DNA from: Candidatus Methanoperedens sp.
Lineage (GTDB): Archaea > Halobacteriota > Methanosarcinia > Methanosarcinales > Methanoperedenaceae
NCBI GenBank assembly: GCA_023249105.1
Contig: JAHFDG010000026.1
Coordinates: 1 to 50,989, forward strand
DNA: 50,989 nucleotides
Direction of reading: 5' to 3'
Positions within the stretch are counted from its first letter, which is position 1, and each line of letters begins with the position of its first letter. The notes under the pieces were generated by a model. The model searched no databases. It was not told the origin of the DNA and saw nothing but the letters and a program-made list of their open reading frames with translations. Both the position numbers and the translations under genes were made by a program. Positions 1-50,989 of the stretch are shown here, one piece after another.

Positions 1-105
1 GTGATTGATTTCTTAAAAGAATATAATGCGGAATTTTATATTAGAGAGGTAATTTTGTTGCATGAAGATGAGGTTGTTTTAGGTAAATTGGGGCTGATCC
101 AATAA
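1..105 (+). CDS. C-terminal end of an unidentified protein (partial)
   Basis: The first 34 codons are open in frame 1 and end at a TAA. The gene begins outside the window. The visible peptide is acidic and hydrophobic, and I cannot assign it to a family. It converges on nadC with a 27-bp gap. Codon use looks coding, but so short a tail could also be a chance open frame. Confidence 0.4.
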   Translation: MIDFLKEYNAEFYIREVILLHEDEVVLGKLGLIQ

Positions 106-132
106 TATTGTCCCAAAGCCTGATTTAACGCT

Positions 133-954
133 TCAATCTTTTGATACAATCCTGAGGCTTAAATCAAGCCAGTTTGATGAATGCGTCAGCGCGCCAACAG
201 AAATAACATCAACACCCGTTTTTGAATACCTGGCTATATTTTCAAGGGACATATTGCCTGACGCTTCAAGGAATACAGCATCTCTCAGGCTTTTTTCCTT
301 TAGTATTTGGACAGCTTTCCCGATTTCATCCGGGGACATGTTATCGAACATGATTATATCCACTCCCAGTTCCGCAGCCTGTATGGCAGAATCCGAATTT
401 TCCACCTCGACTTCTATCTTCTGGGTGAAGCTTGCAGTTTTTTTTGCAGCGTCCACTGCTTTTTCAAGCCCCAGCACTGCAATGTGGTTATCTTTAATCA
501 TGACAGCATCAGAGAGGTTAAACCTGTGAGGGTCGCCTCCGCCTGCTATAACTGCTTTTTTCTCAAATTTTCGAAATCCGGGCGTGGTTTTCCTTGTGCC
601 TGCGATTCTCGGCCCGTCTGCCCTTTCAACGTATTGCCGGGTCAAAGTGGCAATCCCGCTCATCCGCCCGAGGAAATTCAATGCCAGCCTTTCCGCCTTG
701 AGGATAGACCTTGCTCCCCCTTCAAGCGTGAAGACGATGTCATTTTCTTTTATAAGGTCGCTGTCTGTGAAATCCGTGGCTGCGAAAATATCAAAATATT
801 CAAAAACCTGTGTCGCTTCGGAAAGCCCAGCTACAATACCGTATTCCTTCGCAACCACTTCCGCATGCACATTGCAATCAGGAATTATATTGCATGAAAC
901 ATCATTATAGCCGATGTCTTCTTCGATAAAACGTTCCAGTTCAGATAATAGCAT
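133..954 (-). CDS. nadC: Nicotinate-nucleotide pyrophosphorylase (quinolinate phosphoribosyltransferase)
   Basis: NadC converts quinolinate and PRPP to nicotinate mononucleotide, CO2 and pyrophosphate, the step that commits quinolinate to NAD. The 273-residue product has the family length. It shows the N-terminal EDIGYNDVS segment, the substrate-binding stretch with GTRKTTPGFR, then HRFNLSDAVMIKDNHI, and the late barrel motifs EVEVEN, IMFDNMSP and EASGNM. I chose the ATG at 954 over a TTG two codons upstream because a GGGA-type ribosome site precedes it. It is divergent from nadX, which supplies iminoaspartate for the same pathway, so the two probably share a 77-bp regulatory region. Confidence 0.95.
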   Translation of the reverse strand: MLLSELERFIEEDIGYNDVSCNIIPDCNVHAEVVAKEYGIVAGLSEATQVFEYFDIFAATDFTDSDLIKENDIVFTLEGGARSILKAERLALNFLGRMSGIATLTRQYVERADGPRIAGTRKTTPGFRKFEKKAVIAGGGDPHRFNLSDAVMIKDNHIAVLGLEKAVDAAKKTASFTQKIEVEVENSDSAIQAAELGVDIIMFDNMSPDEIGKAVQILKEKSLRDAVFLEASGNMSLENIARYSKTGVDVISVGALTHSSNWLDLSLRIVSKD

Positions 955-988
955 AATCAATCCCTATGATTTATTGTTCACAGATTAC

Positions 989-996
989 TTATATAC
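989..996 (+). promoter_or_regulatory. Putative TATA box for nadX
   Basis: TTATATAC lies 36 bp before the nadX ATG in the divergent nadC-nadX gap. An archaeal start point about 25 bp downstream would leave a short leader. No dyad for a dedicated regulator is evident. Confidence 0.4.
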
Positions 997-1031
997 TACT
1001 GTTAAAGTATTAGAAAACGTAAAAGGTACTT

Positions 1032-1844
1032 ATGCTTAAAATCGGTGTAATCGGCTGCGGCGCAATAGGCGCTGAAATCTGTAATGCAATCGATACAGGG
1101 ATTATCGATGCCAGGCTCGTGGCAATTTATGACAGGAGCATTGAGCATTGTGAAAAAATGATCGGGAAGCTTAAAAATAAACCCACTATTTCGAGAATCG
1201 ACGAACTGATAAAAAGTGTTGACATCGTTGTTGAATGCGCCTCGCAGGAAGCAGTGCGGGAACACGGGCTTACTGTGCTTGAAAACGGAAAAGACCTGAT
1301 GGTCATGAGCGTGGGAGCTTTGCTTGATACGGAGCTGTTAAATAAGTTCAAAAGCGCCGCTCAAAATAACCGGTGCAGGATTTATATACCATCCGGGGCC
1401 ATCGCAGGTATCGACGGCTTAAAATCAGCATCTGTTGCATCAATTAATAAAGTAATGCTCTCCACAACAAAAAATCCGAAGGGCCTTGCAGGCGCACCTT
1501 ATATTATTGAGAATAAAATTGACCTTTCATCTTTCCATGAAAAAACCCTCCTGTTCAAAGGAAGCGCAGAAGACGCTGTGAAAGCATTTCCCCAGAATGT
1601 CAATGTGGCGGCTTCATTGAGTCTTGCCGGCATCGGTTCAAAGAAAACCGAAGTGAGGGTTTTCGTTGACCCCAAAGCTTCAAGGAACATTCATGAAATC
1701 ACGGTGGAAGGGGATTTCGGGGCATTCACCTGTCATGTTGAAAACGTTCCATCCCCATCCAATCCAAGGACAAGTTATCTTGCCGCTCTCTCGGCTATAG
1801 CCACGTTAAAGAAAATAACAGAACCGTTACAGATAGGAACCTGA
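1032..1844 (+). CDS. nadX: L-aspartate dehydrogenase
   Basis: NadX oxidises L-aspartate to iminoaspartate with NAD(P), the first step of NAD synthesis where NadB is absent. The 270-residue protein opens with a Rossmann motif (IGVIGCGAIGAEI). It carries the family signatures VVECASQEAVREHG, VMSVGAL and IPSGAIAGIDGLKSA, then a C-terminal domain with FPQNVNVAASLSLAGIG and a final NPRTSYLAALSAIATL segment. Length and motif order match the family. It is divergent from nadC and one base ahead of tatC, so it is probably cotranscribed with tatC. Confidence 0.93.
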   Translation: MLKIGVIGCGAIGAEICNAIDTGIIDARLVAIYDRSIEHCEKMIGKLKNKPTISRIDELIKSVDIVVECASQEAVREHGLTVLENGKDLMVMSVGALLDTELLNKFKSAAQNNRCRIYIPSGAIAGIDGLKSASVASINKVMLSTTKNPKGLAGAPYIIENKIDLSSFHEKTLLFKGSAEDAVKAFPQNVNVAASLSLAGIGSKKTEVRVFVDPKASRNIHEITVEGDFGAFTCHVENVPSPSNPRTSYLAALSAIATLKKITEPLQIGT

Positions 1845-1845
1845 A

Positions 1846-2718
1846 ATGCCCGCAGAAGAGATTTTTTCATTACTTTCCGGATTAAGAAAAAAGATGTTTT
1901 ACATAATTGCAGTCTTCGGTGCCGGGGCGCTTATTTCCTTTTCATTCATGGGTGAAGTGATTAAAAAAATAGAAACCGACATGTTCTGGCGTCTTGAGCT
2001 GCCCGATAAAACGGGAGCATCGGGGCAGCTGGTTGAAATTTCCCATAACCTCACCGCGCTATCAAACAGGATTAACGATTCTGTCATCGCACAGAACCTC
2101 ACAAAACTTTCAGGTGAGCTGATAAATATATCTAATGTTTTAGATATATATAAACCCAATATTGTTTATCTCACTCCCATGGAAGTGCTGATGCTTGAGT
2201 TTCGGATGTCACTCATATTCGGCGTGCTTCTGGCATCCCCGCTTATTATTTATTATGCATATAAAGGGCTAAAAGGAAGGCTGCCAGATATTATATTGCA
2301 GAAAAAATCGCTAATATTCTCCATCATAGCCGCAGCCATATTGCTGTTTTTAATCGGTGCGGGATATGCCTATTTATATATGCTCCCACTTTTTTTAAGT
2401 TACCTCTATCAGGATGCCATGAGCCTCGGGATAAATGCAAATTTTTCCGTCTATGAGTTTGTCTATTTTATTGTTTTAACTACTGTAATCATAGGGGCTG
2501 CTTTTGAATTACCTCTTATTTTGAATCTCCTTGTCCGTTTCGGGGTAACATCAAGGCAGACCCTTTCTTATTACAGGAGGCATGCTTATATTATCCTGCT
2601 TGTAATAGCGGCATGGATTACACCGGGACCGGATATTTTCAGCCAGTTAATGGTGACAGTGCCGTTTATCATTCTGTATGAAGCCAGTCTTATATTGATG
2701 AGACTGACCGGAAGATAG
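1846..2718 (+). CDS. tatC: Sec-independent translocase subunit TatC
   Basis: TatC is the receptor subunit of the twin-arginine pathway, which exports folded proteins across the membrane. The 290-residue protein has about six membrane segments and the family landmarks: an N-terminal LRKK stretch, TPMEVLMLEFRMSL before the second membrane helix, YAYLYMLPLFLSYLY, FELPLIL and a late WITPGPDIFSQL. The loop between the first two helices is long, about 75 residues (roughly 42-115), and looks helical and polar. It follows nadX with a single-base gap. No TatA gene lies nearby. Confidence 0.88.
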   Translation: MPAEEIFSLLSGLRKKMFYIIAVFGAGALISFSFMGEVIKKIETDMFWRLELPDKTGASGQLVEISHNLTALSNRINDSVIAQNLTKLSGELINISNVLDIYKPNIVYLTPMEVLMLEFRMSLIFGVLLASPLIIYYAYKGLKGRLPDIILQKKSLIFSIIAAAILLFLIGAGYAYLYMLPLFLSYLYQDAMSLGINANFSVYEFVYFIVLTTVIIGAAFELPLILNLLVRFGVTSRQTLSYYRRHAYIILLVIAAWITPGPDIFSQLMVTVPFIILYEASLILMRLTGR

Positions 2719-2720
2719 TT

Positions 2721-3419
2721 TCATCCTTTAACAAAAAATTCAAGTGCAAGGACTGAAACAGCGCCAAGCAAAACTGCAAGAATTACCTTTATGTTGAATT
2801 TCTTGTGGGCATCCGGGAGAAGGTCGCTGGCAGCAATATAGAGGAAATCCCCGGTAACGATTGCGAGGACGGCGGTGTTAAGAGCATTTGGAATTAAAAA
2901 TGCAAGTGAAGCGCCTATTGGATAGAGTATAGATTCCACAACAAGTGCGGACAAAATTGCGAGTTTTCCCACTCCTGAACGTTTTAGAAGAATTGTGGTC
3001 GTGAGTCCCTGGGGAATCTCGTGCACTATCACTGAGAGCGCAACTACAATCCCCGTGATGGGATTTATCAAATAGGCAATAGCGATTCCAATACCGTCTA
3101 TTATGTTGTCAGATGCCATGCCGAGCACGGGAAGCCAGCCAATCCTGTGTACTTCCGAAGTACATTCGTATTCTCCGCAGGAATGAATCATGGTGAGGCG
3201 TTCAAGCAGGTAGAAAAAAAAGAAACCCGCTGCGATGTAAATTGAATCTGCTGGCAGAACTTCAGGGAGCATCTCGAAAAATACTGCGCCCAGCATCGTT
3301 CCTGCTGCGAATCCAATTATGTATCGTGTATACGATTCTTCAATCTTGTAATAGAACGGGATTAAACCGCTGAGGAGATCGGCCAATCCCGCAAAAAATG
3401 CAAGAATAATGGAAATCAT
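2721..3419 (-). CDS. ZIP-family metal transporter
   Basis: This 232-residue, roughly eight-helix membrane protein resembles GufA/ZupT-type ZIP carriers, which move Zn2+, Fe2+ or Mn2+ into the cytoplasm. The two metal-site helices are visible: SDNIIDGIGIA, where many relatives have His before Asn, and VHEIPQGL with the conserved His-Glu. A short His/Cys-containing loop (IHSCGEYECTSEVHRIG) sits between helices 3 and 4, where ZIP proteins often carry a metal-binding loop. It converges on tatC with a 2-bp gap. Substrate cannot be read from the sequence. Confidence 0.85.
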   Translation of the reverse strand: MISIILAFFAGLADLLSGLIPFYYKIEESYTRYIIGFAAGTMLGAVFFEMLPEVLPADSIYIAAGFFFFYLLERLTMIHSCGEYECTSEVHRIGWLPVLGMASDNIIDGIGIAIAYLINPITGIVVALSVIVHEIPQGLTTTILLKRSGVGKLAILSALVVESILYPIGASLAFLIPNALNTAVLAIVTGDFLYIAASDLLPDAHKKFNIKVILAVLLGAVSVLALEFFVKG

Positions 3420-3496
3420 GGGATTTCTTAAATTACTTTATCAGGTTTATTCTTTTCGGAATGTACGGGAAATTAAATTTCCATGAGGCATTTTTA

Positions 3497-5551
3497 CTAC
3501 CATATCTTCCACCAGGGTTTCTTTACAGGTGTCGGTACGGGTTCCGGGCCCACTACGGTTTTCCATTCACCCTTCTTAAAAGCCTCAAAAGCGCTCTTCA
3601 AACCCTTATTTCCTATTCCGGCTATCAGGTAGTAATTCCTGCCATTTAAATTATTATCGCTTTCGTAAACGCGATATGAGACTATACCGTTTGCTTCATT
3701 CGAATACTTTTTTTTGTTCTCATCAATTATTTCCCTGTTTTTCAACGTCGGCATGAAGCGGTCCCCATAATAAATCTGTGCCTGCGCAGTGTCTTTATTA
3801 GTCAGTATATAGATGAAAACATCAGATTCCTGCAACAGTTTATCTTTTGCCAGGTTTTGCGTACTTTCCGCTGTTTCAAACGTCATAGGGACTATTTCAA
3901 CTCCGGACTCGCGCCTGAAGAAATTTTGAAGTTCACTAACTATATCTTCACTATCCCTGCTCCCCCCGTGTATAACCACAATAGAAACGCCCCGCTTAAG
4001 CCGGATTTCTTCAGTTTTTGGAGACGAGGCGGTCACAGTTACCCTGCCAGTCCATGGATATTTTCTTAGAAGCTTTTGAATGCTATGATCGGTTTCAGTT
4101 TGTGACCCGAATACGGCAGGAAGTTTTTCAAATGCTGTAAATCTTGTTTCCTGATTTTCTATCACCCAGGTTTCCATAAGCCCACCTCTATCGGTTTTGC
4201 CTATTATAACGTATTCTTCTTCCCCGAGTTTTTGTATTTTTCCGGGCAATTCTATCAGGTCTTTCACGTCCATTGCATTGAGTATAACAGTAGGAACGCC
4301 TGCTGCACTAAGGGCTGCCCCCACGATTAAACCTGTAAACTGACCTGTTATGATGTCCATTACTATCTGGGCTTTATCGATTATTTGTTTAGATACCTCG
4401 ACATCGCTTACAGGGATTCCATACGGGTCAACTGTTTTAAGTTTTATCCTGAGAGCGTTATAGACTACATTATTGACGCAAAGATGTCCTATTTCGTCAG
4501 ACTTTTTGTATAATGAAACATCTGAAGGATTAGAAGCTTCGCAGTTTATCCTGACCGATTCTTCTATCGTTTTAGGTCCTTCCCCGGTGTATCTGCCGGC
4601 TACTGTTTGCGTGGGTTTTGGCGTGGTCAGACTTATAAGGACAACAAATGTTTGTTCTTTATAATCATATCTTGTACTGAGTTTTCCATCAGCAGTCTCG
4701 CTATCCCAGACAGCAGTTCTCGCTAACCATTGCCCTCCGGAGCCTGTGGCTGGTATGTTGTATGTGAAATAAACGTATCCACCTGAGCCCGGGTAAAGGG
4801 TGATTTTTTTATATGGAATATCCATCCAATTTCCGTCAGGGTCTCTCACGCTGAAACCTACCGGAAAAGTATGGCTGCTTCCTCCTGTGTTTTTAACGTA
4901 CGCCGTGGCGGTAAGAGTGTCTCCGGCATTATATGATGAAGATATGCCGGACAGGCTGATAGAGGCTCCTGTCGCAGGCGTTAAAGTTGGAACAGGTGTT
5001 GTGGTCTTAGTAGGTGTGGGAGTTGGTGTGTACGTTTTAGTGGGAGTTGGCGAAGGCGTGGGTGTTGGGGTGGGTGTTGATGCCGTTGTGTAAATCCTGA
5101 CCTTCACTCCTATGCCATCGCCTCCGGTGTAATGGTAGAAAGTAACCGTATTTCCCCCTGCGGAAATCTTGCTGGTCACATCAAGCCACTTACCCCTGCC
5201 AGCAGTCTCCATGACCTCTGCGCCAGTTATATAATCATAAAGTATCCCGCCAAGCTTCGAATCAAATCTAACGAACTTCCATACATATTGTCCGTTTAAT
5301 TTCAGATACCCGTTCCATCCCATGTACTGGTTGGCTTCAATTTTTCCTGAAGAATACGTAGCAACTTCAACCTTATTGAAATTCTGCGGCACGTCTATTG
5401 TCCAGGTTTTTGGTGCCTGGGTGTAAACAACCACCCCTAAATCCTTTTCAATAACTTCAGCACTTGCTACGGAGCTAAACAAAAAAATCGTCGCAATCAA
5501 TACTGTAATTACTATTACAATTCGTGAAATATTATTTTTGTAAATAGACAT
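3497..5551 (-). CDS. Secreted surface protein with Pro/Thr-rich linker, function unknown
   Basis: The 684-residue product begins with a signal peptide (one hydrophobic helix ending near VASAEV). An N-terminal beta-rich domain of about 120 residues follows, then a low-complexity linker of TPTP, SPTP and KTTTP repeats (about residues 157-193). Next comes a domain resembling CARDB/Ig-like modules (about 195-305), and finally a mixed alpha/beta C-terminal half. A short Pro/Lys-rich tail ends at KPWWKIW. There is no clear C-terminal anchor. The PT linker suggests an extracellular, probably glycosylated protein. The function is not recognisable. It is monocistronic, with 142 bp upstream to the next gene. 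Confidence 0.7.
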   Translation of the reverse strand: MSIYKNNISRIVIVITVLIATIFLFSSVASAEVIEKDLGVVVYTQAPKTWTIDVPQNFNKVEVATYSSGKIEANQYMGWNGYLKLNGQYVWKFVRFDSKLGGILYDYITGAEVMETAGRGKWLDVTSKISAGGNTVTFYHYTGGDGIGVKVRIYTTASTPTPTPTPSPTPTKTYTPTPTPTKTTTPVPTLTPATGASISLSGISSSYNAGDTLTATAYVKNTGGSSHTFPVGFSVRDPDGNWMDIPYKKITLYPGSGGYVYFTYNIPATGSGGQWLARTAVWDSETADGKLSTRYDYKEQTFVVLISLTTPKPTQTVAGRYTGEGPKTIEESVRINCEASNPSDVSLYKKSDEIGHLCVNNVVYNALRIKLKTVDPYGIPVSDVEVSKQIIDKAQIVMDIITGQFTGLIVGAALSAAGVPTVILNAMDVKDLIELPGKIQKLGEEEYVIIGKTDRGGLMETWVIENQETRFTAFEKLPAVFGSQTETDHSIQKLLRKYPWTGRVTVTASSPKTEEIRLKRGVSIVVIHGGSRDSEDIVSELQNFFRRESGVEIVPMTFETAESTQNLAKDKLLQESDVFIYILTNKDTAQAQIYYGDRFMPTLKNREIIDENKKKYSNEANGIVSYRVYESDNNLNGRNYYLIAGIGNKGLKSAFEAFKKGEWKTVVGPEPVPTPVKKPWWKIW

Positions 5552-5693
5552 TCCCCTTCACCCGACCACTCAATATCTTACTTCAATTTTCCCCGTTTTT
5601 GAGTCACTGTTCAATTGTATTGTACAGTGACAACTCCTTAACAAATTATCATATCTAATACAGTAAATAGTTTTTGGTCGTTACAACGCCGAC

Positions 5694-7805
5694 TCAAAAC
5701 CCGTGCGCCGCATATGGGGCTATCATTACAAATACAAACGATATCAGAATCAAAACTGCAAATAGCACCACAATTGAATTTGCTAATTTATCCACTTTCT
5801 CGCCATTTCCCATAACCCTTGTGAGCGATGAAGCCACAACATCGCGGAATACATGCCCGCCGTCAAGAGGTACTGCCGGAAGGCAATTAAAAAGCCCTGC
5901 ATAGAAATTCATCCAGCCCACCCACAGGAGAATGTTCAAAATCCAGAATATCCCGATTCCAAGCGGCACTACCCATCCTGTAGGCTCATAGAAATTTGCA
6001 AGCACCCCGCTGAAGCCAGGGAATCCTTCCCCCTGAAGGCCAAAGATGGGTAAACCAAAAAGCAATGCCCAGCCCGCAATCCCGGTCATATATGAAGGGA
6101 TGCTCTTCAGCATGTTCAGATAGCTTGCAGCCGGGAACTGGCCTATGCCGATTCCAATGGAATAACTGATTGCTCCCTCTTCGGGTGAATAGGAGACGCC
6201 TAGAAAACCTTTAGTAACATCCTTCTGATACGGATATGGTGATAACTCGATATTCCTGAATACTTCCGTGGAGGCGTTAATGGAGCTGTTGCTCAAAAGA
6301 TTAACATCCACTTTCTGACCTGCAGTGGTGGAATTCATGAAATTAATAAAATCATCAAGTTCCCTGATTTCTGTATTATTCATTTTTACGATGATCATCC
6401 CGCTCTTTATGCCTGCAGCTTCTGCGGGTGAGCCTTGTATGACCTGGAATACACGAACGCCAGCGAGTGTCTCGTTCGTACCTGTCGCAGCCATATTGAT
6501 ATCTTTTCTTACCCCTTTTTCAATCAAATGAAGAGTGACATTGTTCCCCCGCTCCAATGTTTTTGCATAAAAAATGAAATCATGCGCAGTTTTGACCTCT
6601 TTATCATTTATCCCTGTCAATATCATATTTGGTTTTACACCTGCAAGGTCGGCAGGGTATCCTGGAACCACGCTTGTTACCATTACATCTCCCACAGGGG
6701 AAATAGAGCCAAGCAATGAAAAGAAAAGCCCGAATGCGATAAATGCGGTGACAAAATTTGCCATCACGCCTGCTGTAAGCACCCGCACCCGTTCGCTGCG
6801 TGTTGCGATTTTCTTAACCTCAACTTGCCCTGGAATTTTTTTCCCGGGAATCTGTTCTTCAGGTTCGACAATTTTTCCTTTTAAAACTTCATAGCTTCTA
6901 TCCAGAATAAACAACGGGAGAAGGAAGAGGAGCATTAAACCTGTTAAAATATACGAGTTTTTTTCAATTGTAGCTATTATTGCAAGTGCGGCAGACCCGA
7001 AAAACAGGTAAAATATCCTTAAAACAGGATACTTATCACCAATGACCTGCATATATTTTACAATAAGTGCAAGCGTCAAAATGGAAAAAAGCAGTGATGG
7101 AAGTATGATTCCCAGAAAGCCTGAAAAAACAGTCAGGAAAACCATAATGAAAACAAGCATATCATAAAATGGATTAGGGACACCCGGTGCTTGTTCACGT
7201 TGTGGCGCTGGTTTTTCAGGTTCAGCGGTTTTAACCTGCACAGGTGCTGTTTCTTTTTCCGTATCATCCTTTTTACCGAGAAGCTGCTCATCGTCAGGTT
7301 CGGCAAAGCCTCCGATAGGGACAAGAGCCACCAATATGCCCATGGATTTCACCTTGATGCCTTCCACCTTGCATAAAATGGCGTGTGAAAACTCATGCAC
7401 GACCAGTGTTACGATTAAAGCGATGATGCCCCAGTAAAAAGGTATATACTCGTTAATGCCAGGAATAAGGAAAATATTACGGGGCTCATTGAATTTACCC
7501 GGCACCGGAACGGTCTGCGTCTGGAACGACTTAATCATCATGTAATCGATGAACAATACAAGAATGAACATCGCAAGCATTCCGATAAGCATCGCGGGAA
7601 GACCGATATTTGCAAATGTCCTCCAGAATCTCTTGTGAACTGCAAGTTTGTCGAGAAACCCCTGCCCTTTTGTCGTGCGAAACATCAATATCGGGCCGTA
7701 TGCCGTGATATTATATTTGCGGAGGATTCCACGCCTGTCAAGGAACATGACAAGAAGCCAGTAGAGTAAAAAAACCAGCAGGACAATATCAGTTGAATTC
7801 AACAA
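5694..7805 (-). CDS. Site-2-type membrane metalloprotease (M50) with PDZ domains
   Basis: This is a predicted intramembrane zinc protease of 703 residues. The HExxH zinc motif (HEFSH, residues 137-141) lies in an early membrane helix, and the third ligand motif, PLDGGH, lies near residue 648. Between them are an acidic/Pro-rich cytoplasmic insert (about 168-210), extra membrane helices, and two PDZ-like domains marked by VVPGYPADLAGVKPNM and VIQGSPAEAAGIKSGM. Such proteases clip membrane-bound regulators or remnant signal peptides. TTG at 7805 is the likely start, with GGGAGACC upstream; a second TTG follows immediately. Confidence 0.88.
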   Translation of the reverse strand: MLNSTDIVLLVFLLYWLLVMFLDRRGILRKYNITAYGPILMFRTTKGQGFLDKLAVHKRFWRTFANIGLPAMLIGMLAMFILVLFIDYMMIKSFQTQTVPVPGKFNEPRNIFLIPGINEYIPFYWGIIALIVTLVVHEFSHAILCKVEGIKVKSMGILVALVPIGGFAEPDDEQLLGKKDDTEKETAPVQVKTAEPEKPAPQREQAPGVPNPFYDMLVFIMVFLTVFSGFLGIILPSLLFSILTLALIVKYMQVIGDKYPVLRIFYLFFGSAALAIIATIEKNSYILTGLMLLFLLPLFILDRSYEVLKGKIVEPEEQIPGKKIPGQVEVKKIATRSERVRVLTAGVMANFVTAFIAFGLFFSLLGSISPVGDVMVTSVVPGYPADLAGVKPNMILTGINDKEVKTAHDFIFYAKTLERGNNVTLHLIEKGVRKDINMAATGTNETLAGVRVFQVIQGSPAEAAGIKSGMIIVKMNNTEIRELDDFINFMNSTTAGQKVDVNLLSNSSINASTEVFRNIELSPYPYQKDVTKGFLGVSYSPEEGAISYSIGIGIGQFPAASYLNMLKSIPSYMTGIAGWALLFGLPIFGLQGEGFPGFSGVLANFYEPTGWVVPLGIGIFWILNILLWVGWMNFYAGLFNCLPAVPLDGGHVFRDVVASSLTRVMGNGEKVDKLANSIVVLFAVLILISFVFVMIAPYAAHGF

Positions 7806-7870
7806 AAGGTCTCCCGGAACATTCTCAGTAAATTATTAAATACGTTACGCATATTATGCTGGGTGACATA

Positions 7871-8182
7871 ATGTTTTCAATCGTATATATAACCGCTGGG
7901 GATATGGATGAGGCGCGCAAAATCGGAAGAAAACTCGTTGAAGAACATCTTGCGGCATGCGCGAATATTTTCCCGATTACTTCAATTTTCAGGTGGAAAG
8001 GTAAAATCGATGAGGCCAGCGAATTTGGAATTATAGTCAAAACCAAAACCGAAAAGGTTAAAGAAATAGAAAGAAAAGTCAAAGAAATCCACAGCTATGA
8101 AGTGCCCTGCGTGGTCTCGTTCAGGATGGATGAAGGTTCTTCGGATTATCTTAAATGGATAGAAGATTCCGTGGAGGGTTAA
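7871..8182 (+). CDS. cutA: CutA1 divalent-cation tolerance protein
   Basis: CutA1 is a small trimeric, ferredoxin-like-fold protein associated with copper and other metal tolerance. The product (103 residues) shows the family pattern: IVYITAGDMDEARKIGRKLVEE, LAACANIFP, FRWKGKIDEASEFGIIVKT and the C-terminal YEVPCVVSF and YLKWIEDSV. I chose the second ATG (7871) because GGGTGA lies four bases before it; an in-frame ATG at 7856 would add five residues. It is two bases upstream of the flavin reductase gene. Confidence 0.92.
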   Translation: MFSIVYITAGDMDEARKIGRKLVEEHLAACANIFPITSIFRWKGKIDEASEFGIIVKTKTEKVKEIERKVKEIHSYEVPCVVSFRMDEGSSDYLKWIEDSVEG

Positions 8183-8183
8183 T

Positions 8184-8735
8184 ATGAAAATAGAGTGCAG
8201 TTTAAAACCAAATAGACTATTCGCCCCGCAGCTTGTGGGACTGGTATCGTCAATGGATAAAAATGGAAGACCCAATGTTGCCACACTTGCCTGGATAACA
8301 AGTGTTTCAGCCGAGCCGCCTCTTTTTTGCATTGCAGTGGGACGCAGCCGGTACACACACCAATGCATAACAAGCTCAAGGGAATTTGTATTGAATCTTC
8401 CAACCATGGATATACTGAAAGAAGTACAGCTTGCAGGCACAATATCGGGGAGGGAAGGGGATAAATTTGAAAAAGTCGGCCTGACCCCTGTTGAGTCCAT
8501 TGCATTGAAAACGCCATGCGTAAAAGAATGCGCGGCGCATATTGAGTGCAAGGTTATAGATACGAAAGAAGCAGGCGACCATACGCTCTTTATTGGGAAG
8601 GTTGTGGCCACAACATGCGAATTTGGAGCGGTAAAAGACGGCGTGCTGGACGTTTCCAGGATAAAGCCGGTGCTGCATCTTGGCGGGACGTTTTTCACTA
8701 CAGCCGGGGAGATTGTGGATTCGAGGGGCTTGTAG
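8184..8735 (+). CDS. Flavin reductase-like (flavoredoxin-type) FMN-binding protein
   Basis: The 183-residue protein belongs to the flavin reductase-like split-barrel family: an N-terminal PNVATLAWITSVSAEPPLFCIAVG, a TREFVLNLP-like element (SSREFVLNLP), and HTLFIGKVVA near the C-terminus. Relatives bind FMN and act as flavoredoxins or NAD(P)H:flavin oxidoreductases in anaerobes. It follows cutA with a GGAGG site, so the two form an operon. It ends 20 bp before the 3' end of the interrupted tRNA-Leu, placing it just outside the integrated element. Confidence 0.88.
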   Translation: MKIECSLKPNRLFAPQLVGLVSSMDKNGRPNVATLAWITSVSAEPPLFCIAVGRSRYTHQCITSSREFVLNLPTMDILKEVQLAGTISGREGDKFEKVGLTPVESIALKTPCVKECAAHIECKVIDTKEAGDHTLFIGKVVATTCEFGAVKDGVLDVSRIKPVLHLGGTFFTTAGEIVDSRGL

Positions 8736-8754
8736 TTATTTTGAAAATTATGAA

Positions 8755-8817
8755 TGCGGGGGAAGGGATTTGAACCCTTGAACTCCTGCGAGAATAGAAC
8801 TTGAGTCTATCACCTTT
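8755..8817 (-). pseudogene. 3' part of tRNA-Leu(CAA), split by integration
   Basis: Read on the minus strand, this is nucleotides 21-83 of a class II tRNA: the end of the D arm, anticodon stem and loop with CAA, long variable arm, T arm and the acceptor strand CCCCCGC plus A. The first 20 nucleotides are missing here and are found at 23771-23790. Joining the parts through the shared 18-bp core gives an 83-nt tRNA-Leu with perfect acceptor (GCGGGGG/CCCCCGC) and anticodon stems. It has no promoter of its own at this position. Confidence 0.85.
8800..8817 (+). repeat. attL core (18-bp direct repeat)
   Basis: cttgagtctatcaccttt is identical to 23753-23770. It corresponds to tRNA nucleotides 21-38, from the D-stem 3' strand to the anticodon loop. 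Bases on both sides differ from the right copy, which sets the repeat limits. Confidence 0.88.
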
Positions 8818-8822
8818 AAACG

Positions 8823-8833
8823 GTAATAGATAC
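8823..8833 (+). promoter_or_regulatory. Possible integrase arm site, left
   Basis: gtaatagatac lies 5 bp inside the left core and recurs inverted at 23724-23734, inside the right end. In the rebuilt attP the two would flank the core in opposite orientation, as arm-type binding sites can. It also overlaps the likely promoter of the recombinase gene (TATA-like tactttta at about 8831-8838). Confidence 0.4.
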
Positions 8834-8865
8834 TTTTATGAAGTCTGAAAACATATTTAGCAATA

Positions 8866-10023
8866 ATGAGTAAGGAATTCGACCGTTTGAAAAGGCTTGA
8901 TCCAGTGAATAGGAAGCATCTGGAAGAATATGTAAGACAGCTTGAACTGAAGCAACTGAAACCAAACACCGTCAAAATAAAACTCTGGAAAGTCTATACG
9001 TTCATGATTTTTACGAAGTTCAAAGACAGTAAGAACATAACCAAAGATGATGTGGAAAACTATGTAATCGACAGGCGGGATAATTGCAGTCCGTTCACTG
9101 TCCAGGGAGATATCCTTGAACTCAAACTATTCATGCGCTGGCTCATGCCGGAAAGGGAAAAGGAGCTTTTTACTTTCAAGATGAAAAAACCCAAGAGGAC
9201 GCTGCCTGTTGACAAGCTGATAACAAGGAAGGATATACAAACACTCGTCCAGGCATGCGATACCCAGAGAGATAGGGCGCTTATCATGCTGCTGTGGGAT
9301 TCAGCGGCGCGCCTTAATGAAATAATGAACCTTAATTTGAATCAGGTTGAATTTGATAAATACGGCGCCGTTATTATCGTGGATGGAAAGACTGGGAGGC
9401 GCAGGTTAAGGCTAACTGACAGTGTGCCTGACCTTCAAGCTTGGGTTAATATACACTCTATGAAAGACATTCCTGATGCTCCGCTGTTCCTCACATATAA
9501 CCGGTATGGCATGGGTACGAAACGCCTGAATTTCCGCACAGTAGAGAACAGGCTGAAAAATCTTGCTGCAAAACTCAAGATGACAAAAAATATCCATCCT
9601 CATGCTATCAGGCATGCACGGCTTACCGACTTGGTGAAATCTGAAGGGAGTAAGAAAGGATTCTCAGAGATGGAATTAAGAATTTTGGCAGGCTGGGAAA
9701 AAAACAGCACAATGCCTGAAGTTTACGTGCATTTATCCGGCGCTGATATTGAGGCGAAGGTGCTTTCCAACGCTGGCTTAATTGAGGAGACAGAGGGCGA
9801 AAGGAAAGATAAAGAACTTGAGGTGAAGAAATGCCCCAGGTGTAAGATGCTTAATGCTTATGATGCGAAGTATTGCTCCTCTTGTTCACTCGTCCTAGAT
9901 CCACACATTGCACAGCAGATTGAGGAACAACAGAAATCAATACCCGAGGCACTGGCCTTGTTACAGAAGGATCCAGAATTTCAAAACATGCTCACGAAAA
10001 TCCTGACTAGTTCACGGAAGTAA
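8866..10023 (+). CDS. Tyrosine recombinase/integrase with C-terminal zinc ribbon
   Basis: This is the probable integrase of the element. The 385-residue protein has an N-terminal SAM-like core-binding domain (about 10-105) and a catalytic domain (about 115-300). Expected active-site residues are present: R149 (SAARLNE), K165, H246 and R249 (HPHAIRH), and nucleophile Y287 (PEVYVHL); Trp277 occupies the place of the second catalytic His, as in some family members. After the catalytic domain a CPRC-x10-CSSC zinc ribbon (C323, C326, C337, C340) and a short helical tail follow, an arrangement known in archaeal XerC/D-like integrases. The gene lies wholly inside the element, so it is not split on integration as SSV-type integrases are. 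Confidence 0.93.
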   Translation: MSKEFDRLKRLDPVNRKHLEEYVRQLELKQLKPNTVKIKLWKVYTFMIFTKFKDSKNITKDDVENYVIDRRDNCSPFTVQGDILELKLFMRWLMPEREKELFTFKMKKPKRTLPVDKLITRKDIQTLVQACDTQRDRALIMLLWDSAARLNEIMNLNLNQVEFDKYGAVIIVDGKTGRRRLRLTDSVPDLQAWVNIHSMKDIPDAPLFLTYNRYGMGTKRLNFRTVENRLKNLAAKLKMTKNIHPHAIRHARLTDLVKSEGSKKGFSEMELRILAGWEKNSTMPEVYVHLSGADIEAKVLSNAGLIEETEGERKDKELEVKKCPRCKMLNAYDAKYCSSCSLVLDPHIAQQIEEQQKSIPEALALLQKDPEFQNMLTKILTSSRK

Positions 10024-10086
10024 CGTAATCAGCATTATAGTAACTATTGTAAAACGCTATCTATAGCACTATTTTTATTGTTTTCT

Positions 10087-10106
10087 TTTATTACAGGTGT
10101 AATAAA
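10087..10106. promoter_or_regulatory. Perfect 8-bp-arm palindrome after the integrase gene
   Basis: Arms tttattac and gtaataaa are separated by aggt. It sits between the integrase stop and the AbrB-type gene, about 140 bp before the latter. Being AT-rich without a GC stem, it fits an operator for a dimeric regulator better than a terminator. Confidence 0.4.
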
Positions 10107-10245
10107 GGCTTAACAAGTGATTAGCACGCTTTACAGGGGATATTTTTGACTTCGGGACAATACAATAGTAAGACACCCCTTAAATAGGTCGACCATGATA
10201 TTTGAATGAGAAAGTGCCGTGAATAAGCACATGAGGTTAAGAAAT

Positions 10246-10401
10246 ATGATAAAAAGAAAGGTCGTGAAACAACACGAAAGTTTTGTATGCACACTTCCTA
10301 GAACTATGGTTGAGCTAATGGGGTTGGCTGCAGGCGACGAAGTGGCGTTTGAGTTGAGGGATGAGAACACGAAATTAACCCTATCAAAAGTGGGGGCTTA
10401 A
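10246..10401 (+). CDS. AbrB/MazE-type swapped-hairpin DNA-binding protein
   Basis: The 51-residue product has the AbrB/SpoVT pattern: KRKVVKQHESFVCTLPRTMVELMGLAAGDEVAFELRD in pieces, that is, a beta strand, the LPRTMVELMGL helix and a GDEV turn before a second strand. Such proteins are dimeric transcription regulators or antitoxins. I chose ATG 10246 because GAGG lies nine bases upstream; GTG 10219 and ATG 10231 are in frame but have poorer sites. A TATA-like cttaaatagg lies at about 10176. It probably regulates element genes, with the palindrome at 10087 a candidate target. Confidence 0.75.
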   Translation: MIKRKVVKQHESFVCTLPRTMVELMGLAAGDEVAFELRDENTKLTLSKVGA

Positions 10402-10407
10402 AGATAC

Positions 10408-10557
10408 ATGAACTACACCCCAATAGAAACGGCAACAATCGAGAAAATAGTATCAATTGATGAAAGCTTGCTCCCCGGTTTCACACCTGTCGAGCAAATC
10501 ATGATTAAGGCCGTAAAAGAGTTCTGGGCGCGAACCGAAAGCGCGAGGAGTAATTGA
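10408..10557 (+). CDS. Small unknown protein (49 aa)
   Basis: The ORF starts six bases after the AbrB-type gene and ends just before the next ATG, so it fits an operon of tightly packed small genes. The peptide is soluble and mixed in charge, ending in a Lys/Arg helix (KAVKEFWARTESARSN). No family is recognised. Its position directly downstream of an antitoxin-like gene raises the option of a toxin partner, but nothing in the sequence shows one. Confidence 0.5.
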   Translation: MNYTPIETATIEKIVSIDESLLPGFTPVEQIMIKAVKEFWARTESARSN

Positions 10558-10561
10558 GATA

Positions 10562-10729
10562 ATGATGGCTGAAAAGAATCCCGGTGCTCTGCCAGCCCCC
10601 TTCAAGATTCTTGCACAATTCGCGCAGAAACAGGAAGCAACAACTGAAAAAAGAGAAGATGCTGCGAAAACCGGCCAGGAATCCGCAGCAGGAAATTTGC
10701 ATGCCAGTATACGATCTCTGGGTTTATAA
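10562..10729 (+). CDS. Small unknown protein (55 aa)
   Basis: It starts four bases after the previous stop with GGAG upstream and two consecutive ATG codons. The peptide has a helical middle rich in Gln, Lys and Glu and an Ala-rich end. The next gene starts inside it (29-bp overlap). No family is recognised. Confidence 0.45.
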   Translation: MMAEKNPGALPAPFKILAQFAQKQEATTEKREDAAKTGQESAAGNLHASIRSLGL

Positions 10730-11039
10730 GACTACGCTTGGGGGATTTGCTATCTGTGAATTTGATCTTTGGCCCCATTACCGGCTAGCTCCACAAGGTC
10801 GGAGTCGTGTGCATTACGTTCTTCTTGAATATGTACACTGGATGCAAGACCAGGAAGTTACGAGGCCCGGTCTGGACAGTTTCACATTCGTGATCAGGGA
10901 GAAGATGGCTGACTCTATTATTGGGGAGCTGTTGGTCATTCTGCAAAGCCCGGACTCTGTCCGCAAGCTGTCGATGACCGAGAGCCTGCTTTCAGAGCAT
11001 TTTGGAATGATATGTAGTGCCGAACACCAGGGGATTTAA
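10701..11039 (+). CDS. Unknown element protein (112 aa)
   Basis: The sequence from MPVYDLWVYKTTLGGF onward looks like a compact alpha/beta domain with several Trp and Tyr residues. The in-frame extension upstream to 10584 overlaps the previous gene and has random-looking composition, so ATG 10701 with GGAA eight bases before it is preferred. No family is recognised. It ends the first small-gene operon; an AT-rich dyad region follows. Confidence 0.6.
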   Translation: MPVYDLWVYKTTLGGFAICEFDLWPHYRLAPQGRSRVHYVLLEYVHWMQDQEVTRPGLDSFTFVIREKMADSIIGELLVILQSPDSVRKLSMTESLLSEHFGMICSAEHQGI

Positions 11040-11100
11040 AATTGACATTAAGTCTTCGCCCATTCATCAGAGGATTTGCTTCTTTTTGGGCAATTTTGTC

Positions 11101-11232
11101 CCTATATAGATATAGAAAAAGCAAATGTAAACATGTATACATATCAATACAATTGCTACAATCGGTAACTGTTGTCTCCTCACAATCGAATTGTATTGAC
11201 AATTCGCTTAATTGTCATCATTTTACACTTCT
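11101..11232. promoter_or_regulatory. AT-rich region with repeated acaatt/aattgt motifs, possible operator or origin
   Basis: The region holds a perfect palindrome at 11187-11206 (arms cgaattgt and acaattcg, spacer attg). Further copies of the half-motif are acaattg at 11149, acaatcg at 11182 and aattgt at 11210, and palindromic gtatac lies nearby. It precedes the small DNA-binding-like gene and the MCM helicase. In archaeal plasmids and viruses, origins often lie beside the replication gene, so it is a candidate origin or promoter/operator. Confidence 0.45.
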
Positions 11233-11243
11233 TGGGGATGTCT

Positions 11244-11729
11244 ATGGCCAATAAGTCAGTTGGGACTACATCAGACAAACTTGTTCCAGTCCAGTTCAAG
11301 CTCCTAGAAAGTCAAAAAAGATTTCTGGATAGCATGGGAGCACCGGCCTCGGCATTCGTGAGGAAGCTGATAGCCTCTCAGATGGAAGGTCATGCACCAA
11401 AGCTTGCGGAACTGAAAAAAGAGTGGAATCAAATTAAATTTAACCTTCATGCCAAAGAATTACAGATCGCTGAACACGAATCCCTCACTGCAAAGATGCA
11501 GCTCTCCACTCAAGGCCGTGAAGAAAGCATCGCCAAACACGTTGCTATCCTTTTCGAAGACCTGCGCGTGCATCATAGGATAAAAAAGCTCCAGATATTC
11601 ATCAGAAACAACGTTACCAACATAAACACACGACTCGCCGGTTCCGGAGCGATGCTTGTGACCGAGGTCGAATTAACCGATCGTTTAAGGGCGAAGGCCA
11701 AGGACGAGGGGGTAAAGCTGCTTGACTGA
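11244..11729 (+). CDS. Unknown protein upstream of MCM (161 aa), helical
   Basis: The protein begins MANKSVGTTSDKLVPVQFKLLESQKRFLDSMGAPASAFVRKLIAS. This resembles a short beta strand followed by two helices, as in ribbon-helix-helix proteins. A long charged helical region (about 55-130, possible coiled coil) and a conserved-looking end follow. I chose ATG 11244 because GGGGATG lies just upstream; a longer in-frame start at 11172 runs through the dyad region and is unlikely. It overlaps the mcm start by 8 bp. It could be a replication accessory or copy-control protein, but that is inference from position. Confidence 0.6.
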   Translation: MANKSVGTTSDKLVPVQFKLLESQKRFLDSMGAPASAFVRKLIASQMEGHAPKLAELKKEWNQIKFNLHAKELQIAEHESLTAKMQLSTQGREESIAKHVAILFEDLRVHHRIKKLQIFIRNNVTNINTRLAGSGAMLVTEVELTDRLRAKAKDEGVKLLD

Positions 11730-13719
11730 TTATGAAACTTTCCTCAAACAGTATTATCACGATGCCATCATGACGCTCGCTGGTGAAACCCCAGATAGGT
11801 TATCGCTTGAAGTTGATTTTGACCATCTCCAAAACTTCGACTCTGAGGTGGCTGAAACCCTATTGGAGGCCCCCGACATTGAATTGGAAAATCTTATAGT
11901 GGAATTACATGGGTACCCTGTCCCTGATGGATCTCTGGAAGGCACCACGATAAGTATATCAAATCTTCCCGATACCGAGAAAATTGCAGTTAATAAAATC
12001 GGCAGCGCGAATATTTCAAAATTCGTTTTGGTTGAGGGGAGGATCAGCAAAATCAGCCCCAGACGCGCAAAGTTAGTGGAGGCTGCCTTCCAATGTCCCT
12101 TTTGTGGATATGTCTTAATGTTAAAACAGCCGGATGATCGCCTTACTGAACCTTTCGAATGCGAAAGTGTTGATTGTGGCCGAAAGGGACACTTCAAATT
12201 AGTGCATAATAAATCAACATGGGTTGATGAACAGAAATTAGAGCTGCAGGATAAATACGAAACCTTGAAACCAGGCCAGCCGATGCGAGAAATTGTAGTC
12301 ACTGTGCGTGGGCGCGACTTAATTAACTCCATCCCTGCTATTGGTTCGCAGGTAAACATAACCGGAATAGTCAGAACAGTCCAGAAAACAGGGGCGGGGG
12401 GCGCAACAAGCATCTTCATACCAGTTCTGGAAGCTAATCACATCGAATCGGTAGACGTTGATGATGTAGATATGACATTGACGGCGTCTGATAAAGTGCA
12501 GCTGGTAGGGCTTTCAGCGGACCCTGAAATAATCAATAAATTGGGATTATCAATGGCACCATCCATCTTCGGATACCAGGAAATTAAGATCGCGGTTCTG
12601 GCGTCAATGGTATCCGGCCCAAATCGGACCTTACCGGATGGGAGCACCTTACGCGGATACGTGCACATTGCCCTTTGTGGGGATCCTGGAACTGCCAAAA
12701 CTACCATAGCCACTGCAGCTCGGAGGCTTGCTCCGCGGGTACAATACTCGGCCGGACGAGGGTCAACCACAGCCGGATTGACTGCTTCAGCCGTGAGAGA
12801 CGAATTGAGTGGCGGCTGGACTATCGTGCCCGGAGCCATGATTCTTTCCGATTATGGTTACTTCATCGAGGACGAGTTTGATAAAATCGAAGAGGGAGAT
12901 CAACACGCGCTAGGTGACGCATTAGAATCCAGCAAAATTGATGTGCACAAAGCTGGATTGAACCAAACCTTCAATACCCGCTTCGCCTCCCTCTTTCTTA
13001 TGAACCCGAAGGGCATTCGATTCGACGACTACAAGCCGTTGGCACAACAACTGAGTATGCCCGGGAATATACTCAGCAGGATGGATCAGGTCTTCCTGCT
13101 GCAGGACATACCGGAGCCTGGAAGGGACAGGAAAATCGCGGAGCACCAAATGTTGACATGGTCGGCTTCGCCTAGTGAAAAGATCGTGCCTATCATTCCC
13201 ACGGAAACGCTCCGCAAATATCTGGTGTACGCCAAAACCTTTGACCCCATTATCCCGGGTGGTGTCGCGTCCGCGATTGTGGAATATTTCCTGAGTGTCC
13301 GAGGCAGTAGCAATGGCGGCGCTATTCCTGCAACCTTCCGGGAGAACAACGGCATCGCACGCCTTGTTAAATGCATAGCAAAATTGCGGTTGTCAAACGA
13401 ATGCACAATGGGTGATCTTGAGATCGTCAAAAGGCTCTGTGACCGGGCGCGGACCAGCATCATCGACCCGACCAGCGGCATGCCAGACATCGACGTACTG
13501 ACAGGCGCGCCAACCAAAAGCCAGCGCGACCGGGTAAAAATCATCAAGGAAATAATACAAACATTACAGGGTGATGATGCTGCATTCTTCGACGAAATCG
13601 CATCAGCCGCAAAGGTTCAGGGTATTACTTTCGACCATGTTGCTGATCTCTTGAAGCATTTGAAAACCGAGGGGGATGTACTCGAAATGAGAGACGGTTT
13701 CTACAGGTGGGTGGAGTAA
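11722..13719 (+). CDS. mcm: MCM-family replicative helicase of the element
   Basis: MCM helicases unwind DNA ahead of the archaeal replication fork. This 665-residue copy has an N-terminal domain with a zinc-binding CPFC-x18-C-x4-C set (C125, C128, C147, C152). An OB-fold region follows, then the AAA+ core: Walker A GDPGTAKTT (K326), Walker B EDEFDKIEEGDQ (D384, E385), sensor-type MNPKG (about 427-431) and the arginine-finger LSRMD (R453). A winged-helix C-terminus ends with EMRDGFYRWVE. The start is a TTG inside the previous gene. It is an element-borne copy, implying that the element can direct its own replication. The first codons lack a recognisable N-terminal A-subdomain signature, so function is inferred from the core motifs. 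Confidence 0.92.
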   Translation: MTDYETFLKQYYHDAIMTLAGETPDRLSLEVDFDHLQNFDSEVAETLLEAPDIELENLIVELHGYPVPDGSLEGTTISISNLPDTEKIAVNKIGSANISKFVLVEGRISKISPRRAKLVEAAFQCPFCGYVLMLKQPDDRLTEPFECESVDCGRKGHFKLVHNKSTWVDEQKLELQDKYETLKPGQPMREIVVTVRGRDLINSIPAIGSQVNITGIVRTVQKTGAGGATSIFIPVLEANHIESVDVDDVDMTLTASDKVQLVGLSADPEIINKLGLSMAPSIFGYQEIKIAVLASMVSGPNRTLPDGSTLRGYVHIALCGDPGTAKTTIATAARRLAPRVQYSAGRGSTTAGLTASAVRDELSGGWTIVPGAMILSDYGYFIEDEFDKIEEGDQHALGDALESSKIDVHKAGLNQTFNTRFASLFLMNPKGIRFDDYKPLAQQLSMPGNILSRMDQVFLLQDIPEPGRDRKIAEHQMLTWSASPSEKIVPIIPTETLRKYLVYAKTFDPIIPGGVASAIVEYFLSVRGSSNGGAIPATFRENNGIARLVKCIAKLRLSNECTMGDLEIVKRLCDRARTSIIDPTSGMPDIDVLTGAPTKSQRDRVKIIKEIIQTLQGDDAAFFDEIASAAKVQGITFDHVADLLKHLKTEGDVLEMRDGFYRWVE

Positions 13720-14177
13720 TGGCCGGATCGGATAACAAACGTTCCGCGGGAAGACCAAGAGGTTTAGGACCCAGATTGACGCGCGGTGGAAGCGGCGCAT
13801 ATCTCACTTCTACCACTCCTGAAGAAATTTATGATTATTGGAAGAGACATGCCCCCGGGAACGCGCGCCGTGCCGATGAAATCACTTTCATCTACCTCCG
13901 AGAGCTCAAATGGAGTTCAAATCATCCCCGCTACGCGGAAGTAAAAACACTTGCTATTAAAACTGTAAGCAGGGGTGCGCTCTTTGTGAGAATCTTGGAA
14001 CAGGATTTTACCCGGACCGTCCGAGATCCTTTGACAGGCAAAGAAGTCAGGAAAAGGCCCTGCGATCAGTTCGCGCGCCTGGAAGAGCTCGACTCGGAAA
14101 TCCACGAGCGGCTGAGTTCGCTCGGGCTGCTCAAATCAGGTTTATCAAATGAAGACAATAAAAATAGAAGGAGATAA
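13719..14177 (+). CDS. Unknown protein, weakly terminase-small-subunit-like (152 aa)
   Basis: Its ATG overlaps the mcm stop (taATG), so translation is probably coupled. The N-terminus is basic and Gly/Arg-rich (GRPRGLGPRLTRGG). A helical region follows, ending in CDQFARLEELDSEIHERLSSLGLL. The combination of a basic N-terminus, a long helix and a terminal LGL helix is reminiscent of P27-type small terminase subunits, but no large subunit lies nearby and the likeness is weak. Confidence 0.55.
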   Translation: MAGSDNKRSAGRPRGLGPRLTRGGSGAYLTSTTPEEIYDYWKRHAPGNARRADEITFIYLRELKWSSNHPRYAEVKTLAIKTVSRGALFVRILEQDFTRTVRDPLTGKEVRKRPCDQFARLEELDSEIHERLSSLGLLKSGLSNEDNKNRRR

Positions 14178-14178
14178 A

Positions 14179-14379
14179 ATGAATAATACAGACGTAAAGA
14201 AATATCGAAAGATGAAAAAGAGCATTTGCGAAGCCAAAAAAGAACTGAAATTGCTAATTGACTTCTTTACCCCCTCTTGCTGGAATCCGCAGCTTCTTGA
14301 AACCGCGCAAATCATCGATACGCATCTCGATTCAGCGGCGGCGCAGCTCGCGATATTACAGCCATCAAAGAAGGAGTGA
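14179..14379 (+). CDS. Small helical-hairpin protein (66 aa)
   Basis: GGAGATAAA precedes ATG 14179; an in-frame ATG at 14149 inside the preceding gene is less likely. The product is two helices joined by a short turn (SICEAKKELKLLIDFF, then QLLETAQIIDTHLDSAAAQL). The pattern recalls Spo0E-type aspartyl-phosphatase hairpins in length and spacing, but the SQxLD signature reads AQIID here, so I do not assign it. It starts one base after the preceding stop. Confidence 0.5.
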   Translation: MNNTDVKKYRKMKKSICEAKKELKLLIDFFTPSCWNPQLLETAQIIDTHLDSAAAQLAILQPSKKE

Positions 14380-14385
14380 CGGACG

Positions 14386-15231
14386 GTGGAGAAGTACGTT
14401 AATGATTTGCAGAGTGTAGTAGAAAAGATAATCTGGAACTTCCTAGAAACTAACAAGGAGTTGGTACTTAACCGTATTATAGGGGGAGATGGACTGATTC
14501 TCACTGCCGCACTGAACAAGAACATCTACATAGAGCCGGCTGGAACAGGGAAGGGCTATTATAAAGGTGCGGAGATTGTAACGGCTGCAAGTGTAGTTAC
14601 GGACCACGCACTTTTAGCGAACCTTGACTACGCTTTAGCAGGACATACCGGATTTGCTCCAACCTCACACGCCCACCCACATAATCATGATGGTGTTTAC
14701 TTAAGGCTCGTTGGTGGAGACTTGATGCTTGGTGACTTCAGCATGAATGGGAATAGCATCAATGGTATGGCTTATTCCACTGATTGGAACTCACTTACTA
14801 ATGACCAGGCAATAGCTAAGGGCAACATCGCTAACTGGATGACGAAAGAACAGACCCCACAGAATAATTGGTACTTCCAATATGGTCTCAGGTTGCCACA
14901 AGGAACGGATGCTGCAAAATCTGCGACACCAGTAGAAGGGCAGGCATATTGGGCGACAGATACGGATAAGTTATACATTGGGAAGGGAAGCAATCTGTGG
15001 GCTGAAGTGGGTACAGGGTCATATCTTCCGTTGAGTGCGGGTTCTAATAGCCCACTAACAGGCGACCTTTATATTAATAAGACAATCCCAAGTTATTACC
15101 TCCGAAGTGATGATGTCACGAAAGGCAACCTGTCATGGCAAAGTGGTGTTGGGATGGCGGTTAATAGCGCTGTGGACGATTTGATTCTGAGCGTTCCGGC
15201 TAGGAAGAAAGTAAAAATTCAGATAGGTTAA
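14386..15231 (+). CDS. Virus tail-fibre-like protein (281 aa)
   Basis: A GTG start follows AAGGAGTGA. After a helical N-terminus the protein has features common in tail fibres and receptor-binding proteins: a His-rich HAHPHNHDGVYLRL segment (about residues 105-118), a GDLMLGDFSMNGNSING repeat-like stretch and a beta-rich end. The segment AYWATDTDKLYIGKGSNLW matches the widespread virion module in which a tDt-klyig-dG-W pattern recurs. It probably forms an adsorption fibre. It is followed after one base by a second beta-rich gene. Confidence 0.7.
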   Translation: MEKYVNDLQSVVEKIIWNFLETNKELVLNRIIGGDGLILTAALNKNIYIEPAGTGKGYYKGAEIVTAASVVTDHALLANLDYALAGHTGFAPTSHAHPHNHDGVYLRLVGGDLMLGDFSMNGNSINGMAYSTDWNSLTNDQAIAKGNIANWMTKEQTPQNNWYFQYGLRLPQGTDAAKSATPVEGQAYWATDTDKLYIGKGSNLWAEVGTGSYLPLSAGSNSPLTGDLYINKTIPSYYLRSDDVTKGNLSWQSGVGMAVNSAVDDLILSVPARKKVKIQIG

Positions 15232-15232
15232 A

Positions 15233-15778
15233 ATGTCTTGGTTTTACAACGGTCATGAATATCTGTATCAAGATATCGTTCATCAATCATTATACACAGG
15301 AGACACTTACTCAATACCAAGTAGCATCTATAGTTTATATCAGAGTACCATTGTTGTTCCAACAATGCAGTCAGCTATAAACCCAAAAAAGAATGGCGTA
15401 ACATTAGCTTCCCTAGTTCTTCAGGTTGGCGGCGTGGTAGATTGGGAAGGTGATACTAATAATTTTTATGTGCATTTATGGTGGTTTGATTCTTCTGGGC
15501 CTTGGTGTGCATATGATTTGTATTGGAATCCAGTACAATCGATGCTTAATGATGTATATGTTAACTCGTCAACAGGTCACGATGTAGATACAGGAGCAGA
15601 TGCTGCTCATGCACTCAAAACTTTCGGAAAAGCATACAGTTTACTCAACTCTGGCGGTACAATCCATGTATGCAATAATTCGGCTGACTTTTCAGGAGAA
15701 ACAGTGACATTGAATAAGAGTCTTAATATTGACTTGAACGGCTCAACCGGATATTTCTGCATGCCTAAAGCAAGCTGA
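15233..15778 (+). CDS. Beta-rich protein with the start of a beta-helix, probably tail-spike-like (181 aa)
   Basis: The first 110 residues are aromatic-rich and unknown. From about residue 120 the sequence (NDVYVNSSTGHDVDTGADAAHALKTFGKAYSLL, quoted in part) matches the opening of pectate-lyase-like beta-helices in surface and tail-spike proteins. These usually continue for 200 residues or more, whereas this one stops at KAS about 30 residues later, so it looks C-terminally truncated. It follows the fibre gene directly. Confidence 0.6.
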   Translation: MSWFYNGHEYLYQDIVHQSLYTGDTYSIPSSIYSLYQSTIVVPTMQSAINPKKNGVTLASLVLQVGGVVDWEGDTNNFYVHLWWFDSSGPWCAYDLYWNPVQSMLNDVYVNSSTGHDVDTGADAAHALKTFGKAYSLLNSGGTIHVCNNSADFSGETVTLNKSLNIDLNGSTGYFCMPKAS

Positions 15779-15780
15779 CC

Positions 15781-15804
15781 TACCCTCTGAGGTTACAGAG
15801 AGTA
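15781..15804 (+). terminator. Hairpin after the tail-spike-like gene
   Basis: Arms taccctctg and cagagagta pair with one mismatch around a six-base loop, three bases after the stop codon. No T-run follows, so it may be an mRNA 3' structure or processing site and not a classical terminator. Confidence 0.35.
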
Positions 15805-15857
15805 GCTCTCGACATAATTCACAGTCATCAAAATGACAAATCTAAAGGAGAAAATAA

Positions 15858-15980
15858 ATGTTAAACAAGGACGAAGGAAATACAAGAAAGGTCTTTGCCG
15901 ATAACGGAAAGACTCTGAAAGAACTGAAGAAGATAACAACGGAAGATAAATTGACAGGGACAGATTATGAATGCAATTGA
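15858..15980 (+). CDS. Very small protein (40 aa)
   Basis: A strong AAGGAG site lies before this ATG. The peptide is rich in Lys, Glu and Asp and ends at an opal codon inside the next gene's start (14-bp overlap). No family is recognised. The ribosome site and packing support coding. Confidence 0.5.
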   Translation: MLNKDEGNTRKVFADNGKTLKELKKITTEDKLTGTDYECN

Positions 15981-16200
15981 AAACTGCAAAGCACTGCAGG
16001 AGAATGTAACTCTATTGAAGGCGAGGAGATTTGAACTTGCGAAGCAGCGCGAAATTATCGAGGCGCAGGATGATGGCGCGGCAATCCAGATAGCCTTCTG
16101 CCTCGGCAAATTGGAAGGCGTTCTCGAAACGAAGAAAGAATACGAGTCAAAACCACAGGCCATTGAACCGGCACAGCCAGTGACCAAACCAGGACAGTGA
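15967..16200 (+). CDS. Small helical protein with Pro-rich tail (77 aa)
   Basis: It overlaps the preceding mini-gene. The product is mostly helical (ENCKALQENVTLLKARRFEL, then a second helix) with a C-terminal Pro/Gln/Lys tail, which may be a disordered linker. No family is recognised. The setting between tail-like genes suggests a structural or assembly role, by position only. Confidence 0.55.
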   Translation: MNAIENCKALQENVTLLKARRFELAKQREIIEAQDDGAAIQIAFCLGKLEGVLETKKEYESKPQAIEPAQPVTKPGQ

Positions 16201-16204
16201 ACAT

Positions 16205-16417
16205 ATGGACATAAATGATAAGAATCGGGCGCGACTCGATGCGGAAGACGCAGTGCGGGCGCCATTGATCAAACAGATTATTGACGCCGCGCCGATTTTC
16301 CACGAAGACGACTTCACAGCCTGGACCACAGACCACGTCAAAGATCTTGCGGGCCGGGTTGCACTTCAGAACAAGAAAGCAGAGGTTGATGCTGCATATG
16401 CGAAAGCAGCCAAATAA
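16205..16417 (+). CDS. Small acidic helical protein (70 aa)
   Basis: It lies four bases after the previous gene and is charged, Ala-rich and predicted mostly helical, ending NKKAEVDAAYAKAAK. No family is recognised. It is part of the run of small virion-region genes. Confidence 0.5.
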   Translation: MDINDKNRARLDAEDAVRAPLIKQIIDAAPIFHEDDFTAWTTDHVKDLAGRVALQNKKAEVDAAYAKAAK

Positions 16418-16431
16418 ACAGAGATGAGAAA

Positions 16432-16941
16432 ATGAGATTGGATAAAGATACAATTAAGAAAACTGAACAGTTGAAGAATGAAGCCACTGCAAAAGTACAG
16501 CAGCAGCGGAGTGGGCTTTTGAGGCACGTTGCCATTGATGCCAAGTTCGCTCTCGTCATAGATCCGCAGTACCGCGACGAGGCAAAACGCGTTATGGAGA
16601 CAATCCACGCCGCGAGTGCCGACCTTGAAAAATATGATGAGATAATTATGTTATTGAACAAAGCCGCCGCCGAACTCGGTGTTGACGTCGGCAGGCTTGC
16701 AGAGAGGCACCAGCACTTCGAAAGCAAAATTGTCTCCAATGAAACAATGCTTCGCGAAGGCATTCTGAAAAACCTCTTGTCCCGGGAGAAAGTCGCGGAA
16801 CTGGAAAGCACTGTTGTCGGTCTGAAAACCAAACAGAAAGAATCCGACGATATAATCAATCCCGTTGCGGCGAAAGTGTCAGCGCTTCCCGAAGTAAAAC
16901 TGAACGTCCCGGCGCGCCCATCGAACACAGAGGGTTTCTGA
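16432..16941 (+). CDS. Coiled-coil protein (169 aa)
   Basis: Long amphipathic helices with heptad-like spacing run from about residue 5 to 150, with a short Pro-rich end (VNVPARPSNTEGF-like). GATGAGAAA precedes the ATG. In siphovirus-like gene orders a coiled-coil protein upstream of the tail hub is often a tape measure or chaperone, but this one is far too short for a usual tape measure. Unknown. Confidence 0.55.
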   Translation: MRLDKDTIKKTEQLKNEATAKVQQQRSGLLRHVAIDAKFALVIDPQYRDEAKRVMETIHAASADLEKYDEIIMLLNKAAAELGVDVGRLAERHQHFESKIVSNETMLREGILKNLLSREKVAELESTVVGLKTKQKESDDIINPVAAKVSALPEVKLNVPARPSNTEGF

Positions 16942-16949
16942 GAGCGTGT

Positions 16950-17093
16950 ATGGGTGGGCAAAAGCGACACCGTGCGCTCATGAAGCTGAGGAAAACCCAT
17001 AAGAAGGGAAAGAAACCAAACTCCACAGGCCAGAAGAATGAGAAGGATACCTGGGGAACCCGGGGGCGCCGGACCTCTCGTGAAGGGGTGTAA
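16950..17093 (+). CDS. Very basic small protein (47 aa)
   Basis: Arg and Lys make up roughly a third of the residues (GGQKRHRALMKLRKTHKKGKK), followed by a Gly/Arg end. This suggests nucleic-acid binding, for example DNA or RNA condensation, but no family is recognised. It starts nine bases after the preceding stop. The ribosome site is weak (GAGCG), so coding is likely but not certain. Confidence 0.45.
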   Translation: MGGQKRHRALMKLRKTHKKGKKPNSTGQKNEKDTWGTRGRRTSREGV

Positions 17094-17098
17094 ACTTT

Positions 17099-17187
17099 GG
17101 GCGGTCTATGCTCGAATCATTTAGTGTGTAGGCCGCTCAATTCACAATGTCAGAGGTCGGCGCATCTCCTTCTTGTAACCGCCGGCC
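17099..17187 (+). other. Two tandem hairpins in a 121-bp gap
   Basis: Hairpin 1 pairs 17099-17108 with 17129-17138 (10 bp, two G-U). Hairpin 2 pairs 17155-17162 with 17180-17187 (8 bp, GC-rich, one G-U). They fill most of the gap between the basic mini-protein and the next gene. They could end one transcript or protect or regulate the mRNA of the downstream hub gene. Confidence 0.45.
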
Positions 17188-17214
17188 TTCAACTTATCAA
17201 ATAAGAGAAATTTT

Positions 17215-17340
17215 ATGACAACAATAGACATTAAAAGAATAGAAAAAGAACTTAAAGTTCTGACCCAAGAACTTTCGTATCTGCGCACCGATATCGAAGG
17301 AAGCCGTGAATTGCTGCGGCACAAATACCGCAGTGGATGA
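17215..17340 (+). CDS. Very small coiled-coil protein (41 aa)
   Basis: A single amphipathic helix with heptad spacing (KRIEKELKVLTQELSYLRTDI) ends in a basic tail. AGAGAAA precedes the ATG. Its stop is directly followed by the GTG of the next mini-gene. Confidence 0.45.
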   Translation: MTTIDIKRIEKELKVLTQELSYLRTDIEGSRELLRHKYRSG

Positions 17341-17463
17341 GTGAATACTGAAGTCTCGGAGAACGAACATATCAAACTAATGCATGATACATTGAACAAG
17401 CTTGATCAGGTTGATACCGCAATTGGGTTACTGGGGGCGAGTCTTCATGGCACAGAGACTTGA
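17341..17463 (+). CDS. Very small protein (40 aa) abutting the hub gene
   Basis: A GTG start directly follows the preceding TGA, and the ORF overlaps the hub gene by 17 bp. The peptide is helical in its middle (HIKLMHDTLNKLDQVDTAIGLL). No family is recognised. The tight packing suggests translational coupling into the hub gene. Confidence 0.4.
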   Translation: MNTEVSENEHIKLMHDTLNKLDQVDTAIGLLGASLHGTET

Positions 17464-19432
17464 AGGTTATGTAAAGAGTCCAAATGGTTTCGGCAATGGT
17501 ACATATGAGGTCCTGCATCCGAAGGGGACATCGGTAGAGATAACCAGGTCGTTATTTGAGGGCGATTCACTGAAAATAACATCAATCAGGAATACACCAG
17601 ACCCGGCACTTGAGGGGGCGCGCGGCATCAGGTTCTATGATGGGGATAAAAAACTGTTTGATGGTTACCTGCGTGCACCGGACTATCAGCGTGGCAGCAA
17701 TAAGTTCAGGACTCTGACCACCACCATATATGACTGGCGAAAAGAACTTGAGGCGCTACAGGTAGTGCCACTTGAAGACGGTTTCAGTTGGGCTGATCAA
17801 ACAATAGACGCTATTCTGGCTGACATCTGTGAGTTGGCAAACTCCGTTGGGGTTGTGAAAAAGCAGATCTACAAATATGACCCCGCCAAGCTCCCTTATT
17901 ATCCATCCACTTTCTCAACAGAACTGATCTCCCCGACCGTTACGAACACAATCTGGGGTTCCATGATGGAACTGACGAGAACGATGGATATCCTGGAAGT
18001 TGATCGCACAGGCCAGTGGATGATAAAAGTTGACAGCCTGCAGGATGACAATTACATCTATATCATCCCGCAGATGGCCTCAATAGATACAGCCGCATTC
18101 GGGAACTTTGAAGTGGGGGCGGGATTCACAAACCTTTTCACTCATCCTTACGGCCTGATGCTCTGGGCGAAGACCCTCACGGATATAACGGGAGCGCCAT
18201 CGATGGATATTAACTTAACAATAACTTACACGGACCAGGATGGATTGACCTCAAATACAGCCACCGTTAAGATCCCGAGAGGCACACCGAAAGGCGCCTA
18301 TTTTCCCATTTCACTGGAACAAGGGGATACGTTTGTGAAAGATGTTACCAATATAACGGGGTCGGGCGGAACATCAGGCGATGCCGTCCGGATAGAAGGG
18401 AAAGGTACAAGGACAATTCCTGACTGGAAACTCCAGCCGCCAAAGAATATCGGGAAAGATTACACAAAATTGCTGAATCAAGTGGTAATCAAAGGCAAGA
18501 CAATCATTGGTGGGGGGATAACACTTAAAACTCAATCGCTTGGGGATATTCTGCTATTAGGCACCGTGGAATTAGCTGCTTCGTCCGGCGGTAGCTCTAC
18601 ATTGCTGATTGATGCCGATGCCTCGTTCCAGACATGGGGTGTAAAGAGCGAGGACCGGGTAAAGAATATAACAAAGGGTCAAGAGTGTTCGGTGGTTTCG
18701 GTGGATAGCCAGACACAACTAACAACCACGCCACTGGTGGCTACTTTTTGGGGAGATGGCGACATATATGAGATGGACATCGGCAAATCGATTACGTCAA
18801 ACGATTTTTATGTCAATACCGCGATCCAGCCGACAAAGAGAAACTACTTAGTGATCACTATCTTGAACCCAACTGGAAGTGATAAGACCGGGAGTGTGAA
18901 GCTGCGAGGATTCTCGGGTCCGCCGGAAGGCGAGGATGAATTGCTTGAAGAGCGTTTCTATCTCAAGGTGCCTGCCGGGCATAGTAGAGATCACGCGACC
19001 GATAACCGCTACTATTCGTTGTCTATGAACGTGGAACCGAATACAGGCCTGAATATAACCGGCTTCTGGGGTTGCACCGTCTGTGTTGAGGAGTATATGT
19101 ATGGCGTAGCTGGGAGATCAATAAACCTGTTCGGTCTCAGAGCAGATACTATCATGAGCATGGATTTTGACACGCAGCTAAAGTGTAATACCTATGCTCA
19201 CAAACTTGTGGAATCATATCACGCGCCGATGGTTTATGCCTCGGCAGTGCTCAAGCCGGACTTCATAGATACTTCAGACCTCACGGGGAAGACCGTTCGA
19301 TTGGATGATGAACTTACAGGAAGCCAAATGGACTTCCTGGTCAACAAGCAGATCTTGAAGCTCAGCGGGGTAGAGAGGCGTGAGCAGATAGAAGCGATGA
19401 GATTCAACCACGACTGGGAGTACACGGAGTAG
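17447..19432 (+). CDS. Large tail-hub/baseplate-like protein (661 aa)
   Basis: I chose ATG 17447, with GGGGGCGAG upstream; the frame opens 45 bases earlier without a good start. The N-terminal 200 residues follow the pattern of siphovirus-type tail hub proteins: SLFEGDSLKITSIRN, a GIRFYDGDKKLFDGYL strand pair, then a helical stretch. About 210-560 is beta-rich and may include carbohydrate-binding-like modules, with repeats of GSGG and SSGGSST type linkers. The end (DLTGKTVRLDDEL, QILKLSGVERREQIEAMRF) again resembles hub proteins. This is the largest structural-like gene of the element. Assignment rests on fold-like patterns, not a recognised signature. Confidence 0.6.
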   Translation: MAQRLEGYVKSPNGFGNGTYEVLHPKGTSVEITRSLFEGDSLKITSIRNTPDPALEGARGIRFYDGDKKLFDGYLRAPDYQRGSNKFRTLTTTIYDWRKELEALQVVPLEDGFSWADQTIDAILADICELANSVGVVKKQIYKYDPAKLPYYPSTFSTELISPTVTNTIWGSMMELTRTMDILEVDRTGQWMIKVDSLQDDNYIYIIPQMASIDTAAFGNFEVGAGFTNLFTHPYGLMLWAKTLTDITGAPSMDINLTITYTDQDGLTSNTATVKIPRGTPKGAYFPISLEQGDTFVKDVTNITGSGGTSGDAVRIEGKGTRTIPDWKLQPPKNIGKDYTKLLNQVVIKGKTIIGGGITLKTQSLGDILLLGTVELAASSGGSSTLLIDADASFQTWGVKSEDRVKNITKGQECSVVSVDSQTQLTTTPLVATFWGDGDIYEMDIGKSITSNDFYVNTAIQPTKRNYLVITILNPTGSDKTGSVKLRGFSGPPEGEDELLEERFYLKVPAGHSRDHATDNRYYSLSMNVEPNTGLNITGFWGCTVCVEEYMYGVAGRSINLFGLRADTIMSMDFDTQLKCNTYAHKLVESYHAPMVYASAVLKPDFIDTSDLTGKTVRLDDELTGSQMDFLVNKQILKLSGVERREQIEAMRFNHDWEYTE

Positions 19433-19459
19433 TAATAGGGGGCGAGCACCCGGTTTGTG

Positions 19460-19648
19460 ATGGCTATAAGTGCACTGCCGGCACCGCACCCTGATTTTCC
19501 AAATGGATATGGCAACTTTAGAAAAAAATTTTGGCGAGGGGTACACACCCAGACAGAGATCAAATTCCTAAAGTTTCTGACAACCACGACCAGGCACCCG
19601 GACAGCGTGGGCCCAGTGGTAAAAAAAAGAACAAATCAAGGCATCTGA
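19460..19648 (+). CDS. Doubtful small ORF (62 aa)
   Basis: It follows the hub gene by 27 bp, with a GGGGGCGAGCACC stretch like the one before the hub gene. The peptide is basic with no recognisable feature, and its end overlaps the stop of the convergent membrane protein gene. It may be real or a chance frame; nothing else is seen in 19433-19635. Confidence 0.3.
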   Translation: MAISALPAPHPDFPNGYGNFRKKFWRGVHTQTEIKFLKFLTTTTRHPDSVGPVVKKRTNQGI

Positions 19649-19896
19649 TATACCTGATATCCATCGTTCGTGAGGTCTATGTACACACCGGTTACGTCTA
19701 TAATCGAACTGTTATTGTATCCTGCATTCATAGCCGGTGGCGGGTTTGCCTTAAGCCCGCTTGTTCCTGACGGTCCCGGGTCTTGCGTAGTAACTACAGC
19801 GGCTACCACCACAAGCAGTAACAGACAGATCAACATGATCTTGTGTTCTTTTACTATCTCAACTATTCCTTCACTGGTTTTTTTATTATTTGCCAT
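19636..19896 (-). CDS. Small membrane-anchored protein (86 aa)
   Basis: A polar N-terminus (MANNKKTSEGIVEIVKEHK) is followed by one membrane helix (IMLICLLLLVVVAAVV) and an extracellular Gly/Pro/Asn-rich tail of about 45 residues. This layout resembles archaeal pilin-like or small virion membrane proteins, but no type III signal-peptide cleavage motif is clear. A strong TATA-like ttttaaataaa lies 22-32 bp before the ATG on the minus strand. It is the last leftward gene, convergent with the structural operon. Confidence 0.65.
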   Translation of the reverse strand: MANNKKTSEGIVEIVKEHKIMLICLLLLVVVAAVVTTQDPGPSGTSGLKANPPPAMNAGYNNSSIIDVTGVYIDLTNDGYQVYQMP

Positions 19897-20011
19897 ATTA
19901 AATCGCAATTGGCAACTTTATTTAAAACCGGCCGCACATCTTTGAATAGGCCACTGGCAAAAAAAGAAGTCCACAGAAGTTTGGCATGTTCAGTGTGAGT
20001 TGGATGATATT

Positions 20012-20176
20012 ATGAAAAACATAATTTTATATGATTTGTGTGATAGAGAACTTGTTCCAGGTGTTAAGGTTTCCGATGGTGCTTTGAGCAGTCGGCTGCT
20101 TGGAATGCCTGTCCTCTACAATCCTGAATGCCAGGGATGTGGTCTGAACTGTCCTTTATTATTTATCACGAGCTAA
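20012..20176 (+). CDS. Small Cys-rich protein (54 aa)
   Basis: The C-terminal third contains C40, C43 and C47 (CQGCGLNC), with C10 near the start, giving four cysteines that could hold zinc. It is short, lacks a strong ribosome site and lies between two leftward genes, so confidence is limited. Confidence 0.4.
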   Translation: MKNIILYDLCDRELVPGVKVSDGALSSRLLGMPVLYNPECQGCGLNCPLLFITS

Positions 20177-20194
20177 AAAAAAGAGAGGGAAAGT

Positions 20195-20782
20195 TTATAT
20201 TTTCTTAACTTCTTCACTTACCAACGTCCTTATATACTGTTGTTTGACCTTTCCCTCTTTCCCATGTTCACCCAATCTTGAAAAGTGCATTCCAAACAGC
20301 TTCAGGCTCCATTTATTGAGTATTCTCTTTTCGGTTTCTATTGAAAGGTCTTTGCATACACACCTTATCGTTTCATGGTGTTTTCCCAGTACCGTTCCTA
20401 TTTCCCTGTAAGGCATTTTTTGTCTTCTCATTTCCCGGATCTTATTTCGTTCTTCAGTTGTTATCTTGTGTAATGGTTTAACTGTAGGTCTAGTGACGTT
20501 GTTCAACTTGTACCAGTCCATTAGTAAGGCATATTGGGCGTCCGCATTTGGTGCAGTCATTATCTGTTTTAAAGGTGTTCCTTTGTATCCTTTTTTAAAC
20601 AGGTTGTAGTTATTTCGAAGTAAGTAAGGTGCTGAGACCTTTAGATTGTTTGACCAACCTCTTGGTGGCAATACCTCTCTAGCTGAACCGTCTTTATAAG
20701 GTATTTGGTCGTTCGCGATTTCTATTCTTTCATCGTTGTCGATGGTTTCTATATTAGTCCAATTGTTCTTTTCTATTGACAT
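20195..20782 (-). CDS. Helix-turn-helix protein of the element (195 aa)
   Basis: A very good AGGAGG site precedes ATG 20782. The C-terminal half has a resolvase/homeodomain-like HTH at about residues 107-144 (TTEERNKIREMRRQKMPYREIGTVLGKHHETIR, quoted in part), the DNA-binding module seen in transposases and many small regulators. The N-terminal 100 residues are unknown. The minus-strand TATA-like sequence near 20840 fits its promoter. It could be an element regulator acting on the dyad-rich DNA to its right. No catalytic serine-recombinase domain is present. Confidence 0.65.
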   Translation of the reverse strand: MSIEKNNWTNIETIDNDERIEIANDQIPYKDGSAREVLPPRGWSNNLKVSAPYLLRNNYNLFKKGYKGTPLKQIMTAPNADAQYALLMDWYKLNNVTRPTVKPLHKITTEERNKIREMRRQKMPYREIGTVLGKHHETIRCVCKDLSIETEKRILNKWSLKLFGMHFSRLGEHGKEGKVKQQYIRTLVSEEVKKI

Positions 20783-20896
20783 ATTTCCTCCTGTTAAACC
20801 TTGCAACCATTTCGAGTTCTTATTGACTCACCAGTCACAATTTTAATTAAAATTCCAGCTACTGCTGTTCCTTAATTTGACTGAAAAATGGAGGTC

Positions 20897-21043
20897 ATGA
20901 AAGTAAGAGACCTATGCACTCACTCTCTCGGCGTTCTTGTGGAAGCAGACAGGCACTTGATGCTTACGGATTCAGGCTTTAGCCTCATTATCTATTTGCG
21001 GCGCAGTTCGCCGCATCAAATATTCCATGCGCACATGGCGTAA
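20897..21043 (+). CDS. Possible small ORF (48 aa) inside a structured region
   Basis: A GGAGGT site lies just before this ATG, which argues for translation. However, the whole frame lies inside a dense set of inverted repeats (20911-21101), and the peptide (MKVRDLCTHSLGVLVEADRH...) shows no feature, so the DNA may be kept for its structure. If translated, it could be a leader peptide. Confidence 0.3.
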   Translation: MKVRDLCTHSLGVLVEADRHLMLTDSGFSLIIYLRRSSPHQIFHAHMA

Positions 21044-21245
21044 GCTTCAAGTAAGCCTGGCTGAGGGTAATCGTACGAGAGAGTGTCCGTGCCTTGTGCA
21101 TGTAGCTACGAGGCTCGTGCCCGCAGGCACGGCGAAAGCATTGTCAATAGTCGCCCTCCGGTTGTAGCGCAAGATCCTCGATACATTTAATCTGCTGGCA
21201 AAAAAGAAGCAACCGTGTAGAGGATATTTACGGTTACACACCACT
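20911..21245. other. Strongly structured region, candidate non-coding RNA or single-strand origin
   Basis: Nested inverted repeats occur. Outer arms are 20914-20919 with 21096-21101 and 20921-20930 with 21076-21085 (10 bp perfect). A middle arm pairs 20955-20968 with 21039-21052 (13 of 14). Inside these are perfect small hairpins: aggct/agcct near 20974-20985, gcggcg/cgccgc near 20998-21013 and ccatg/catgg near 21024-21037. Further right are gtgcc/ggcac near 21117-21130 and aaccgt/acggtt near 21211-21235. No long ORF crosses it convincingly. Confidence 0.5.
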
Positions 21246-21252
21246 GATAATC

Positions 21253-21414
21253 TTATTTAAAATTAGATCTCCCTGTGTTGAACTCAGCGACGATTTTCCG
21301 TGAGGCTAATACTACAGCGCATTCGAGATCAGTTAGCAGTGGAAACATCGAGTCATCTATTTTAGAAGCTGCTAAGATATTGGGGCTTTTGGCGAGTTCT
21401 CGGATTGTCTTCAT
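21253..21414 (-). CDS. Small unknown protein (53 aa)
   Basis: AGAGGTGA sits just upstream of ATG 21414, a strong archaeal ribosome site, so I chose this start over a longer in-frame ORF to 21618. The peptide (MKTIRELAKSPNILAASKID...) is helical with no recognised family. It is 31 bp downstream of the Cys-rich gene and probably cotranscribed with it. Confidence 0.5.
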   Translation of the reverse strand: MKTIRELAKSPNILAASKIDDSMFPLLTDLECAVVLASRKIVAEFNTGRSNFK

Positions 21415-21445
21415 AACTTCACCTCTGAAAAAAGAAAGCGCTGCC

Positions 21446-21631
21446 TTAATTGACAGCACCCAGCGAGTAAGGCCAGTAATATTCACGAAATCTGATATCC
21501 TCTGGATACAGTGTTGAGCAGATTGAACATACCATGCGATTCCTGACTGCATATTGGCATGATCTGCATATCTCTTTATTCGGTACAGGCCCATCCTGAG
21601 CCGCCACGTTATTTTCACTCATTTTTACCAT
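21446..21631 (-). CDS. Small zinc-finger-like protein (61 aa)
   Basis: Two CxxC pairs (ICRSCQYAVRNRMVCSIC) form a compact treble-clef or ribbon-like zinc site at about residues 22-39. AGAGG lies eight bases before ATG 21631. Mini zinc proteins of this type are common in archaeal viruses and plasmids. Function is unknown; DNA binding is plausible. Confidence 0.55.
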   Translation of the reverse strand: MVKMSENNVAAQDGPVPNKEICRSCQYAVRNRMVCSICSTLYPEDIRFREYYWPYSLGAVN

Positions 21632-21792
21632 ATTTTTAACCTCTTCCCTGTGCGAGCGAGGTGATATTCAATCCTACCACAACGATTCTTATATGAATAC
21701 CACCAGCGCACCGTTACGTTCCCAACCTATTTATAATTTATTACAGTATATAGATATTATTACTATCGTAATACGTGCGTAATAATGAAATG

Positions 21793-21990
21793 TTAAAGCA
21801 CCTCTCCGGCATCCCTGAGTGTTGCTTCCATGCCTCGCATCTCTTTGCAGTACTCTTCCCATTCCTGGATAGATTTAGCATCAAATGGGTCCGGAATTGG
21901 CGCGCTGCTTGCCCTGGCTGTGAATAGTTCTCTAAGCTTCTCGCGCTCTGTTCGAGCGAAGGTTTTATTTGCGTTTGATTCATTCTTCAT
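21793..21990 (-). CDS. Small charged helical protein (65 aa)
   Basis: GGAGG eight bases before ATG 21990 decides the start; an ATG five codons upstream overlaps that site. The peptide is helical (TEREKLRELFTARASS..., then SIQEWEEYCKEMRGMEATL). No family is recognised. It is the first gene of the leftward set, with a TATA-like element about 105 bp upstream at 22093-22104. Confidence 0.55.
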   Translation of the reverse strand: MKNESNANKTFARTEREKLRELFTARASSAPIPDPFDAKSIQEWEEYCKEMRGMEATLRDAGEVL

Positions 21991-22193
21991 ACTAACTGCC
22001 TCCATTACAGGCGGTGGCGCATTACAACAGATCGCGGGATTCTAACTCCTGCGAACTGCTTGCGCTTTGAGCCTTTTAATTCACCTTTAGCAATTTTATT
22101 TAAAATCGCTCGGCTGCGGCTCAAAACATACCACAGACTAACACGCTTTTATACTATTTATAACTTGCCACTGTGTATAAATGTTGTGGGAGT

Positions 22194-22231
22194 ATCACAG
22201 AGGTATTACGGCTGCATCACAATCGTATTAC
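22194..22231 (+). repeat. Two iteron-like 16-bp direct repeats, 22-bp period
   Basis: atcacagaggtattac (22194-22209) and atcacaatcgtattac (22216-22231) agree at 13 of 16 bases and start 22 bp apart, about two helical turns. A third atcaca begins at 22239. Same-face spacing is typical of protein-binding iterons. Confidence 0.45.
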
Positions 22232-22698
22232 AGTAGTGATCACATCTCTAACCGGACCTCTTCAAGCCAGCAGTAGGCTAAGGGCACACCAACAACACCC
22301 CCATCCCATCTTCATATCGTCTTTTTCTTTCTCAACTTTCTTTGGGAAAGAAAGCGTACACTGTTTGCATTTGCTCAGTTCGGTAAGTTAACCCCATGGC
22401 TACCATGGATGGAACAGACCTGCACTCCAACAGCGACTTCATGAGAAGCCTCTGGCAATTATACTTAGTGATCATCTAAGTGCCGTGCTTCAGCATGAGA
22501 AACACCGATACCTGCTCGGAAATCGGTATCAAATGCCATCTTTTCATTGATTTACTGGGTATGAAATGTATGCCGGTGCCTGGATGCCTCGTTGTAGGTT
22601 AAAATAAAGAGACTGAATAAAAATAAACCTCCCCTCTTTTCACCACAGAACGAAATCAGAGAGATGATCCTGGAAGCGCCTGCGGCGATCACCCGGGC

Positions 22699-22761
22699 CA
22701 GCGTTAGTGTGGGTTCGGCGATAGCCGAAAGTTCGCAGGCTTGCGAACGTCCCGCACGCTG
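22699..22761 (+). other. GC-rich branched fold, candidate structured RNA
   Basis: A six-bp closing stem (22699-22704 with 22756-22761) plus ggg/ccc (22711-22713 with 22751-22753) encloses two perfect hairpins. These are ttcggc-gata-gccgaa (22714-22729) and gttcgca-ggct-tgcgaac (22731-22748). The unit is compact and near-symmetric, unlike an operator. Confidence 0.45.
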
Positions 22762-22943
22762 TAGGCACAAATCGCCTGATGGCTGAAAGCAAACGACAGG
22801 GCGGGCATTGTCCCGGTAATTACGGCCGCTGGGTAGCTATAGATGCTTCCGCCTGTGATTATCGACATGCAGTCTGCGCGCCAGTGATTTGGATTCGTTG
22901 CAGTGAAGGAAGCTATTTAAAGCGCTGGGCTCATGGTAAAAGT

Positions 22944-23378
22944 ATGGTGGCCGACCCCAGTTATGTTGTGCGAAGTTGGCGCTGCGGAAGACTCACGACC
23001 GAGGAGGCCGCTAGGTTACTACTCACGACGGTGGAGGACTTTTACTGGATTGCTTTTGTAGAAGAGCAGTTAAACAGATACAGACCCGAACCTGAGGTTG
23101 AGAGTGATATAACAAGGATGAGCAAAGAGGGTGTGCTCCATAAGGTACTCTTCCATGATATAGGAATAGACGAAGCGGCTGAGTTGCTCTGTGTATCAGA
23201 GGAGGAAGCTCAGAAATTATTTGATGAATGGGTAGAGGAATATGAGAAGTGGATTGAAAAAGAATGTGAGCTCCAGCAGCAAGAATGGGACTGTTTCGCT
23301 CAGCGGGAAGACGACTGTTTCTCTCGTCCGACCTCCAGAGCCGTGTTGTACCGGTCATCCAGACTTAATCACCGCTGA
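22944..23378 (+). CDS. Unknown protein with two helix-turn-helix-like motifs (144 aa)
   Basis: I prefer ATG 22944: TATTTAAA lies about 30 bp upstream, giving a near-leaderless transcript, and the in-frame extension to 22779 is compositionally odd. The product has two similar helical units, RCGRLTTEEAARLLLTTVEDF and HDIGIDEAAELLCVSEEEAQKLF, which look like EAA-type HTHs as in UPF0175-like antitoxins. A long acidic helix and a Cys/Gln/Arg tail follow. A small DNA-binding or antitoxin-like protein is plausible. Confidence 0.5.
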   Translation: MVADPSYVVRSWRCGRLTTEEAARLLLTTVEDFYWIAFVEEQLNRYRPEPEVESDITRMSKEGVLHKVLFHDIGIDEAAELLCVSEEEAQKLFDEWVEEYEKWIEKECELQQQEWDCFAQREDDCFSRPTSRAVLYRSSRLNHR

Positions 23379-23518
23379 TAAGCGGCGCTTCCTTCGTGGG
23401 TCTGGGTGAAACCCAGCGCCGTACCTGTTGGAGTGGTTGGATTACCTGGGATACCTTTTCCTCGTGATGCTGTGATTGCGGCTGCTTGAGTTGTCTGATT
23501 TGTTGCTGTCGTTTTGAC

Positions 23519-23540
23519 AGGGGCGCGCCTGCCCCTTTGT
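23519..23540 (+). terminator. GC hairpin followed by T-rich bases
   Basis: Arms aggggc (23519-23524) and gcccct (23531-23536) are followed by ttgtt. It lies 140 bp after the HTH-like gene and before the convergent tRNA, so it could end rightward transcription. The rest of 23379-23619 shows only a small ctgggt-gaa-acccag hairpin at 23402-23416. Confidence 0.35.
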
Positions 23541-23619
23541 TAAACATGATAGGAATCAATTTGTTTGAGCCACGCCGCTTATTTCGTCAAAAATAACTAA
23601 CCAGAATGATATAGATTAA

Positions 23620-23702
23620 TGCGGAGGAAGGGACTTGAACCCTCGAACTCCTGCGAGAGCAGCTCTTGAGGCTGCCGCCTTTGACCGCTTGGCTACCTCC
23701 GC
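23620..23702 (-). tRNA. tRNA-Leu(CAA), complete, carried by the element
   Basis: The 83-nt class II tRNA has acceptor GCGGAGG/CCTCCGC plus A73, D stem GCC/GGC, anticodon stem GCAGC/GCTGC with loop CTCAAGA (anticodon CAA, reads UUG), a variable arm closed by CTC/GAG and a T arm. CCA is not encoded. It differs from the interrupted host copy at roughly 15-17 of 83 positions, mostly compensated stem changes, so it is a diverged homologue and not a recent duplicate. It lies 50 bp downstream, in transcription order, of the host gene's 5' remnant. Confidence 0.93.
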
Positions 23703-23723
23703 ACGTTGCTGATTTATTTTTAT

Positions 23724-23734
23724 GTATCTATTAC
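23724..23734 (-). promoter_or_regulatory. Possible integrase arm site, right
   Basis: The minus-strand sequence gtaatagatac equals 8823-8833. It lies 18 bp from the right core, between the core and the replacement tRNA. Confidence 0.4.
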
Positions 23735-23752
23735 TATATTTTGGTATTAAGT

Positions 23753-23770
23753 CTTGAGTCTATCACCTTT
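23753..23770 (+). repeat. attR core (18-bp direct repeat)
   Basis: It is identical to 8800-8817. To its right the sequence continues into the host tRNA 5' end; to its left it leaves the tRNA. Confidence 0.88.
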
Positions 23771-23790
23771 GGCCGCTTGGTTACCCCCGC
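23753..23790 (-). pseudogene. 5' part of tRNA-Leu(CAA), split by integration
   Basis: On the minus strand these are tRNA nucleotides 1-38: acceptor GCGGGGG, D arm, and the anticodon stem and loop up to CAAG. The sequence then runs into AT-rich element DNA. The native promoter, to the right, is kept, so transcription would run through this fragment into the complete tRNA at 23702-23620. Confidence 0.85.
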
Positions 23791-23941
23791 ATGGGGCGGT
23801 GCTGAATTATCCTGATTAAACTTAAGGATGTCGTTAATTCATGCAACATGTCCAAAAGTATTAAGTATCCATTGCTCTATTTAACGCATGATTTTGTGAA
23901 CTTATTCACAATTTTAATCATATTAACCTGGAGGAAATTAT

Positions 23942-24529
23942 TTGGCAGTAACAAAGACAGAAGGCTGGAAAGCAAAATCATGGTACAACTTAGTTGCACC
24001 TGATATGTTCGGAAAAACAAATATCGGAGAAACCGTGGCTGATGTGCCCGAAAAATTAATCGGTAGGATAGTTGAAATAACCCTCGGGGAATTGACAAAC
24101 GACCTTTCAAAGCAGAATACCAAACTGATTCTGAAAATCGACCGCGTTGGCGGGGATTCGGCATATACGAAATATATGGGGCACCAGTTGACACAGGATT
24201 ACCTGCGCTCCCTTGTTAAGAGACAGACCTCGGCTGTTGAGACAAACATCTCTGTAACCACAAAAGACGGCTATACACTGAGAGTAAAACCGTCCTGTTT
24301 CACAATTAAAAGAGCACGCGCAAACCAGGTCAAAGCTATCCGCCAGATAATGAATCAAGTCATTGCGGCAAAAGCGAAAGAACTGGATATGGAGCAATTT
24401 GTCCAGGATGTTGTAACAGGAAAACTTTCTGCGAGTATTTATCACGATGTCAAACCCATCTATCCTCTTCGCAGGGTAGAGGTCAGGAAGACGGAAATAG
24501 AGGCTGAGCCTGTCGCTGTAGCCTCATAA
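23942..24529 (+). CDS. rps3ae: Ribosomal protein eS1 (S3Ae)
   Basis: This is a small-subunit ribosomal protein of archaea and eukaryotes. The 195-residue product shows the family order: AVTKTEGWKAKSWYNLVAPDMFG, IGRIVEITLGELTND, KLILKIDRVGG, TKYMGHQLTQDYLRSLVKR, LRVKPSCFTIKRA and the terminal YPLRRVEVRKTEIE. The start is TTG, preceded by GGAGG at the right distance; no ATG fits. It is monocistronic and followed by a T-run. It lies outside the element, next to the tRNA insertion site. Confidence 0.95.
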   Translation: MAVTKTEGWKAKSWYNLVAPDMFGKTNIGETVADVPEKLIGRIVEITLGELTNDLSKQNTKLILKIDRVGGDSAYTKYMGHQLTQDYLRSLVKRQTSAVETNISVTTKDGYTLRVKPSCFTIKRARANQVKAIRQIMNQVIAAKAKELDMEQFVQDVVTGKLSASIYHDVKPIYPLRRVEVRKTEIEAEPVAVAS

Positions 24530-24530
24530 A

Positions 24531-24548
24531 TCTTTTTTTTTTAAATTT
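24531..24548 (+). terminator. T-rich terminator after rps3ae
   Basis: A run of nine T then further T-rich sequence starts within 10 bases of the stop, typical of archaeal intrinsic termination. The convergent ccmC gene ends just beyond it. Confidence 0.6.
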
Positions 24549-24558
24549 TTGGGACTTT

Positions 24559-25257
24559 TTATAAATTGTTCTCTCGTTTCAATTCATTTGTTTTTTCTTT
24601 CAACCGTTCATTCTCGATTTTCAACACTATTAGCGATGCTGCAAGCAGGAAATAAGCCGCAAAATTCAATAAAAGATAATATACTACAACTCCTCCTATG
24701 CCTCCCCCGCCTCCGCTCGGGCAGGGTGGCACCACACACGGATGCATCTTTGAATAGAATCGGACCGAAAGAAAGCTTATAGGCACGCTGATAAACCCGA
24801 TTATTCCGAAAACCGCAGATAATCTGGCTCTTTTTTCAGGTTCCTCAACCGCCTGGCGTACCATCAGGTAAGAGAGGTATATCAAAAAAAGAATGAGGGA
24901 AGTGTTAAGGCGGACATCCCATGACACCCAGTATGCGTTCCAGGCAGACCTTCCCCAGATTGACCCGCTTGCAAGGGTCAGGAACGCAAAAACAACACCA
25001 ACTTCTGCTGCTGATAGTGATATAATATCCCATTTTTGTTCCTTGCTTTTAAGATACAATATGCTTGAAATGAAAACAACCGCAAAACACAGGTACGCCG
25101 ATATCGCAATGGGGAGATGGAAATAGAATATCCTGAAATTATTGGGGTCGCCCGCTGCCGACCCTGGATCGATAGGAATTGGCGCTTTGAAAAACACAAG
25201 ATATGCTGAAACAAGAATTAATGCAGCCGTCAGGGTAAAAAGTATTTTCTTTCGCAT
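24559..25257 (-). CDS. ccmC: Cytochrome c maturation heme protein CcmC
   Basis: CcmC presents heme at the outer membrane face for delivery to CcmE. The 232-residue, six-helix protein carries the family's heme-handling Trp-rich motif as WGRSAWNAYWVSWDVRLNT (about residues 102-120), with conserved His in FYFHLP (about 45-50) and a second His in the loop KMHPCVVPPC. That loop is longer than usual and holds two Cys and a Gly run. It is in an operon with ccmB and ccmA on the minus strand, implying c-type cytochrome production. Confidence 0.9.
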   Translation of the reverse strand: MRKKILFTLTAALILVSAYLVFFKAPIPIDPGSAAGDPNNFRIFYFHLPIAISAYLCFAVVFISSILYLKSKEQKWDIISLSAAEVGVVFAFLTLASGSIWGRSAWNAYWVSWDVRLNTSLILFLIYLSYLMVRQAVEEPEKRARLSAVFGIIGFISVPISFLSVRFYSKMHPCVVPPCPSGGGGGIGGVVVYYLLLNFAAYFLLAASLIVLKIENERLKEKTNELKRENNL

Positions 25258-25305
25258 ATTCTTAAAATCTCCATGAATCTTAATAACATTATCCTTTCAT
25301 AATTT

Positions 25306-25995
25306 TCAATCTTCAATCGTATATTCAAACACAAGTTGTGCAACAATAAAGAAAATAATATCATATACTGCAAGTATCTGAAGTTCGCCGGAAATTTCGG
25401 AAAAATCACCAGAAGCCAGCATTATTCCTGTTGCAGTGACAGCCGAGAGTATCACGGGGATGAGGACCGGGAAAAGAATCACTGGAAGCAGGATTTCCCG
25501 CGTTCTTGTATTTACGGTAAGCGCAGAAAGAAGCGTGCCCACAAATATAAACCCGAAAGTCCCGAGAGCCACCACGACCAACAGGCCGGGAATATTTTTT
25601 ATGTCATAACTGAAAAGTACGATAAAAACCGGAATGGTGGTTATTTCCATCAGGAACATTAAAACGGCGTTCGATATGACCTTCCCGTTGTATATTTCGC
25701 TCCTGTCAACAGGGCAAAGCTTTAATCCTTCAAGGCATCCCTCTTCTTTTTCGCCGGCAAATGACCGTGAAAGCCCGAGCATCCCGGCAAAGGTGAATGC
25801 AATCCACAGCATTCCGGGCGCAAGTAAATCCACTACCTTTTTGTTGAGCACCTCTACCTCAAGAGTTGCTTCATTCCCGAAGGCATAACTGAAAATGACA
25901 ATCACAAGGAGAGCAAATATCATCATGGAATTGAGCATCTGCTTTGTGCGGAACTCGGCTCTTAAGTCTTTGATTGCGATTTCAAGGAATTTCAT
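25306..25995 (-). CDS. ccmB: Heme exporter permease CcmB
   Basis: CcmB is the membrane subunit of the CcmABC release complex. The 229-residue, six-helix protein has KDLRAEFRTKQML near the start and the family segments FAGMLGLSRSFAGEKEEGCLEGLKLCPVDRS and GTLLSALTVNTRTREILLPVILFP. Its ATG overlaps the ccmA stop by four bases, so translation is coupled. Confidence 0.92.
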   Translation of the reverse strand: MKFLEIAIKDLRAEFRTKQMLNSMMIFALLVIVIFSYAFGNEATLEVEVLNKKVVDLLAPGMLWIAFTFAGMLGLSRSFAGEKEEGCLEGLKLCPVDRSEIYNGKVISNAVLMFLMEITTIPVFIVLFSYDIKNIPGLLVVVALGTFGFIFVGTLLSALTVNTRTREILLPVILFPVLIPVILSAVTATGIMLASGDFSEISGELQILAVYDIIFFIVAQLVFEYTIED

Positions 25996-26699
25996 TTGCG
26001 CTCCTCCACGTGCTTTTCATAGATAGACCTGCACTGGAGAAGGTCTCTTATCTCGGATTCTGTCATTTCATGCGCAATATGCCCGTTTGTTAAAATAATA
26101 GCCCTGTCGCACATGGAAATGCCGCGCTCAATATCATGCGAGATGAGGATTCGCGTCTTATTATGCGCATTCATGCCGCCAAGTATCCTGTCAAACGTGG
26201 CGCTGGCATGCTGGTCAAGCCCGGTGTATGGTTCATCGAGAAATAGTATCGGCGGGTCATGGATTAGGGCTCTTGCGATTGAAAGGCGCTGTTTCATTCC
26301 CCTTGAAAATGTCCTCACGCGGTCATTTTTCCTGTATGTCAAGCCGACCTGTTTTATCAAGTCATCAATGCGTGTTTCAAGCTGCGGCGTATCATACATT
26401 TTCCCAAAGAACCGGAGGTTTTCAGCAGCCGTCAGTTCATGATAAAGGTATGTTTCATGCGAGATTACGCCGATTTTTTTCCTGATTTCGATAGGTTCCT
26501 CTTTGATGTCAATACCGTCGATGACGACCTTTCCTGCTGTCGGGCTTACGAGAGTGGACAGTATCTTGATAAGTGTGGTTTTCCCGGCGCCGTTCGGGCC
26601 GAATATCGTCAGGAATTCACCATCTTCTATTTTGAGATTGATTTTCCGGAGGACAATGTTGGTGCCGAATGCTTTTGAGAGGTTTTCAATAGAGATTAT
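25992..26699 (-). CDS. ccmA: Heme exporter ATPase CcmA, AUA start codon
   Basis: CcmA is the ABC ATPase that powers release of holo-CcmE. From 26699 the frame reads IISIENLSKAFG, Walker A GPNGAGKTT, Q-loop region with SHETYLYHELTAAENL, signature FSRGMKQRLSIARAL, Walker B PPILFLDEPYTGLD and switch His (ISHD): a complete 235-residue protein. No ATG, GTG or TTG occurs in frame before residue 101, and an in-frame TAG closes the frame 24 bases upstream. ATA at 26699, eight bases after CAGGAG, occupies the position of the family's initiator Met. Either AUA is used as start or a point change has weakened the gene. Confidence 0.88.
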   Translation of the reverse strand: MISIENLSKAFGTNIVLRKINLKIEDGEFLTIFGPNGAGKTTLIKILSTLVSPTAGKVVIDGIDIKEEPIEIRKKIGVISHETYLYHELTAAENLRFFGKMYDTPQLETRIDDLIKQVGLTYRKNDRVRTFSRGMKQRLSIARALIHDPPILFLDEPYTGLDQHASATFDRILGGMNAHNKTRILISHDIERGISMCDRAIILTNGHIAHEMTESEIRDLLQCRSIYEKHVEERK

Positions 26700-26847
26700 A
26701 TGGATTTCTCCTGCTTTTCTCTAAATAAACATGTTCAAGCTTTATATTTTGCTCTTTATAGTGATTGAATCAACTGATTTTTTTACCGGTGATTCATTAA
26801 CCATTAAATCTTTAATCATAAACGCTCATTTATTCAATGGTGATTTT

Positions 26848-28122
26848 ATTAAACCCATACTTCAGGTCGCTCTCGATGTTCTGGAAATAGACCGCGCGCT
26901 CCAGATTGCAAAAGAGGCGATAGAAGGCGGAGCGGACTGGATTGAAGCCGGGACGCCGCTAATCAAGAGCGAAGGCATGGATGCGATAAGAAAGTTGAAA
27001 GAAGCATTTCCCGGTTACGTTATCCTGGCTGATATGAAGACCATGGATACGGGCGCCATGGAAGTAGAGATGGCAGCCAAGGCTGGCGCCGATATAATCA
27101 TAATTCTTGGGGGTGCGGATAATTCCACAATCCAGGATGCTATCCGTTCGGCGCGCAAGTACGGGGTAAAACTTATGGCAGACCTCATTTCCACAGGCGA
27201 CCCGGCACAGAGAGCCATGGAATTAGAAGAATTCGGTATTGATTACATCAATATACACGTAGGGATTGACCAGCAGATGACGGGTGAAGACCCAATCAAA
27301 ATCCTGAAGAACCTTAAGCTCAGGACGCCAATAGCGGTTGCTGGAGGCATTGATGCGGAAAGTGCAGCATCAGCAGTGTTGAAAGGCGCGCGAATCGTTA
27401 TCGTGGGCGGGAATATAGTCCGTTCATCCAATGTTACAGCCTCGGCAAAAGAGATACGGGAAAGCATCGATAGACCCGAAATCGAAGAAGAAGCTGAAAA
27501 ACCAATCGACGAGAAAACGATTGAATTGCTAAAGAAAGTTTCAACGCCCAATATCTCGGATGCCATGCACAGGAAAGGCGCTATGCAAAACATCAGGTCA
27601 ATCTGCCCGGGAACAAAAACTATCGGAAAAGCTGTCACAGTCCAGACATTTCCAGGAGATTGGGCAAAAACCGTTGAGGCAATTGATGTTGCCAATCAGG
27701 GCGATGTTATCGTAATTTATAACGGCAGTCCACACGTCGCGCCATGGGGAGAACTTGCCACGTTAAGCTGCATAAATAAAGGAATTGCAGGCGTTGTTAT
27801 AGACGGCGCGGTGAGGGATGTGGACGATATCAGGCGCCTTAATTTCCCTGTTTTTGCAACTTCAATCGTACCGAATGCCGGTGAACCCAAGGGATTTGGG
27901 GAAATCAATGCGGAAATCCAGTGCGGCAACCAGACTGTAAAACCCGGCGATTTTATAGTGGGAGATGATAACGGCGTTGTTGTTATTCCGAAAGAAAGGG
28001 GATACGAGATTGCAAGGCGGGCAGTCGAGGTTGAAAAAAACGAGCGCAGGATACGCGATGAGATAAAAAGAGGGAAAACTCTCTCAGAAGTGCTGTACCT
28101 TGAGAAATGGGAGAAGAAATAA
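26848..28122 (+). CDS. 3-hexulose-6-phosphate synthase/RraA-like fusion, probable AUU start
   Basis: The N-terminal domain (first about 210 residues) is hexulose-6-phosphate synthase: [44 protein letters not shown], and [11 protein letters not shown]. In methanogens it runs the ribulose monophosphate path backwards to make ribulose-5-phosphate and formaldehyde. The C-terminal part (about 230-424) is RraA/aldolase-like: [44 protein letters not shown] and [15 protein letters not shown]. Family members start at the residue that is ATT 26848 here, with GGTGAT just before it. In-frame ATG 26731 and GTG 26761 would add unlike AT-rich extensions without ribosome sites. Confidence 0.85.
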
Positions 28123-28264
28123 GGTAACATTAATTATTAATGAATACCATTGATACTTTTATAGGATAGAAGTGAAATAAGAAAAAGACAGTCTTAATTG
28201 TCATCATCAATAAATATATATATACCACTCCAATATACTAATCAAAAGGGAGAGTTTAAGAATT

Positions 28265-29140
28265 ATGGACCTCACACCAATCCAGAAAGAGATTTTAATT
28301 GCCTTGATTAACCTGTACAGGGCAAAAAAGCAAGCAATCAAAGGAGAAGATATAGCAGAGATCATAAAACGGAACCCTGGAACGGTCCGTAATCAAATGC
28401 AATCACTAAAGGCGCTTGGATTGGTTGAAGGAGTGCCTGGGCCCAAAGGCGGATATAAAGCAACAGGCATGACATATCGTGCTTTGAGTTTATCCGAAAT
28501 GGACAAAGAAACAACAGTGCCAATAAGACGGAATGATGAACTAATTGATAATGCCACTGCATCAGAAATCAGTTTTACCACTGTCAGGCACCCTGACCTT
28601 TGCAATGCTACGGTGCATGTTATAGGTGATATACGCAGATTCGATGTTGGGGACAGTATTTTAATAGGACCCACCCCTGTAAATAAACTTGTAATACGCG
28701 GCTCGGTCATTGGCAGGGATGATACCCAGAATTCAATACTATTCGTCATACAGGAAATGATATCCCTTCCCAAAAAACCCGTTAAAAACTATATCAGGGA
28801 AAATCCAATAACAATCCCATCGACAGCAACAATACAGGAAGCTTCAAGGATACTTGTCAAGAATAACATTCACGGGGCCCCTGTAAAAGATAAGGAGGGG
28901 ATAGTGGGCATAGTCACCTTTACCGATATAGGAAAAACACTTGCGGAAGGCAGGACAAGCCTGAAAATAAAGGACATAATGACAAAGGAAATAATTTCTG
29001 TTGACGGTGAAATGCCTCTTTACGAAGTTGTAAATGTATTCAATAAAGAAAAAGTTGGAAGGCTCATGATAAAGGTTAACGGGGAACTTGTCGGGCTTAT
29101 CTCAAAAACAGATATCTTAAGTAAACTCGCTGTTTATTAA
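28265..29140 (+). CDS. Winged-helix and CBS-domain regulator
   Basis: The 291-residue protein has an N-terminal winged-helix domain (TPIQKEILIALINLYR..., about 1-70), a middle domain with a GD-rich beta pattern (about 95-165) and a tandem CBS pair (about 175-291) with HGAPVKDKEGIVGIVTFTDI and GRLMIKVNGELVGLISKTDI. CBS pairs bind adenosyl ligands, so this looks like a transcription regulator that senses an adenine nucleotide or S-adenosylmethionine. Archaeal proteins with this layout are common but uncharacterised. A TATA box (aaatatatatatacc, about 28212-28226) lies upstream. Confidence 0.82.
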   Translation: MDLTPIQKEILIALINLYRAKKQAIKGEDIAEIIKRNPGTVRNQMQSLKALGLVEGVPGPKGGYKATGMTYRALSLSEMDKETTVPIRRNDELIDNATASEISFTTVRHPDLCNATVHVIGDIRRFDVGDSILIGPTPVNKLVIRGSVIGRDDTQNSILFVIQEMISLPKKPVKNYIRENPITIPSTATIQEASRILVKNNIHGAPVKDKEGIVGIVTFTDIGKTLAEGRTSLKIKDIMTKEIISVDGEMPLYEVVNVFNKEKVGRLMIKVNGELVGLISKTDILSKLAVY

Positions 29141-29167
29141 AAATGCTTTAAATGATGAATGCGGCAA

Positions 29168-29983
29168 TTACTGGGAGAATTTTGCCAGGCCGTTCTCATC
29201 ATCTTTTTTAAGTCTCTTTGTTATCTCGATAAGAGGATGTTTTGCATAATCAAGAATTTTGATATCAGATAATGAATGAAGACCTGATGTAGTGGCCGTT
29301 TTTTCCATACCGAGATGGATTTCATCCCCCAGCGGGATGACGTATGCATCCATCGTTTTTATCCCGAGTTTTTTTGCAGCTATGACCCTGTGATGACCAT
29401 CTACGAGAATAAGTTTATTGGTTTTTTTTATTACAACTATCGGCTCGGCAAGCCCCTTCTTTAGTTCGTATATCCTTCCATCAAGTTCATCTGCATAGAC
29501 TTTGGGCTGCGTGGGTACAAGTTCATCTATGTTGACGGTTTCACGAACTACATCCACATGTATATTATGGATTGCTTCAAGCGTCTTCTTGAGCGTCCAG
29601 ACTTTTTGCGGGCTGGTTCTCTCAATATGTGAACGGATGACATCGGAATTCGTGATAATGCCCCGCAAGTGCCCGTTCTGGTCTACGACAGGCAGTTTTG
29701 ATTTGCCCGACCTGAATATGACGCGCGCTACATCGCTCATCTCCATCTCGGTATCAGCGACAAGTATGTCCCTGGTCATGACATTCCCGATTTTCTCATC
29801 CAGTGGTTTTTCAAGCAAACTTGAAGCAGATACGTATCCTGTTACTTTGCTCTCCTCAACTACAGGAAAACCATCGTGCCCCGTCTTTCGAATCATATTT
29901 ATGACATCCTTGACGGTATTATCCGGAGAAACGGTATCTACGTCCTGTGTCATGTAATTCTTGACTTTTGGGTGGTCGGTCAT
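29168..29983 (-). CDS. CBS-pair plus ParB/SerK-like domain protein
   Basis: The N-terminal 120 residues are a CBS pair (VKNYMTQDVDTVSPDNTVKDVI; VMTRDILVADTEMEMSDVARVIF). The C-terminal part has a ParB/Srx-fold core with LAEPIVVIKKTNKLILVDGHHRVIAAKKLG (quoted in part). The DGHHR motif is shared with ParB-like proteins and with ADP-dependent free serine kinase (SerK) of Thermococcales, a member of that fold. A nucleotide-regulated serine kinase or a DNA/nucleotide hydrolase are both possible. It converges on the preceding CBS regulator. Confidence 0.75.
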   Translation of the reverse strand: MTDHPKVKNYMTQDVDTVSPDNTVKDVINMIRKTGHDGFPVVEESKVTGYVSASSLLEKPLDEKIGNVMTRDILVADTEMEMSDVARVIFRSGKSKLPVVDQNGHLRGIITNSDVIRSHIERTSPQKVWTLKKTLEAIHNIHVDVVRETVNIDELVPTQPKVYADELDGRIYELKKGLAEPIVVIKKTNKLILVDGHHRVIAAKKLGIKTMDAYVIPLGDEIHLGMEKTATTSGLHSLSDIKILDYAKHPLIEITKRLKKDDENGLAKFSQ

Positions 29984-30069
29984 GTTATTTGGTAAGTAAA
30001 CGGCTTTTCCCTTTTTAAAAGTATTGTATATACCAATCTTTATTACCTATTGGAATCAACCTCAAATGG

Positions 30070-30585
30070 GTGAACAATACGAGCGAACAAGACAAAATGC
30101 TTCTTCATATTTTAAAAGAGGCGATATCGATTGAGATATACGGCAGGGAGTATTATTCTATTTTCAGCGAGCTTGTCGAAGATGATAACGCAAAGTCTAT
30201 TTTCAAAGGACTTGCAAGGGATGAGGGGGAACACAGGGAACTTATCGAGAAAGAATACAAAAAAATATCAGGGAAGCCCGTTGATGTCGCAGAACTGGAT
30301 GAAGAAAACAGGGAAAAAGCAAAGCGGATTTTTCCGGACTCCATTGAGCCATTAGGCATCTCCGAGACAAAGGATGTCCTCGCGCTCGGGATACGGACTG
30401 AAAAAAGGTCTATTGAGCTATATTCAACCGGCGCGCAAAAAACTGATATCAAGTCCAGCAAGGATTTGTTCCTGAAACTCGTGCATTTCGAGAAGGAACA
30501 TAAAAAGACACTTGAGGATGCTTTATATTACCTTGAGCAGGAAGGCTCGTGGTATGGTTATTCTCCTCTCACTTTAGAAGGTTGA
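30070..30585 (+). CDS. Ferritin-like diiron protein (rubrerythrin N-domain type)
   Basis: The 171-residue four-helix protein carries the four diiron carboxylate motifs: EIYGREYY, DEGEH (Glu-x-x-His), EKRSIELY and FEKEH. Rubrerythrin relatives reduce peroxide or handle iron in anaerobes, but the usual C-terminal rubredoxin domain is absent. The GTG start is chosen because the frame has no ATG nearby; tatata about 40 bp upstream fits a short-leader transcript. It is six bases before the endonuclease IV-like gene, probably one operon of oxidative-damage functions. Confidence 0.82.
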   Translation: MNNTSEQDKMLLHILKEAISIEIYGREYYSIFSELVEDDNAKSIFKGLARDEGEHRELIEKEYKKISGKPVDVAELDEENREKAKRIFPDSIEPLGISETKDVLALGIRTEKRSIELYSTGAQKTDIKSSKDLFLKLVHFEKEHKKTLEDALYYLEQEGSWYGYSPLTLEG

Positions 30586-30591
30586 ACCTGA

Positions 30592-31443
30592 ATGGAACAC
30601 CTGCTTTTCGGAACTGCAGGCACACCATTAAGCTCAAAAGGAAATGACAGCCTGTCGGGAATCGGGCGCGTGCATGAATTGGGTCTTGGCTGCATGGAAC
30701 TTGAGTTTGTGCGCGGCGTGAAGATGGGAGAAAAGACGGCGCGCCGGGTTGACGAGAGCGCAAAACGGCTTGGTATTATCTTAAGCGTGCATGCGCCCTA
30801 CTACATCAACCTCAACGGCGAAGGCGAAACGCTCATCAAAAGCAAGGAAAGAATTATTAATTCAGCGCGAATAGGGCATATCTGCGGGGCAAAAAGCGTG
30901 GTAATCCATGCAGGTTTTATTCAGGGAGGTTCACGGGAAGCTGTGTATGATAGGATTAAAAAACAGCTAATAGTGATTCAAGAACAATTAATAAGCGAAA
31001 GTGTGGATATTACGTTGCGCATTGAAACAATGGGACGGGGTTCCCAGTTCGGAAGCCTGGATGAAGTTCTTAAAATCACAGAAATCGAAGGAGTATTGCC
31101 ATGCATTGATTTCTCTCACCTGCATGCGATAACAGGGAAATATAATTCAAAGGAAGAATTTGCCTCGATTCTTGCGCGCGTGGAAAACAGGCTTGGGCGG
31201 GAAGGACTTGACAATATGCATATACATGTTTCAGGAATAGAATATTCTGAAAAGGGTGAGAGGAAACATCTTGTGTTTTCCGAGTCGGATTTTAATTACA
31301 AAGAGCTTGCGCAGGCGTTTTCAGAGTTTAATATAAAAGGAACGGTTATCAGTGAAAGCCCGAATCTTGAAGTTGATGCGATGGCGCTGAAAAAAGAATA
31401 TGAGAGGATAAAAGGTCTCTCAGCCTTGCACTCAAGGTCATAG
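30592..31443 (+). CDS. Endonuclease IV-like (AP endonuclease family 2) TIM-barrel protein
   Basis: The 283-residue protein matches the xylose-isomerase-like TIM barrel of Nfo-type AP endonucleases, which repair abasic sites. It shows FGTAGTPLSS, LGLGCMELEFVRG, LSVHAPYYINLN, VVIHAGFIQG, RIETMGRGSQFGSLDE, LPCIDFSHLHA, MHIHVSGIEYSEKGERKH and ISESPNLEVDAM. The metal-ligand His, Glu and Asp residues expected in these motifs are present. The last residues (SALHSRS) merge with DNA that reads as part of the broken primase frame, so the extreme end may be altered by a rearrangement. Confidence 0.85.
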   Translation: MEHLLFGTAGTPLSSKGNDSLSGIGRVHELGLGCMELEFVRGVKMGEKTARRVDESAKRLGIILSVHAPYYINLNGEGETLIKSKERIINSARIGHICGAKSVVIHAGFIQGGSREAVYDRIKKQLIVIQEQLISESVDITLRIETMGRGSQFGSLDEVLKITEIEGVLPCIDFSHLHAITGKYNSKEEFASILARVENRLGREGLDNMHIHVSGIEYSEKGERKHLVFSESDFNYKELAQAFSEFNIKGTVISESPNLEVDAMALKKEYERIKGLSALHSRS

Positions 31444-31529
31444 ATATTCGGGAAGAGGAAGAGGAGCAAAAACAAACCAGAGCAGCGCAGCCAAAAGCAT
31501 CCCCAGCAGCGGTAAGGGGAGGTAAGTAT

Positions 31530-31760
31530 GTGACCGAGGAAGAAATCCAGAAGGCGAGGTCATATCCGATTGCCAGTATCATCGGGAGCAGAAAGTTGAG
31601 GACCTGCCCGTTTCACGATGATCAGGTACCAAGTGTGTCAGTGAACCGTAAGAAGAGCCTATGGCGGTGTTTCGCGTGCAGTCGCAGTGGAAATGTGATT
31701 CAACTTTTAAATGGAGATGGAGGGTATCAATTTCACAACCGCGGTGAGATGGCTTTGTAA
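31530..31760 (+). pseudogene. CHC2-type primase zinc-finger fragment (76 aa)
   Basis: From GTG 31530 the frame reads TEEEIQKARSYPIASIIGS, then CPFHDD-x15-WRCFACSRSGNVIQLL. This is the CHC2 zinc finger of DnaG-type primases (CxxH...CxxC), ending after one further turn without the catalytic TOPRIM domain. The same frame is open back to 31404 with an acidic stretch but no start codon. It looks like a remnant of a plasmid or virus primase. Translation is possible, but the gene is clearly partial. Confidence 0.65.
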
Positions 31761-31844
31761 CAAGTGAGAGGAAGTGCATTCTTGCATACAATATGACCTC
31801 ATCAACCTCTGCACAAACTCTGTTTATTAGTCAACATAAAAGCT

Positions 31845-31937
31845 TTATGCCTTTAACACCGGCAATCTCATAGCATTCAACATCACAAGAAAGGACATAT
31901 CCATATCTTCAAACGCCACTGCCATCAAGAGTGTCAT
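31845..31937 (-). pseudogene. C-terminal relic of a P-type ATPase
   Basis: A 30-codon frame reads MTLLMAVAFEDMDMSFLVMLNAMRL before a stop, resembling the last membrane helix of P1B-ATPases (compare LIVIVNALRLLR at the end of the ATPase at 33376). No more of the gene is present upstream. The remaining sequence at 31761-32038 is AT-rich and shows nothing else clear. Confidence 0.45.
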
Positions 31938-32038
31938 TATTCATTAATATTTAACTTGTTTTCTCTGGTCTTTGCAATTCTTTCATTATCGTTGAATCTC
32001 AGGGATGCTATTTAAAAATAAAATAGTGGCATAGCATT

Positions 32039-32488
32039 TCATGAGAGTAATTTCTCGACAGCACTGCTGCCTGCTTTTTCCCGGATATATTTATCTATTG
32101 ACAGTTCGCCTGCGCCGTTGATCACAAGATATAATGCCATCAGGAGTAGCGCGAATACATATTTAAATCCCACCTTACCGCCTGCTATGAAAAATCCCTG
32201 CGGAAGGTGGACCGTGAACAGTGCTACAGCCATGGTTACAGCTATACCTGCTGCACCGATGCGGGTAAATAATCCGAATAATACCATGAGCCCTCCGAAG
32301 AACTCAGCCAGAATCGCAAGTGCTGCAAAAGCAGGCGGTATGCCCATTTGATTGAAAAACTGGACGGTTGCATCAAAACCGTATCCTCCGAACCAGCCGA
32401 AAAGCTTCTGGGAGCCGTGGGCGAAAAAGATTACGCCCAGGGCTGCACGCAGAAATATCAGGCTGAAATTTTGCGTTTTTTCCGACAT
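32039..32488 (-). CDS. DoxX-family membrane protein
   Basis: The 149-residue, four-helix protein has the DoxX pattern: FLRAALGVIFFAHGSQKLFGWFGG, GIPPAFAALAILAEFFGGLMVLFGLFTR and a third helix with HLPQGFF. Family members act in thiosulfate:quinone oxidation or redox stress, and many have no known function. Its last codons and 3' flank are duplicated in degenerate form at 41033-41137. It is cotranscribed with the small Cys protein just upstream, under the dyad at 32675. Confidence 0.88.
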   Translation of the reverse strand: MSEKTQNFSLIFLRAALGVIFFAHGSQKLFGWFGGYGFDATVQFFNQMGIPPAFAALAILAEFFGGLMVLFGLFTRIGAAGIAVTMAVALFTVHLPQGFFIAGGKVGFKYVFALLLMALYLVINGAGELSIDKYIREKAGSSAVEKLLS

Positions 32489-32494
32489 CTTAGC

Positions 32495-32626
32495 TCACTC
32501 CACGGATTTTAAAGCCTGCCTTGCTGTACTTATCGGGCATTCGTTGCTGTGGCTGCTGCCGCAGTGCAGGCATGCATCGTTTACAGCATTAATTGCTATT
32601 TTTATTTTTTCTTTATTGAAAACCAT
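32495..32626 (-). CDS. Small Cys-rich protein with HSN-x-CPIS motif (43 aa)
   Basis: GAGGTG lies just before ATG 32626. The peptide has a helix (NKEKIKIAINAVNDA) then CLHCGSSHSNECPISTARQAL, with three Cys and one or two His in a compact set that could bind a metal or Fe-S cluster. A paralogue lies at 48849-49013. Both sit next to redox genes. Confidence 0.7.
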   Translation of the reverse strand: MVFNKEKIKIAINAVNDACLHCGSSHSNECPISTARQALKSVE

Positions 32627-32674
32627 ATTTCTACACCTCAGATCCCTATAAATTATTATATTATATTTAAAATT

Positions 32675-32696
32675 AAAGTTACCAATAGGTAACTTT
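32675..32696. promoter_or_regulatory. Perfect palindrome between doxX operon and hxlR gene
   Basis: Arms aaagttacc and ggtaacttt are separated by aata. It lies about 50 bp from each divergent start codon. HxlR-type regulators bind such dyads, so it is the probable operator for the regulator encoded at 32748 and for its divergent target operon. Confidence 0.65.
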
Positions 32697-32747
32697 GGAC
32701 GCAAAAAGAACAAAGATATATTATATGGCACTGATATATATCAAAAG

Positions 32748-33155
32748 GTGGAATCCAATACATCATCTGCAAAAACAGAGATTTGTCCTGTCGTAGAATC
32801 GATTTATACAATAGGGAATAAATGGGCGCTTGTTATTACCCATAATTTAATGAAATCACCAAAAAGGTTCAATGAATTGAAAGCCTGCATTCCAGGGATA
32901 TCTTCCAAGGTTCTCACCCAGAATTTATCCGAACTTCAAAAGAATGGTATTATCGAAAAAAAGACCATCCCGGATCAGCCCGAAAAAACAGAATATGTAC
33001 TTACCGATAAGGGTGAGGATTTGAGAAAGTTAATGCAGGAGATGAGAGCCTGGGGTGAGAAGTGGCTTGTACCACCCGAGCAGCAACCAGTAGAGTCGTG
33101 CCAGGGGCCGGAACAGATAAATGAACCCCTTCTCATCCGGGTTCAAGCTGTATAG
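32748..33155 (+). CDS. HxlR-family winged-helix regulator
   Basis: The 135-residue protein has the HxlR core: CPVVESIYTIGNKWALVITHNLMKSPKRFNELKACIPGISSKVLTQNLSELQKNGIIEKK (quoted in part) and YVLTDKGEDLRKLMQEMRAWGEKW. A Cys near the start (EICPV) is in the place used by redox-sensing HxlR members such as YodB. The GTG start follows a weak AAGG. The last codons (SCQGPEQINEPLLIRVQAV) and 3' flank are partly copied at 41137-41195. It probably controls the divergent DoxX operon. Confidence 0.85.
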   Translation: MESNTSSAKTEICPVVESIYTIGNKWALVITHNLMKSPKRFNELKACIPGISSKVLTQNLSELQKNGIIEKKTIPDQPEKTEYVLTDKGEDLRKLMQEMRAWGEKWLVPPEQQPVESCQGPEQINEPLLIRVQAV

Positions 33156-33177
33156 CCTTTTAGCTTCGTTAAGTTAT

Positions 33178-33379
33178 TATCCAAGATCGTTCACAGTCTG
33201 AGCAATATCTGATACTGTCACTATTGCTGAATCATACTCTATGGTAGCCATTCTTTTATCCAAAGAGACCTTTCACTCTTGACTCCTCTCTTTTTTCCAA
33301 GAGCTAGCTCTATGCCTACTGCACATGTTCCGCAGCGCATTCCAGCGATATCAAGGATTATTTTTTCCATACTTTTCAT
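33178..33379 (-). pseudogene. Frameshifted copy of the CopZ-like HMA protein
   Basis: It is highly similar to the intact gene at 41293-41508. It keeps the GMRCGTCAVGIELALGKKRG metal-binding loop, then loses two bases after GVKS, so the frame ends early, and the last few codons are missing. Its ATG overlaps the P1B-ATPase stop, so it was once the downstream partner of the ATPase. Confidence 0.75.
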
Positions 33380-35697
33380 CTTAGTAACCTCAATGCATTA
33401 ACAATTACTATCAGACCGCTTGCCTCATTAAGAATCAGCCCGGGCACAAGACCAATCCATCCAATTAAAGCCAGTGGAACTAAAAATGTTATGATAGCTA
33501 AAGAAACAATAACATTCTGCCGAATGTTGCCGATAGTTCTTCTGCTTAATCTGAGAGCATAGGCAATCTTGGATAGATCATCAGACATCAAGACAATATC
33601 ACCAGTCTCTATTGCCACATCCGTTCCTGCTGCTCCCATAGCAATCCCCACATCAGAAACAGCCATAGCAGGGGCATCGTTTATACCATCCCCGACCATG
33701 GCAACTTTGCCGTATCTTTCTTTAAGCTTTTTTATTGCTTCGACTTTATCCTCCGGCAAGAGTTGAGCTAAATACTCATCCACTCCTGCTTGTGATGCTA
33801 CTGCCTTCGCTGTTCTTTCATTATCACCAGTAAGCATTACCACCTTTATACCCAAACTTTTCAATGTTTTTATAGCTTCTCCCGTCTCGGCTCTCAATTT
33901 GTCGGCGATTGCCAGAATACCTAATAATTTCTGTTCGCTGCCCAAGAGTACAGCGGTTTTCCCTTCATTCTCAAAGCGAGAGATCTCATTTTGAGTTTGA
34001 GTTAATGAAATGCTTTTCTCATGGAAAAGACGGCTACTGCCCACAAAATAAAGGCTGCCGTTAACCCTTGCCCTTACCCCTAATCCTGCCATTGCCTCAA
34101 AATCTCCAATGCTCAACAAAGGAGCTTCAGCCTCTTTTGCTTTTCTTACTATTGCCTCTGCTATAGGATGTTCTGAGCGTGATTCGATACTGCCAGCCAG
34201 AACAAGGATCTCTTTTTCAGAAAGAGTGTCGTAAACAACTACATCTGTTACTATGGGTCTTCCAATTGTAAGAGTTCCCGTCTTATCAAAGGCTATAACT
34301 CTCAATTCCTGAGCAGCTTCAAGATAAGCGCCGCCTTTAAACAGAACCCCATTACGTGCACTGTTTGCAGTGGCTGAGACGACAGACACAGGAACAGATA
34401 AAGCCAGTCCGCATGAGCAGGATACCACAAATACCACTAATCCCCTGTAAATATAGGATTGCCAGTCCCCCCCAAAGAATAAAGGTGGGATTACTGCCAC
34501 GCTTATGCCCAAAACAAACATAGCAGGAGTGTAATATTTACCAAATCTTTCAGCAAAGCGCTGATAAGAGGCTTTCTTTGCCTGTGCCTCCTCTACAGAG
34601 TGAATAATTCTTGCCAGTGTGGTGTCGCTTGCTTTTTTTGTTACATTTATCTCAAGAGAGCCTTTCTGATTGATAGTGCCTGCAAAAACTTTATTCCCTA
34701 TTTTCTTCTCTGCTGGAATCGATTCCCCCGTAATAGAGGACTGATCTACAAACGAGGTTCCGGCGATTACCTCCCCGTCTATGGGTATCTTCTCTCCAGG
34801 TCTTACAATGGCTACATCCCCGACACCAATCTCCTCTGTGGGAAGAATAATTTCATTGCCGTTTCTGCGAACAAGTGCCTCTTTGGGAACCAGTTCCATT
34901 AAAGCCCTGATTGCTCCTCTTGCTTTATCAACCGCATAAGCTTCAAGGACATCGCCTAGCGAATAAATAAAAACCAGAAGGGCTGCTTCTTCCCACAATC
35001 CAAGGAAAATAGCGCCTATGGCACCGACGGTCATCAGAAGCCGAATGTTAAGGGTCAGAGTTTTTAAAGCCAGAAAACCCATCTTGGCTGGATAGTAAAT
35101 ACCAATGAGGATGGCTAATCCATAAATGAGTTTGGCGCTTTGATGTGGTACTCCAAGGAGTTCCGATAAAAAAGCTAATACAATCAAGGCTCCACAGGCG
35201 AAGAGAAATACCATCTGCAGAGTTTCCTTCCACCACGCTCTACCTTTCTCTGCCTTAGCTCTTACTAAGGATGCCCTCATCCCGGTTTCGGCAACGGCTT
35301 TAATCATGTCCTGGACAGAAATAAAAGCTGGGTCATAGGAGATTTTTATTTGCTGGGTCATGAGATTGATGTTAAAATTCTTTACTCCAGCCAAAGATTT
35401 CATTTTCTTTTCTATAATCAGAGACTCATCAGCGCAATCCATTCCCTCGATTTTGAGGGTAACGGTCATGCCTGATTCTTCAGCCTCGATGGAATAACCC
35501 AGGCTTTTGATGACCTGGATTACTGCCCCAAAATCGAATTGAGGAGTTTCTGTTATTACCTTAAGTTTTGAGGTTGCAAAAGATACCTCGGCAAGTTTTA
35601 CTCCCGGGATCTTAGATACTGCCTTCTCAATGTTCAAAGCGCAGTAGGCACAATCCATGCCTTTGACTTTTAATTCACACTTTTTTGGCTCGACCAT
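33376..35697 (-). CDS. P1B-type heavy-metal ATPase with two N-terminal HMA domains
   Basis: This is a 773-residue cation pump. The first HMA domain has the CxxC site (GMDCAYC, C16/C19); the second is degenerate (GMDCADE, only C88). The TGES actuator motif is at 323-326, phosphorylation site DKTGT at D471, HP locus SEHP (H510) and GDGINDAPA hinge near the end. The metal-site helix reads CSC (C427-S428-C429) where CPC is usual. The surrounding GLALSVPVSVVSATANSARNGVLFKGG is otherwise typical. Substrate could be Zn, Cd or Cu. The frameshifted copZ copy follows it. Confidence 0.9.
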   Translation of the reverse strand: MVEPKKCELKVKGMDCAYCALNIEKAVSKIPGVKLAEVSFATSKLKVITETPQFDFGAVIQVIKSLGYSIEAEESGMTVTLKIEGMDCADESLIIEKKMKSLAGVKNFNINLMTQQIKISYDPAFISVQDMIKAVAETGMRASLVRAKAEKGRAWWKETLQMVFLFACGALIVLAFLSELLGVPHQSAKLIYGLAILIGIYYPAKMGFLALKTLTLNIRLLMTVGAIGAIFLGLWEEAALLVFIYSLGDVLEAYAVDKARGAIRALMELVPKEALVRRNGNEIILPTEEIGVGDVAIVRPGEKIPIDGEVIAGTSFVDQSSITGESIPAEKKIGNKVFAGTINQKGSLEINVTKKASDTTLARIIHSVEEAQAKKASYQRFAERFGKYYTPAMFVLGISVAVIPPLFFGGDWQSYIYRGLVVFVVSCSCGLALSVPVSVVSATANSARNGVLFKGGAYLEAAQELRVIAFDKTGTLTIGRPIVTDVVVYDTLSEKEILVLAGSIESRSEHPIAEAIVRKAKEAEAPLLSIGDFEAMAGLGVRARVNGSLYFVGSSRLFHEKSISLTQTQNEISRFENEGKTAVLLGSEQKLLGILAIADKLRAETGEAIKTLKSLGIKVVMLTGDNERTAKAVASQAGVDEYLAQLLPEDKVEAIKKLKERYGKVAMVGDGINDAPAMAVSDVGIAMGAAGTDVAIETGDIVLMSDDLSKIAYALRLSRRTIGNIRQNVIVSLAIITFLVPLALIGWIGLVPGLILNEASGLIVIVNALRLLR

Positions 35698-35763
35698 GCG
35701 GACTTATAGTTTATACTTTTAAAAGTAGATTGTGCTAAGAAACTAGCTGAAAGTTAATAAAAA

Positions 35764-36141
35764 TTAGACGGAACAACGGCAGATCATAACATCCTTTATT
35801 GCTGATATTTGTTCAACAAACTGTTTGATACTCTCTCCATCTCCCTGAAGAATCACCCACTCGGCGCACCTGTCGCCAAAATGCGTATGGGTGGCTGACT
35901 GTACTATATTTTTAAAATCATGGATTACGTTGTGCACTGGCTGCTCTCTCTTATCATCATAAACAATAGTAGCGATGAATGGAGAACTATTATCAAGATG
36001 TTCGATCCATTTATTTTGGGCAACAAATCTATGCAGAGCTTCACGTACTGCATCTGAACGGCTGGAGAAACCCAGTTTATTCGTGATATTATCGAATTCC
36101 TTTAGTTCTGTGCCTGAAAGTGATATGCTAATGACTACCAT
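35764..36141 (-). CDS. nikR: Nickel-responsive regulator NikR
   Basis: NikR represses nickel uptake genes when Ni is bound. The 125-residue protein has an N-terminal ribbon-helix-helix (VISISLSGTELKEFDNITNKLGFSSRSDAVREALHRF, quoted in part) and a C-terminal ACT-like domain. The Ni-binding set is visible: H74 or H70, H85, H87 (THTHFGDRC) and C92. It is divergent from the cobalamin-path operon with a 110-bp gap that holds a dyad, so it may control that operon. Confidence 0.92.
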   Translation of the reverse strand: MVVISISLSGTELKEFDNITNKLGFSSRSDAVREALHRFVAQNKWIEHLDNSSPFIATIVYDDKREQPVHNVIHDFKNIVQSATHTHFGDRCAEWVILQGDGESIKQFVEQISAIKDVMICRCSV

Positions 36142-36205
36142 GAATACTCTATGATGCCTGATTAACTTATAATTTTGTGAGAGTATAAATTTTTACATTT
36201 CAATT

Positions 36206-36221
36206 TGTTATAAACATAACA
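36206..36221. promoter_or_regulatory. Dyad in the nikR-divergent gap
   Basis: Arms tgttat and ataaca are separated by aaac. The direct repeats ctctatgat (36147) and ttctatgat (36240) flank the gap. Candidate NikR or promoter-regulator sites for both divergent transcripts. Confidence 0.4.
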
Positions 36222-36251
36222 TTTAAATATAACGCAATTGTTCTATGATAT

Positions 36252-36812
36252 ATGAAATGGTTATTACTGATTATTAAATCAACAAATGTTTCATCAAGAG
36301 ACCGGATGTTCATCTGGCGAAATATAAAAAATACCGGCGCTGTTTCGTTATCTCATTCTGTTTATATATTACATGATACGCAAGATAACAGAGCTACTGC
36401 ATCAGATATTGCTAGAACAATCCATGAAAGAAGTGGTGAAGTTTTACAATTTTTTGCGGACACTTTTAATGGAGAGCAGGAGCAGAAGTTAAATAAACTG
36501 ATTGCAGAAGAAATTGCTGCTGAAATTAAAGAATTCTCTAAAGAGTGTGAAGATTTTATTGTCGATTTAACTAAGAGAATTTCAGATAAAAAATTCAAGG
36601 TTTTTGAATTAGAGGGACTGAGCGACGACATTCATAAACTTGATAGGTGGAGGATAAAACTAATTCAGAAACATGGTCTTGACGCACCTAAAATAGAGAT
36701 TTTGAATAAAGAAATCGGTAAATGCAAAGAAAAATTGAATGAATTTGAAGAAAAAATCCTCCAAAAGAACAAAATGATAGGAGGGAGTGAGCTTATGGGA
36801 GGCGATAAGTGA
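36252..36812 (+). CDS. ChrB N-domain-like protein (186 aa)
   Basis: The start (MKWLLLIIKSTNVSSRDRMFIWRNIKNTGAVSLSHSVYILHD, quoted in part) matches the N-terminal domain of ChrB-type chromate-resistance regulators. The rest is a long helical, charged region (about 60-180), probably coiled coil, unlike full ChrB. Proteins of this short form often neighbour metal transport genes in archaea. It overlaps the CbiL-CbiH gene start, so it belongs to that operon. Its biochemical role is unknown. Confidence 0.7.
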   Translation: MKWLLLIIKSTNVSSRDRMFIWRNIKNTGAVSLSHSVYILHDTQDNRATASDIARTIHERSGEVLQFFADTFNGEQEQKLNKLIAEEIAAEIKEFSKECEDFIVDLTKRISDKKFKVFELEGLSDDIHKLDRWRIKLIQKHGLDAPKIEILNKEIGKCKEKLNEFEEKILQKNKMIGGSELMGGDK

Positions 36813-38179
36813 TGTTAATCGGAATAGGTCTTGGTCCCGGAAATCCTGACCTTCTCACACTGGCTGCCGTAAAGGCATTGAAGGAAAGCAAGAAAGTATA
36901 TGTGCCAGGAAAAATGGCTGCCGAACTTGTTGCACCTTATGCAGAAGCAGAGATTCTGGATTTTCCTATGATTCAGGATGAAGCAGAGCTATCTAAATTG
37001 TGGGGAAACAATGCAAGGATAGTGGCAGATGAAGCAAGGGAGGGTATTGTCTCCTTTGCGGTAATTGGAGATCCGAACTTCTTTTCCACTTTTTCACATC
37101 TTCGCAGGACAATAAAAGAAAATCACTCTGATATTGATATCACCACGATTCCCGGGGTGAGTTCGATAACTGCCCAGGCAGCCAGGACAAATATAAGCAT
37201 CGAAGGCTCGTTCGTTGTAAGTGATGGCTCACCTATCAGAACAAAGATCATCCTGAAAACGAAAAAACCAGAAAAAACAAAGAAAGAACTGACAGAAGAA
37301 GGTTTTGACGAGTTTATCTATGCAGAGCGACTTTTCATGGAAAATGAAAAAGTGACCTTCGATGTCCCGCAAAAGGGCGATTATTTCAGCATGCTTGTGG
37401 CAAGGCATAGCAAATCAATGTCAACATCGCAGCTGCGAGGTAAACTTTACATTGTAGGCATAGGACCCGGCGCGGTTGAACACCTTACCAAGAAAGCTGA
37501 AAATGCATTAATTGAATCTGAATATATTATCGGTAACGGTACTTATCTTGACCAGATCGCTAGTGTAATAAAAAATTCGAAAATCATAAGAAGCGGGATG
37601 GGTGGCGAAATAGAGCGCGCTAAGAAGGCAGTTGAGCTCGGAAAAGACCATGTTGTTTCAATAATCAGCGGTGGAGATGCGAATGTGTATGGAATGGCAG
37701 GGCTGGTACTTGAGGTCGCAGAGAAAGCGGGCAAAATAGATATCGAGGTTATTCCAGGGATTACTGCTCTGAGCGCGGCTGCTTCTCTTCTTGGGGCGCC
37801 TGTAGTATCCGACTTTGCGGTTATAAGCCTGAGTGATCTTCTGACACCCATAAAGATTATTGAGAGTCGGCTCAACAGCGCTGCGGAAGCTGATTTTGCG
37901 ATTGCTATCTATAATCCGAAAAGCAGGAACCGCGCGCAGAATTTTGGGAAAGCGATAGAGATTATACAAAAATACCGTGGCAAGGATGTTCCAGTGGGAA
38001 TTGTGAAAAATGCAACAAGGGAAGGAGAGACAGTTATTGCTACAACCCTTGGTAGGATAATGGAGTACAATGATTTGATTGATATGAGCACAATTGTGCT
38101 TGTTGGAAACAGCGAGTCGAAACTGTGGGATAACAGGATAATTACACCGCGAGGATACCAAAGGAAATATGAGTACTGA
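36812..38179 (+). CDS. CbiL-CbiH fusion, cobalamin C20/C17 methyltransferases
   Basis: The N-terminal half (about 1-215) is cobalt-factor II C20-methyltransferase (CbiL): LIGIGLGPGNPDLLTLAAVKAL, GDPNFFSTFSHLRRTI and TTIPGVSSITAQAAR. The C-terminal half (about 215-455) is precorrin-3B C17-methyltransferase (CbiH): GKLYIVGIGPGAVEHLT, SIISGGDANVYGMAGLVLE, GITALSAAASLLGAP and AIYNPKSRNR. Each half has the glycine-rich SAM site of this methylase family. The fusion performs two consecutive steps of anaerobic corrin synthesis. GGGAGG precedes ATG 36812, which overlaps the previous stop. Confidence 0.88.
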   Translation: MLIGIGLGPGNPDLLTLAAVKALKESKKVYVPGKMAAELVAPYAEAEILDFPMIQDEAELSKLWGNNARIVADEAREGIVSFAVIGDPNFFSTFSHLRRTIKENHSDIDITTIPGVSSITAQAARTNISIEGSFVVSDGSPIRTKIILKTKKPEKTKKELTEEGFDEFIYAERLFMENEKVTFDVPQKGDYFSMLVARHSKSMSTSQLRGKLYIVGIGPGAVEHLTKKAENALIESEYIIGNGTYLDQIASVIKNSKIIRSGMGGEIERAKKAVELGKDHVVSIISGGDANVYGMAGLVLEVAEKAGKIDIEVIPGITALSAAASLLGAPVVSDFAVISLSDLLTPIKIIESRLNSAAEADFAIAIYNPKSRNRAQNFGKAIEIIQKYRGKDVPVGIVKNATREGETVIATTLGRIMEYNDLIDMSTIVLVGNSESKLWDNRIITPRGYQRKYEY

Positions 38180-39275
38180 ATTGATGCACGCAGGAGAAAG
38201 CAGGGGAAATAAAAGTTCGTTGATATACATAATAATATCTGCTTCTTTATTTGGCATTAGCCTGCCTCTTGCCAAGCTACTTGTTAATAATATTGCTCCA
38301 GTAGTTTTGGCTGGGCTTCTATATCTTGGTGCATTTGCCGGTTTATCTCTATATTCTCTAGTAAAAAAGATAAGAACGATCGACCTCGCTAAAAAGGCAG
38401 TATCGTTGGAAAGAAAGGATTTTCCTTGGCTGGCAGGTGCAGTACTTACAGGCGGTATAATAGGCCCGATAAGTATGATGATTGGATTGACATTTATTTC
38501 AGGCTTATCAGCATCGTTACTTCTAAATCTGGAAGGAATTGCTACTGCCATGATTGCTGTTTTCTTTTTCAAGGAGAATGCAGGAAAACGCTTATGGTTG
38601 GCATTGGTGAGTATGACCCTGGCAGGGATATTTTTAACATGGGACTCAAGCCAGGGCAAGTTCAACATAACAGGTCCGTTATTGATAATCTTTGCAATGA
38701 TATGCTGGGGAATAGACAACAACCTGACACGTAACATCTCTGATAAAGATCCAATACAGATAGCCAAAATCAAAGGTTTTGCCGCCGGGATAATATCCCT
38801 TTTACTTGCTTTAATTCTTGGCATGAAGATACCGCTTGATCTTACGGTTGCATTTGCCCTATTGCTGGGATCATTCAGCTACGGTATTAGTTTGGTATTT
38901 TTCATAAAAGCACTTGAGGGATTAGGATCTTCCAGAACCGGGGCATTCTTCAGTTTTGCCCCATTTATCGGTGCTATAGCCTCACTCATCATACTTAGAG
39001 AATGGATTGAATGGGTGATGCTCCCCGCAACTGTATTGATGATAATCGGAGTATGGCTAATAGTCACTGAGAGACATTCGCATATTCATATTCATAGAAC
39101 TAAAACTCACACTCATTCACACAATCATAGCGATATGCATCAGCACGAGCATTACAGAAAGTTCCATGAAGCACATATTCATGAACACACCCATCTTGAA
39201 CTATCTCATGTTCATGTTCACTGGCCAGATACTCAACATAGACATGAACACGAAACAATCATTGAGGTTCAATGA
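38169..39275 (+). CDS. EamA/DMT-family transporter with His-rich tail
   Basis: The 368-residue protein has ten membrane helices in two EamA repeats (about 15-300), then a cytoplasmic tail of about 65 residues with some 25 His, mostly in HxH pairs (HSHIHIHRTKTHTHSHNH, etc.). A His tail of this kind binds Ni2+, Co2+ or Zn2+ and is typical of metal carriers. Together with NikR upstream it points to nickel or cobalt movement. It overlaps cbiLH by 11 bp and the ABC ATPase by 4 bp. Confidence 0.85.
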   Translation: MSTELMHAGESRGNKSSLIYIIISASLFGISLPLAKLLVNNIAPVVLAGLLYLGAFAGLSLYSLVKKIRTIDLAKKAVSLERKDFPWLAGAVLTGGIIGPISMMIGLTFISGLSASLLLNLEGIATAMIAVFFFKENAGKRLWLALVSMTLAGIFLTWDSSQGKFNITGPLLIIFAMICWGIDNNLTRNISDKDPIQIAKIKGFAAGIISLLLALILGMKIPLDLTVAFALLLGSFSYGISLVFFIKALEGLGSSRTGAFFSFAPFIGAIASLIILREWIEWVMLPATVLMIIGVWLIVTERHSHIHIHRTKTHTHSHNHSDMHQHEHYRKFHEAHIHEHTHLELSHVHVHWPDTQHRHEHETIIEVQ

Positions 39276-40225
39276 GCGTTAAAACATATGAGCTTACGAA
39301 ATATTTCAACAAACGGTGCGCTGTTGATCACATAAATCTTGAGGTAGGAAATGAAATTTTTGGATTATTGGGTCCGAATGGTGCAGGAAAAACCACAACA
39401 GTGCTGATGCTTACAACGCTCTTAAAACCAAGCATGGGAGAAGCTTATGTTTGTGGCTTTGATGTTTTAAAAGAGGCTAAGAAAGTTCGTAATGTTATAA
39501 GCTATGTGCCTCAGGATATGGCGGTGGATATCAAATTAACTGGCAGGGAAAACGTATTGCTGTTTGCAAAGTTGTACGGTGTGGCTGATAGGAAAAATAA
39601 AGTAGATGAAGTTCTTGAATTGATGGGCTTGAGCGAGAGGGCTGATGATAGAGTAAATAGTTATTCAGGAGGAATGCGAAGGCGTCTTGAGCTTGCACAG
39701 GCTCTGGTTCATGAGCCTCAGGTATTGTTTCTTGACGAACCCACACTTGGTCTGGATGTATCGGCAAGAAGAAAAATGTGGGAACACATATCTTCCCTGA
39801 AGAAAAAAGGTGTGACCATTTTTATAACAACACACTACATGGACGAGGCAGACAAATTCTGCGACAGGGTAGCAATAATAGACCGCGGCAAAATCGTGGC
39901 AATGGATTCGCCTGCAAAATTAAAAAATAGCATAGGAAAAGATGTCATAACCGCAAGCGTCTCAGGTGAATTTAAGGGGTTGAATATAGAAGGAATAACA
40001 TTTCTGGGGAGAGAGATTGATAATATCAAATTCACGGCTGAGAGTGGAAGCGAGGCTTTGCCTCTGTTATCTGAAGCATTATCCAGGCAGGGATTAAAAG
40101 TTCATTCTTTATCAGTAAGAGAGCCATCGCTTGATGATGTTTTCCTGCAAAAGGTGGGTACACAGGAGGAGCAGGGCAGTTTTGATGATTATAAATTCAG
40201 AACGCTACTCAGGAGAAGAAAATGA
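39272..40225 (+). CDS. ABC transporter ATP-binding protein (DrrA/ABC-2 type)
   Basis: The 317-residue ATPase has Walker A GPNGAGKTTT, Q-loop YVPQD, signature YSGGMRRRLELAQAL, Walker B VLFLDEPTLGLD and switch HYMDEAD. A C-terminal domain of about 80 residues is like those of DrrA-type exporters. It overlaps the permease gene by four bases. The export substrate is unknown; the operon context suggests metal or a metal-complexing molecule. Confidence 0.9.
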   Translation: MSVKTYELTKYFNKRCAVDHINLEVGNEIFGLLGPNGAGKTTTVLMLTTLLKPSMGEAYVCGFDVLKEAKKVRNVISYVPQDMAVDIKLTGRENVLLFAKLYGVADRKNKVDEVLELMGLSERADDRVNSYSGGMRRRLELAQALVHEPQVLFLDEPTLGLDVSARRKMWEHISSLKKKGVTIFITTHYMDEADKFCDRVAIIDRGKIVAMDSPAKLKNSIGKDVITASVSGEFKGLNIEGITFLGREIDNIKFTAESGSEALPLLSEALSRQGLKVHSLSVREPSLDDVFLQKVGTQEEQGSFDDYKFRTLLRRRK

Positions 40226-40947
40226 AGGGAGTCCAGTACTATTTCGAAAGAGATCTGAAGCGGTGGATCAGGTCAAAGAGAGCGGTGTTTGCCTCCCTTG
40301 TGATGCCAGCAGCCTGGCTTATATTCGTGGGTCTTGCTTTACCAATCAGATTCACAAACAACTATCTTGATTTTATCACTCCGGGTATTCTTGTCATGAC
40401 CATGCTTTTTGCATCACTTCAGGGTGGAACGCTACTTATTTTTGATAAAATACTTGGTTTTTTAAATAAGTTTTTAGCTTTACCTGTACCGAGAGAGAGC
40501 ATACTTTTTGGCAAAATCCTTTTTATTACTTTTAGAGGCCTGTTACAGTCAACTGTAGTTCTGGGCGTGGCGGTACTGCTGGGAGTGAAGATCAATTATT
40601 TCACAACTATTCCATTTACCTACCTTGTTTTGTTCATATTCGGAATATTGTTCTCTGGCATCGCCACAACAATAGCTCTGCTCGTAGACGATTACGATAG
40701 CTATGCAGCAATAAACAGCATGGCGAGTATGCCACTCTTTTTTACAAGCAGTGCGCTAATGCCCTATGAAGTAATGCCTCACTGGCTAAGAATTATGGCT
40801 TCCTTAAATCCAGTGAGCTATGCAATAGATACTGTGAGAGGGCTTTTTGCAGGGACTTTTTTATTAAACGGGATAACCGTACTCATCGCTATGGCCTTAG
40901 TTGTCCTGATGATCAGCGTGTATGTGTTCAGAAAAGCAACGGTTTAG
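40222..40947 (+). CDS. ABC-2 type transporter permease
   Basis: The 241-residue, six-helix protein has FLNKFLALPVPRESILFGKI and the family's GIATTIALLVDDYDSYAAINSMASMPLFFTSSALMPYEVMPHWLRIMASLNPVSYAIDTVRGL (quoted in part). It pairs with the ATPase upstream and ends the nikR-divergent operon. Confidence 0.9.
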   Translation: MKGVQYYFERDLKRWIRSKRAVFASLVMPAAWLIFVGLALPIRFTNNYLDFITPGILVMTMLFASLQGGTLLIFDKILGFLNKFLALPVPRESILFGKILFITFRGLLQSTVVLGVAVLLGVKINYFTTIPFTYLVLFIFGILFSGIATTIALLVDDYDSYAAINSMASMPLFFTSSALMPYEVMPHWLRIMASLNPVSYAIDTVRGLFAGTFLLNGITVLIAMALVVLMISVYVFRKATV

Positions 40948-41032
40948 GGAGTTGTTGCGATTCAAATGGGGATGCGCAGTCGCCTGGATCCTGCAACTGC
41001 AAAAGAATGCAGGTTTGTGTAGCTTTTCGGAA

Positions 41033-41195
41033 TAAACCTCAGGGATGCTATTAAAAATAAAATAGTGGAATATCTTTTCATGAGAGTAATTTCTCAATAG
41101 TACTGCTGCCTTCTTTTTCTCTGATATATTTATCTACCTCTTATCATTCGGGTTCAAGCTGTATAGCCCTTTAGCTTCGTTCTTTAAGTTATCGG
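41033..41195 (-). repeat. Degenerate partial copy of the DoxX/HxlR region
   Basis: Positions 41033-41137 match 31995-32098 (doxX 3' end and flank), and 41137-41195 match 33125-33180 (hxlR 3' end and flank), with scattered differences. The bodies of doxX, the small Cys gene and hxlR are missing between them, so this is a segmental copy with an internal deletion of about 1 kb. No ORF survives. Outside it, 40948-41032 shows nothing clear. Confidence 0.75.
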
Positions 41196-41241
41196 TTAAA
41201 GTGATTCCGTAACGATATTTTAATATTATATAAATGTTTAG

Positions 41242-41279
41242 AGGAGGAATCCGTGCCCAAGGCACGGGGTATATCTCCT
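41242..41279 (+). other. GC-rich hairpin resembling an IS200/IS605-type element end
   Basis: ccgtgcc-caa-ggcacgg (41251-41267) is a perfect seven-bp stem, flanked by aggag and ctcct. It resembles the terminal hairpin found at ends of TnpB-bearing IS605/IS1341-type elements. The copy at 33178-33180 lacks this stretch of about 110 bp. No tnpA or tnpB is seen, so it would be a solo remnant; a simple terminator of copZ is the alternative. Confidence 0.4.
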
Positions 41280-41292
41280 ATCCACCGAAAAC

Positions 41293-41508
41293 TTACTTCC
41301 GTGCTATTGCAATGTATCCAAGATCGTTCACAGTCTGAGCAATATCTGATACTGTCACTATTGCTGAATCATACTCTACGGTAGCCATTCTTTCATCCAA
41401 AGAGACCTTTGTGCTTTTGACTCCTCTCTTTTTTCCAAGAGCTAGCTCTATGCCCACAGCACATGCCCCACAACGCATTCCCGCAATATCAAGGATTACT
41501 TTTTTCAT
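41293..41508 (-). CDS. copZ: CopZ-like heavy-metal-associated domain chaperone
   Basis: The 71-residue product is a single HMA domain: MKKVILDIAGMRCGACAVGIELALGKKRGV with the metal site GMRCGAC and the second helix/strand MATVEYDSAIVTVSDIAQTVNDLGYIA. It ferries Cu+ or another soft metal to ATPases. GAGGTG precedes ATG 41508. Its near-twin at 33178 is frameshifted, so this copy probably supplies the chaperone for the ATPase 6 kb away. Confidence 0.9.
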   Translation of the reverse strand: MKKVILDIAGMRCGACAVGIELALGKKRGVKSTKVSLDERMATVEYDSAIVTVSDIAQTVNDLGYIAIARK

Positions 41509-41615
41509 AATGCACCTCATTTTTTATTTGAATAGGTATTCTGCTATTCTATTTGATTTCTACTATACCTGCAGCGTTTCTATATATTTTGTTATCTAAG
41601 TTTTTCCAATATTAA

Positions 41616-41645
41616 GGTTATCAGAAATGTAATATTCTGATAACC
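41616..41645. promoter_or_regulatory. Long inverted repeat upstream of FTR1 operon
   Basis: Perfect ten-bp arms ggttatcaga and tctgataacc are separated by ten bases. Located 60-90 bp before the FTR1 start, it is a candidate operator. Confidence 0.5.
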
Positions 41646-41680
41646 GAAATATTTAATAACTACTATTGCGTTGTAAACTG

Positions 41681-41694
41681 TTAGGTAAACCTAA
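41681..41694. promoter_or_regulatory. DtxR-like operator before the FTR1 operon
   Basis: ttaggtaaacctaa has perfect six-bp arms and the TTAGGT half-site typical of DtxR/IdeR-type iron repressors. It lies 13 bp before the FTR1 ATG. The operon's last gene encodes a DtxR-family protein, so feedback control by iron is likely. Confidence 0.6.
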
Positions 41695-41707
41695 TAAAGG
41701 TGAAATC

Positions 41708-42994
41708 ATGTTTGAAACACTAACAATTACTCTAAGAGAAGGAATAGAAGCAGCGCTTGTAATTGGTATAATACTTGCATATCTTGGCAAGACCAATAAG
41801 CAAGCACTGAAAAAATATGTGTATGCTGGAATCATTGCAGCTGTAGCAGGAAGTATCGCGACTGCCATAGTAATTCAAATGCTTAAGATAGAATGGAGTG
41901 ATTTCATGGGTGGCCTGATGTACTTCATAACAGCATTTTTCTTAGCTACAATGCTGATATGGATGCACCGCACTTCAAAGCACATCAGGCAGGATATAGA
42001 GCAAAGCATGGAGAGTGCTCTGAGCAAATGGCAGGCATTGGGTGTTCTGGTGCTTACATTTTTTATGATATATAGAGAAGGTGCAGAAATTGTATTATTC
42101 CTCTCTACAACAATATCAAAGACAAATCCTCTTGTTGCTTTGGAAGCAATTGTAGGTTTTGCATTAGCAGTGCTATTCGGTTATCTGTTTATTAAAGGCA
42201 GCCTGAAGATGAACCTTGGAAGATTCTTCAAGATAACAGGTGTCATGTTAGCTATAATAATCTTCCAATTGATAATCGGCGGAATTCATGAGTGGTCAGA
42301 AGTGGGAGTAATAACTCTCAGCCAGACCAGCATGAGCATCGTAGGTCCATTAGTGAAGGACTCCGCATCCATTGTATTCACAGGTATTATGCTTGGGTTC
42401 CTTGTGCTGTTATTTGTAATGGTGCCGTGGAAGCAGATAAAAACAGAAGGTATTGAAGGCATTGAAAAAAGAAAAGCTCTTGGGGTAATCCGTAAAGAGA
42501 GAAACAGGAAGATTGCAGTCGGTATTGTAGCTGCACTTTTAATAGTTGCTTTCGTGACTGCCCAGATATCTGCATTGCCTCAGGGCGTAGATCCAAAACC
42601 AGAAAAAGTGAGCATAACCAGAAATGAGCTAAGGATCCAGGCAGCAGGCGCATCTGACGGAAATTTGCATAAATACGTTTGTGACATGCAGAATCATCCT
42701 GCAAACTGCCCCATGCACGGCAGTGATGGTAAAGCCAATGCCAGAATTCTCGCTATTAAGAAAAGTGATGGAAGTGTTGCGACAGCTTATGATGCCTGTG
42801 CCCTGTGTGGCGCTGCAGGATACGTACAGGAGGGGGAGCAGCTCATATGCAAGCGGTGTGGGGCACCTATTAACCCTGATACCATTGGCGAAGCGGGAGG
42901 ATGCAATCCCATACCCCTTAAATATACAGTTGCTGGCGATGAGATTGTGATAAAAACAGATGATATTGGAGAAAGGGCTGACCTGTTCAAATAA
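41708..42994 (+). CDS. FTR1-type iron permease fused to DUF2318
   Basis: The N-terminal part (about 1-270) is an FTR1/EfeU iron permease with seven helices and both REGxE motifs (REGIE at 10-14; REGAE at 123-127) that bind Fe3+. The C-terminal part (about 300-428) is a DUF2318-type domain with CDMQNHPANCPMHG, CALCGAAGY, CKRCGAPI and GGCNPIPL, a Cys set that may bind metal or heme. This fusion is known from FetM/Cj1658-type iron systems. AAAGGTGA precedes ATG 41708. P19/FetP, the usual periplasmic partner, is not encoded here. Confidence 0.9.
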   Translation: MFETLTITLREGIEAALVIGIILAYLGKTNKQALKKYVYAGIIAAVAGSIATAIVIQMLKIEWSDFMGGLMYFITAFFLATMLIWMHRTSKHIRQDIEQSMESALSKWQALGVLVLTFFMIYREGAEIVLFLSTTISKTNPLVALEAIVGFALAVLFGYLFIKGSLKMNLGRFFKITGVMLAIIIFQLIIGGIHEWSEVGVITLSQTSMSIVGPLVKDSASIVFTGIMLGFLVLLFVMVPWKQIKTEGIEGIEKRKALGVIRKERNRKIAVGIVAALLIVAFVTAQISALPQGVDPKPEKVSITRNELRIQAAGASDGNLHKYVCDMQNHPANCPMHGSDGKANARILAIKKSDGSVATAYDACALCGAAGYVQEGEQLICKRCGAPINPDTIGEAGGCNPIPLKYTVAGDEIVIKTDDIGERADLFK

Positions 42995-43005
42995 AGAGTG
43001 CACAT

Positions 43006-44256
43006 ATGTTCTATCGCTTGCTCTTAAAAGCCATCCAGCGCAGAAAGCTAAGAATTGCCCTGGCAGTACTGGCTGTGGTCATGGGCGCGTCCATAGCCTC
43101 AACCCTTCTTACTGTATCATTTGACATCAATGATAAAATGGGAAAGGAATTAAAAAGTTACGGAGCAAACATTCTTTTGCAGCCTTCATCCGAGGGCGCT
43201 TTCATAAACGAGAGCGAACTCTACAAAATGAAGACCATCTTCTGGAGGCACAACATAATAGGATATTCTCCCTATCTCAGCGATACTGTAAAAATAAAAG
43301 ATACAGAAGTAGTACTGAGCGGCACTTATCTAGACGAGGAAATCAGGATACCAGGGATCAATAAGACATTTATCGGGAACAGAAAAGCGCAGGAGAAAGA
43401 GGCAACTATCAGGACAGGGATAAAGACAATAGCGCCCTGGTGGAAAGTGGATGGAGAATGGCCTGCACCCGGGGAAGCTCTGATCGGTGTCAACGCTGCT
43501 GAAAAGTTGGGGCTAAAGCAAGGAGACCCTTTCAGTGTGGAGTTAGGTGGTAATAATTCAACTTTCAAAGTGTCAGGCGTCCTCTCCACAGGCGGTGATG
43601 AGGACGGTCAGGTAATAGTACCTCTCAAGGATGCACAGATGCTTTTTGAGAAGCAGGGCATGGTTGATCGTGTAGTTGTCAGTGCACTGACCAAGCCTGA
43701 GCCGCAAGAGAAGATAGACCCGTCGAAGCTTCCACCCGAGCAATATGAAATCTGGTACTGCACACCATATATTTCCTCCATAATGCTCCAGATCGAAGAG
43801 GCAGTGCCCGGTGCGAGCGCAAGGTCCATCAGGCAGGTGGCGGACAATGAAGGAAAGCTTCTCGGCAAATTTGAATGGCTTATGTTCCTGATCACAGGTA
43901 TAGCTATGACCACAGCTTCACTCGGGGTGACAGCAGCCATGAATACCTCGATTTTCGAAAGGAAAAAAGAAATCGGGTTGATGAAAGCGATAGGTGCTGA
44001 TGGAAATCAAATCGCAACACTATTCTTTGCAGAGGCGGTTGTTACGGGCATCATAGGCGGAGCAATTGGAATTCTTATTGGCATTGTACTGGCCAGGATG
44101 GTAGGCCTGTGGGTATTCGGCGCTATCATAAATCCTTCCCTTTTCTCCGTATTGATTTCAGGGATACTATCGGTTGGAGTCGCTCTTCTTGGCAGCTTGC
44201 TGCCCGTGAAAAAGGCTGTTGAAATAGAACCATCCATCATACTCAGGGGTGATTAA
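43006..44256 (+). CDS. ABC transporter permease, FtsX/MacB type (first)
   Basis: The 416-residue protein has an N-terminal membrane helix, a large extracellular domain (about 40-280) and three C-terminal helices with the FtsX pattern (GITMTTASLGVTAAMNTSIFERKKEIGLMKAIGA-like). It is the first of two permeases that pair with the ATPase at 45310. In the related Campylobacter and E. coli iron systems such permeases accompany FTR1; their substrate there is not fully settled. Confidence 0.87.
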   Translation: MFYRLLLKAIQRRKLRIALAVLAVVMGASIASTLLTVSFDINDKMGKELKSYGANILLQPSSEGAFINESELYKMKTIFWRHNIIGYSPYLSDTVKIKDTEVVLSGTYLDEEIRIPGINKTFIGNRKAQEKEATIRTGIKTIAPWWKVDGEWPAPGEALIGVNAAEKLGLKQGDPFSVELGGNNSTFKVSGVLSTGGDEDGQVIVPLKDAQMLFEKQGMVDRVVVSALTKPEPQEKIDPSKLPPEQYEIWYCTPYISSIMLQIEEAVPGASARSIRQVADNEGKLLGKFEWLMFLITGIAMTTASLGVTAAMNTSIFERKKEIGLMKAIGADGNQIATLFFAEAVVTGIIGGAIGILIGIVLARMVGLWVFGAIINPSLFSVLISGILSVGVALLGSLLPVKKAVEIEPSIILRGD

Positions 44257-45307
44257 ATTGTTCACTCGCCTGGTAACAAAATCACTCTGGGTAAGAAGAG
44301 AGCGGTTGTTGATATCGATAATTGCAGTAATGCTTGGCGCTGCCATGGTAACTTCCCTTCTAACCATCTCTCTTGATATAAGGGAGAAGATGGGTAAGGA
44401 ACTCAGAAGCTACGGAGCCAATCTTGTTGTCCTTCCAGGCGAAGGAGAATATATCAATCAGTTCAATGCCACGCATAATTCTATTATAGGTTCTGTCCCC
44501 TTTCTTTATTTCAAAGCTGAGGTTAACGCAAAAAAGATAGAATTTGCAGGGGCAAACCTTGAAGCAGCCAGAAAAATGAATCCATGGTGGCATGTTGAAG
44601 GCTTACTCCCGAAGGGGGAAGAGGTACTGCCGGGCATTAATGCTGCAAACAAACTGGGACTTAAAGCCGGAGATATGCTGAGCATAGGGGATAAATCCTT
44701 TAAAGTCTCAGGTATTCTGGACACAGGCACGTCTGATGATAACAGGATTTTCATCTCAATGGAAACTGCGGAGCAGATTTCAGGTAAAAGCGGGGCTACA
44801 CTGGCACAGGTGAGTGTTCTTGGAGATATCGATGACGTCATCAAGTATCTGGAGAATAAAGGCTATAAAGTAAAGAAGATCCGGCAGGTGGCCGAGAGCG
44901 AGAAAGCTCTTCTTGATAAAACCCAGCTTTTAATGGCTCTTGTGTCTTTTTTTGTCCTTTCGGCCGCAAGTCTCAGTCTCTTTTGCACAATGATAACAAG
45001 TGTACTTGAGCGAAGCCGTGAAATAGGACTGATGAAGGCTCTTGGCTGCGGAAATGGCAGGCTTGCAGCTATATTTCTTGCGGAGGCCGGGGTAATGGGT
45101 GTCGCAGGTGGCATTCTTGGATATTTTGTCGGGCTTTTACTTGCGCAATTCATAGGGATGGAGATATTTGATATGCAGGTGTCGATAAAACCAGAGGTGT
45201 TCCTTCTCACTCTTTTAATCTCAATATTGGTAGCTGCAATCGCAAGCCTTCTGCCCATCAAGCGTGCAATTTCAATCGATCCGGTCGTAATACTAAGAGG
45301 CGAATAA
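44249..45307 (+). CDS. ABC transporter permease, FtsX/MacB type (second)
   Basis: This is a 352-residue paralogue of the upstream permease: same N-terminal SLWVRRERLLISIIAVMLGAAMVTSLLTISLDIREKMGKELRSYGANL pattern (quoted in part) and a C-terminal SREIGLMKALGCG. GTG 44249 overlaps the preceding gene by eight bases; TTG 44258 is an alternative. The two probably form a heterodimer. Confidence 0.87.
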   Translation: MIKLFTRLVTKSLWVRRERLLISIIAVMLGAAMVTSLLTISLDIREKMGKELRSYGANLVVLPGEGEYINQFNATHNSIIGSVPFLYFKAEVNAKKIEFAGANLEAARKMNPWWHVEGLLPKGEEVLPGINAANKLGLKAGDMLSIGDKSFKVSGILDTGTSDDNRIFISMETAEQISGKSGATLAQVSVLGDIDDVIKYLENKGYKVKKIRQVAESEKALLDKTQLLMALVSFFVLSAASLSLFCTMITSVLERSREIGLMKALGCGNGRLAAIFLAEAGVMGVAGGILGYFVGLLLAQFIGMEIFDMQVSIKPEVFLLTLLISILVAAIASLLPIKRAISIDPVVILRGE

Positions 45308-45309
45308 AA

Positions 45310-45951
45310 ATGATAATAGCAAAAAATCTTGTCAAAAAATACGATACTACATGTGCACTGAAAGATGCCAGTTTCACCATTGAAAAAGGAGAATGGGCTA
45401 ATATAATGGGTCCTTCGGGGAGCGGAAAAACCACGCTACTGAACCTGATAGGATGCCTCGATTCGCCAACAAGCGGCTCTTTGCTGGTGAATGGAATTGA
45501 GACAACGAAGCTTGGCCAGAAGGAAAGAACACGTTTTCGGCGCGAGAACATTGGTCTTGTTTTCCAGCAGTTCCACATGATCCCTCATCTTACCGCCCTT
45601 GAGAATGTGATGATAGCGCAGTACTTCCACAGCATTGAGGATGAGAAAGAAGCAAAAGAGGCACTTGTGCATGTTGGTATGGGGCACAGGCTGCATCACA
45701 TGCCATCCCAGCTTTCTGGCGGGGAGCAGCAGCGAGTATGCATAGCGCGTGCACTTATCAACCAGCCTCAAATAATATTAGCAGATGAGCCCACAGGAAA
45801 TCTTGATAAAAAGAATGAGGAAGCAGTTCTTGATATATTCAGGGAACTCCACAGCGAAGGGAGAACAATAGTGATCGTGACCCACAACCCTGAAATAGGT
45901 GAAATAGGGGACAAAATAATACAAATATCCCACGGTGAAGTAAAGTATTAA
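45310..45951 (+). CDS. ABC transporter ATPase, LolD/MacB type
   Basis: The 213-residue ATPase has Walker A GPSGSGKTT, Q-loop FQQFHMIPHLTALENV, signature LSGGEQQRVCIARAL, Walker B IILADEPTGNLD and switch His VTHNPEIG, all typical of the FtsE/LolD/MacB group. It powers the two FtsX-type permeases. It starts two bases after the second permease. Confidence 0.92.
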   Translation: MIIAKNLVKKYDTTCALKDASFTIEKGEWANIMGPSGSGKTTLLNLIGCLDSPTSGSLLVNGIETTKLGQKERTRFRRENIGLVFQQFHMIPHLTALENVMIAQYFHSIEDEKEAKEALVHVGMGHRLHHMPSQLSGGEQQRVCIARALINQPQIILADEPTGNLDKKNEEAVLDIFRELHSEGRTIVIVTHNPEIGEIGDKIIQISHGEVKY

Positions 45952-45978
45952 TTATCCAGAAGCCTTACGGCTAATAGT

Positions 45979-46644
45979 ATGACAAAAGAATCTCCGAGGA
46001 TAGAAGAATATCTGGAGTATATATATAAACTGCAGGAGATACACGAATCCGCTACCACTTCTAAATTAGCAGAACGCCTGGAGTTAAGCCCTTCAACCGT
46101 TTCAGAGATGCTAAAGCAACTTGAGCAGAAGAGACTTGTGAATTACGCTGAGAAGGGAGTGGTATTAACCGAAGAAGGTGAACTAAAAGCCAGGAAAGTG
46201 ATACGAAAACATCGCCTCTCTGAGCGTCTGCTTACGGATATTCTGGGTTTTAAATGGGATAAAGTACATGATGAGGCATGCAGGCTTGAGCACGATATAA
46301 GTCCTGAGATGGAGGAAAAAATCGAAGAGAAACTGGGCAATCCTAAAACATGTCCGCATGGTTATCCGATACCTGATAAAGAGGGATTAATAGTTCAAGA
46401 TAATACCGTAAAGCTTTCAGAACTCAAAGCAGATGAAAAAGGAGTTATTATAAGCGTCTTTGAGGAGAATTCTGAGATGCTGCAGTATCTGGGCAGCCTT
46501 GGATTATATCCTCAGGTTGAGGTTGAGGTAAAGAGCATTGCTCCCTTCGGGGGGCCGATTCTGGTCATTGTGGCAGGAGAAGAGAAATCTCTTGGAAAGG
46601 AACTTACCGAAAAGATTTTAGTACAAAAATCAGGAATGATTTGA
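45979..46644 (+). CDS. DtxR-family metal-dependent regulator with FeoA-like domain
   Basis: The 221-residue protein has an N-terminal winged helix (SPRIEEYLEYIYKLQEIHESATTSKLAERLELSPSTVSEMLKQLEQ, quoted in part) and a dimerisation and metal-binding domain with LSERLLTDILGFKWDKVHDEACRLEH and CPHGYPIP. A C-terminal SH3/FeoA-like domain (about 145-221) follows. The His, Glu and Cys ligands of the family are present. It ends the iron operon and is the likely binder of the palindrome at 41681. Confidence 0.92.
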   Translation: MTKESPRIEEYLEYIYKLQEIHESATTSKLAERLELSPSTVSEMLKQLEQKRLVNYAEKGVVLTEEGELKARKVIRKHRLSERLLTDILGFKWDKVHDEACRLEHDISPEMEEKIEEKLGNPKTCPHGYPIPDKEGLIVQDNTVKLSELKADEKGVIISVFEENSEMLQYLGSLGLYPQVEVEVKSIAPFGGPILVIVAGEEKSLGKELTEKILVQKSGMI

Positions 46645-46659
46645 ATAAGGTAAAGATAT

Positions 46660-47295
46660 TTAATTTATCAGTATATCCCTGATTTTATGCCCAATTTCAT
46701 TTGCTATTTCAATAACATCCTTCTGGTCCTCTATTGCTGTATATTTATCCTTTGAAGGCACCGCTCCCTGACCGAACAACAATGGAACTCCACTTATCCT
46801 GCAAGTACCTCCATATCCGCATGAAAGGCATGCGATGTTTCCGGTTCCGCTTATTTTACCGATTACATTAATCCCCTCCATTTTCATGAAGGCAGCAATC
46901 TGGTCCGCGGCATTATCAACGCTTGGTATTCCTCTTCCAACCCCAACTGCTACTGCTGCTCCGATTTTACCTTTGTTGAGCATCTTTTGATGATGCATGG
47001 AGTACATCCGTTCAGTAAGCATCTTTGTCCTTGAGTCAAGAGTACCGTAGGTTGGGTAGCCCCCAATAACAAGAGCTGCACAATCTTTGATTTTAGTTTC
47101 AATAATATGCCAGTCATCCTTCTGTTTGCAGATATTGTCCCTGGCACAGCCAAGACATGCCCTGCATGGATGGATATCGTATTCTGAAAGTTTAATAAAT
47201 TCGTGATCAAGACCGGTAGCTTCAAGCACTGTCTTGACCAGCCTGTCGGTATTGCTGTTTTTGACCGGACTCCCGCTTATTCCTAACACCCGCAA
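46660..47295 (-). CDS. Iron-sulfur flavoprotein, Isf family (first)
   Basis: The 211-residue protein has an FMN-binding flavodoxin-like fold (LGISGSPVKNSNTDRLV; IGGYPTYGTLDSRTKMLTERM) and the compact Isf cluster motif C44-x2-C47-x2-C50-x5-C56 for a [4Fe-4S] centre. Isf proteins in methanogens pass electrons from ferredoxin and help remove O2 and H2O2. TTG 47295 with AGGTGA upstream is the start. It overlaps the paralogue upstream by 13 bp. Confidence 0.9.
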   Translation of the reverse strand: MRVLGISGSPVKNSNTDRLVKTVLEATGLDHEFIKLSEYDIHPCRACLGCARDNICKQKDDWHIIETKIKDCAALVIGGYPTYGTLDSRTKMLTERMYSMHHQKMLNKGKIGAAVAVGVGRGIPSVDNAADQIAAFMKMEGINVIGKISGTGNIACLSCGYGGTCRISGVPLLFGQGAVPSKDKYTAIEDQKDVIEIANEIGHKIRDILIN

Positions 47296-48023
47296 TTTAA
47301 ATCACCTGCTTTCCTATTGCTGCTCTCTATTCTCTCTCTAATCAATGTCCCTATCCTCTCCGCCTCAGCCATCACTTCAGGCTCATCCTTTACTGATCTA
47401 TAGCTTTTCAGGAATTTAGCTGAGCCGTGTGCGTACGGTTTGTTATCCGGGAGGATTTCAAGATACTCCTTATATGATTCTTCAACACCCAAATCCATCC
47501 CTGTCAGTTCTTTCGAGTAAGCATTCCAGACCGTATAATTGCACGTCTCACCCGGACCGCATACGAAACAACACGGCGTTCCTTTTGCCGTCATGCTTCC
47601 CACAATCTCCATGCCACCTGCGCGAAGGGCATTTCCCATCCATTCCGCAACCATCTTTTCAGCCGCGACTCCCACAGCCACTGTTGCGGCTATCTTTCCG
47701 CCTGTCAGGAGTTTTACATGCCTCTTTGAATAAAGCCTCTCGATGAACGCTTTTGTAAAAGCGCTTGCTGAGCCGTAATATGTAGGCGAGCCGACCACAA
47801 TAGCATCTGCTTCCATCACTTGCTTTGAGAGCCACTTGAAATGGTCGTTGAGGACGCATTCATTTGTGTAAACGCATTTCATGCATGCAATGCAAGGGCC
47901 TACATTTATTTCCGATAATTTCACAAATTCAGTCTCCGCCTCTGTTGCATCAAGTATTGCATTTACTAATACATCGGTATTGCTATTCTCTGTGGGACTT
48001 CCACTAACTCCAAGAACTTTCAT
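47283..48023 (-). CDS. Iron-sulfur flavoprotein, Isf family (second)
   Basis: The 246-residue paralogue has the same FMN site (LGVSGSPTENSNTDVLV; VGSPTYYGSASAFTKAFIERL) and the C44-x2-C47-x2-C50-x5-C56 cluster motif. It adds extra Cys later (CCFVCGPGETC) and at the C-terminus (NCGC). ATG 48023 with GAGGTG six bases upstream is preferred to ATG 48032. The pair probably works as an electron-transfer or O2-defence module with the AhpD-like gene upstream. Confidence 0.9.
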   Translation of the reverse strand: MKVLGVSGSPTENSNTDVLVNAILDATEAETEFVKLSEINVGPCIACMKCVYTNECVLNDHFKWLSKQVMEADAIVVGSPTYYGSASAFTKAFIERLYSKRHVKLLTGGKIAATVAVGVAAEKMVAEWMGNALRAGGMEIVGSMTAKGTPCCFVCGPGETCNYTVWNAYSKELTGMDLGVEESYKEYLEILPDNKPYAHGSAKFLKSYRSVKDEPEVMAEAERIGTLIRERIESSNRKAGDLNCGC

Positions 48024-48051
48024 TTCATACACCTCTTCATCAATTTCTTAT

Positions 48052-48579
48052 CTAAGTAAGCGGTACAGCGAGTGAATCCAGGAATTTATTGTAGCCTGTG
48101 AACAGTTCCATGACACCAAGCACCTCTACGATCTGGCTGTCTGTAAGACCAAGAGATTTTAGCTCATCGGTTTCAGCATCAGTGATCCTGTGCGGGGTTA
48201 GCGTGGCTTTCCTGGCATATTCCAGGATCTTTTTGTCTCTTGGCAAAATCTGCGGACTCTCAATATTTCTTGTCAGGTCATCTATTCCCTCCTGGCTAAA
48301 TCCCATCATCGAAAGTGCCATCGAGTGTGAAGCTACACAATATTTGCAGCTATTTGCAGCAGATACCACAACTGCAATGCTTTCCTTGAGTTCCCGCGGG
48401 AGTTCGTCCCCCATCAGTAATACCTTTGTCTTTTCCCAGTTCGCCCGCAGCAGTGCAGGGAAGTGGGCATAGGTCTTGAAAAGGTTCGGAACCATTCCAA
48501 AAGCTGCTTCTATATCTTTGTAGATTCTCCTGACCTCATCGCTTGCTTCTTCTTTTTCTATTAGTTTTATTCTTGTCAT
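48052..48579 (-). CDS. AhpD/carboxymuconolactone decarboxylase-like peroxidase-related protein
   Basis: The 175-residue, all-helical protein has the AhpD active motif ANSCKYCVASH (C-x2-C-x3-H) with preceding ELKESIAVVVSAA, and a late LGLTDSQIVEVLGVMELFTGYNKFLDSL. Members reduce peroxides through the CxxC pair. It belongs to the redox operon that starts at 49013. Confidence 0.9.
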   Translation of the reverse strand: MTRIKLIEKEEASDEVRRIYKDIEAAFGMVPNLFKTYAHFPALLRANWEKTKVLLMGDELPRELKESIAVVVSAANSCKYCVASHSMALSMMGFSQEGIDDLTRNIESPQILPRDKKILEYARKATLTPHRITDAETDELKSLGLTDSQIVEVLGVMELFTGYNKFLDSLAVPLT

Positions 48580-48612
48580 GCTGATCGCCTGTTTGAGAAA
48601 AATAAACAGGGC

Positions 48613-48852
48613 TTAGAGCCCTGCTCTTTGAACGATTACATCCGCAACCTGTCTGGCGCTCTTAAAGGGAAAATCGCTTGCTTTCAGCAGTTTTCCAGCT
48701 TCTCCGGCAGTTATATCAACGTTCCCCGCTTTACATCTGGTATTTGCGCCGTCAGGGAATGCAGAAAGAAGTTTTTCCGGTGTTCCTATCGGGAATTTCG
48801 CGCCTTTAAGCGCCCCGGCTATCTGGGCATGGATCTCTTCTTTGACGCTCAT
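48613..48852 (-). CDS. MTH865-family protein
   Basis: This 79-residue protein matches the MTH865 family of methanogens in length and pattern: an Ala/Gly/Lys-rich start (HAQIAGALKGAKFPIGTPEKLLSAFPDGANTRCKAGNVDITAGEAGKLL, quoted in part) and the FPFKSARQVADVIVQRAGL end. The solved archetype is a small helical protein of unknown function. Its ATG overlaps the upstream gene's stop by four bases (ATGA). Confidence 0.85.
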   Translation of the reverse strand: MSVKEEIHAQIAGALKGAKFPIGTPEKLLSAFPDGANTRCKAGNVDITAGEAGKLLKASDFPFKSARQVADVIVQRAGL

Positions 48853-49013
48853 GTTTTCACTTCCGTCATTGCTTTTATCTCGCCGGCTGTTTTTGATATA
48901 GGACAGCCGTTACTGTGTGCTTCACAGTGGAAGCATGCGCTTTTAACGGCATCTAACGATTTCTCAGCTTCTTCTTTTGTCACTTTTTTGTTCGTGTATT
49001 TCCATTCTGGCAT
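48849..49013 (-). CDS. Small Cys-rich protein with HSN-x-CPIS motif (54 aa)
   Basis: The peptide is a helix followed by CFHCEAHSNGCPIS and a Lys/Glu helix. It is a paralogue of 32495-32626 (CLHCGSSHSNECPIS): three Cys and two His in near-identical spacing. It is the first gene of the redox operon, with ATTGAGGTAATAAA before its ATG. Function is unknown; metal or Fe-S binding is plausible. Confidence 0.75.
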   Translation of the reverse strand: MPEWKYTNKKVTKEEAEKSLDAVKSACFHCEAHSNGCPISKTAGEIKAMTEVKT

Positions 49014-49067
49014 TTTATTACCTCAATTCAACATAATGCAGTTATTAACTTATACTTAGCCGTCATA

Positions 49068-49088
49068 AAAATGTACAAGCTACATTTT
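49068..49088. promoter_or_regulatory. Palindrome upstream of the redox operon
   Basis: Arms aaaatgta and tacatttt are separated by caagc, 55-75 bp before the first start codon of the operon. A candidate operator for a redox-responsive repressor. Confidence 0.55.
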
Positions 49089-49205
49089 AATATACAAATA
49101 TAACTTTTAAGGTTGTAATAGAAACTTTACAATAGAAATGTTCTACCCACCTCTTACCAGTCGTTTATTCCCTGGCAACGGCGGTTTAAAGGGCATATCA
49201 AGCAC

Positions 49206-49670
49206 TTATTTTCTCTTTAACCTCATTCCGTTATCCAGCCATCCCTGCTCCCGGATATTCTGACCAAACATGCGCTGAAATGACATGAACTCATCAATCT
49301 TGTCCGGGTACATCACACGCTTGCCATTTTCGATATAGCTGTAGACGGTATCCCCAATAGCCCGCTCAATCCTGATAGGAATCCATTTCCCATAGTTATA
49401 GTCTATAGCAATTATTGGATCGCTCGTGAGGTCTCCATTTTTCTCATAATACTGCCCTATCCTTATGTATTTATCAAGCTTTTTTATAAACAAAATCAAA
49501 TCTCCATTTTGCCCTACTGATTCATCGCTATCCATCTTCCCGGTAAAAGGATCAAAATAGGTCGGCATTCTGAGTCTGAAGTCATATTTGTGACCACCTG
49601 GATCAACGCGGCGTTTGTAAAGTATCTTCTCGATTATGTCCTGGATTTCGAGCTTGGTATTTGCTGTCAT
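49206..49670 (-). CDS. Unknown protein, DUF6908-like pattern (154 aa)
   Basis: The soluble alpha/beta protein contains DPIIAIDYNYGKWIPIRIERAIGDTVYSYIENG (quoted in part), which recalls a domain of unknown function (DUF6908) found on plasmids and viruses. The end (MFGQNIREQGWLDNGMRLKRK) is basic. It is monocistronic and between two intergenic gaps. I cannot assign a role. Confidence 0.6.
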   Translation of the reverse strand: MTANTKLEIQDIIEKILYKRRVDPGGHKYDFRLRMPTYFDPFTGKMDSDESVGQNGDLILFIKKLDKYIRIGQYYEKNGDLTSDPIIAIDYNYGKWIPIRIERAIGDTVYSYIENGKRVMYPDKIDEFMSFQRMFGQNIREQGWLDNGMRLKRK

Positions 49671-49815
49671 AATAAATTTCGCATGAGAAACTAAACATCA
49701 CATACTTTCTTATGTCCTTATAAATTTACACATATTTCCCGGACAATCTTGATTAGTCATGGATTATCCCAAAAAAGTATAAACCGTTTTTTTGTTGCAA
49801 TGTGTTTGATTAATA

Positions 49816-50862
49816 TTAACCAGCTTGCACTAATCCAAATCCGTATATTCTATCCCTGCCTGGTACTCCTAAATCCACTGCACTATAAGCCAGAGCGTTA
49901 CGGATTTCCTGCGAACTCATGGCTAAATTCTTGCTTTTGACCAATGCAGCAACACCGCTTACAAACGGCGCTGCCATTGAGGTACCGCTTTCATTCGCAT
50001 AACCGCCATTTATCCAGGTTGAATAAATATCCACTCCCGGTGCAGCAAGTTCTATTTCAGCACCGTCCGCACTCCATATCGGCGCAATGTTATTAAAATC
50101 AACAGCTGAGACAGCAATCACCGAGTCGAATTTTGCAGGATAAAGTACATCATCCGTACTGAGGTTTCCATCCCCGCTGTTGCCTGCGGCTACAACAAGA
50201 AGAATGCCGACTTTATATGCATTAGCAGTAGAATCATTTAATGCCTGGGAATAAATCGCTGTTCCAAGGCTCATGGAAACCACATTCATGTTATTCTGAA
50301 CTGCCCAATCTATTCCCTCGATAACATCTGAAATATAACCGCTACCATAGGCGTCCAGCACCTTGACTGCGTAAAGCTGCGCATCCGGCGCAACACCAAC
50401 TACTCCAATGCTGTTGTTTCTGGCTGCGATTATGCCTGCGACATGGGTACCATGCCCGTTATCGTCATTCCATTTGTTATTTTTAGATTTTCCGACAAGA
50501 TTGATACCACCTGACACGGTTAAATCAGGATGGCTATTGCTTATCCCTGTATCCAGCACCGCTATCTTTACGTTTTTACCAGTGGAGTTGTTCCATGCTT
50601 CAGGCGCTTTCACCCTTGCAATGCCCCATGTGATCTGCTGCGGGGGTTGCGGAGGCTGAGGTTGTGATGGCTTGCCTGCTATCTGAACCTGTGCGTCTTC
50701 TTCTATGTATTTTATTTTCGGGTTTTTCTTTAACTTTTCAGATACACTTTCTGGAATGTCGGCTGAAATAGAGTTAATTATTTTATATTGTGTGTAATTA
50801 GCTATGCTGTGTTCCTTAATTACCCAACTTTCACCCTTGGTTATGACAACAGCCAAAAACAC
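49816..50862 (-). CDS. Subtilisin-like serine protease, 5'-truncated
   Basis: This S8 peptidase has the catalytic triad D104 (AVLDTGISNSHPDL), H137 (NGHGTHVAG) and S295 (SGTSMAAPF), with oxyanion Asn in AAGNSGDG. Residues 1-60 are the end of an I9-type propeptide (KKNPKIKYIEEDAQVQ), followed by a Pro/Gln linker (PSQPQPPQPPQ). The signal peptide and the start of the propeptide are missing: an in-frame TAA precedes GTG 50862, and upstream DNA encodes an unrelated frame. It is therefore probably a relic, although the catalytic domain is intact. Confidence 0.85.
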   Translation of the reverse strand: MFLAVVITKGESWVIKEHSIANYTQYKIINSISADIPESVSEKLKKNPKIKYIEEDAQVQIAGKPSQPQPPQPPQQITWGIARVKAPEAWNNSTGKNVKIAVLDTGISNSHPDLTVSGGINLVGKSKNNKWNDDNGHGTHVAGIIAARNNSIGVVGVAPDAQLYAVKVLDAYGSGYISDVIEGIDWAVQNNMNVVSMSLGTAIYSQALNDSTANAYKVGILLVVAAGNSGDGNLSTDDVLYPAKFDSVIAVSAVDFNNIAPIWSADGAEIELAAPGVDIYSTWINGGYANESGTSMAAPFVSGVAALVKSKNLAMSSQEIRNALAYSAVDLGVPGRDRIYGFGLVQAG

Positions 50863-50989
50863 CCATTATTTTTTTCTGCTCTTCAGTCATAGAACTCGTT
50901 CTTTTTAACAGCTTATCTCCATGATGAATGTTAACAGTGTAGACATTCTCCAGTAGCTCCTTGATCTTATCAAAACTATAATTCAGCTC
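50831..50989 (-). CDS. C-terminal part of a protein, possibly an IS transposase (partial)
   Basis: A 52-codon open frame enters from the right edge and stops at 50831, overlapping the 5' end of the subtilase. Its peptide (YSFDKIKELLENVYTVNIHHG, then SMTEEQKKIMG) resembles the C-terminal helical tail of IS4/IS1634-type transposases. The last residues read into subtilase DNA out of frame, as expected for an insertion boundary near 50865. Confidence 0.45.
   Translation of the reverse strand, partial: ELNYSFDKIKELLENVYTVNIHHGDKLLKRTSSMTEEQKKIMGVFGCCHNQG

Follow-up and report, generated by a model that had tools for sequence, protein, structure and literature searches.

A mobile element that splits a tRNA-Leu(CAA) gene in Candidatus Methanoperedens and carries a complete isoacceptor with a recoded anticodon stem

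The window, by which we mean the whole 50,989-nucleotide stretch of DNA analyzed from the methane-oxidizing archaeon Candidatus Methanoperedens sp., contains an integrated mobile element of 14.9 kb that interrupts the sole native tRNA-Leu(CAA) gene of the genome. From sequence comparisons, we consider it very probable that this is an integrated element of a clade specialized on tRNA-Leu, in which the host gene is cut, a carried isoacceptor supplies its function, recoding of the anticodon stem avoids the integrase, excision restores the gene, and the replacement outlasts decay of the element. The features that bear on this reading are listed below by position (G-prefixed handles denote genomes).

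8184 to 8735, + strand: gene in the host flank, 3′ side, which we take to be flavin-reductase-like; 93% identical beside the intact tRNA in G009
8755 to 8817, − strand: 3′ part of tRNA-Leu(CAA); 100% match to positions 21 to 83 of the joined tRNA, no tRNA predicted here alone
8800 to 8817, unstranded: core repeat, left copy, 18 bp, CTTGAGTCTATCACCTTT (direct reading)
8823 to 8833, + strand: inverted repeat arm, GTAATAGATAC (direct reading), flanking the core in attP; probable integrase site
8866 to 10023, + strand: intact tyrosine integrase of 385 aa with a C-terminal Cys4 motif (PF00589, 9.6e-18; catalytic residues conserved in the alignment; Leu-splitting clade in the tree)
11722 to 13719, + strand: MCM-like replicative helicase, cargo (PF00493, 1.8e-59; phrog_10371, 6.6e-144)
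13707 to 14177, + strand: 156-aa protein with no assigned function, common to the G014 element (33% identity)
17402 to 19432, + strand: 676-aa protein with no assigned function, common to the G014 element (43% identity; predicted structure discarded, pLDDT 31)
20195 to 20806, − strand: HTH_38 regulator, cargo (PF13936, 2.1e-09)
23620 to 23702, − strand: complete replacement tRNA-Leu(CAA) (ARAGORN; Rfam tRNA, 58.5 bits, above the cutoff; stem comparison)
23703 to 23752, − strand: 50-bp spacer from the 5′ part to the replacement tRNA (equivalent spacer of 37 to 113 bp in relatives)
23724 to 23734, + strand: the other inverted repeat arm, GTATCTATTAC (direct reading), flanking the core in attP; putative function as for the first arm
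23753 to 23770, unstranded: core repeat, right copy, 18 bp, CTTGAGTCTATCACCTTT (direct reading)
23753 to 23790, − strand: 5′ part of tRNA-Leu(CAA); 38/38 identical to the G003 and G020 fragments and to intact congeners, native upstream region aligned with a congener
23942 to 24529, + strand: ribosomal protein S3Ae, host flank, tRNA promoter side (PF01015, 5e-74); 97 to 98% identical and beside the intact tRNA in G009, G015, and G025

The split gene and its empty site

A preliminary description had proposed that a tRNA gene is split into fragments 15 kb apart, with an 18-bp core inside it. When positions 8755 to 8817 and 23753 to 23790 are joined, they do form a perfect 83-nt tRNA-Leu(CAA) that is accepted by ARAGORN; taken singly, neither junction yields a tRNA with this program, and a core of this length does not suffice to rebuild one. 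The tyrosine integrase, whose gene begins 49 bp inward of the left core, would recombine attP with attB within the anticodon stem-loop. Since only about 11 to 18 bp are common to attP and the tRNA, the host gene would not be rebuilt and, as can be read directly in the window, is left as two useless parts. The 11-nt inverted repeat around the attP core is the probable integrase site.

The same repeat could be read differently, as the pairing element of a trans-spliced split tRNA, with the inner tRNA as a spare copy: the two complementary 11-nt segments lie in element-borne tails and flank the core, and the gene is broken close to position 37/38, the canonical intron site. Matching inverted repeats are, however, expected of integrase sites, and the core is present in both halves. 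The 5′ halves are decaying in G022 and G003 and truncated in G011, and a full isoacceptor is always present, here 50 bp away. We regard trans-splicing as very improbable.

Relatives of the host point to integration into a previously intact gene. An uninterrupted copy of the split tRNA, which the preliminary description had suggested looking for, occurs at 95 to 99% identity in 20 of 30 congeners. The empty site in G009 aligns with the joined flanks without a break over 1,449 bp across the junction (93% identity), and congeners with the empty site have one Leu(CAA) each. In the 99.74%-complete genome of the host, no intact Leu(CAA) besides the replacement was detected among 46 tRNAs over the cutoff or in a DNA search (E ≤ 10). 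The replacement idea was said to be weakened by a second intact tRNA-Leu(CAA) elsewhere in the genome or by paired adjacent tRNA-Leu genes in relatives; this genome and the empty-site congeners, respectively, gave neither. Although the inner and the split tRNA are near neighbors, as they would be if relatives had a side-by-side pair of Leu(CAA) genes, one of which the element had entered, such an arrangement is extremely unlikely given the single gene at the empty sites, the position of the inner tRNA within the core repeats, and the conservation of the layout across different isoacceptors.

The genome is a draft assembly of 134 contigs, in which unrelated contigs or strains might have been joined by assembly or binning. 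We consider such an artifact refuted for practical purposes by recurrence: the layout is repeated in five single-contig genomes (G098, G099, G109, G138, and G153) and in named cultured strains. Moreover, one empty locus, that of G009, matches both flanks, and the integrase is at the expected end.

Integrase clade and element genes

In the phylogenetic tree, the window integrase belongs to a clade with 100/100 support, the hosts of which are Methanoperedens, Methanolobus, Methanococcoides, Methanosarcina, and Methanoregulaceae. An orphan tRNA-Leu 3′ half adjoins every clade integrase examined. At the other end, all 27 scored 5′ junctions have an orphan 5′ half followed, after 37 to 113 bp, by a complete tRNA-Leu with the same anticodon, and all five Leu isoacceptors are represented among them. 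Because ARAGORN overlooked known tRNAs within long loci, BLAST comparison with tRNA libraries was used to place the fragments and replacements.

Two known classes of integrative element were considered and rejected: the SSV-type (suicidal) class because the integrase open reading frame is not split by integration, and the pNOB8 type because the integrase is intact but the tRNA is not reconstituted. Family and PHROG profiles identified the MCM helicase in the window element and no recognized capsid or terminase; a relative of the element in G005 carries a terminase, and other relatives carry defense or metabolic cargo. A search of viral contigs found no close integrase relative and a single distant match, obtained with the clade profile, and thus no free form of the element was found.

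Recoding, expression, and fate of the replacement tRNA

The preliminary description had also placed a complete tRNA-Leu of the same anticodon within the element, 50 bp past the 5′ fragment; this is the 58.5-bit tRNA at 23620 to 23702 on the − strand. Its reported divergence from the split copy at about one-sixth of positions, with paired stem changes, corresponds to 14 of 83 positions (83.1% identity), with compensated stem changes; the anticodon stem is GCAGC/GCTGC in the replacement versus ATAGA/TCTAT in the split gene. As had been supposed, the element-borne tRNA departs from the ancestral type, and its identity with the sole Leu(CAA) of G013, G016, and G029 is 98.8%.

The same pattern extends to the 27 junctions, which are partly nonindependent and represent about 15 distinct stem swaps. 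The anticodon stem is altered with pairing preserved in 27/27 replacements, and the anticodon loop shows no differences from the split gene (0/189). Differing positions account for 39 to 40% of the stem versus 9 to 10% elsewhere. Where pairs have four or fewer differences outside the stem, a stem change is present in 6 of 6 element pairs and in 2 of 310 native Leu(CAA) pairs, the latter being a control for natural variation that leaves out the G054 replacement and is biased to similar tRNAs. We infer from these correlational data that a replacement with its loop kept and its stem rewritten and fully paired would not be used as a site by the integrase. The recoded stem would hide it both from the element's own integrase and from related incoming elements, such that attP would stay in the element and the essential tRNA would not be recut. 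A testable design rule is suggested, in which the anticodon loop is kept and the stem is rewritten.

An alternative hypothesis is that the stem differences reflect only capture from distant relatives, with no selection against self-recognition. The near identity of the replacement to the sole tRNA of G013, G016, and G029 is in line with this, as is the finding that stem differences occur in the native tRNAs of some other genera as well. Against it, all 27 replacements differ, and only the stem carries the excess, the remainder of the molecule often being nearly identical (in the G138 pair, four differences in the stem and two elsewhere); the loci of the G013 type may once have been element tRNAs themselves. 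Capture alone seems to us a doubtful explanation.

The lost function would be supplied by the complete isoacceptor, which lies 37 to 113 bp inside the promoter-proximal end of these elements. As the preliminary description proposed, the native promoter may read through the 5′ fragment into it. A TATA-box scan of the spacers, a weak test in AT-rich DNA, scored 6.0/8 versus 5.96/8 in shuffles. In some relatives, the native upstream motif is repeated in the gap at the same distance, which suggests that the replacement tRNA has its own promoter. Some redundancy of Leu(CAA) may exist, as Leu(UAA) could read UUG.

With the core repeats intact, precise excision would give back an unbroken host gene, and loss of the element by this route should therefore be harmless. 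The lethal events should be integration without the tRNA or deletion of the tRNA during integrated residence. The idea of addiction, in which a cell cannot lose an element that holds its only tRNA, consequently survives in part: the element does carry the sole intact Leu(CAA) of the genome, but precise excision rebuilds the native gene and hence would not be lethal; only in-place loss of the replacement would be. A true addiction module is, in our judgment, unlikely.

If an element decays in place, the replacement would be kept and become the host's gene. Fossils in the congeners G011 and G022, together with collapsed loci, retain the replacement tRNA, and the two fossils show that replacements can turn into the permanent gene of the host. 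In the G014 5′ fragment, the D-loop is disturbed, but this was rejected as a sign of decay; the intact G024 gene has the same insertion, which is therefore probably an intron. On balance, we favor the broader view that the clade makes its living by breaking tRNA-Leu genes and providing isoacceptors that the integrase cannot use. Recoded tRNAs would then persist after their elements are gone, take over from ancestral essential genes, and make the host lineage immune; mobile elements would in this way have driven leucine tRNA gene turnover in Methanosarcinales and Methanomicrobiales. This would be a route for mobile DNA to replace an essential host gene that is supposedly very stable.

Comparison with known systems

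Archaeal integrases of the pNOB8 and SSV types are said to restore an uninterrupted tRNA at every integration (Badel et al. 2021, PMC8371274). They have in common with the Leu-splitting element a tyrosine integrase, a tRNA target, and, in some cases, strand exchange around the anticodon loop, but the Leu-splitting element does not restore its target. That review has archaeal integrations always restoring the target tRNA, whereas a widespread clade never does so in the loci examined. The tRNA-Thr locus of Caldiarchaeum, for which protection from further invasion has been suggested (Sugahara et al. 2012, PMC3293823), likewise has an archaeal mobile element that left a 5′ tRNA fragment next to a complete but altered tRNA; it differs in being a single locus with intron gain, where the full tRNA was read as reconstituted at the integration site and not as a carried isoacceptor. 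We found no description in the literature consulted of the archaeal system, the stem recoding, or the domestication.

The archaeal strategy matches its closest precedent, the tRNA-dependent lysogeny of the actinobacteriophages Fionnbharth, LeBron, and Gaia, in which the phage tRNA was shown by experiment to be needed to survive integration (Guerrero-Bustamante and Hatfull 2024, PMC10865867); by analogy, the archaeal tRNA would be required as well. The same paper cites Lactobacillus prophage Lj965 as a further case, and its text contains neither "archaea" nor "anticodon stem." Both systems have a tyrosine integrase, an attB within a tRNA gene, an element-encoded tRNA of the same isotype, and a core too short to rebuild the target (8 to 17 bp in the phages and 18 bp here), and the target of Gaia is also Leu-CAA. 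The Fionnbharth stem may be recoded too, a single case, as judged from its attP (CTTTTAATCAG) and its tRNA (CTTTTAACCGG). The Leu-splitting elements would carry tRNA-dependent integration beyond the actinobacteriophages, into archaea and across all five leucine isoacceptors, and a cassette of recoded tRNA and attP-int could aid integration vectors for methanogens. The archaeal elements belong to another domain and another integrase clade, and their replacement lies 37 to 113 bp from the junction, whereas the Fionnbharth tRNA is ~2.8 kb from int. They are further set apart from the actinobacteriophages by the coverage of five Leu isoacceptors within a single clade, by systematic stem recoding, and by domesticated remnants.

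Split tRNA-Leu(CAA) gene and its replacement

The preliminary description held that the element splits a host tRNA-Leu(CAA) gene and supplies a complete tRNA with the same anticodon, which proved accurate. The locus has the following features.

23790 to 23753, interruption, then 8817 to 8755, minus strand: split host tRNA-Leu(CAA)
One copy at each element end: 18-bp core repeat, identified by direct reading
23620-23702, minus strand, as for the split gene: complete tRNA-Leu(CAA), 50 bp inside the element (Rfam, 58.5 bits)
8866-10023: intact 385-aa integrase with the conserved tyrosine-recombinase residues and a C-terminal Cys4 motif

ARAGORN detected no tRNA at either junction by itself; the joined flanks gave an 83-nt tRNA-Leu(CAA) with every stem paired, to which the inner tRNA is 83% identical. 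No further tRNA-Leu(CAA) was found in the genome (3.28 Mb, 134 contigs, 99.74% complete), either among the 46 tRNAs over the cut-off, the surroundings of which were reread with ARAGORN, or in a DNA search at E≤10, which matched only the two parts, the inner copy, other isoacceptors, and short chance sequences.

The uninterrupted copy expected in relatives is present as a full-length gene, 95 to 99% identical to the joined tRNA, in 20 of 30 congeners. In one of the compared genomes, G009, the window flanks, once joined, align without a break over 1449 bp spanning the junction (93% identity), and the empty locus lies between ribosomal S3Ae and the counterpart of the gene at 8184-8735. These full-length genes, together with the alignment across the junction with the same neighbors, indicate that the locus was intact before integration. 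A pattern search found no Leu(CAA) in G004 and G026 (95 to 96% completeness), where the gene is either divergent, intron-bearing, or absent.

Integrase clade beside split tRNA-Leu genes

Relatives of the integrase at 41 to 85% identity occur in Methanoperedens, Methanolobus, Methanococcoides, Methanosarcina, and other Methanosarcinales, as well as in Methanoregula and Methanolinea (Methanoregulaceae), and in the tree they form a single clade (33 rows, 100/100 support). All clade members examined have a tRNA-Leu 3' half, and no complete tRNA, directly upstream of the integrase; several remoter integrases (about 26 to 36% identity) lie instead near a complete tRNA. No tRNA-Leu fragment was found near the DPANN relatives in Pacearchaeota (L279, 38% identity) and Woesearchaeota (L282, 31%).

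At the promoter-proximal end, 27 junctions consist of a tRNA-Leu 5' half, 37 to 113 bp, and then a complete tRNA-Leu. Both element ends lie on one contig in, among others, the window, G014 (Candidatus Methanoperedens nitroreducens ANME-2d), G005, G017 (BLZ2), G019, G097, G098, G099, G103, G109, G115 (Methanolobus bombayensis), G138, G140, G153, G162, and Methanoregula PtaU1.Bin051 (same contig verified), and the elements range from ~13 to 45 kb. Because G098, G099, G109, G138, and G153 are single-contig genomes, assembly error is ruled out as the source of this layout. The assemblies of G002, G003, and G054 have 5' junctions of the element kind, but no clade integrase was found in them.

In Methanolobus vulcani PL 12/M (G139, L250:480-18582), the integrase is accompanied by a 3' Leu(TAG) half, but the opposite end lacks a 5' half and holds one full tRNA with a recoded stem, an apparent collapse that left the element in place. 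At L330 (G156:C1:1608000-1627900), about 50 kb around an integrase contain several 3' halves and full copies of tRNA-Leu, which suggests that insertions were stacked at a single Leu locus. G005 has a second tRNA-Leu(TAA)-like sequence, markedly different, just inside its GAG element (L136:3178-3267); a near relative stands alone in G000, G022, and G026, and partial tRNA-like repeats lie upstream of a sequence of this type at L212 (G000:C17). In the tRNA-Leu(TAA) genes of G014 and G024 (L133:3389-3446 and L205), the D-loop region is interrupted by a short insert that is probably an intron.

The elements have little in common beyond the integrase, attP, and the tRNA, so different kinds of element make use of the integration-plus-tRNA cassette as a module. 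The window element carries an MCM helicase, an HTH regulator, and proteins common to the G014 element; a terminase is encoded in the G005 element, an MttB-type methyltransferase in that of G098, and the defense proteins HmaA, HmaB, and HmaC (PADLOC, E=0 each) in the Leu(CAG)-splitting element of a Methanosarcina-group genome (G153, L237:2381-12346).

Anticodon match and stem recoding

Split gene and replacement share their anticodon in 27/27 cases, with CAA, TAA, GAG (scored by hand reading), TAG, and CAG all represented. Scored from loop anchors on 27 cases that are not all independent, the seven anticodon-loop positions show 0/189 differences, and the anticodon stem is changed in every replacement (5' strand, 53/135 positions; 3' strand, 42/105; 39 to 40%, versus 9 to 10% in the remainder of the tRNA). 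Pairing is kept, and the changes amount to about 15 different stem swaps. In the six closest pairs (G138, G140, G099, G103, G153, and G162), 4 differences fall in the stem and 2 to 4 elsewhere; among equally similar native Leu(CAA) pairs, a control set gathered by similarity, the stem differed in 2 of 310 comparisons.

Published work puts the overlap region used by archaeal and bacterial integrases in the anticodon loop and their binding arms in the stem (PMC8371274). An unchanged stem would give the element two adjacent recombination sites and would leave the last tRNA copy of the cell a target. An altered stem would take away both problems, with the loop retained for decoding, and we infer that recoding avoids recombination at the replacement.

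Probable retention of replacement tRNAs and the parallel with tRNA-dependent lysogeny

Element-type tRNAs were also found without an element. At Leu(TAA), G022 has the native promoter followed by a 5' half that is shortened and carries mutations, an 8-bp spacer remnant, and then the element-type tRNA; G011 retains GCGGGGGTAACC, joined to the end of an element spacer; and in G005, G008, G012, G016, and G029 the native promoter directly abuts the element-type tRNA. The Leu(CAA) genes of G013, G016, and G029 are of the window replacement type (98.8% identical) at the S3Ae locus with the native upstream region, and that of G002 is of the G003 type. Since the other Leu type is common to the genus and related families, these sequences are best read as element tRNAs kept after loss of the element. 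The direction of replacement is clear in G011 and G022, and we infer it for the others. In G029 (L087:3946-4790), a 3' half of matching type lies about 700 bp downstream of a full tRNA-Leu(CAA) and looks like a classical remnant at this locus.

The preliminary description also raised possible addiction. Because precise excision would rebuild the host gene, this is not a trap in the classical sense. While the element is integrated, the replacement can probably not be deleted, which would explain how it persists after the other parts of the element have gone. Leu(UAA) may cover part of the function of Leu(CAA) (TTG accounts for 38 of 245 leucine codons in the flanking genes sampled). The TAA and GAG tRNAs, which are expected to be indispensable, are split and replaced by the clade in just the same way.

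A 2021 review of archaeal recombinases states that an uninterrupted tRNA is always restored (PMC8371274), and no account of archaeal elements of this kind was found in the literature searched, which covered a minority of subscription journals and preprints. Experimental proof of tRNA-dependent lysogeny was reported in 2024 for actinobacteriophages, by authors who suggested that wider occurrence is possible (PMC10865867). The strategy of the archaeal elements, whose tRNA may likewise be needed for survival, is that of these phages, in which the need is known by experiment.
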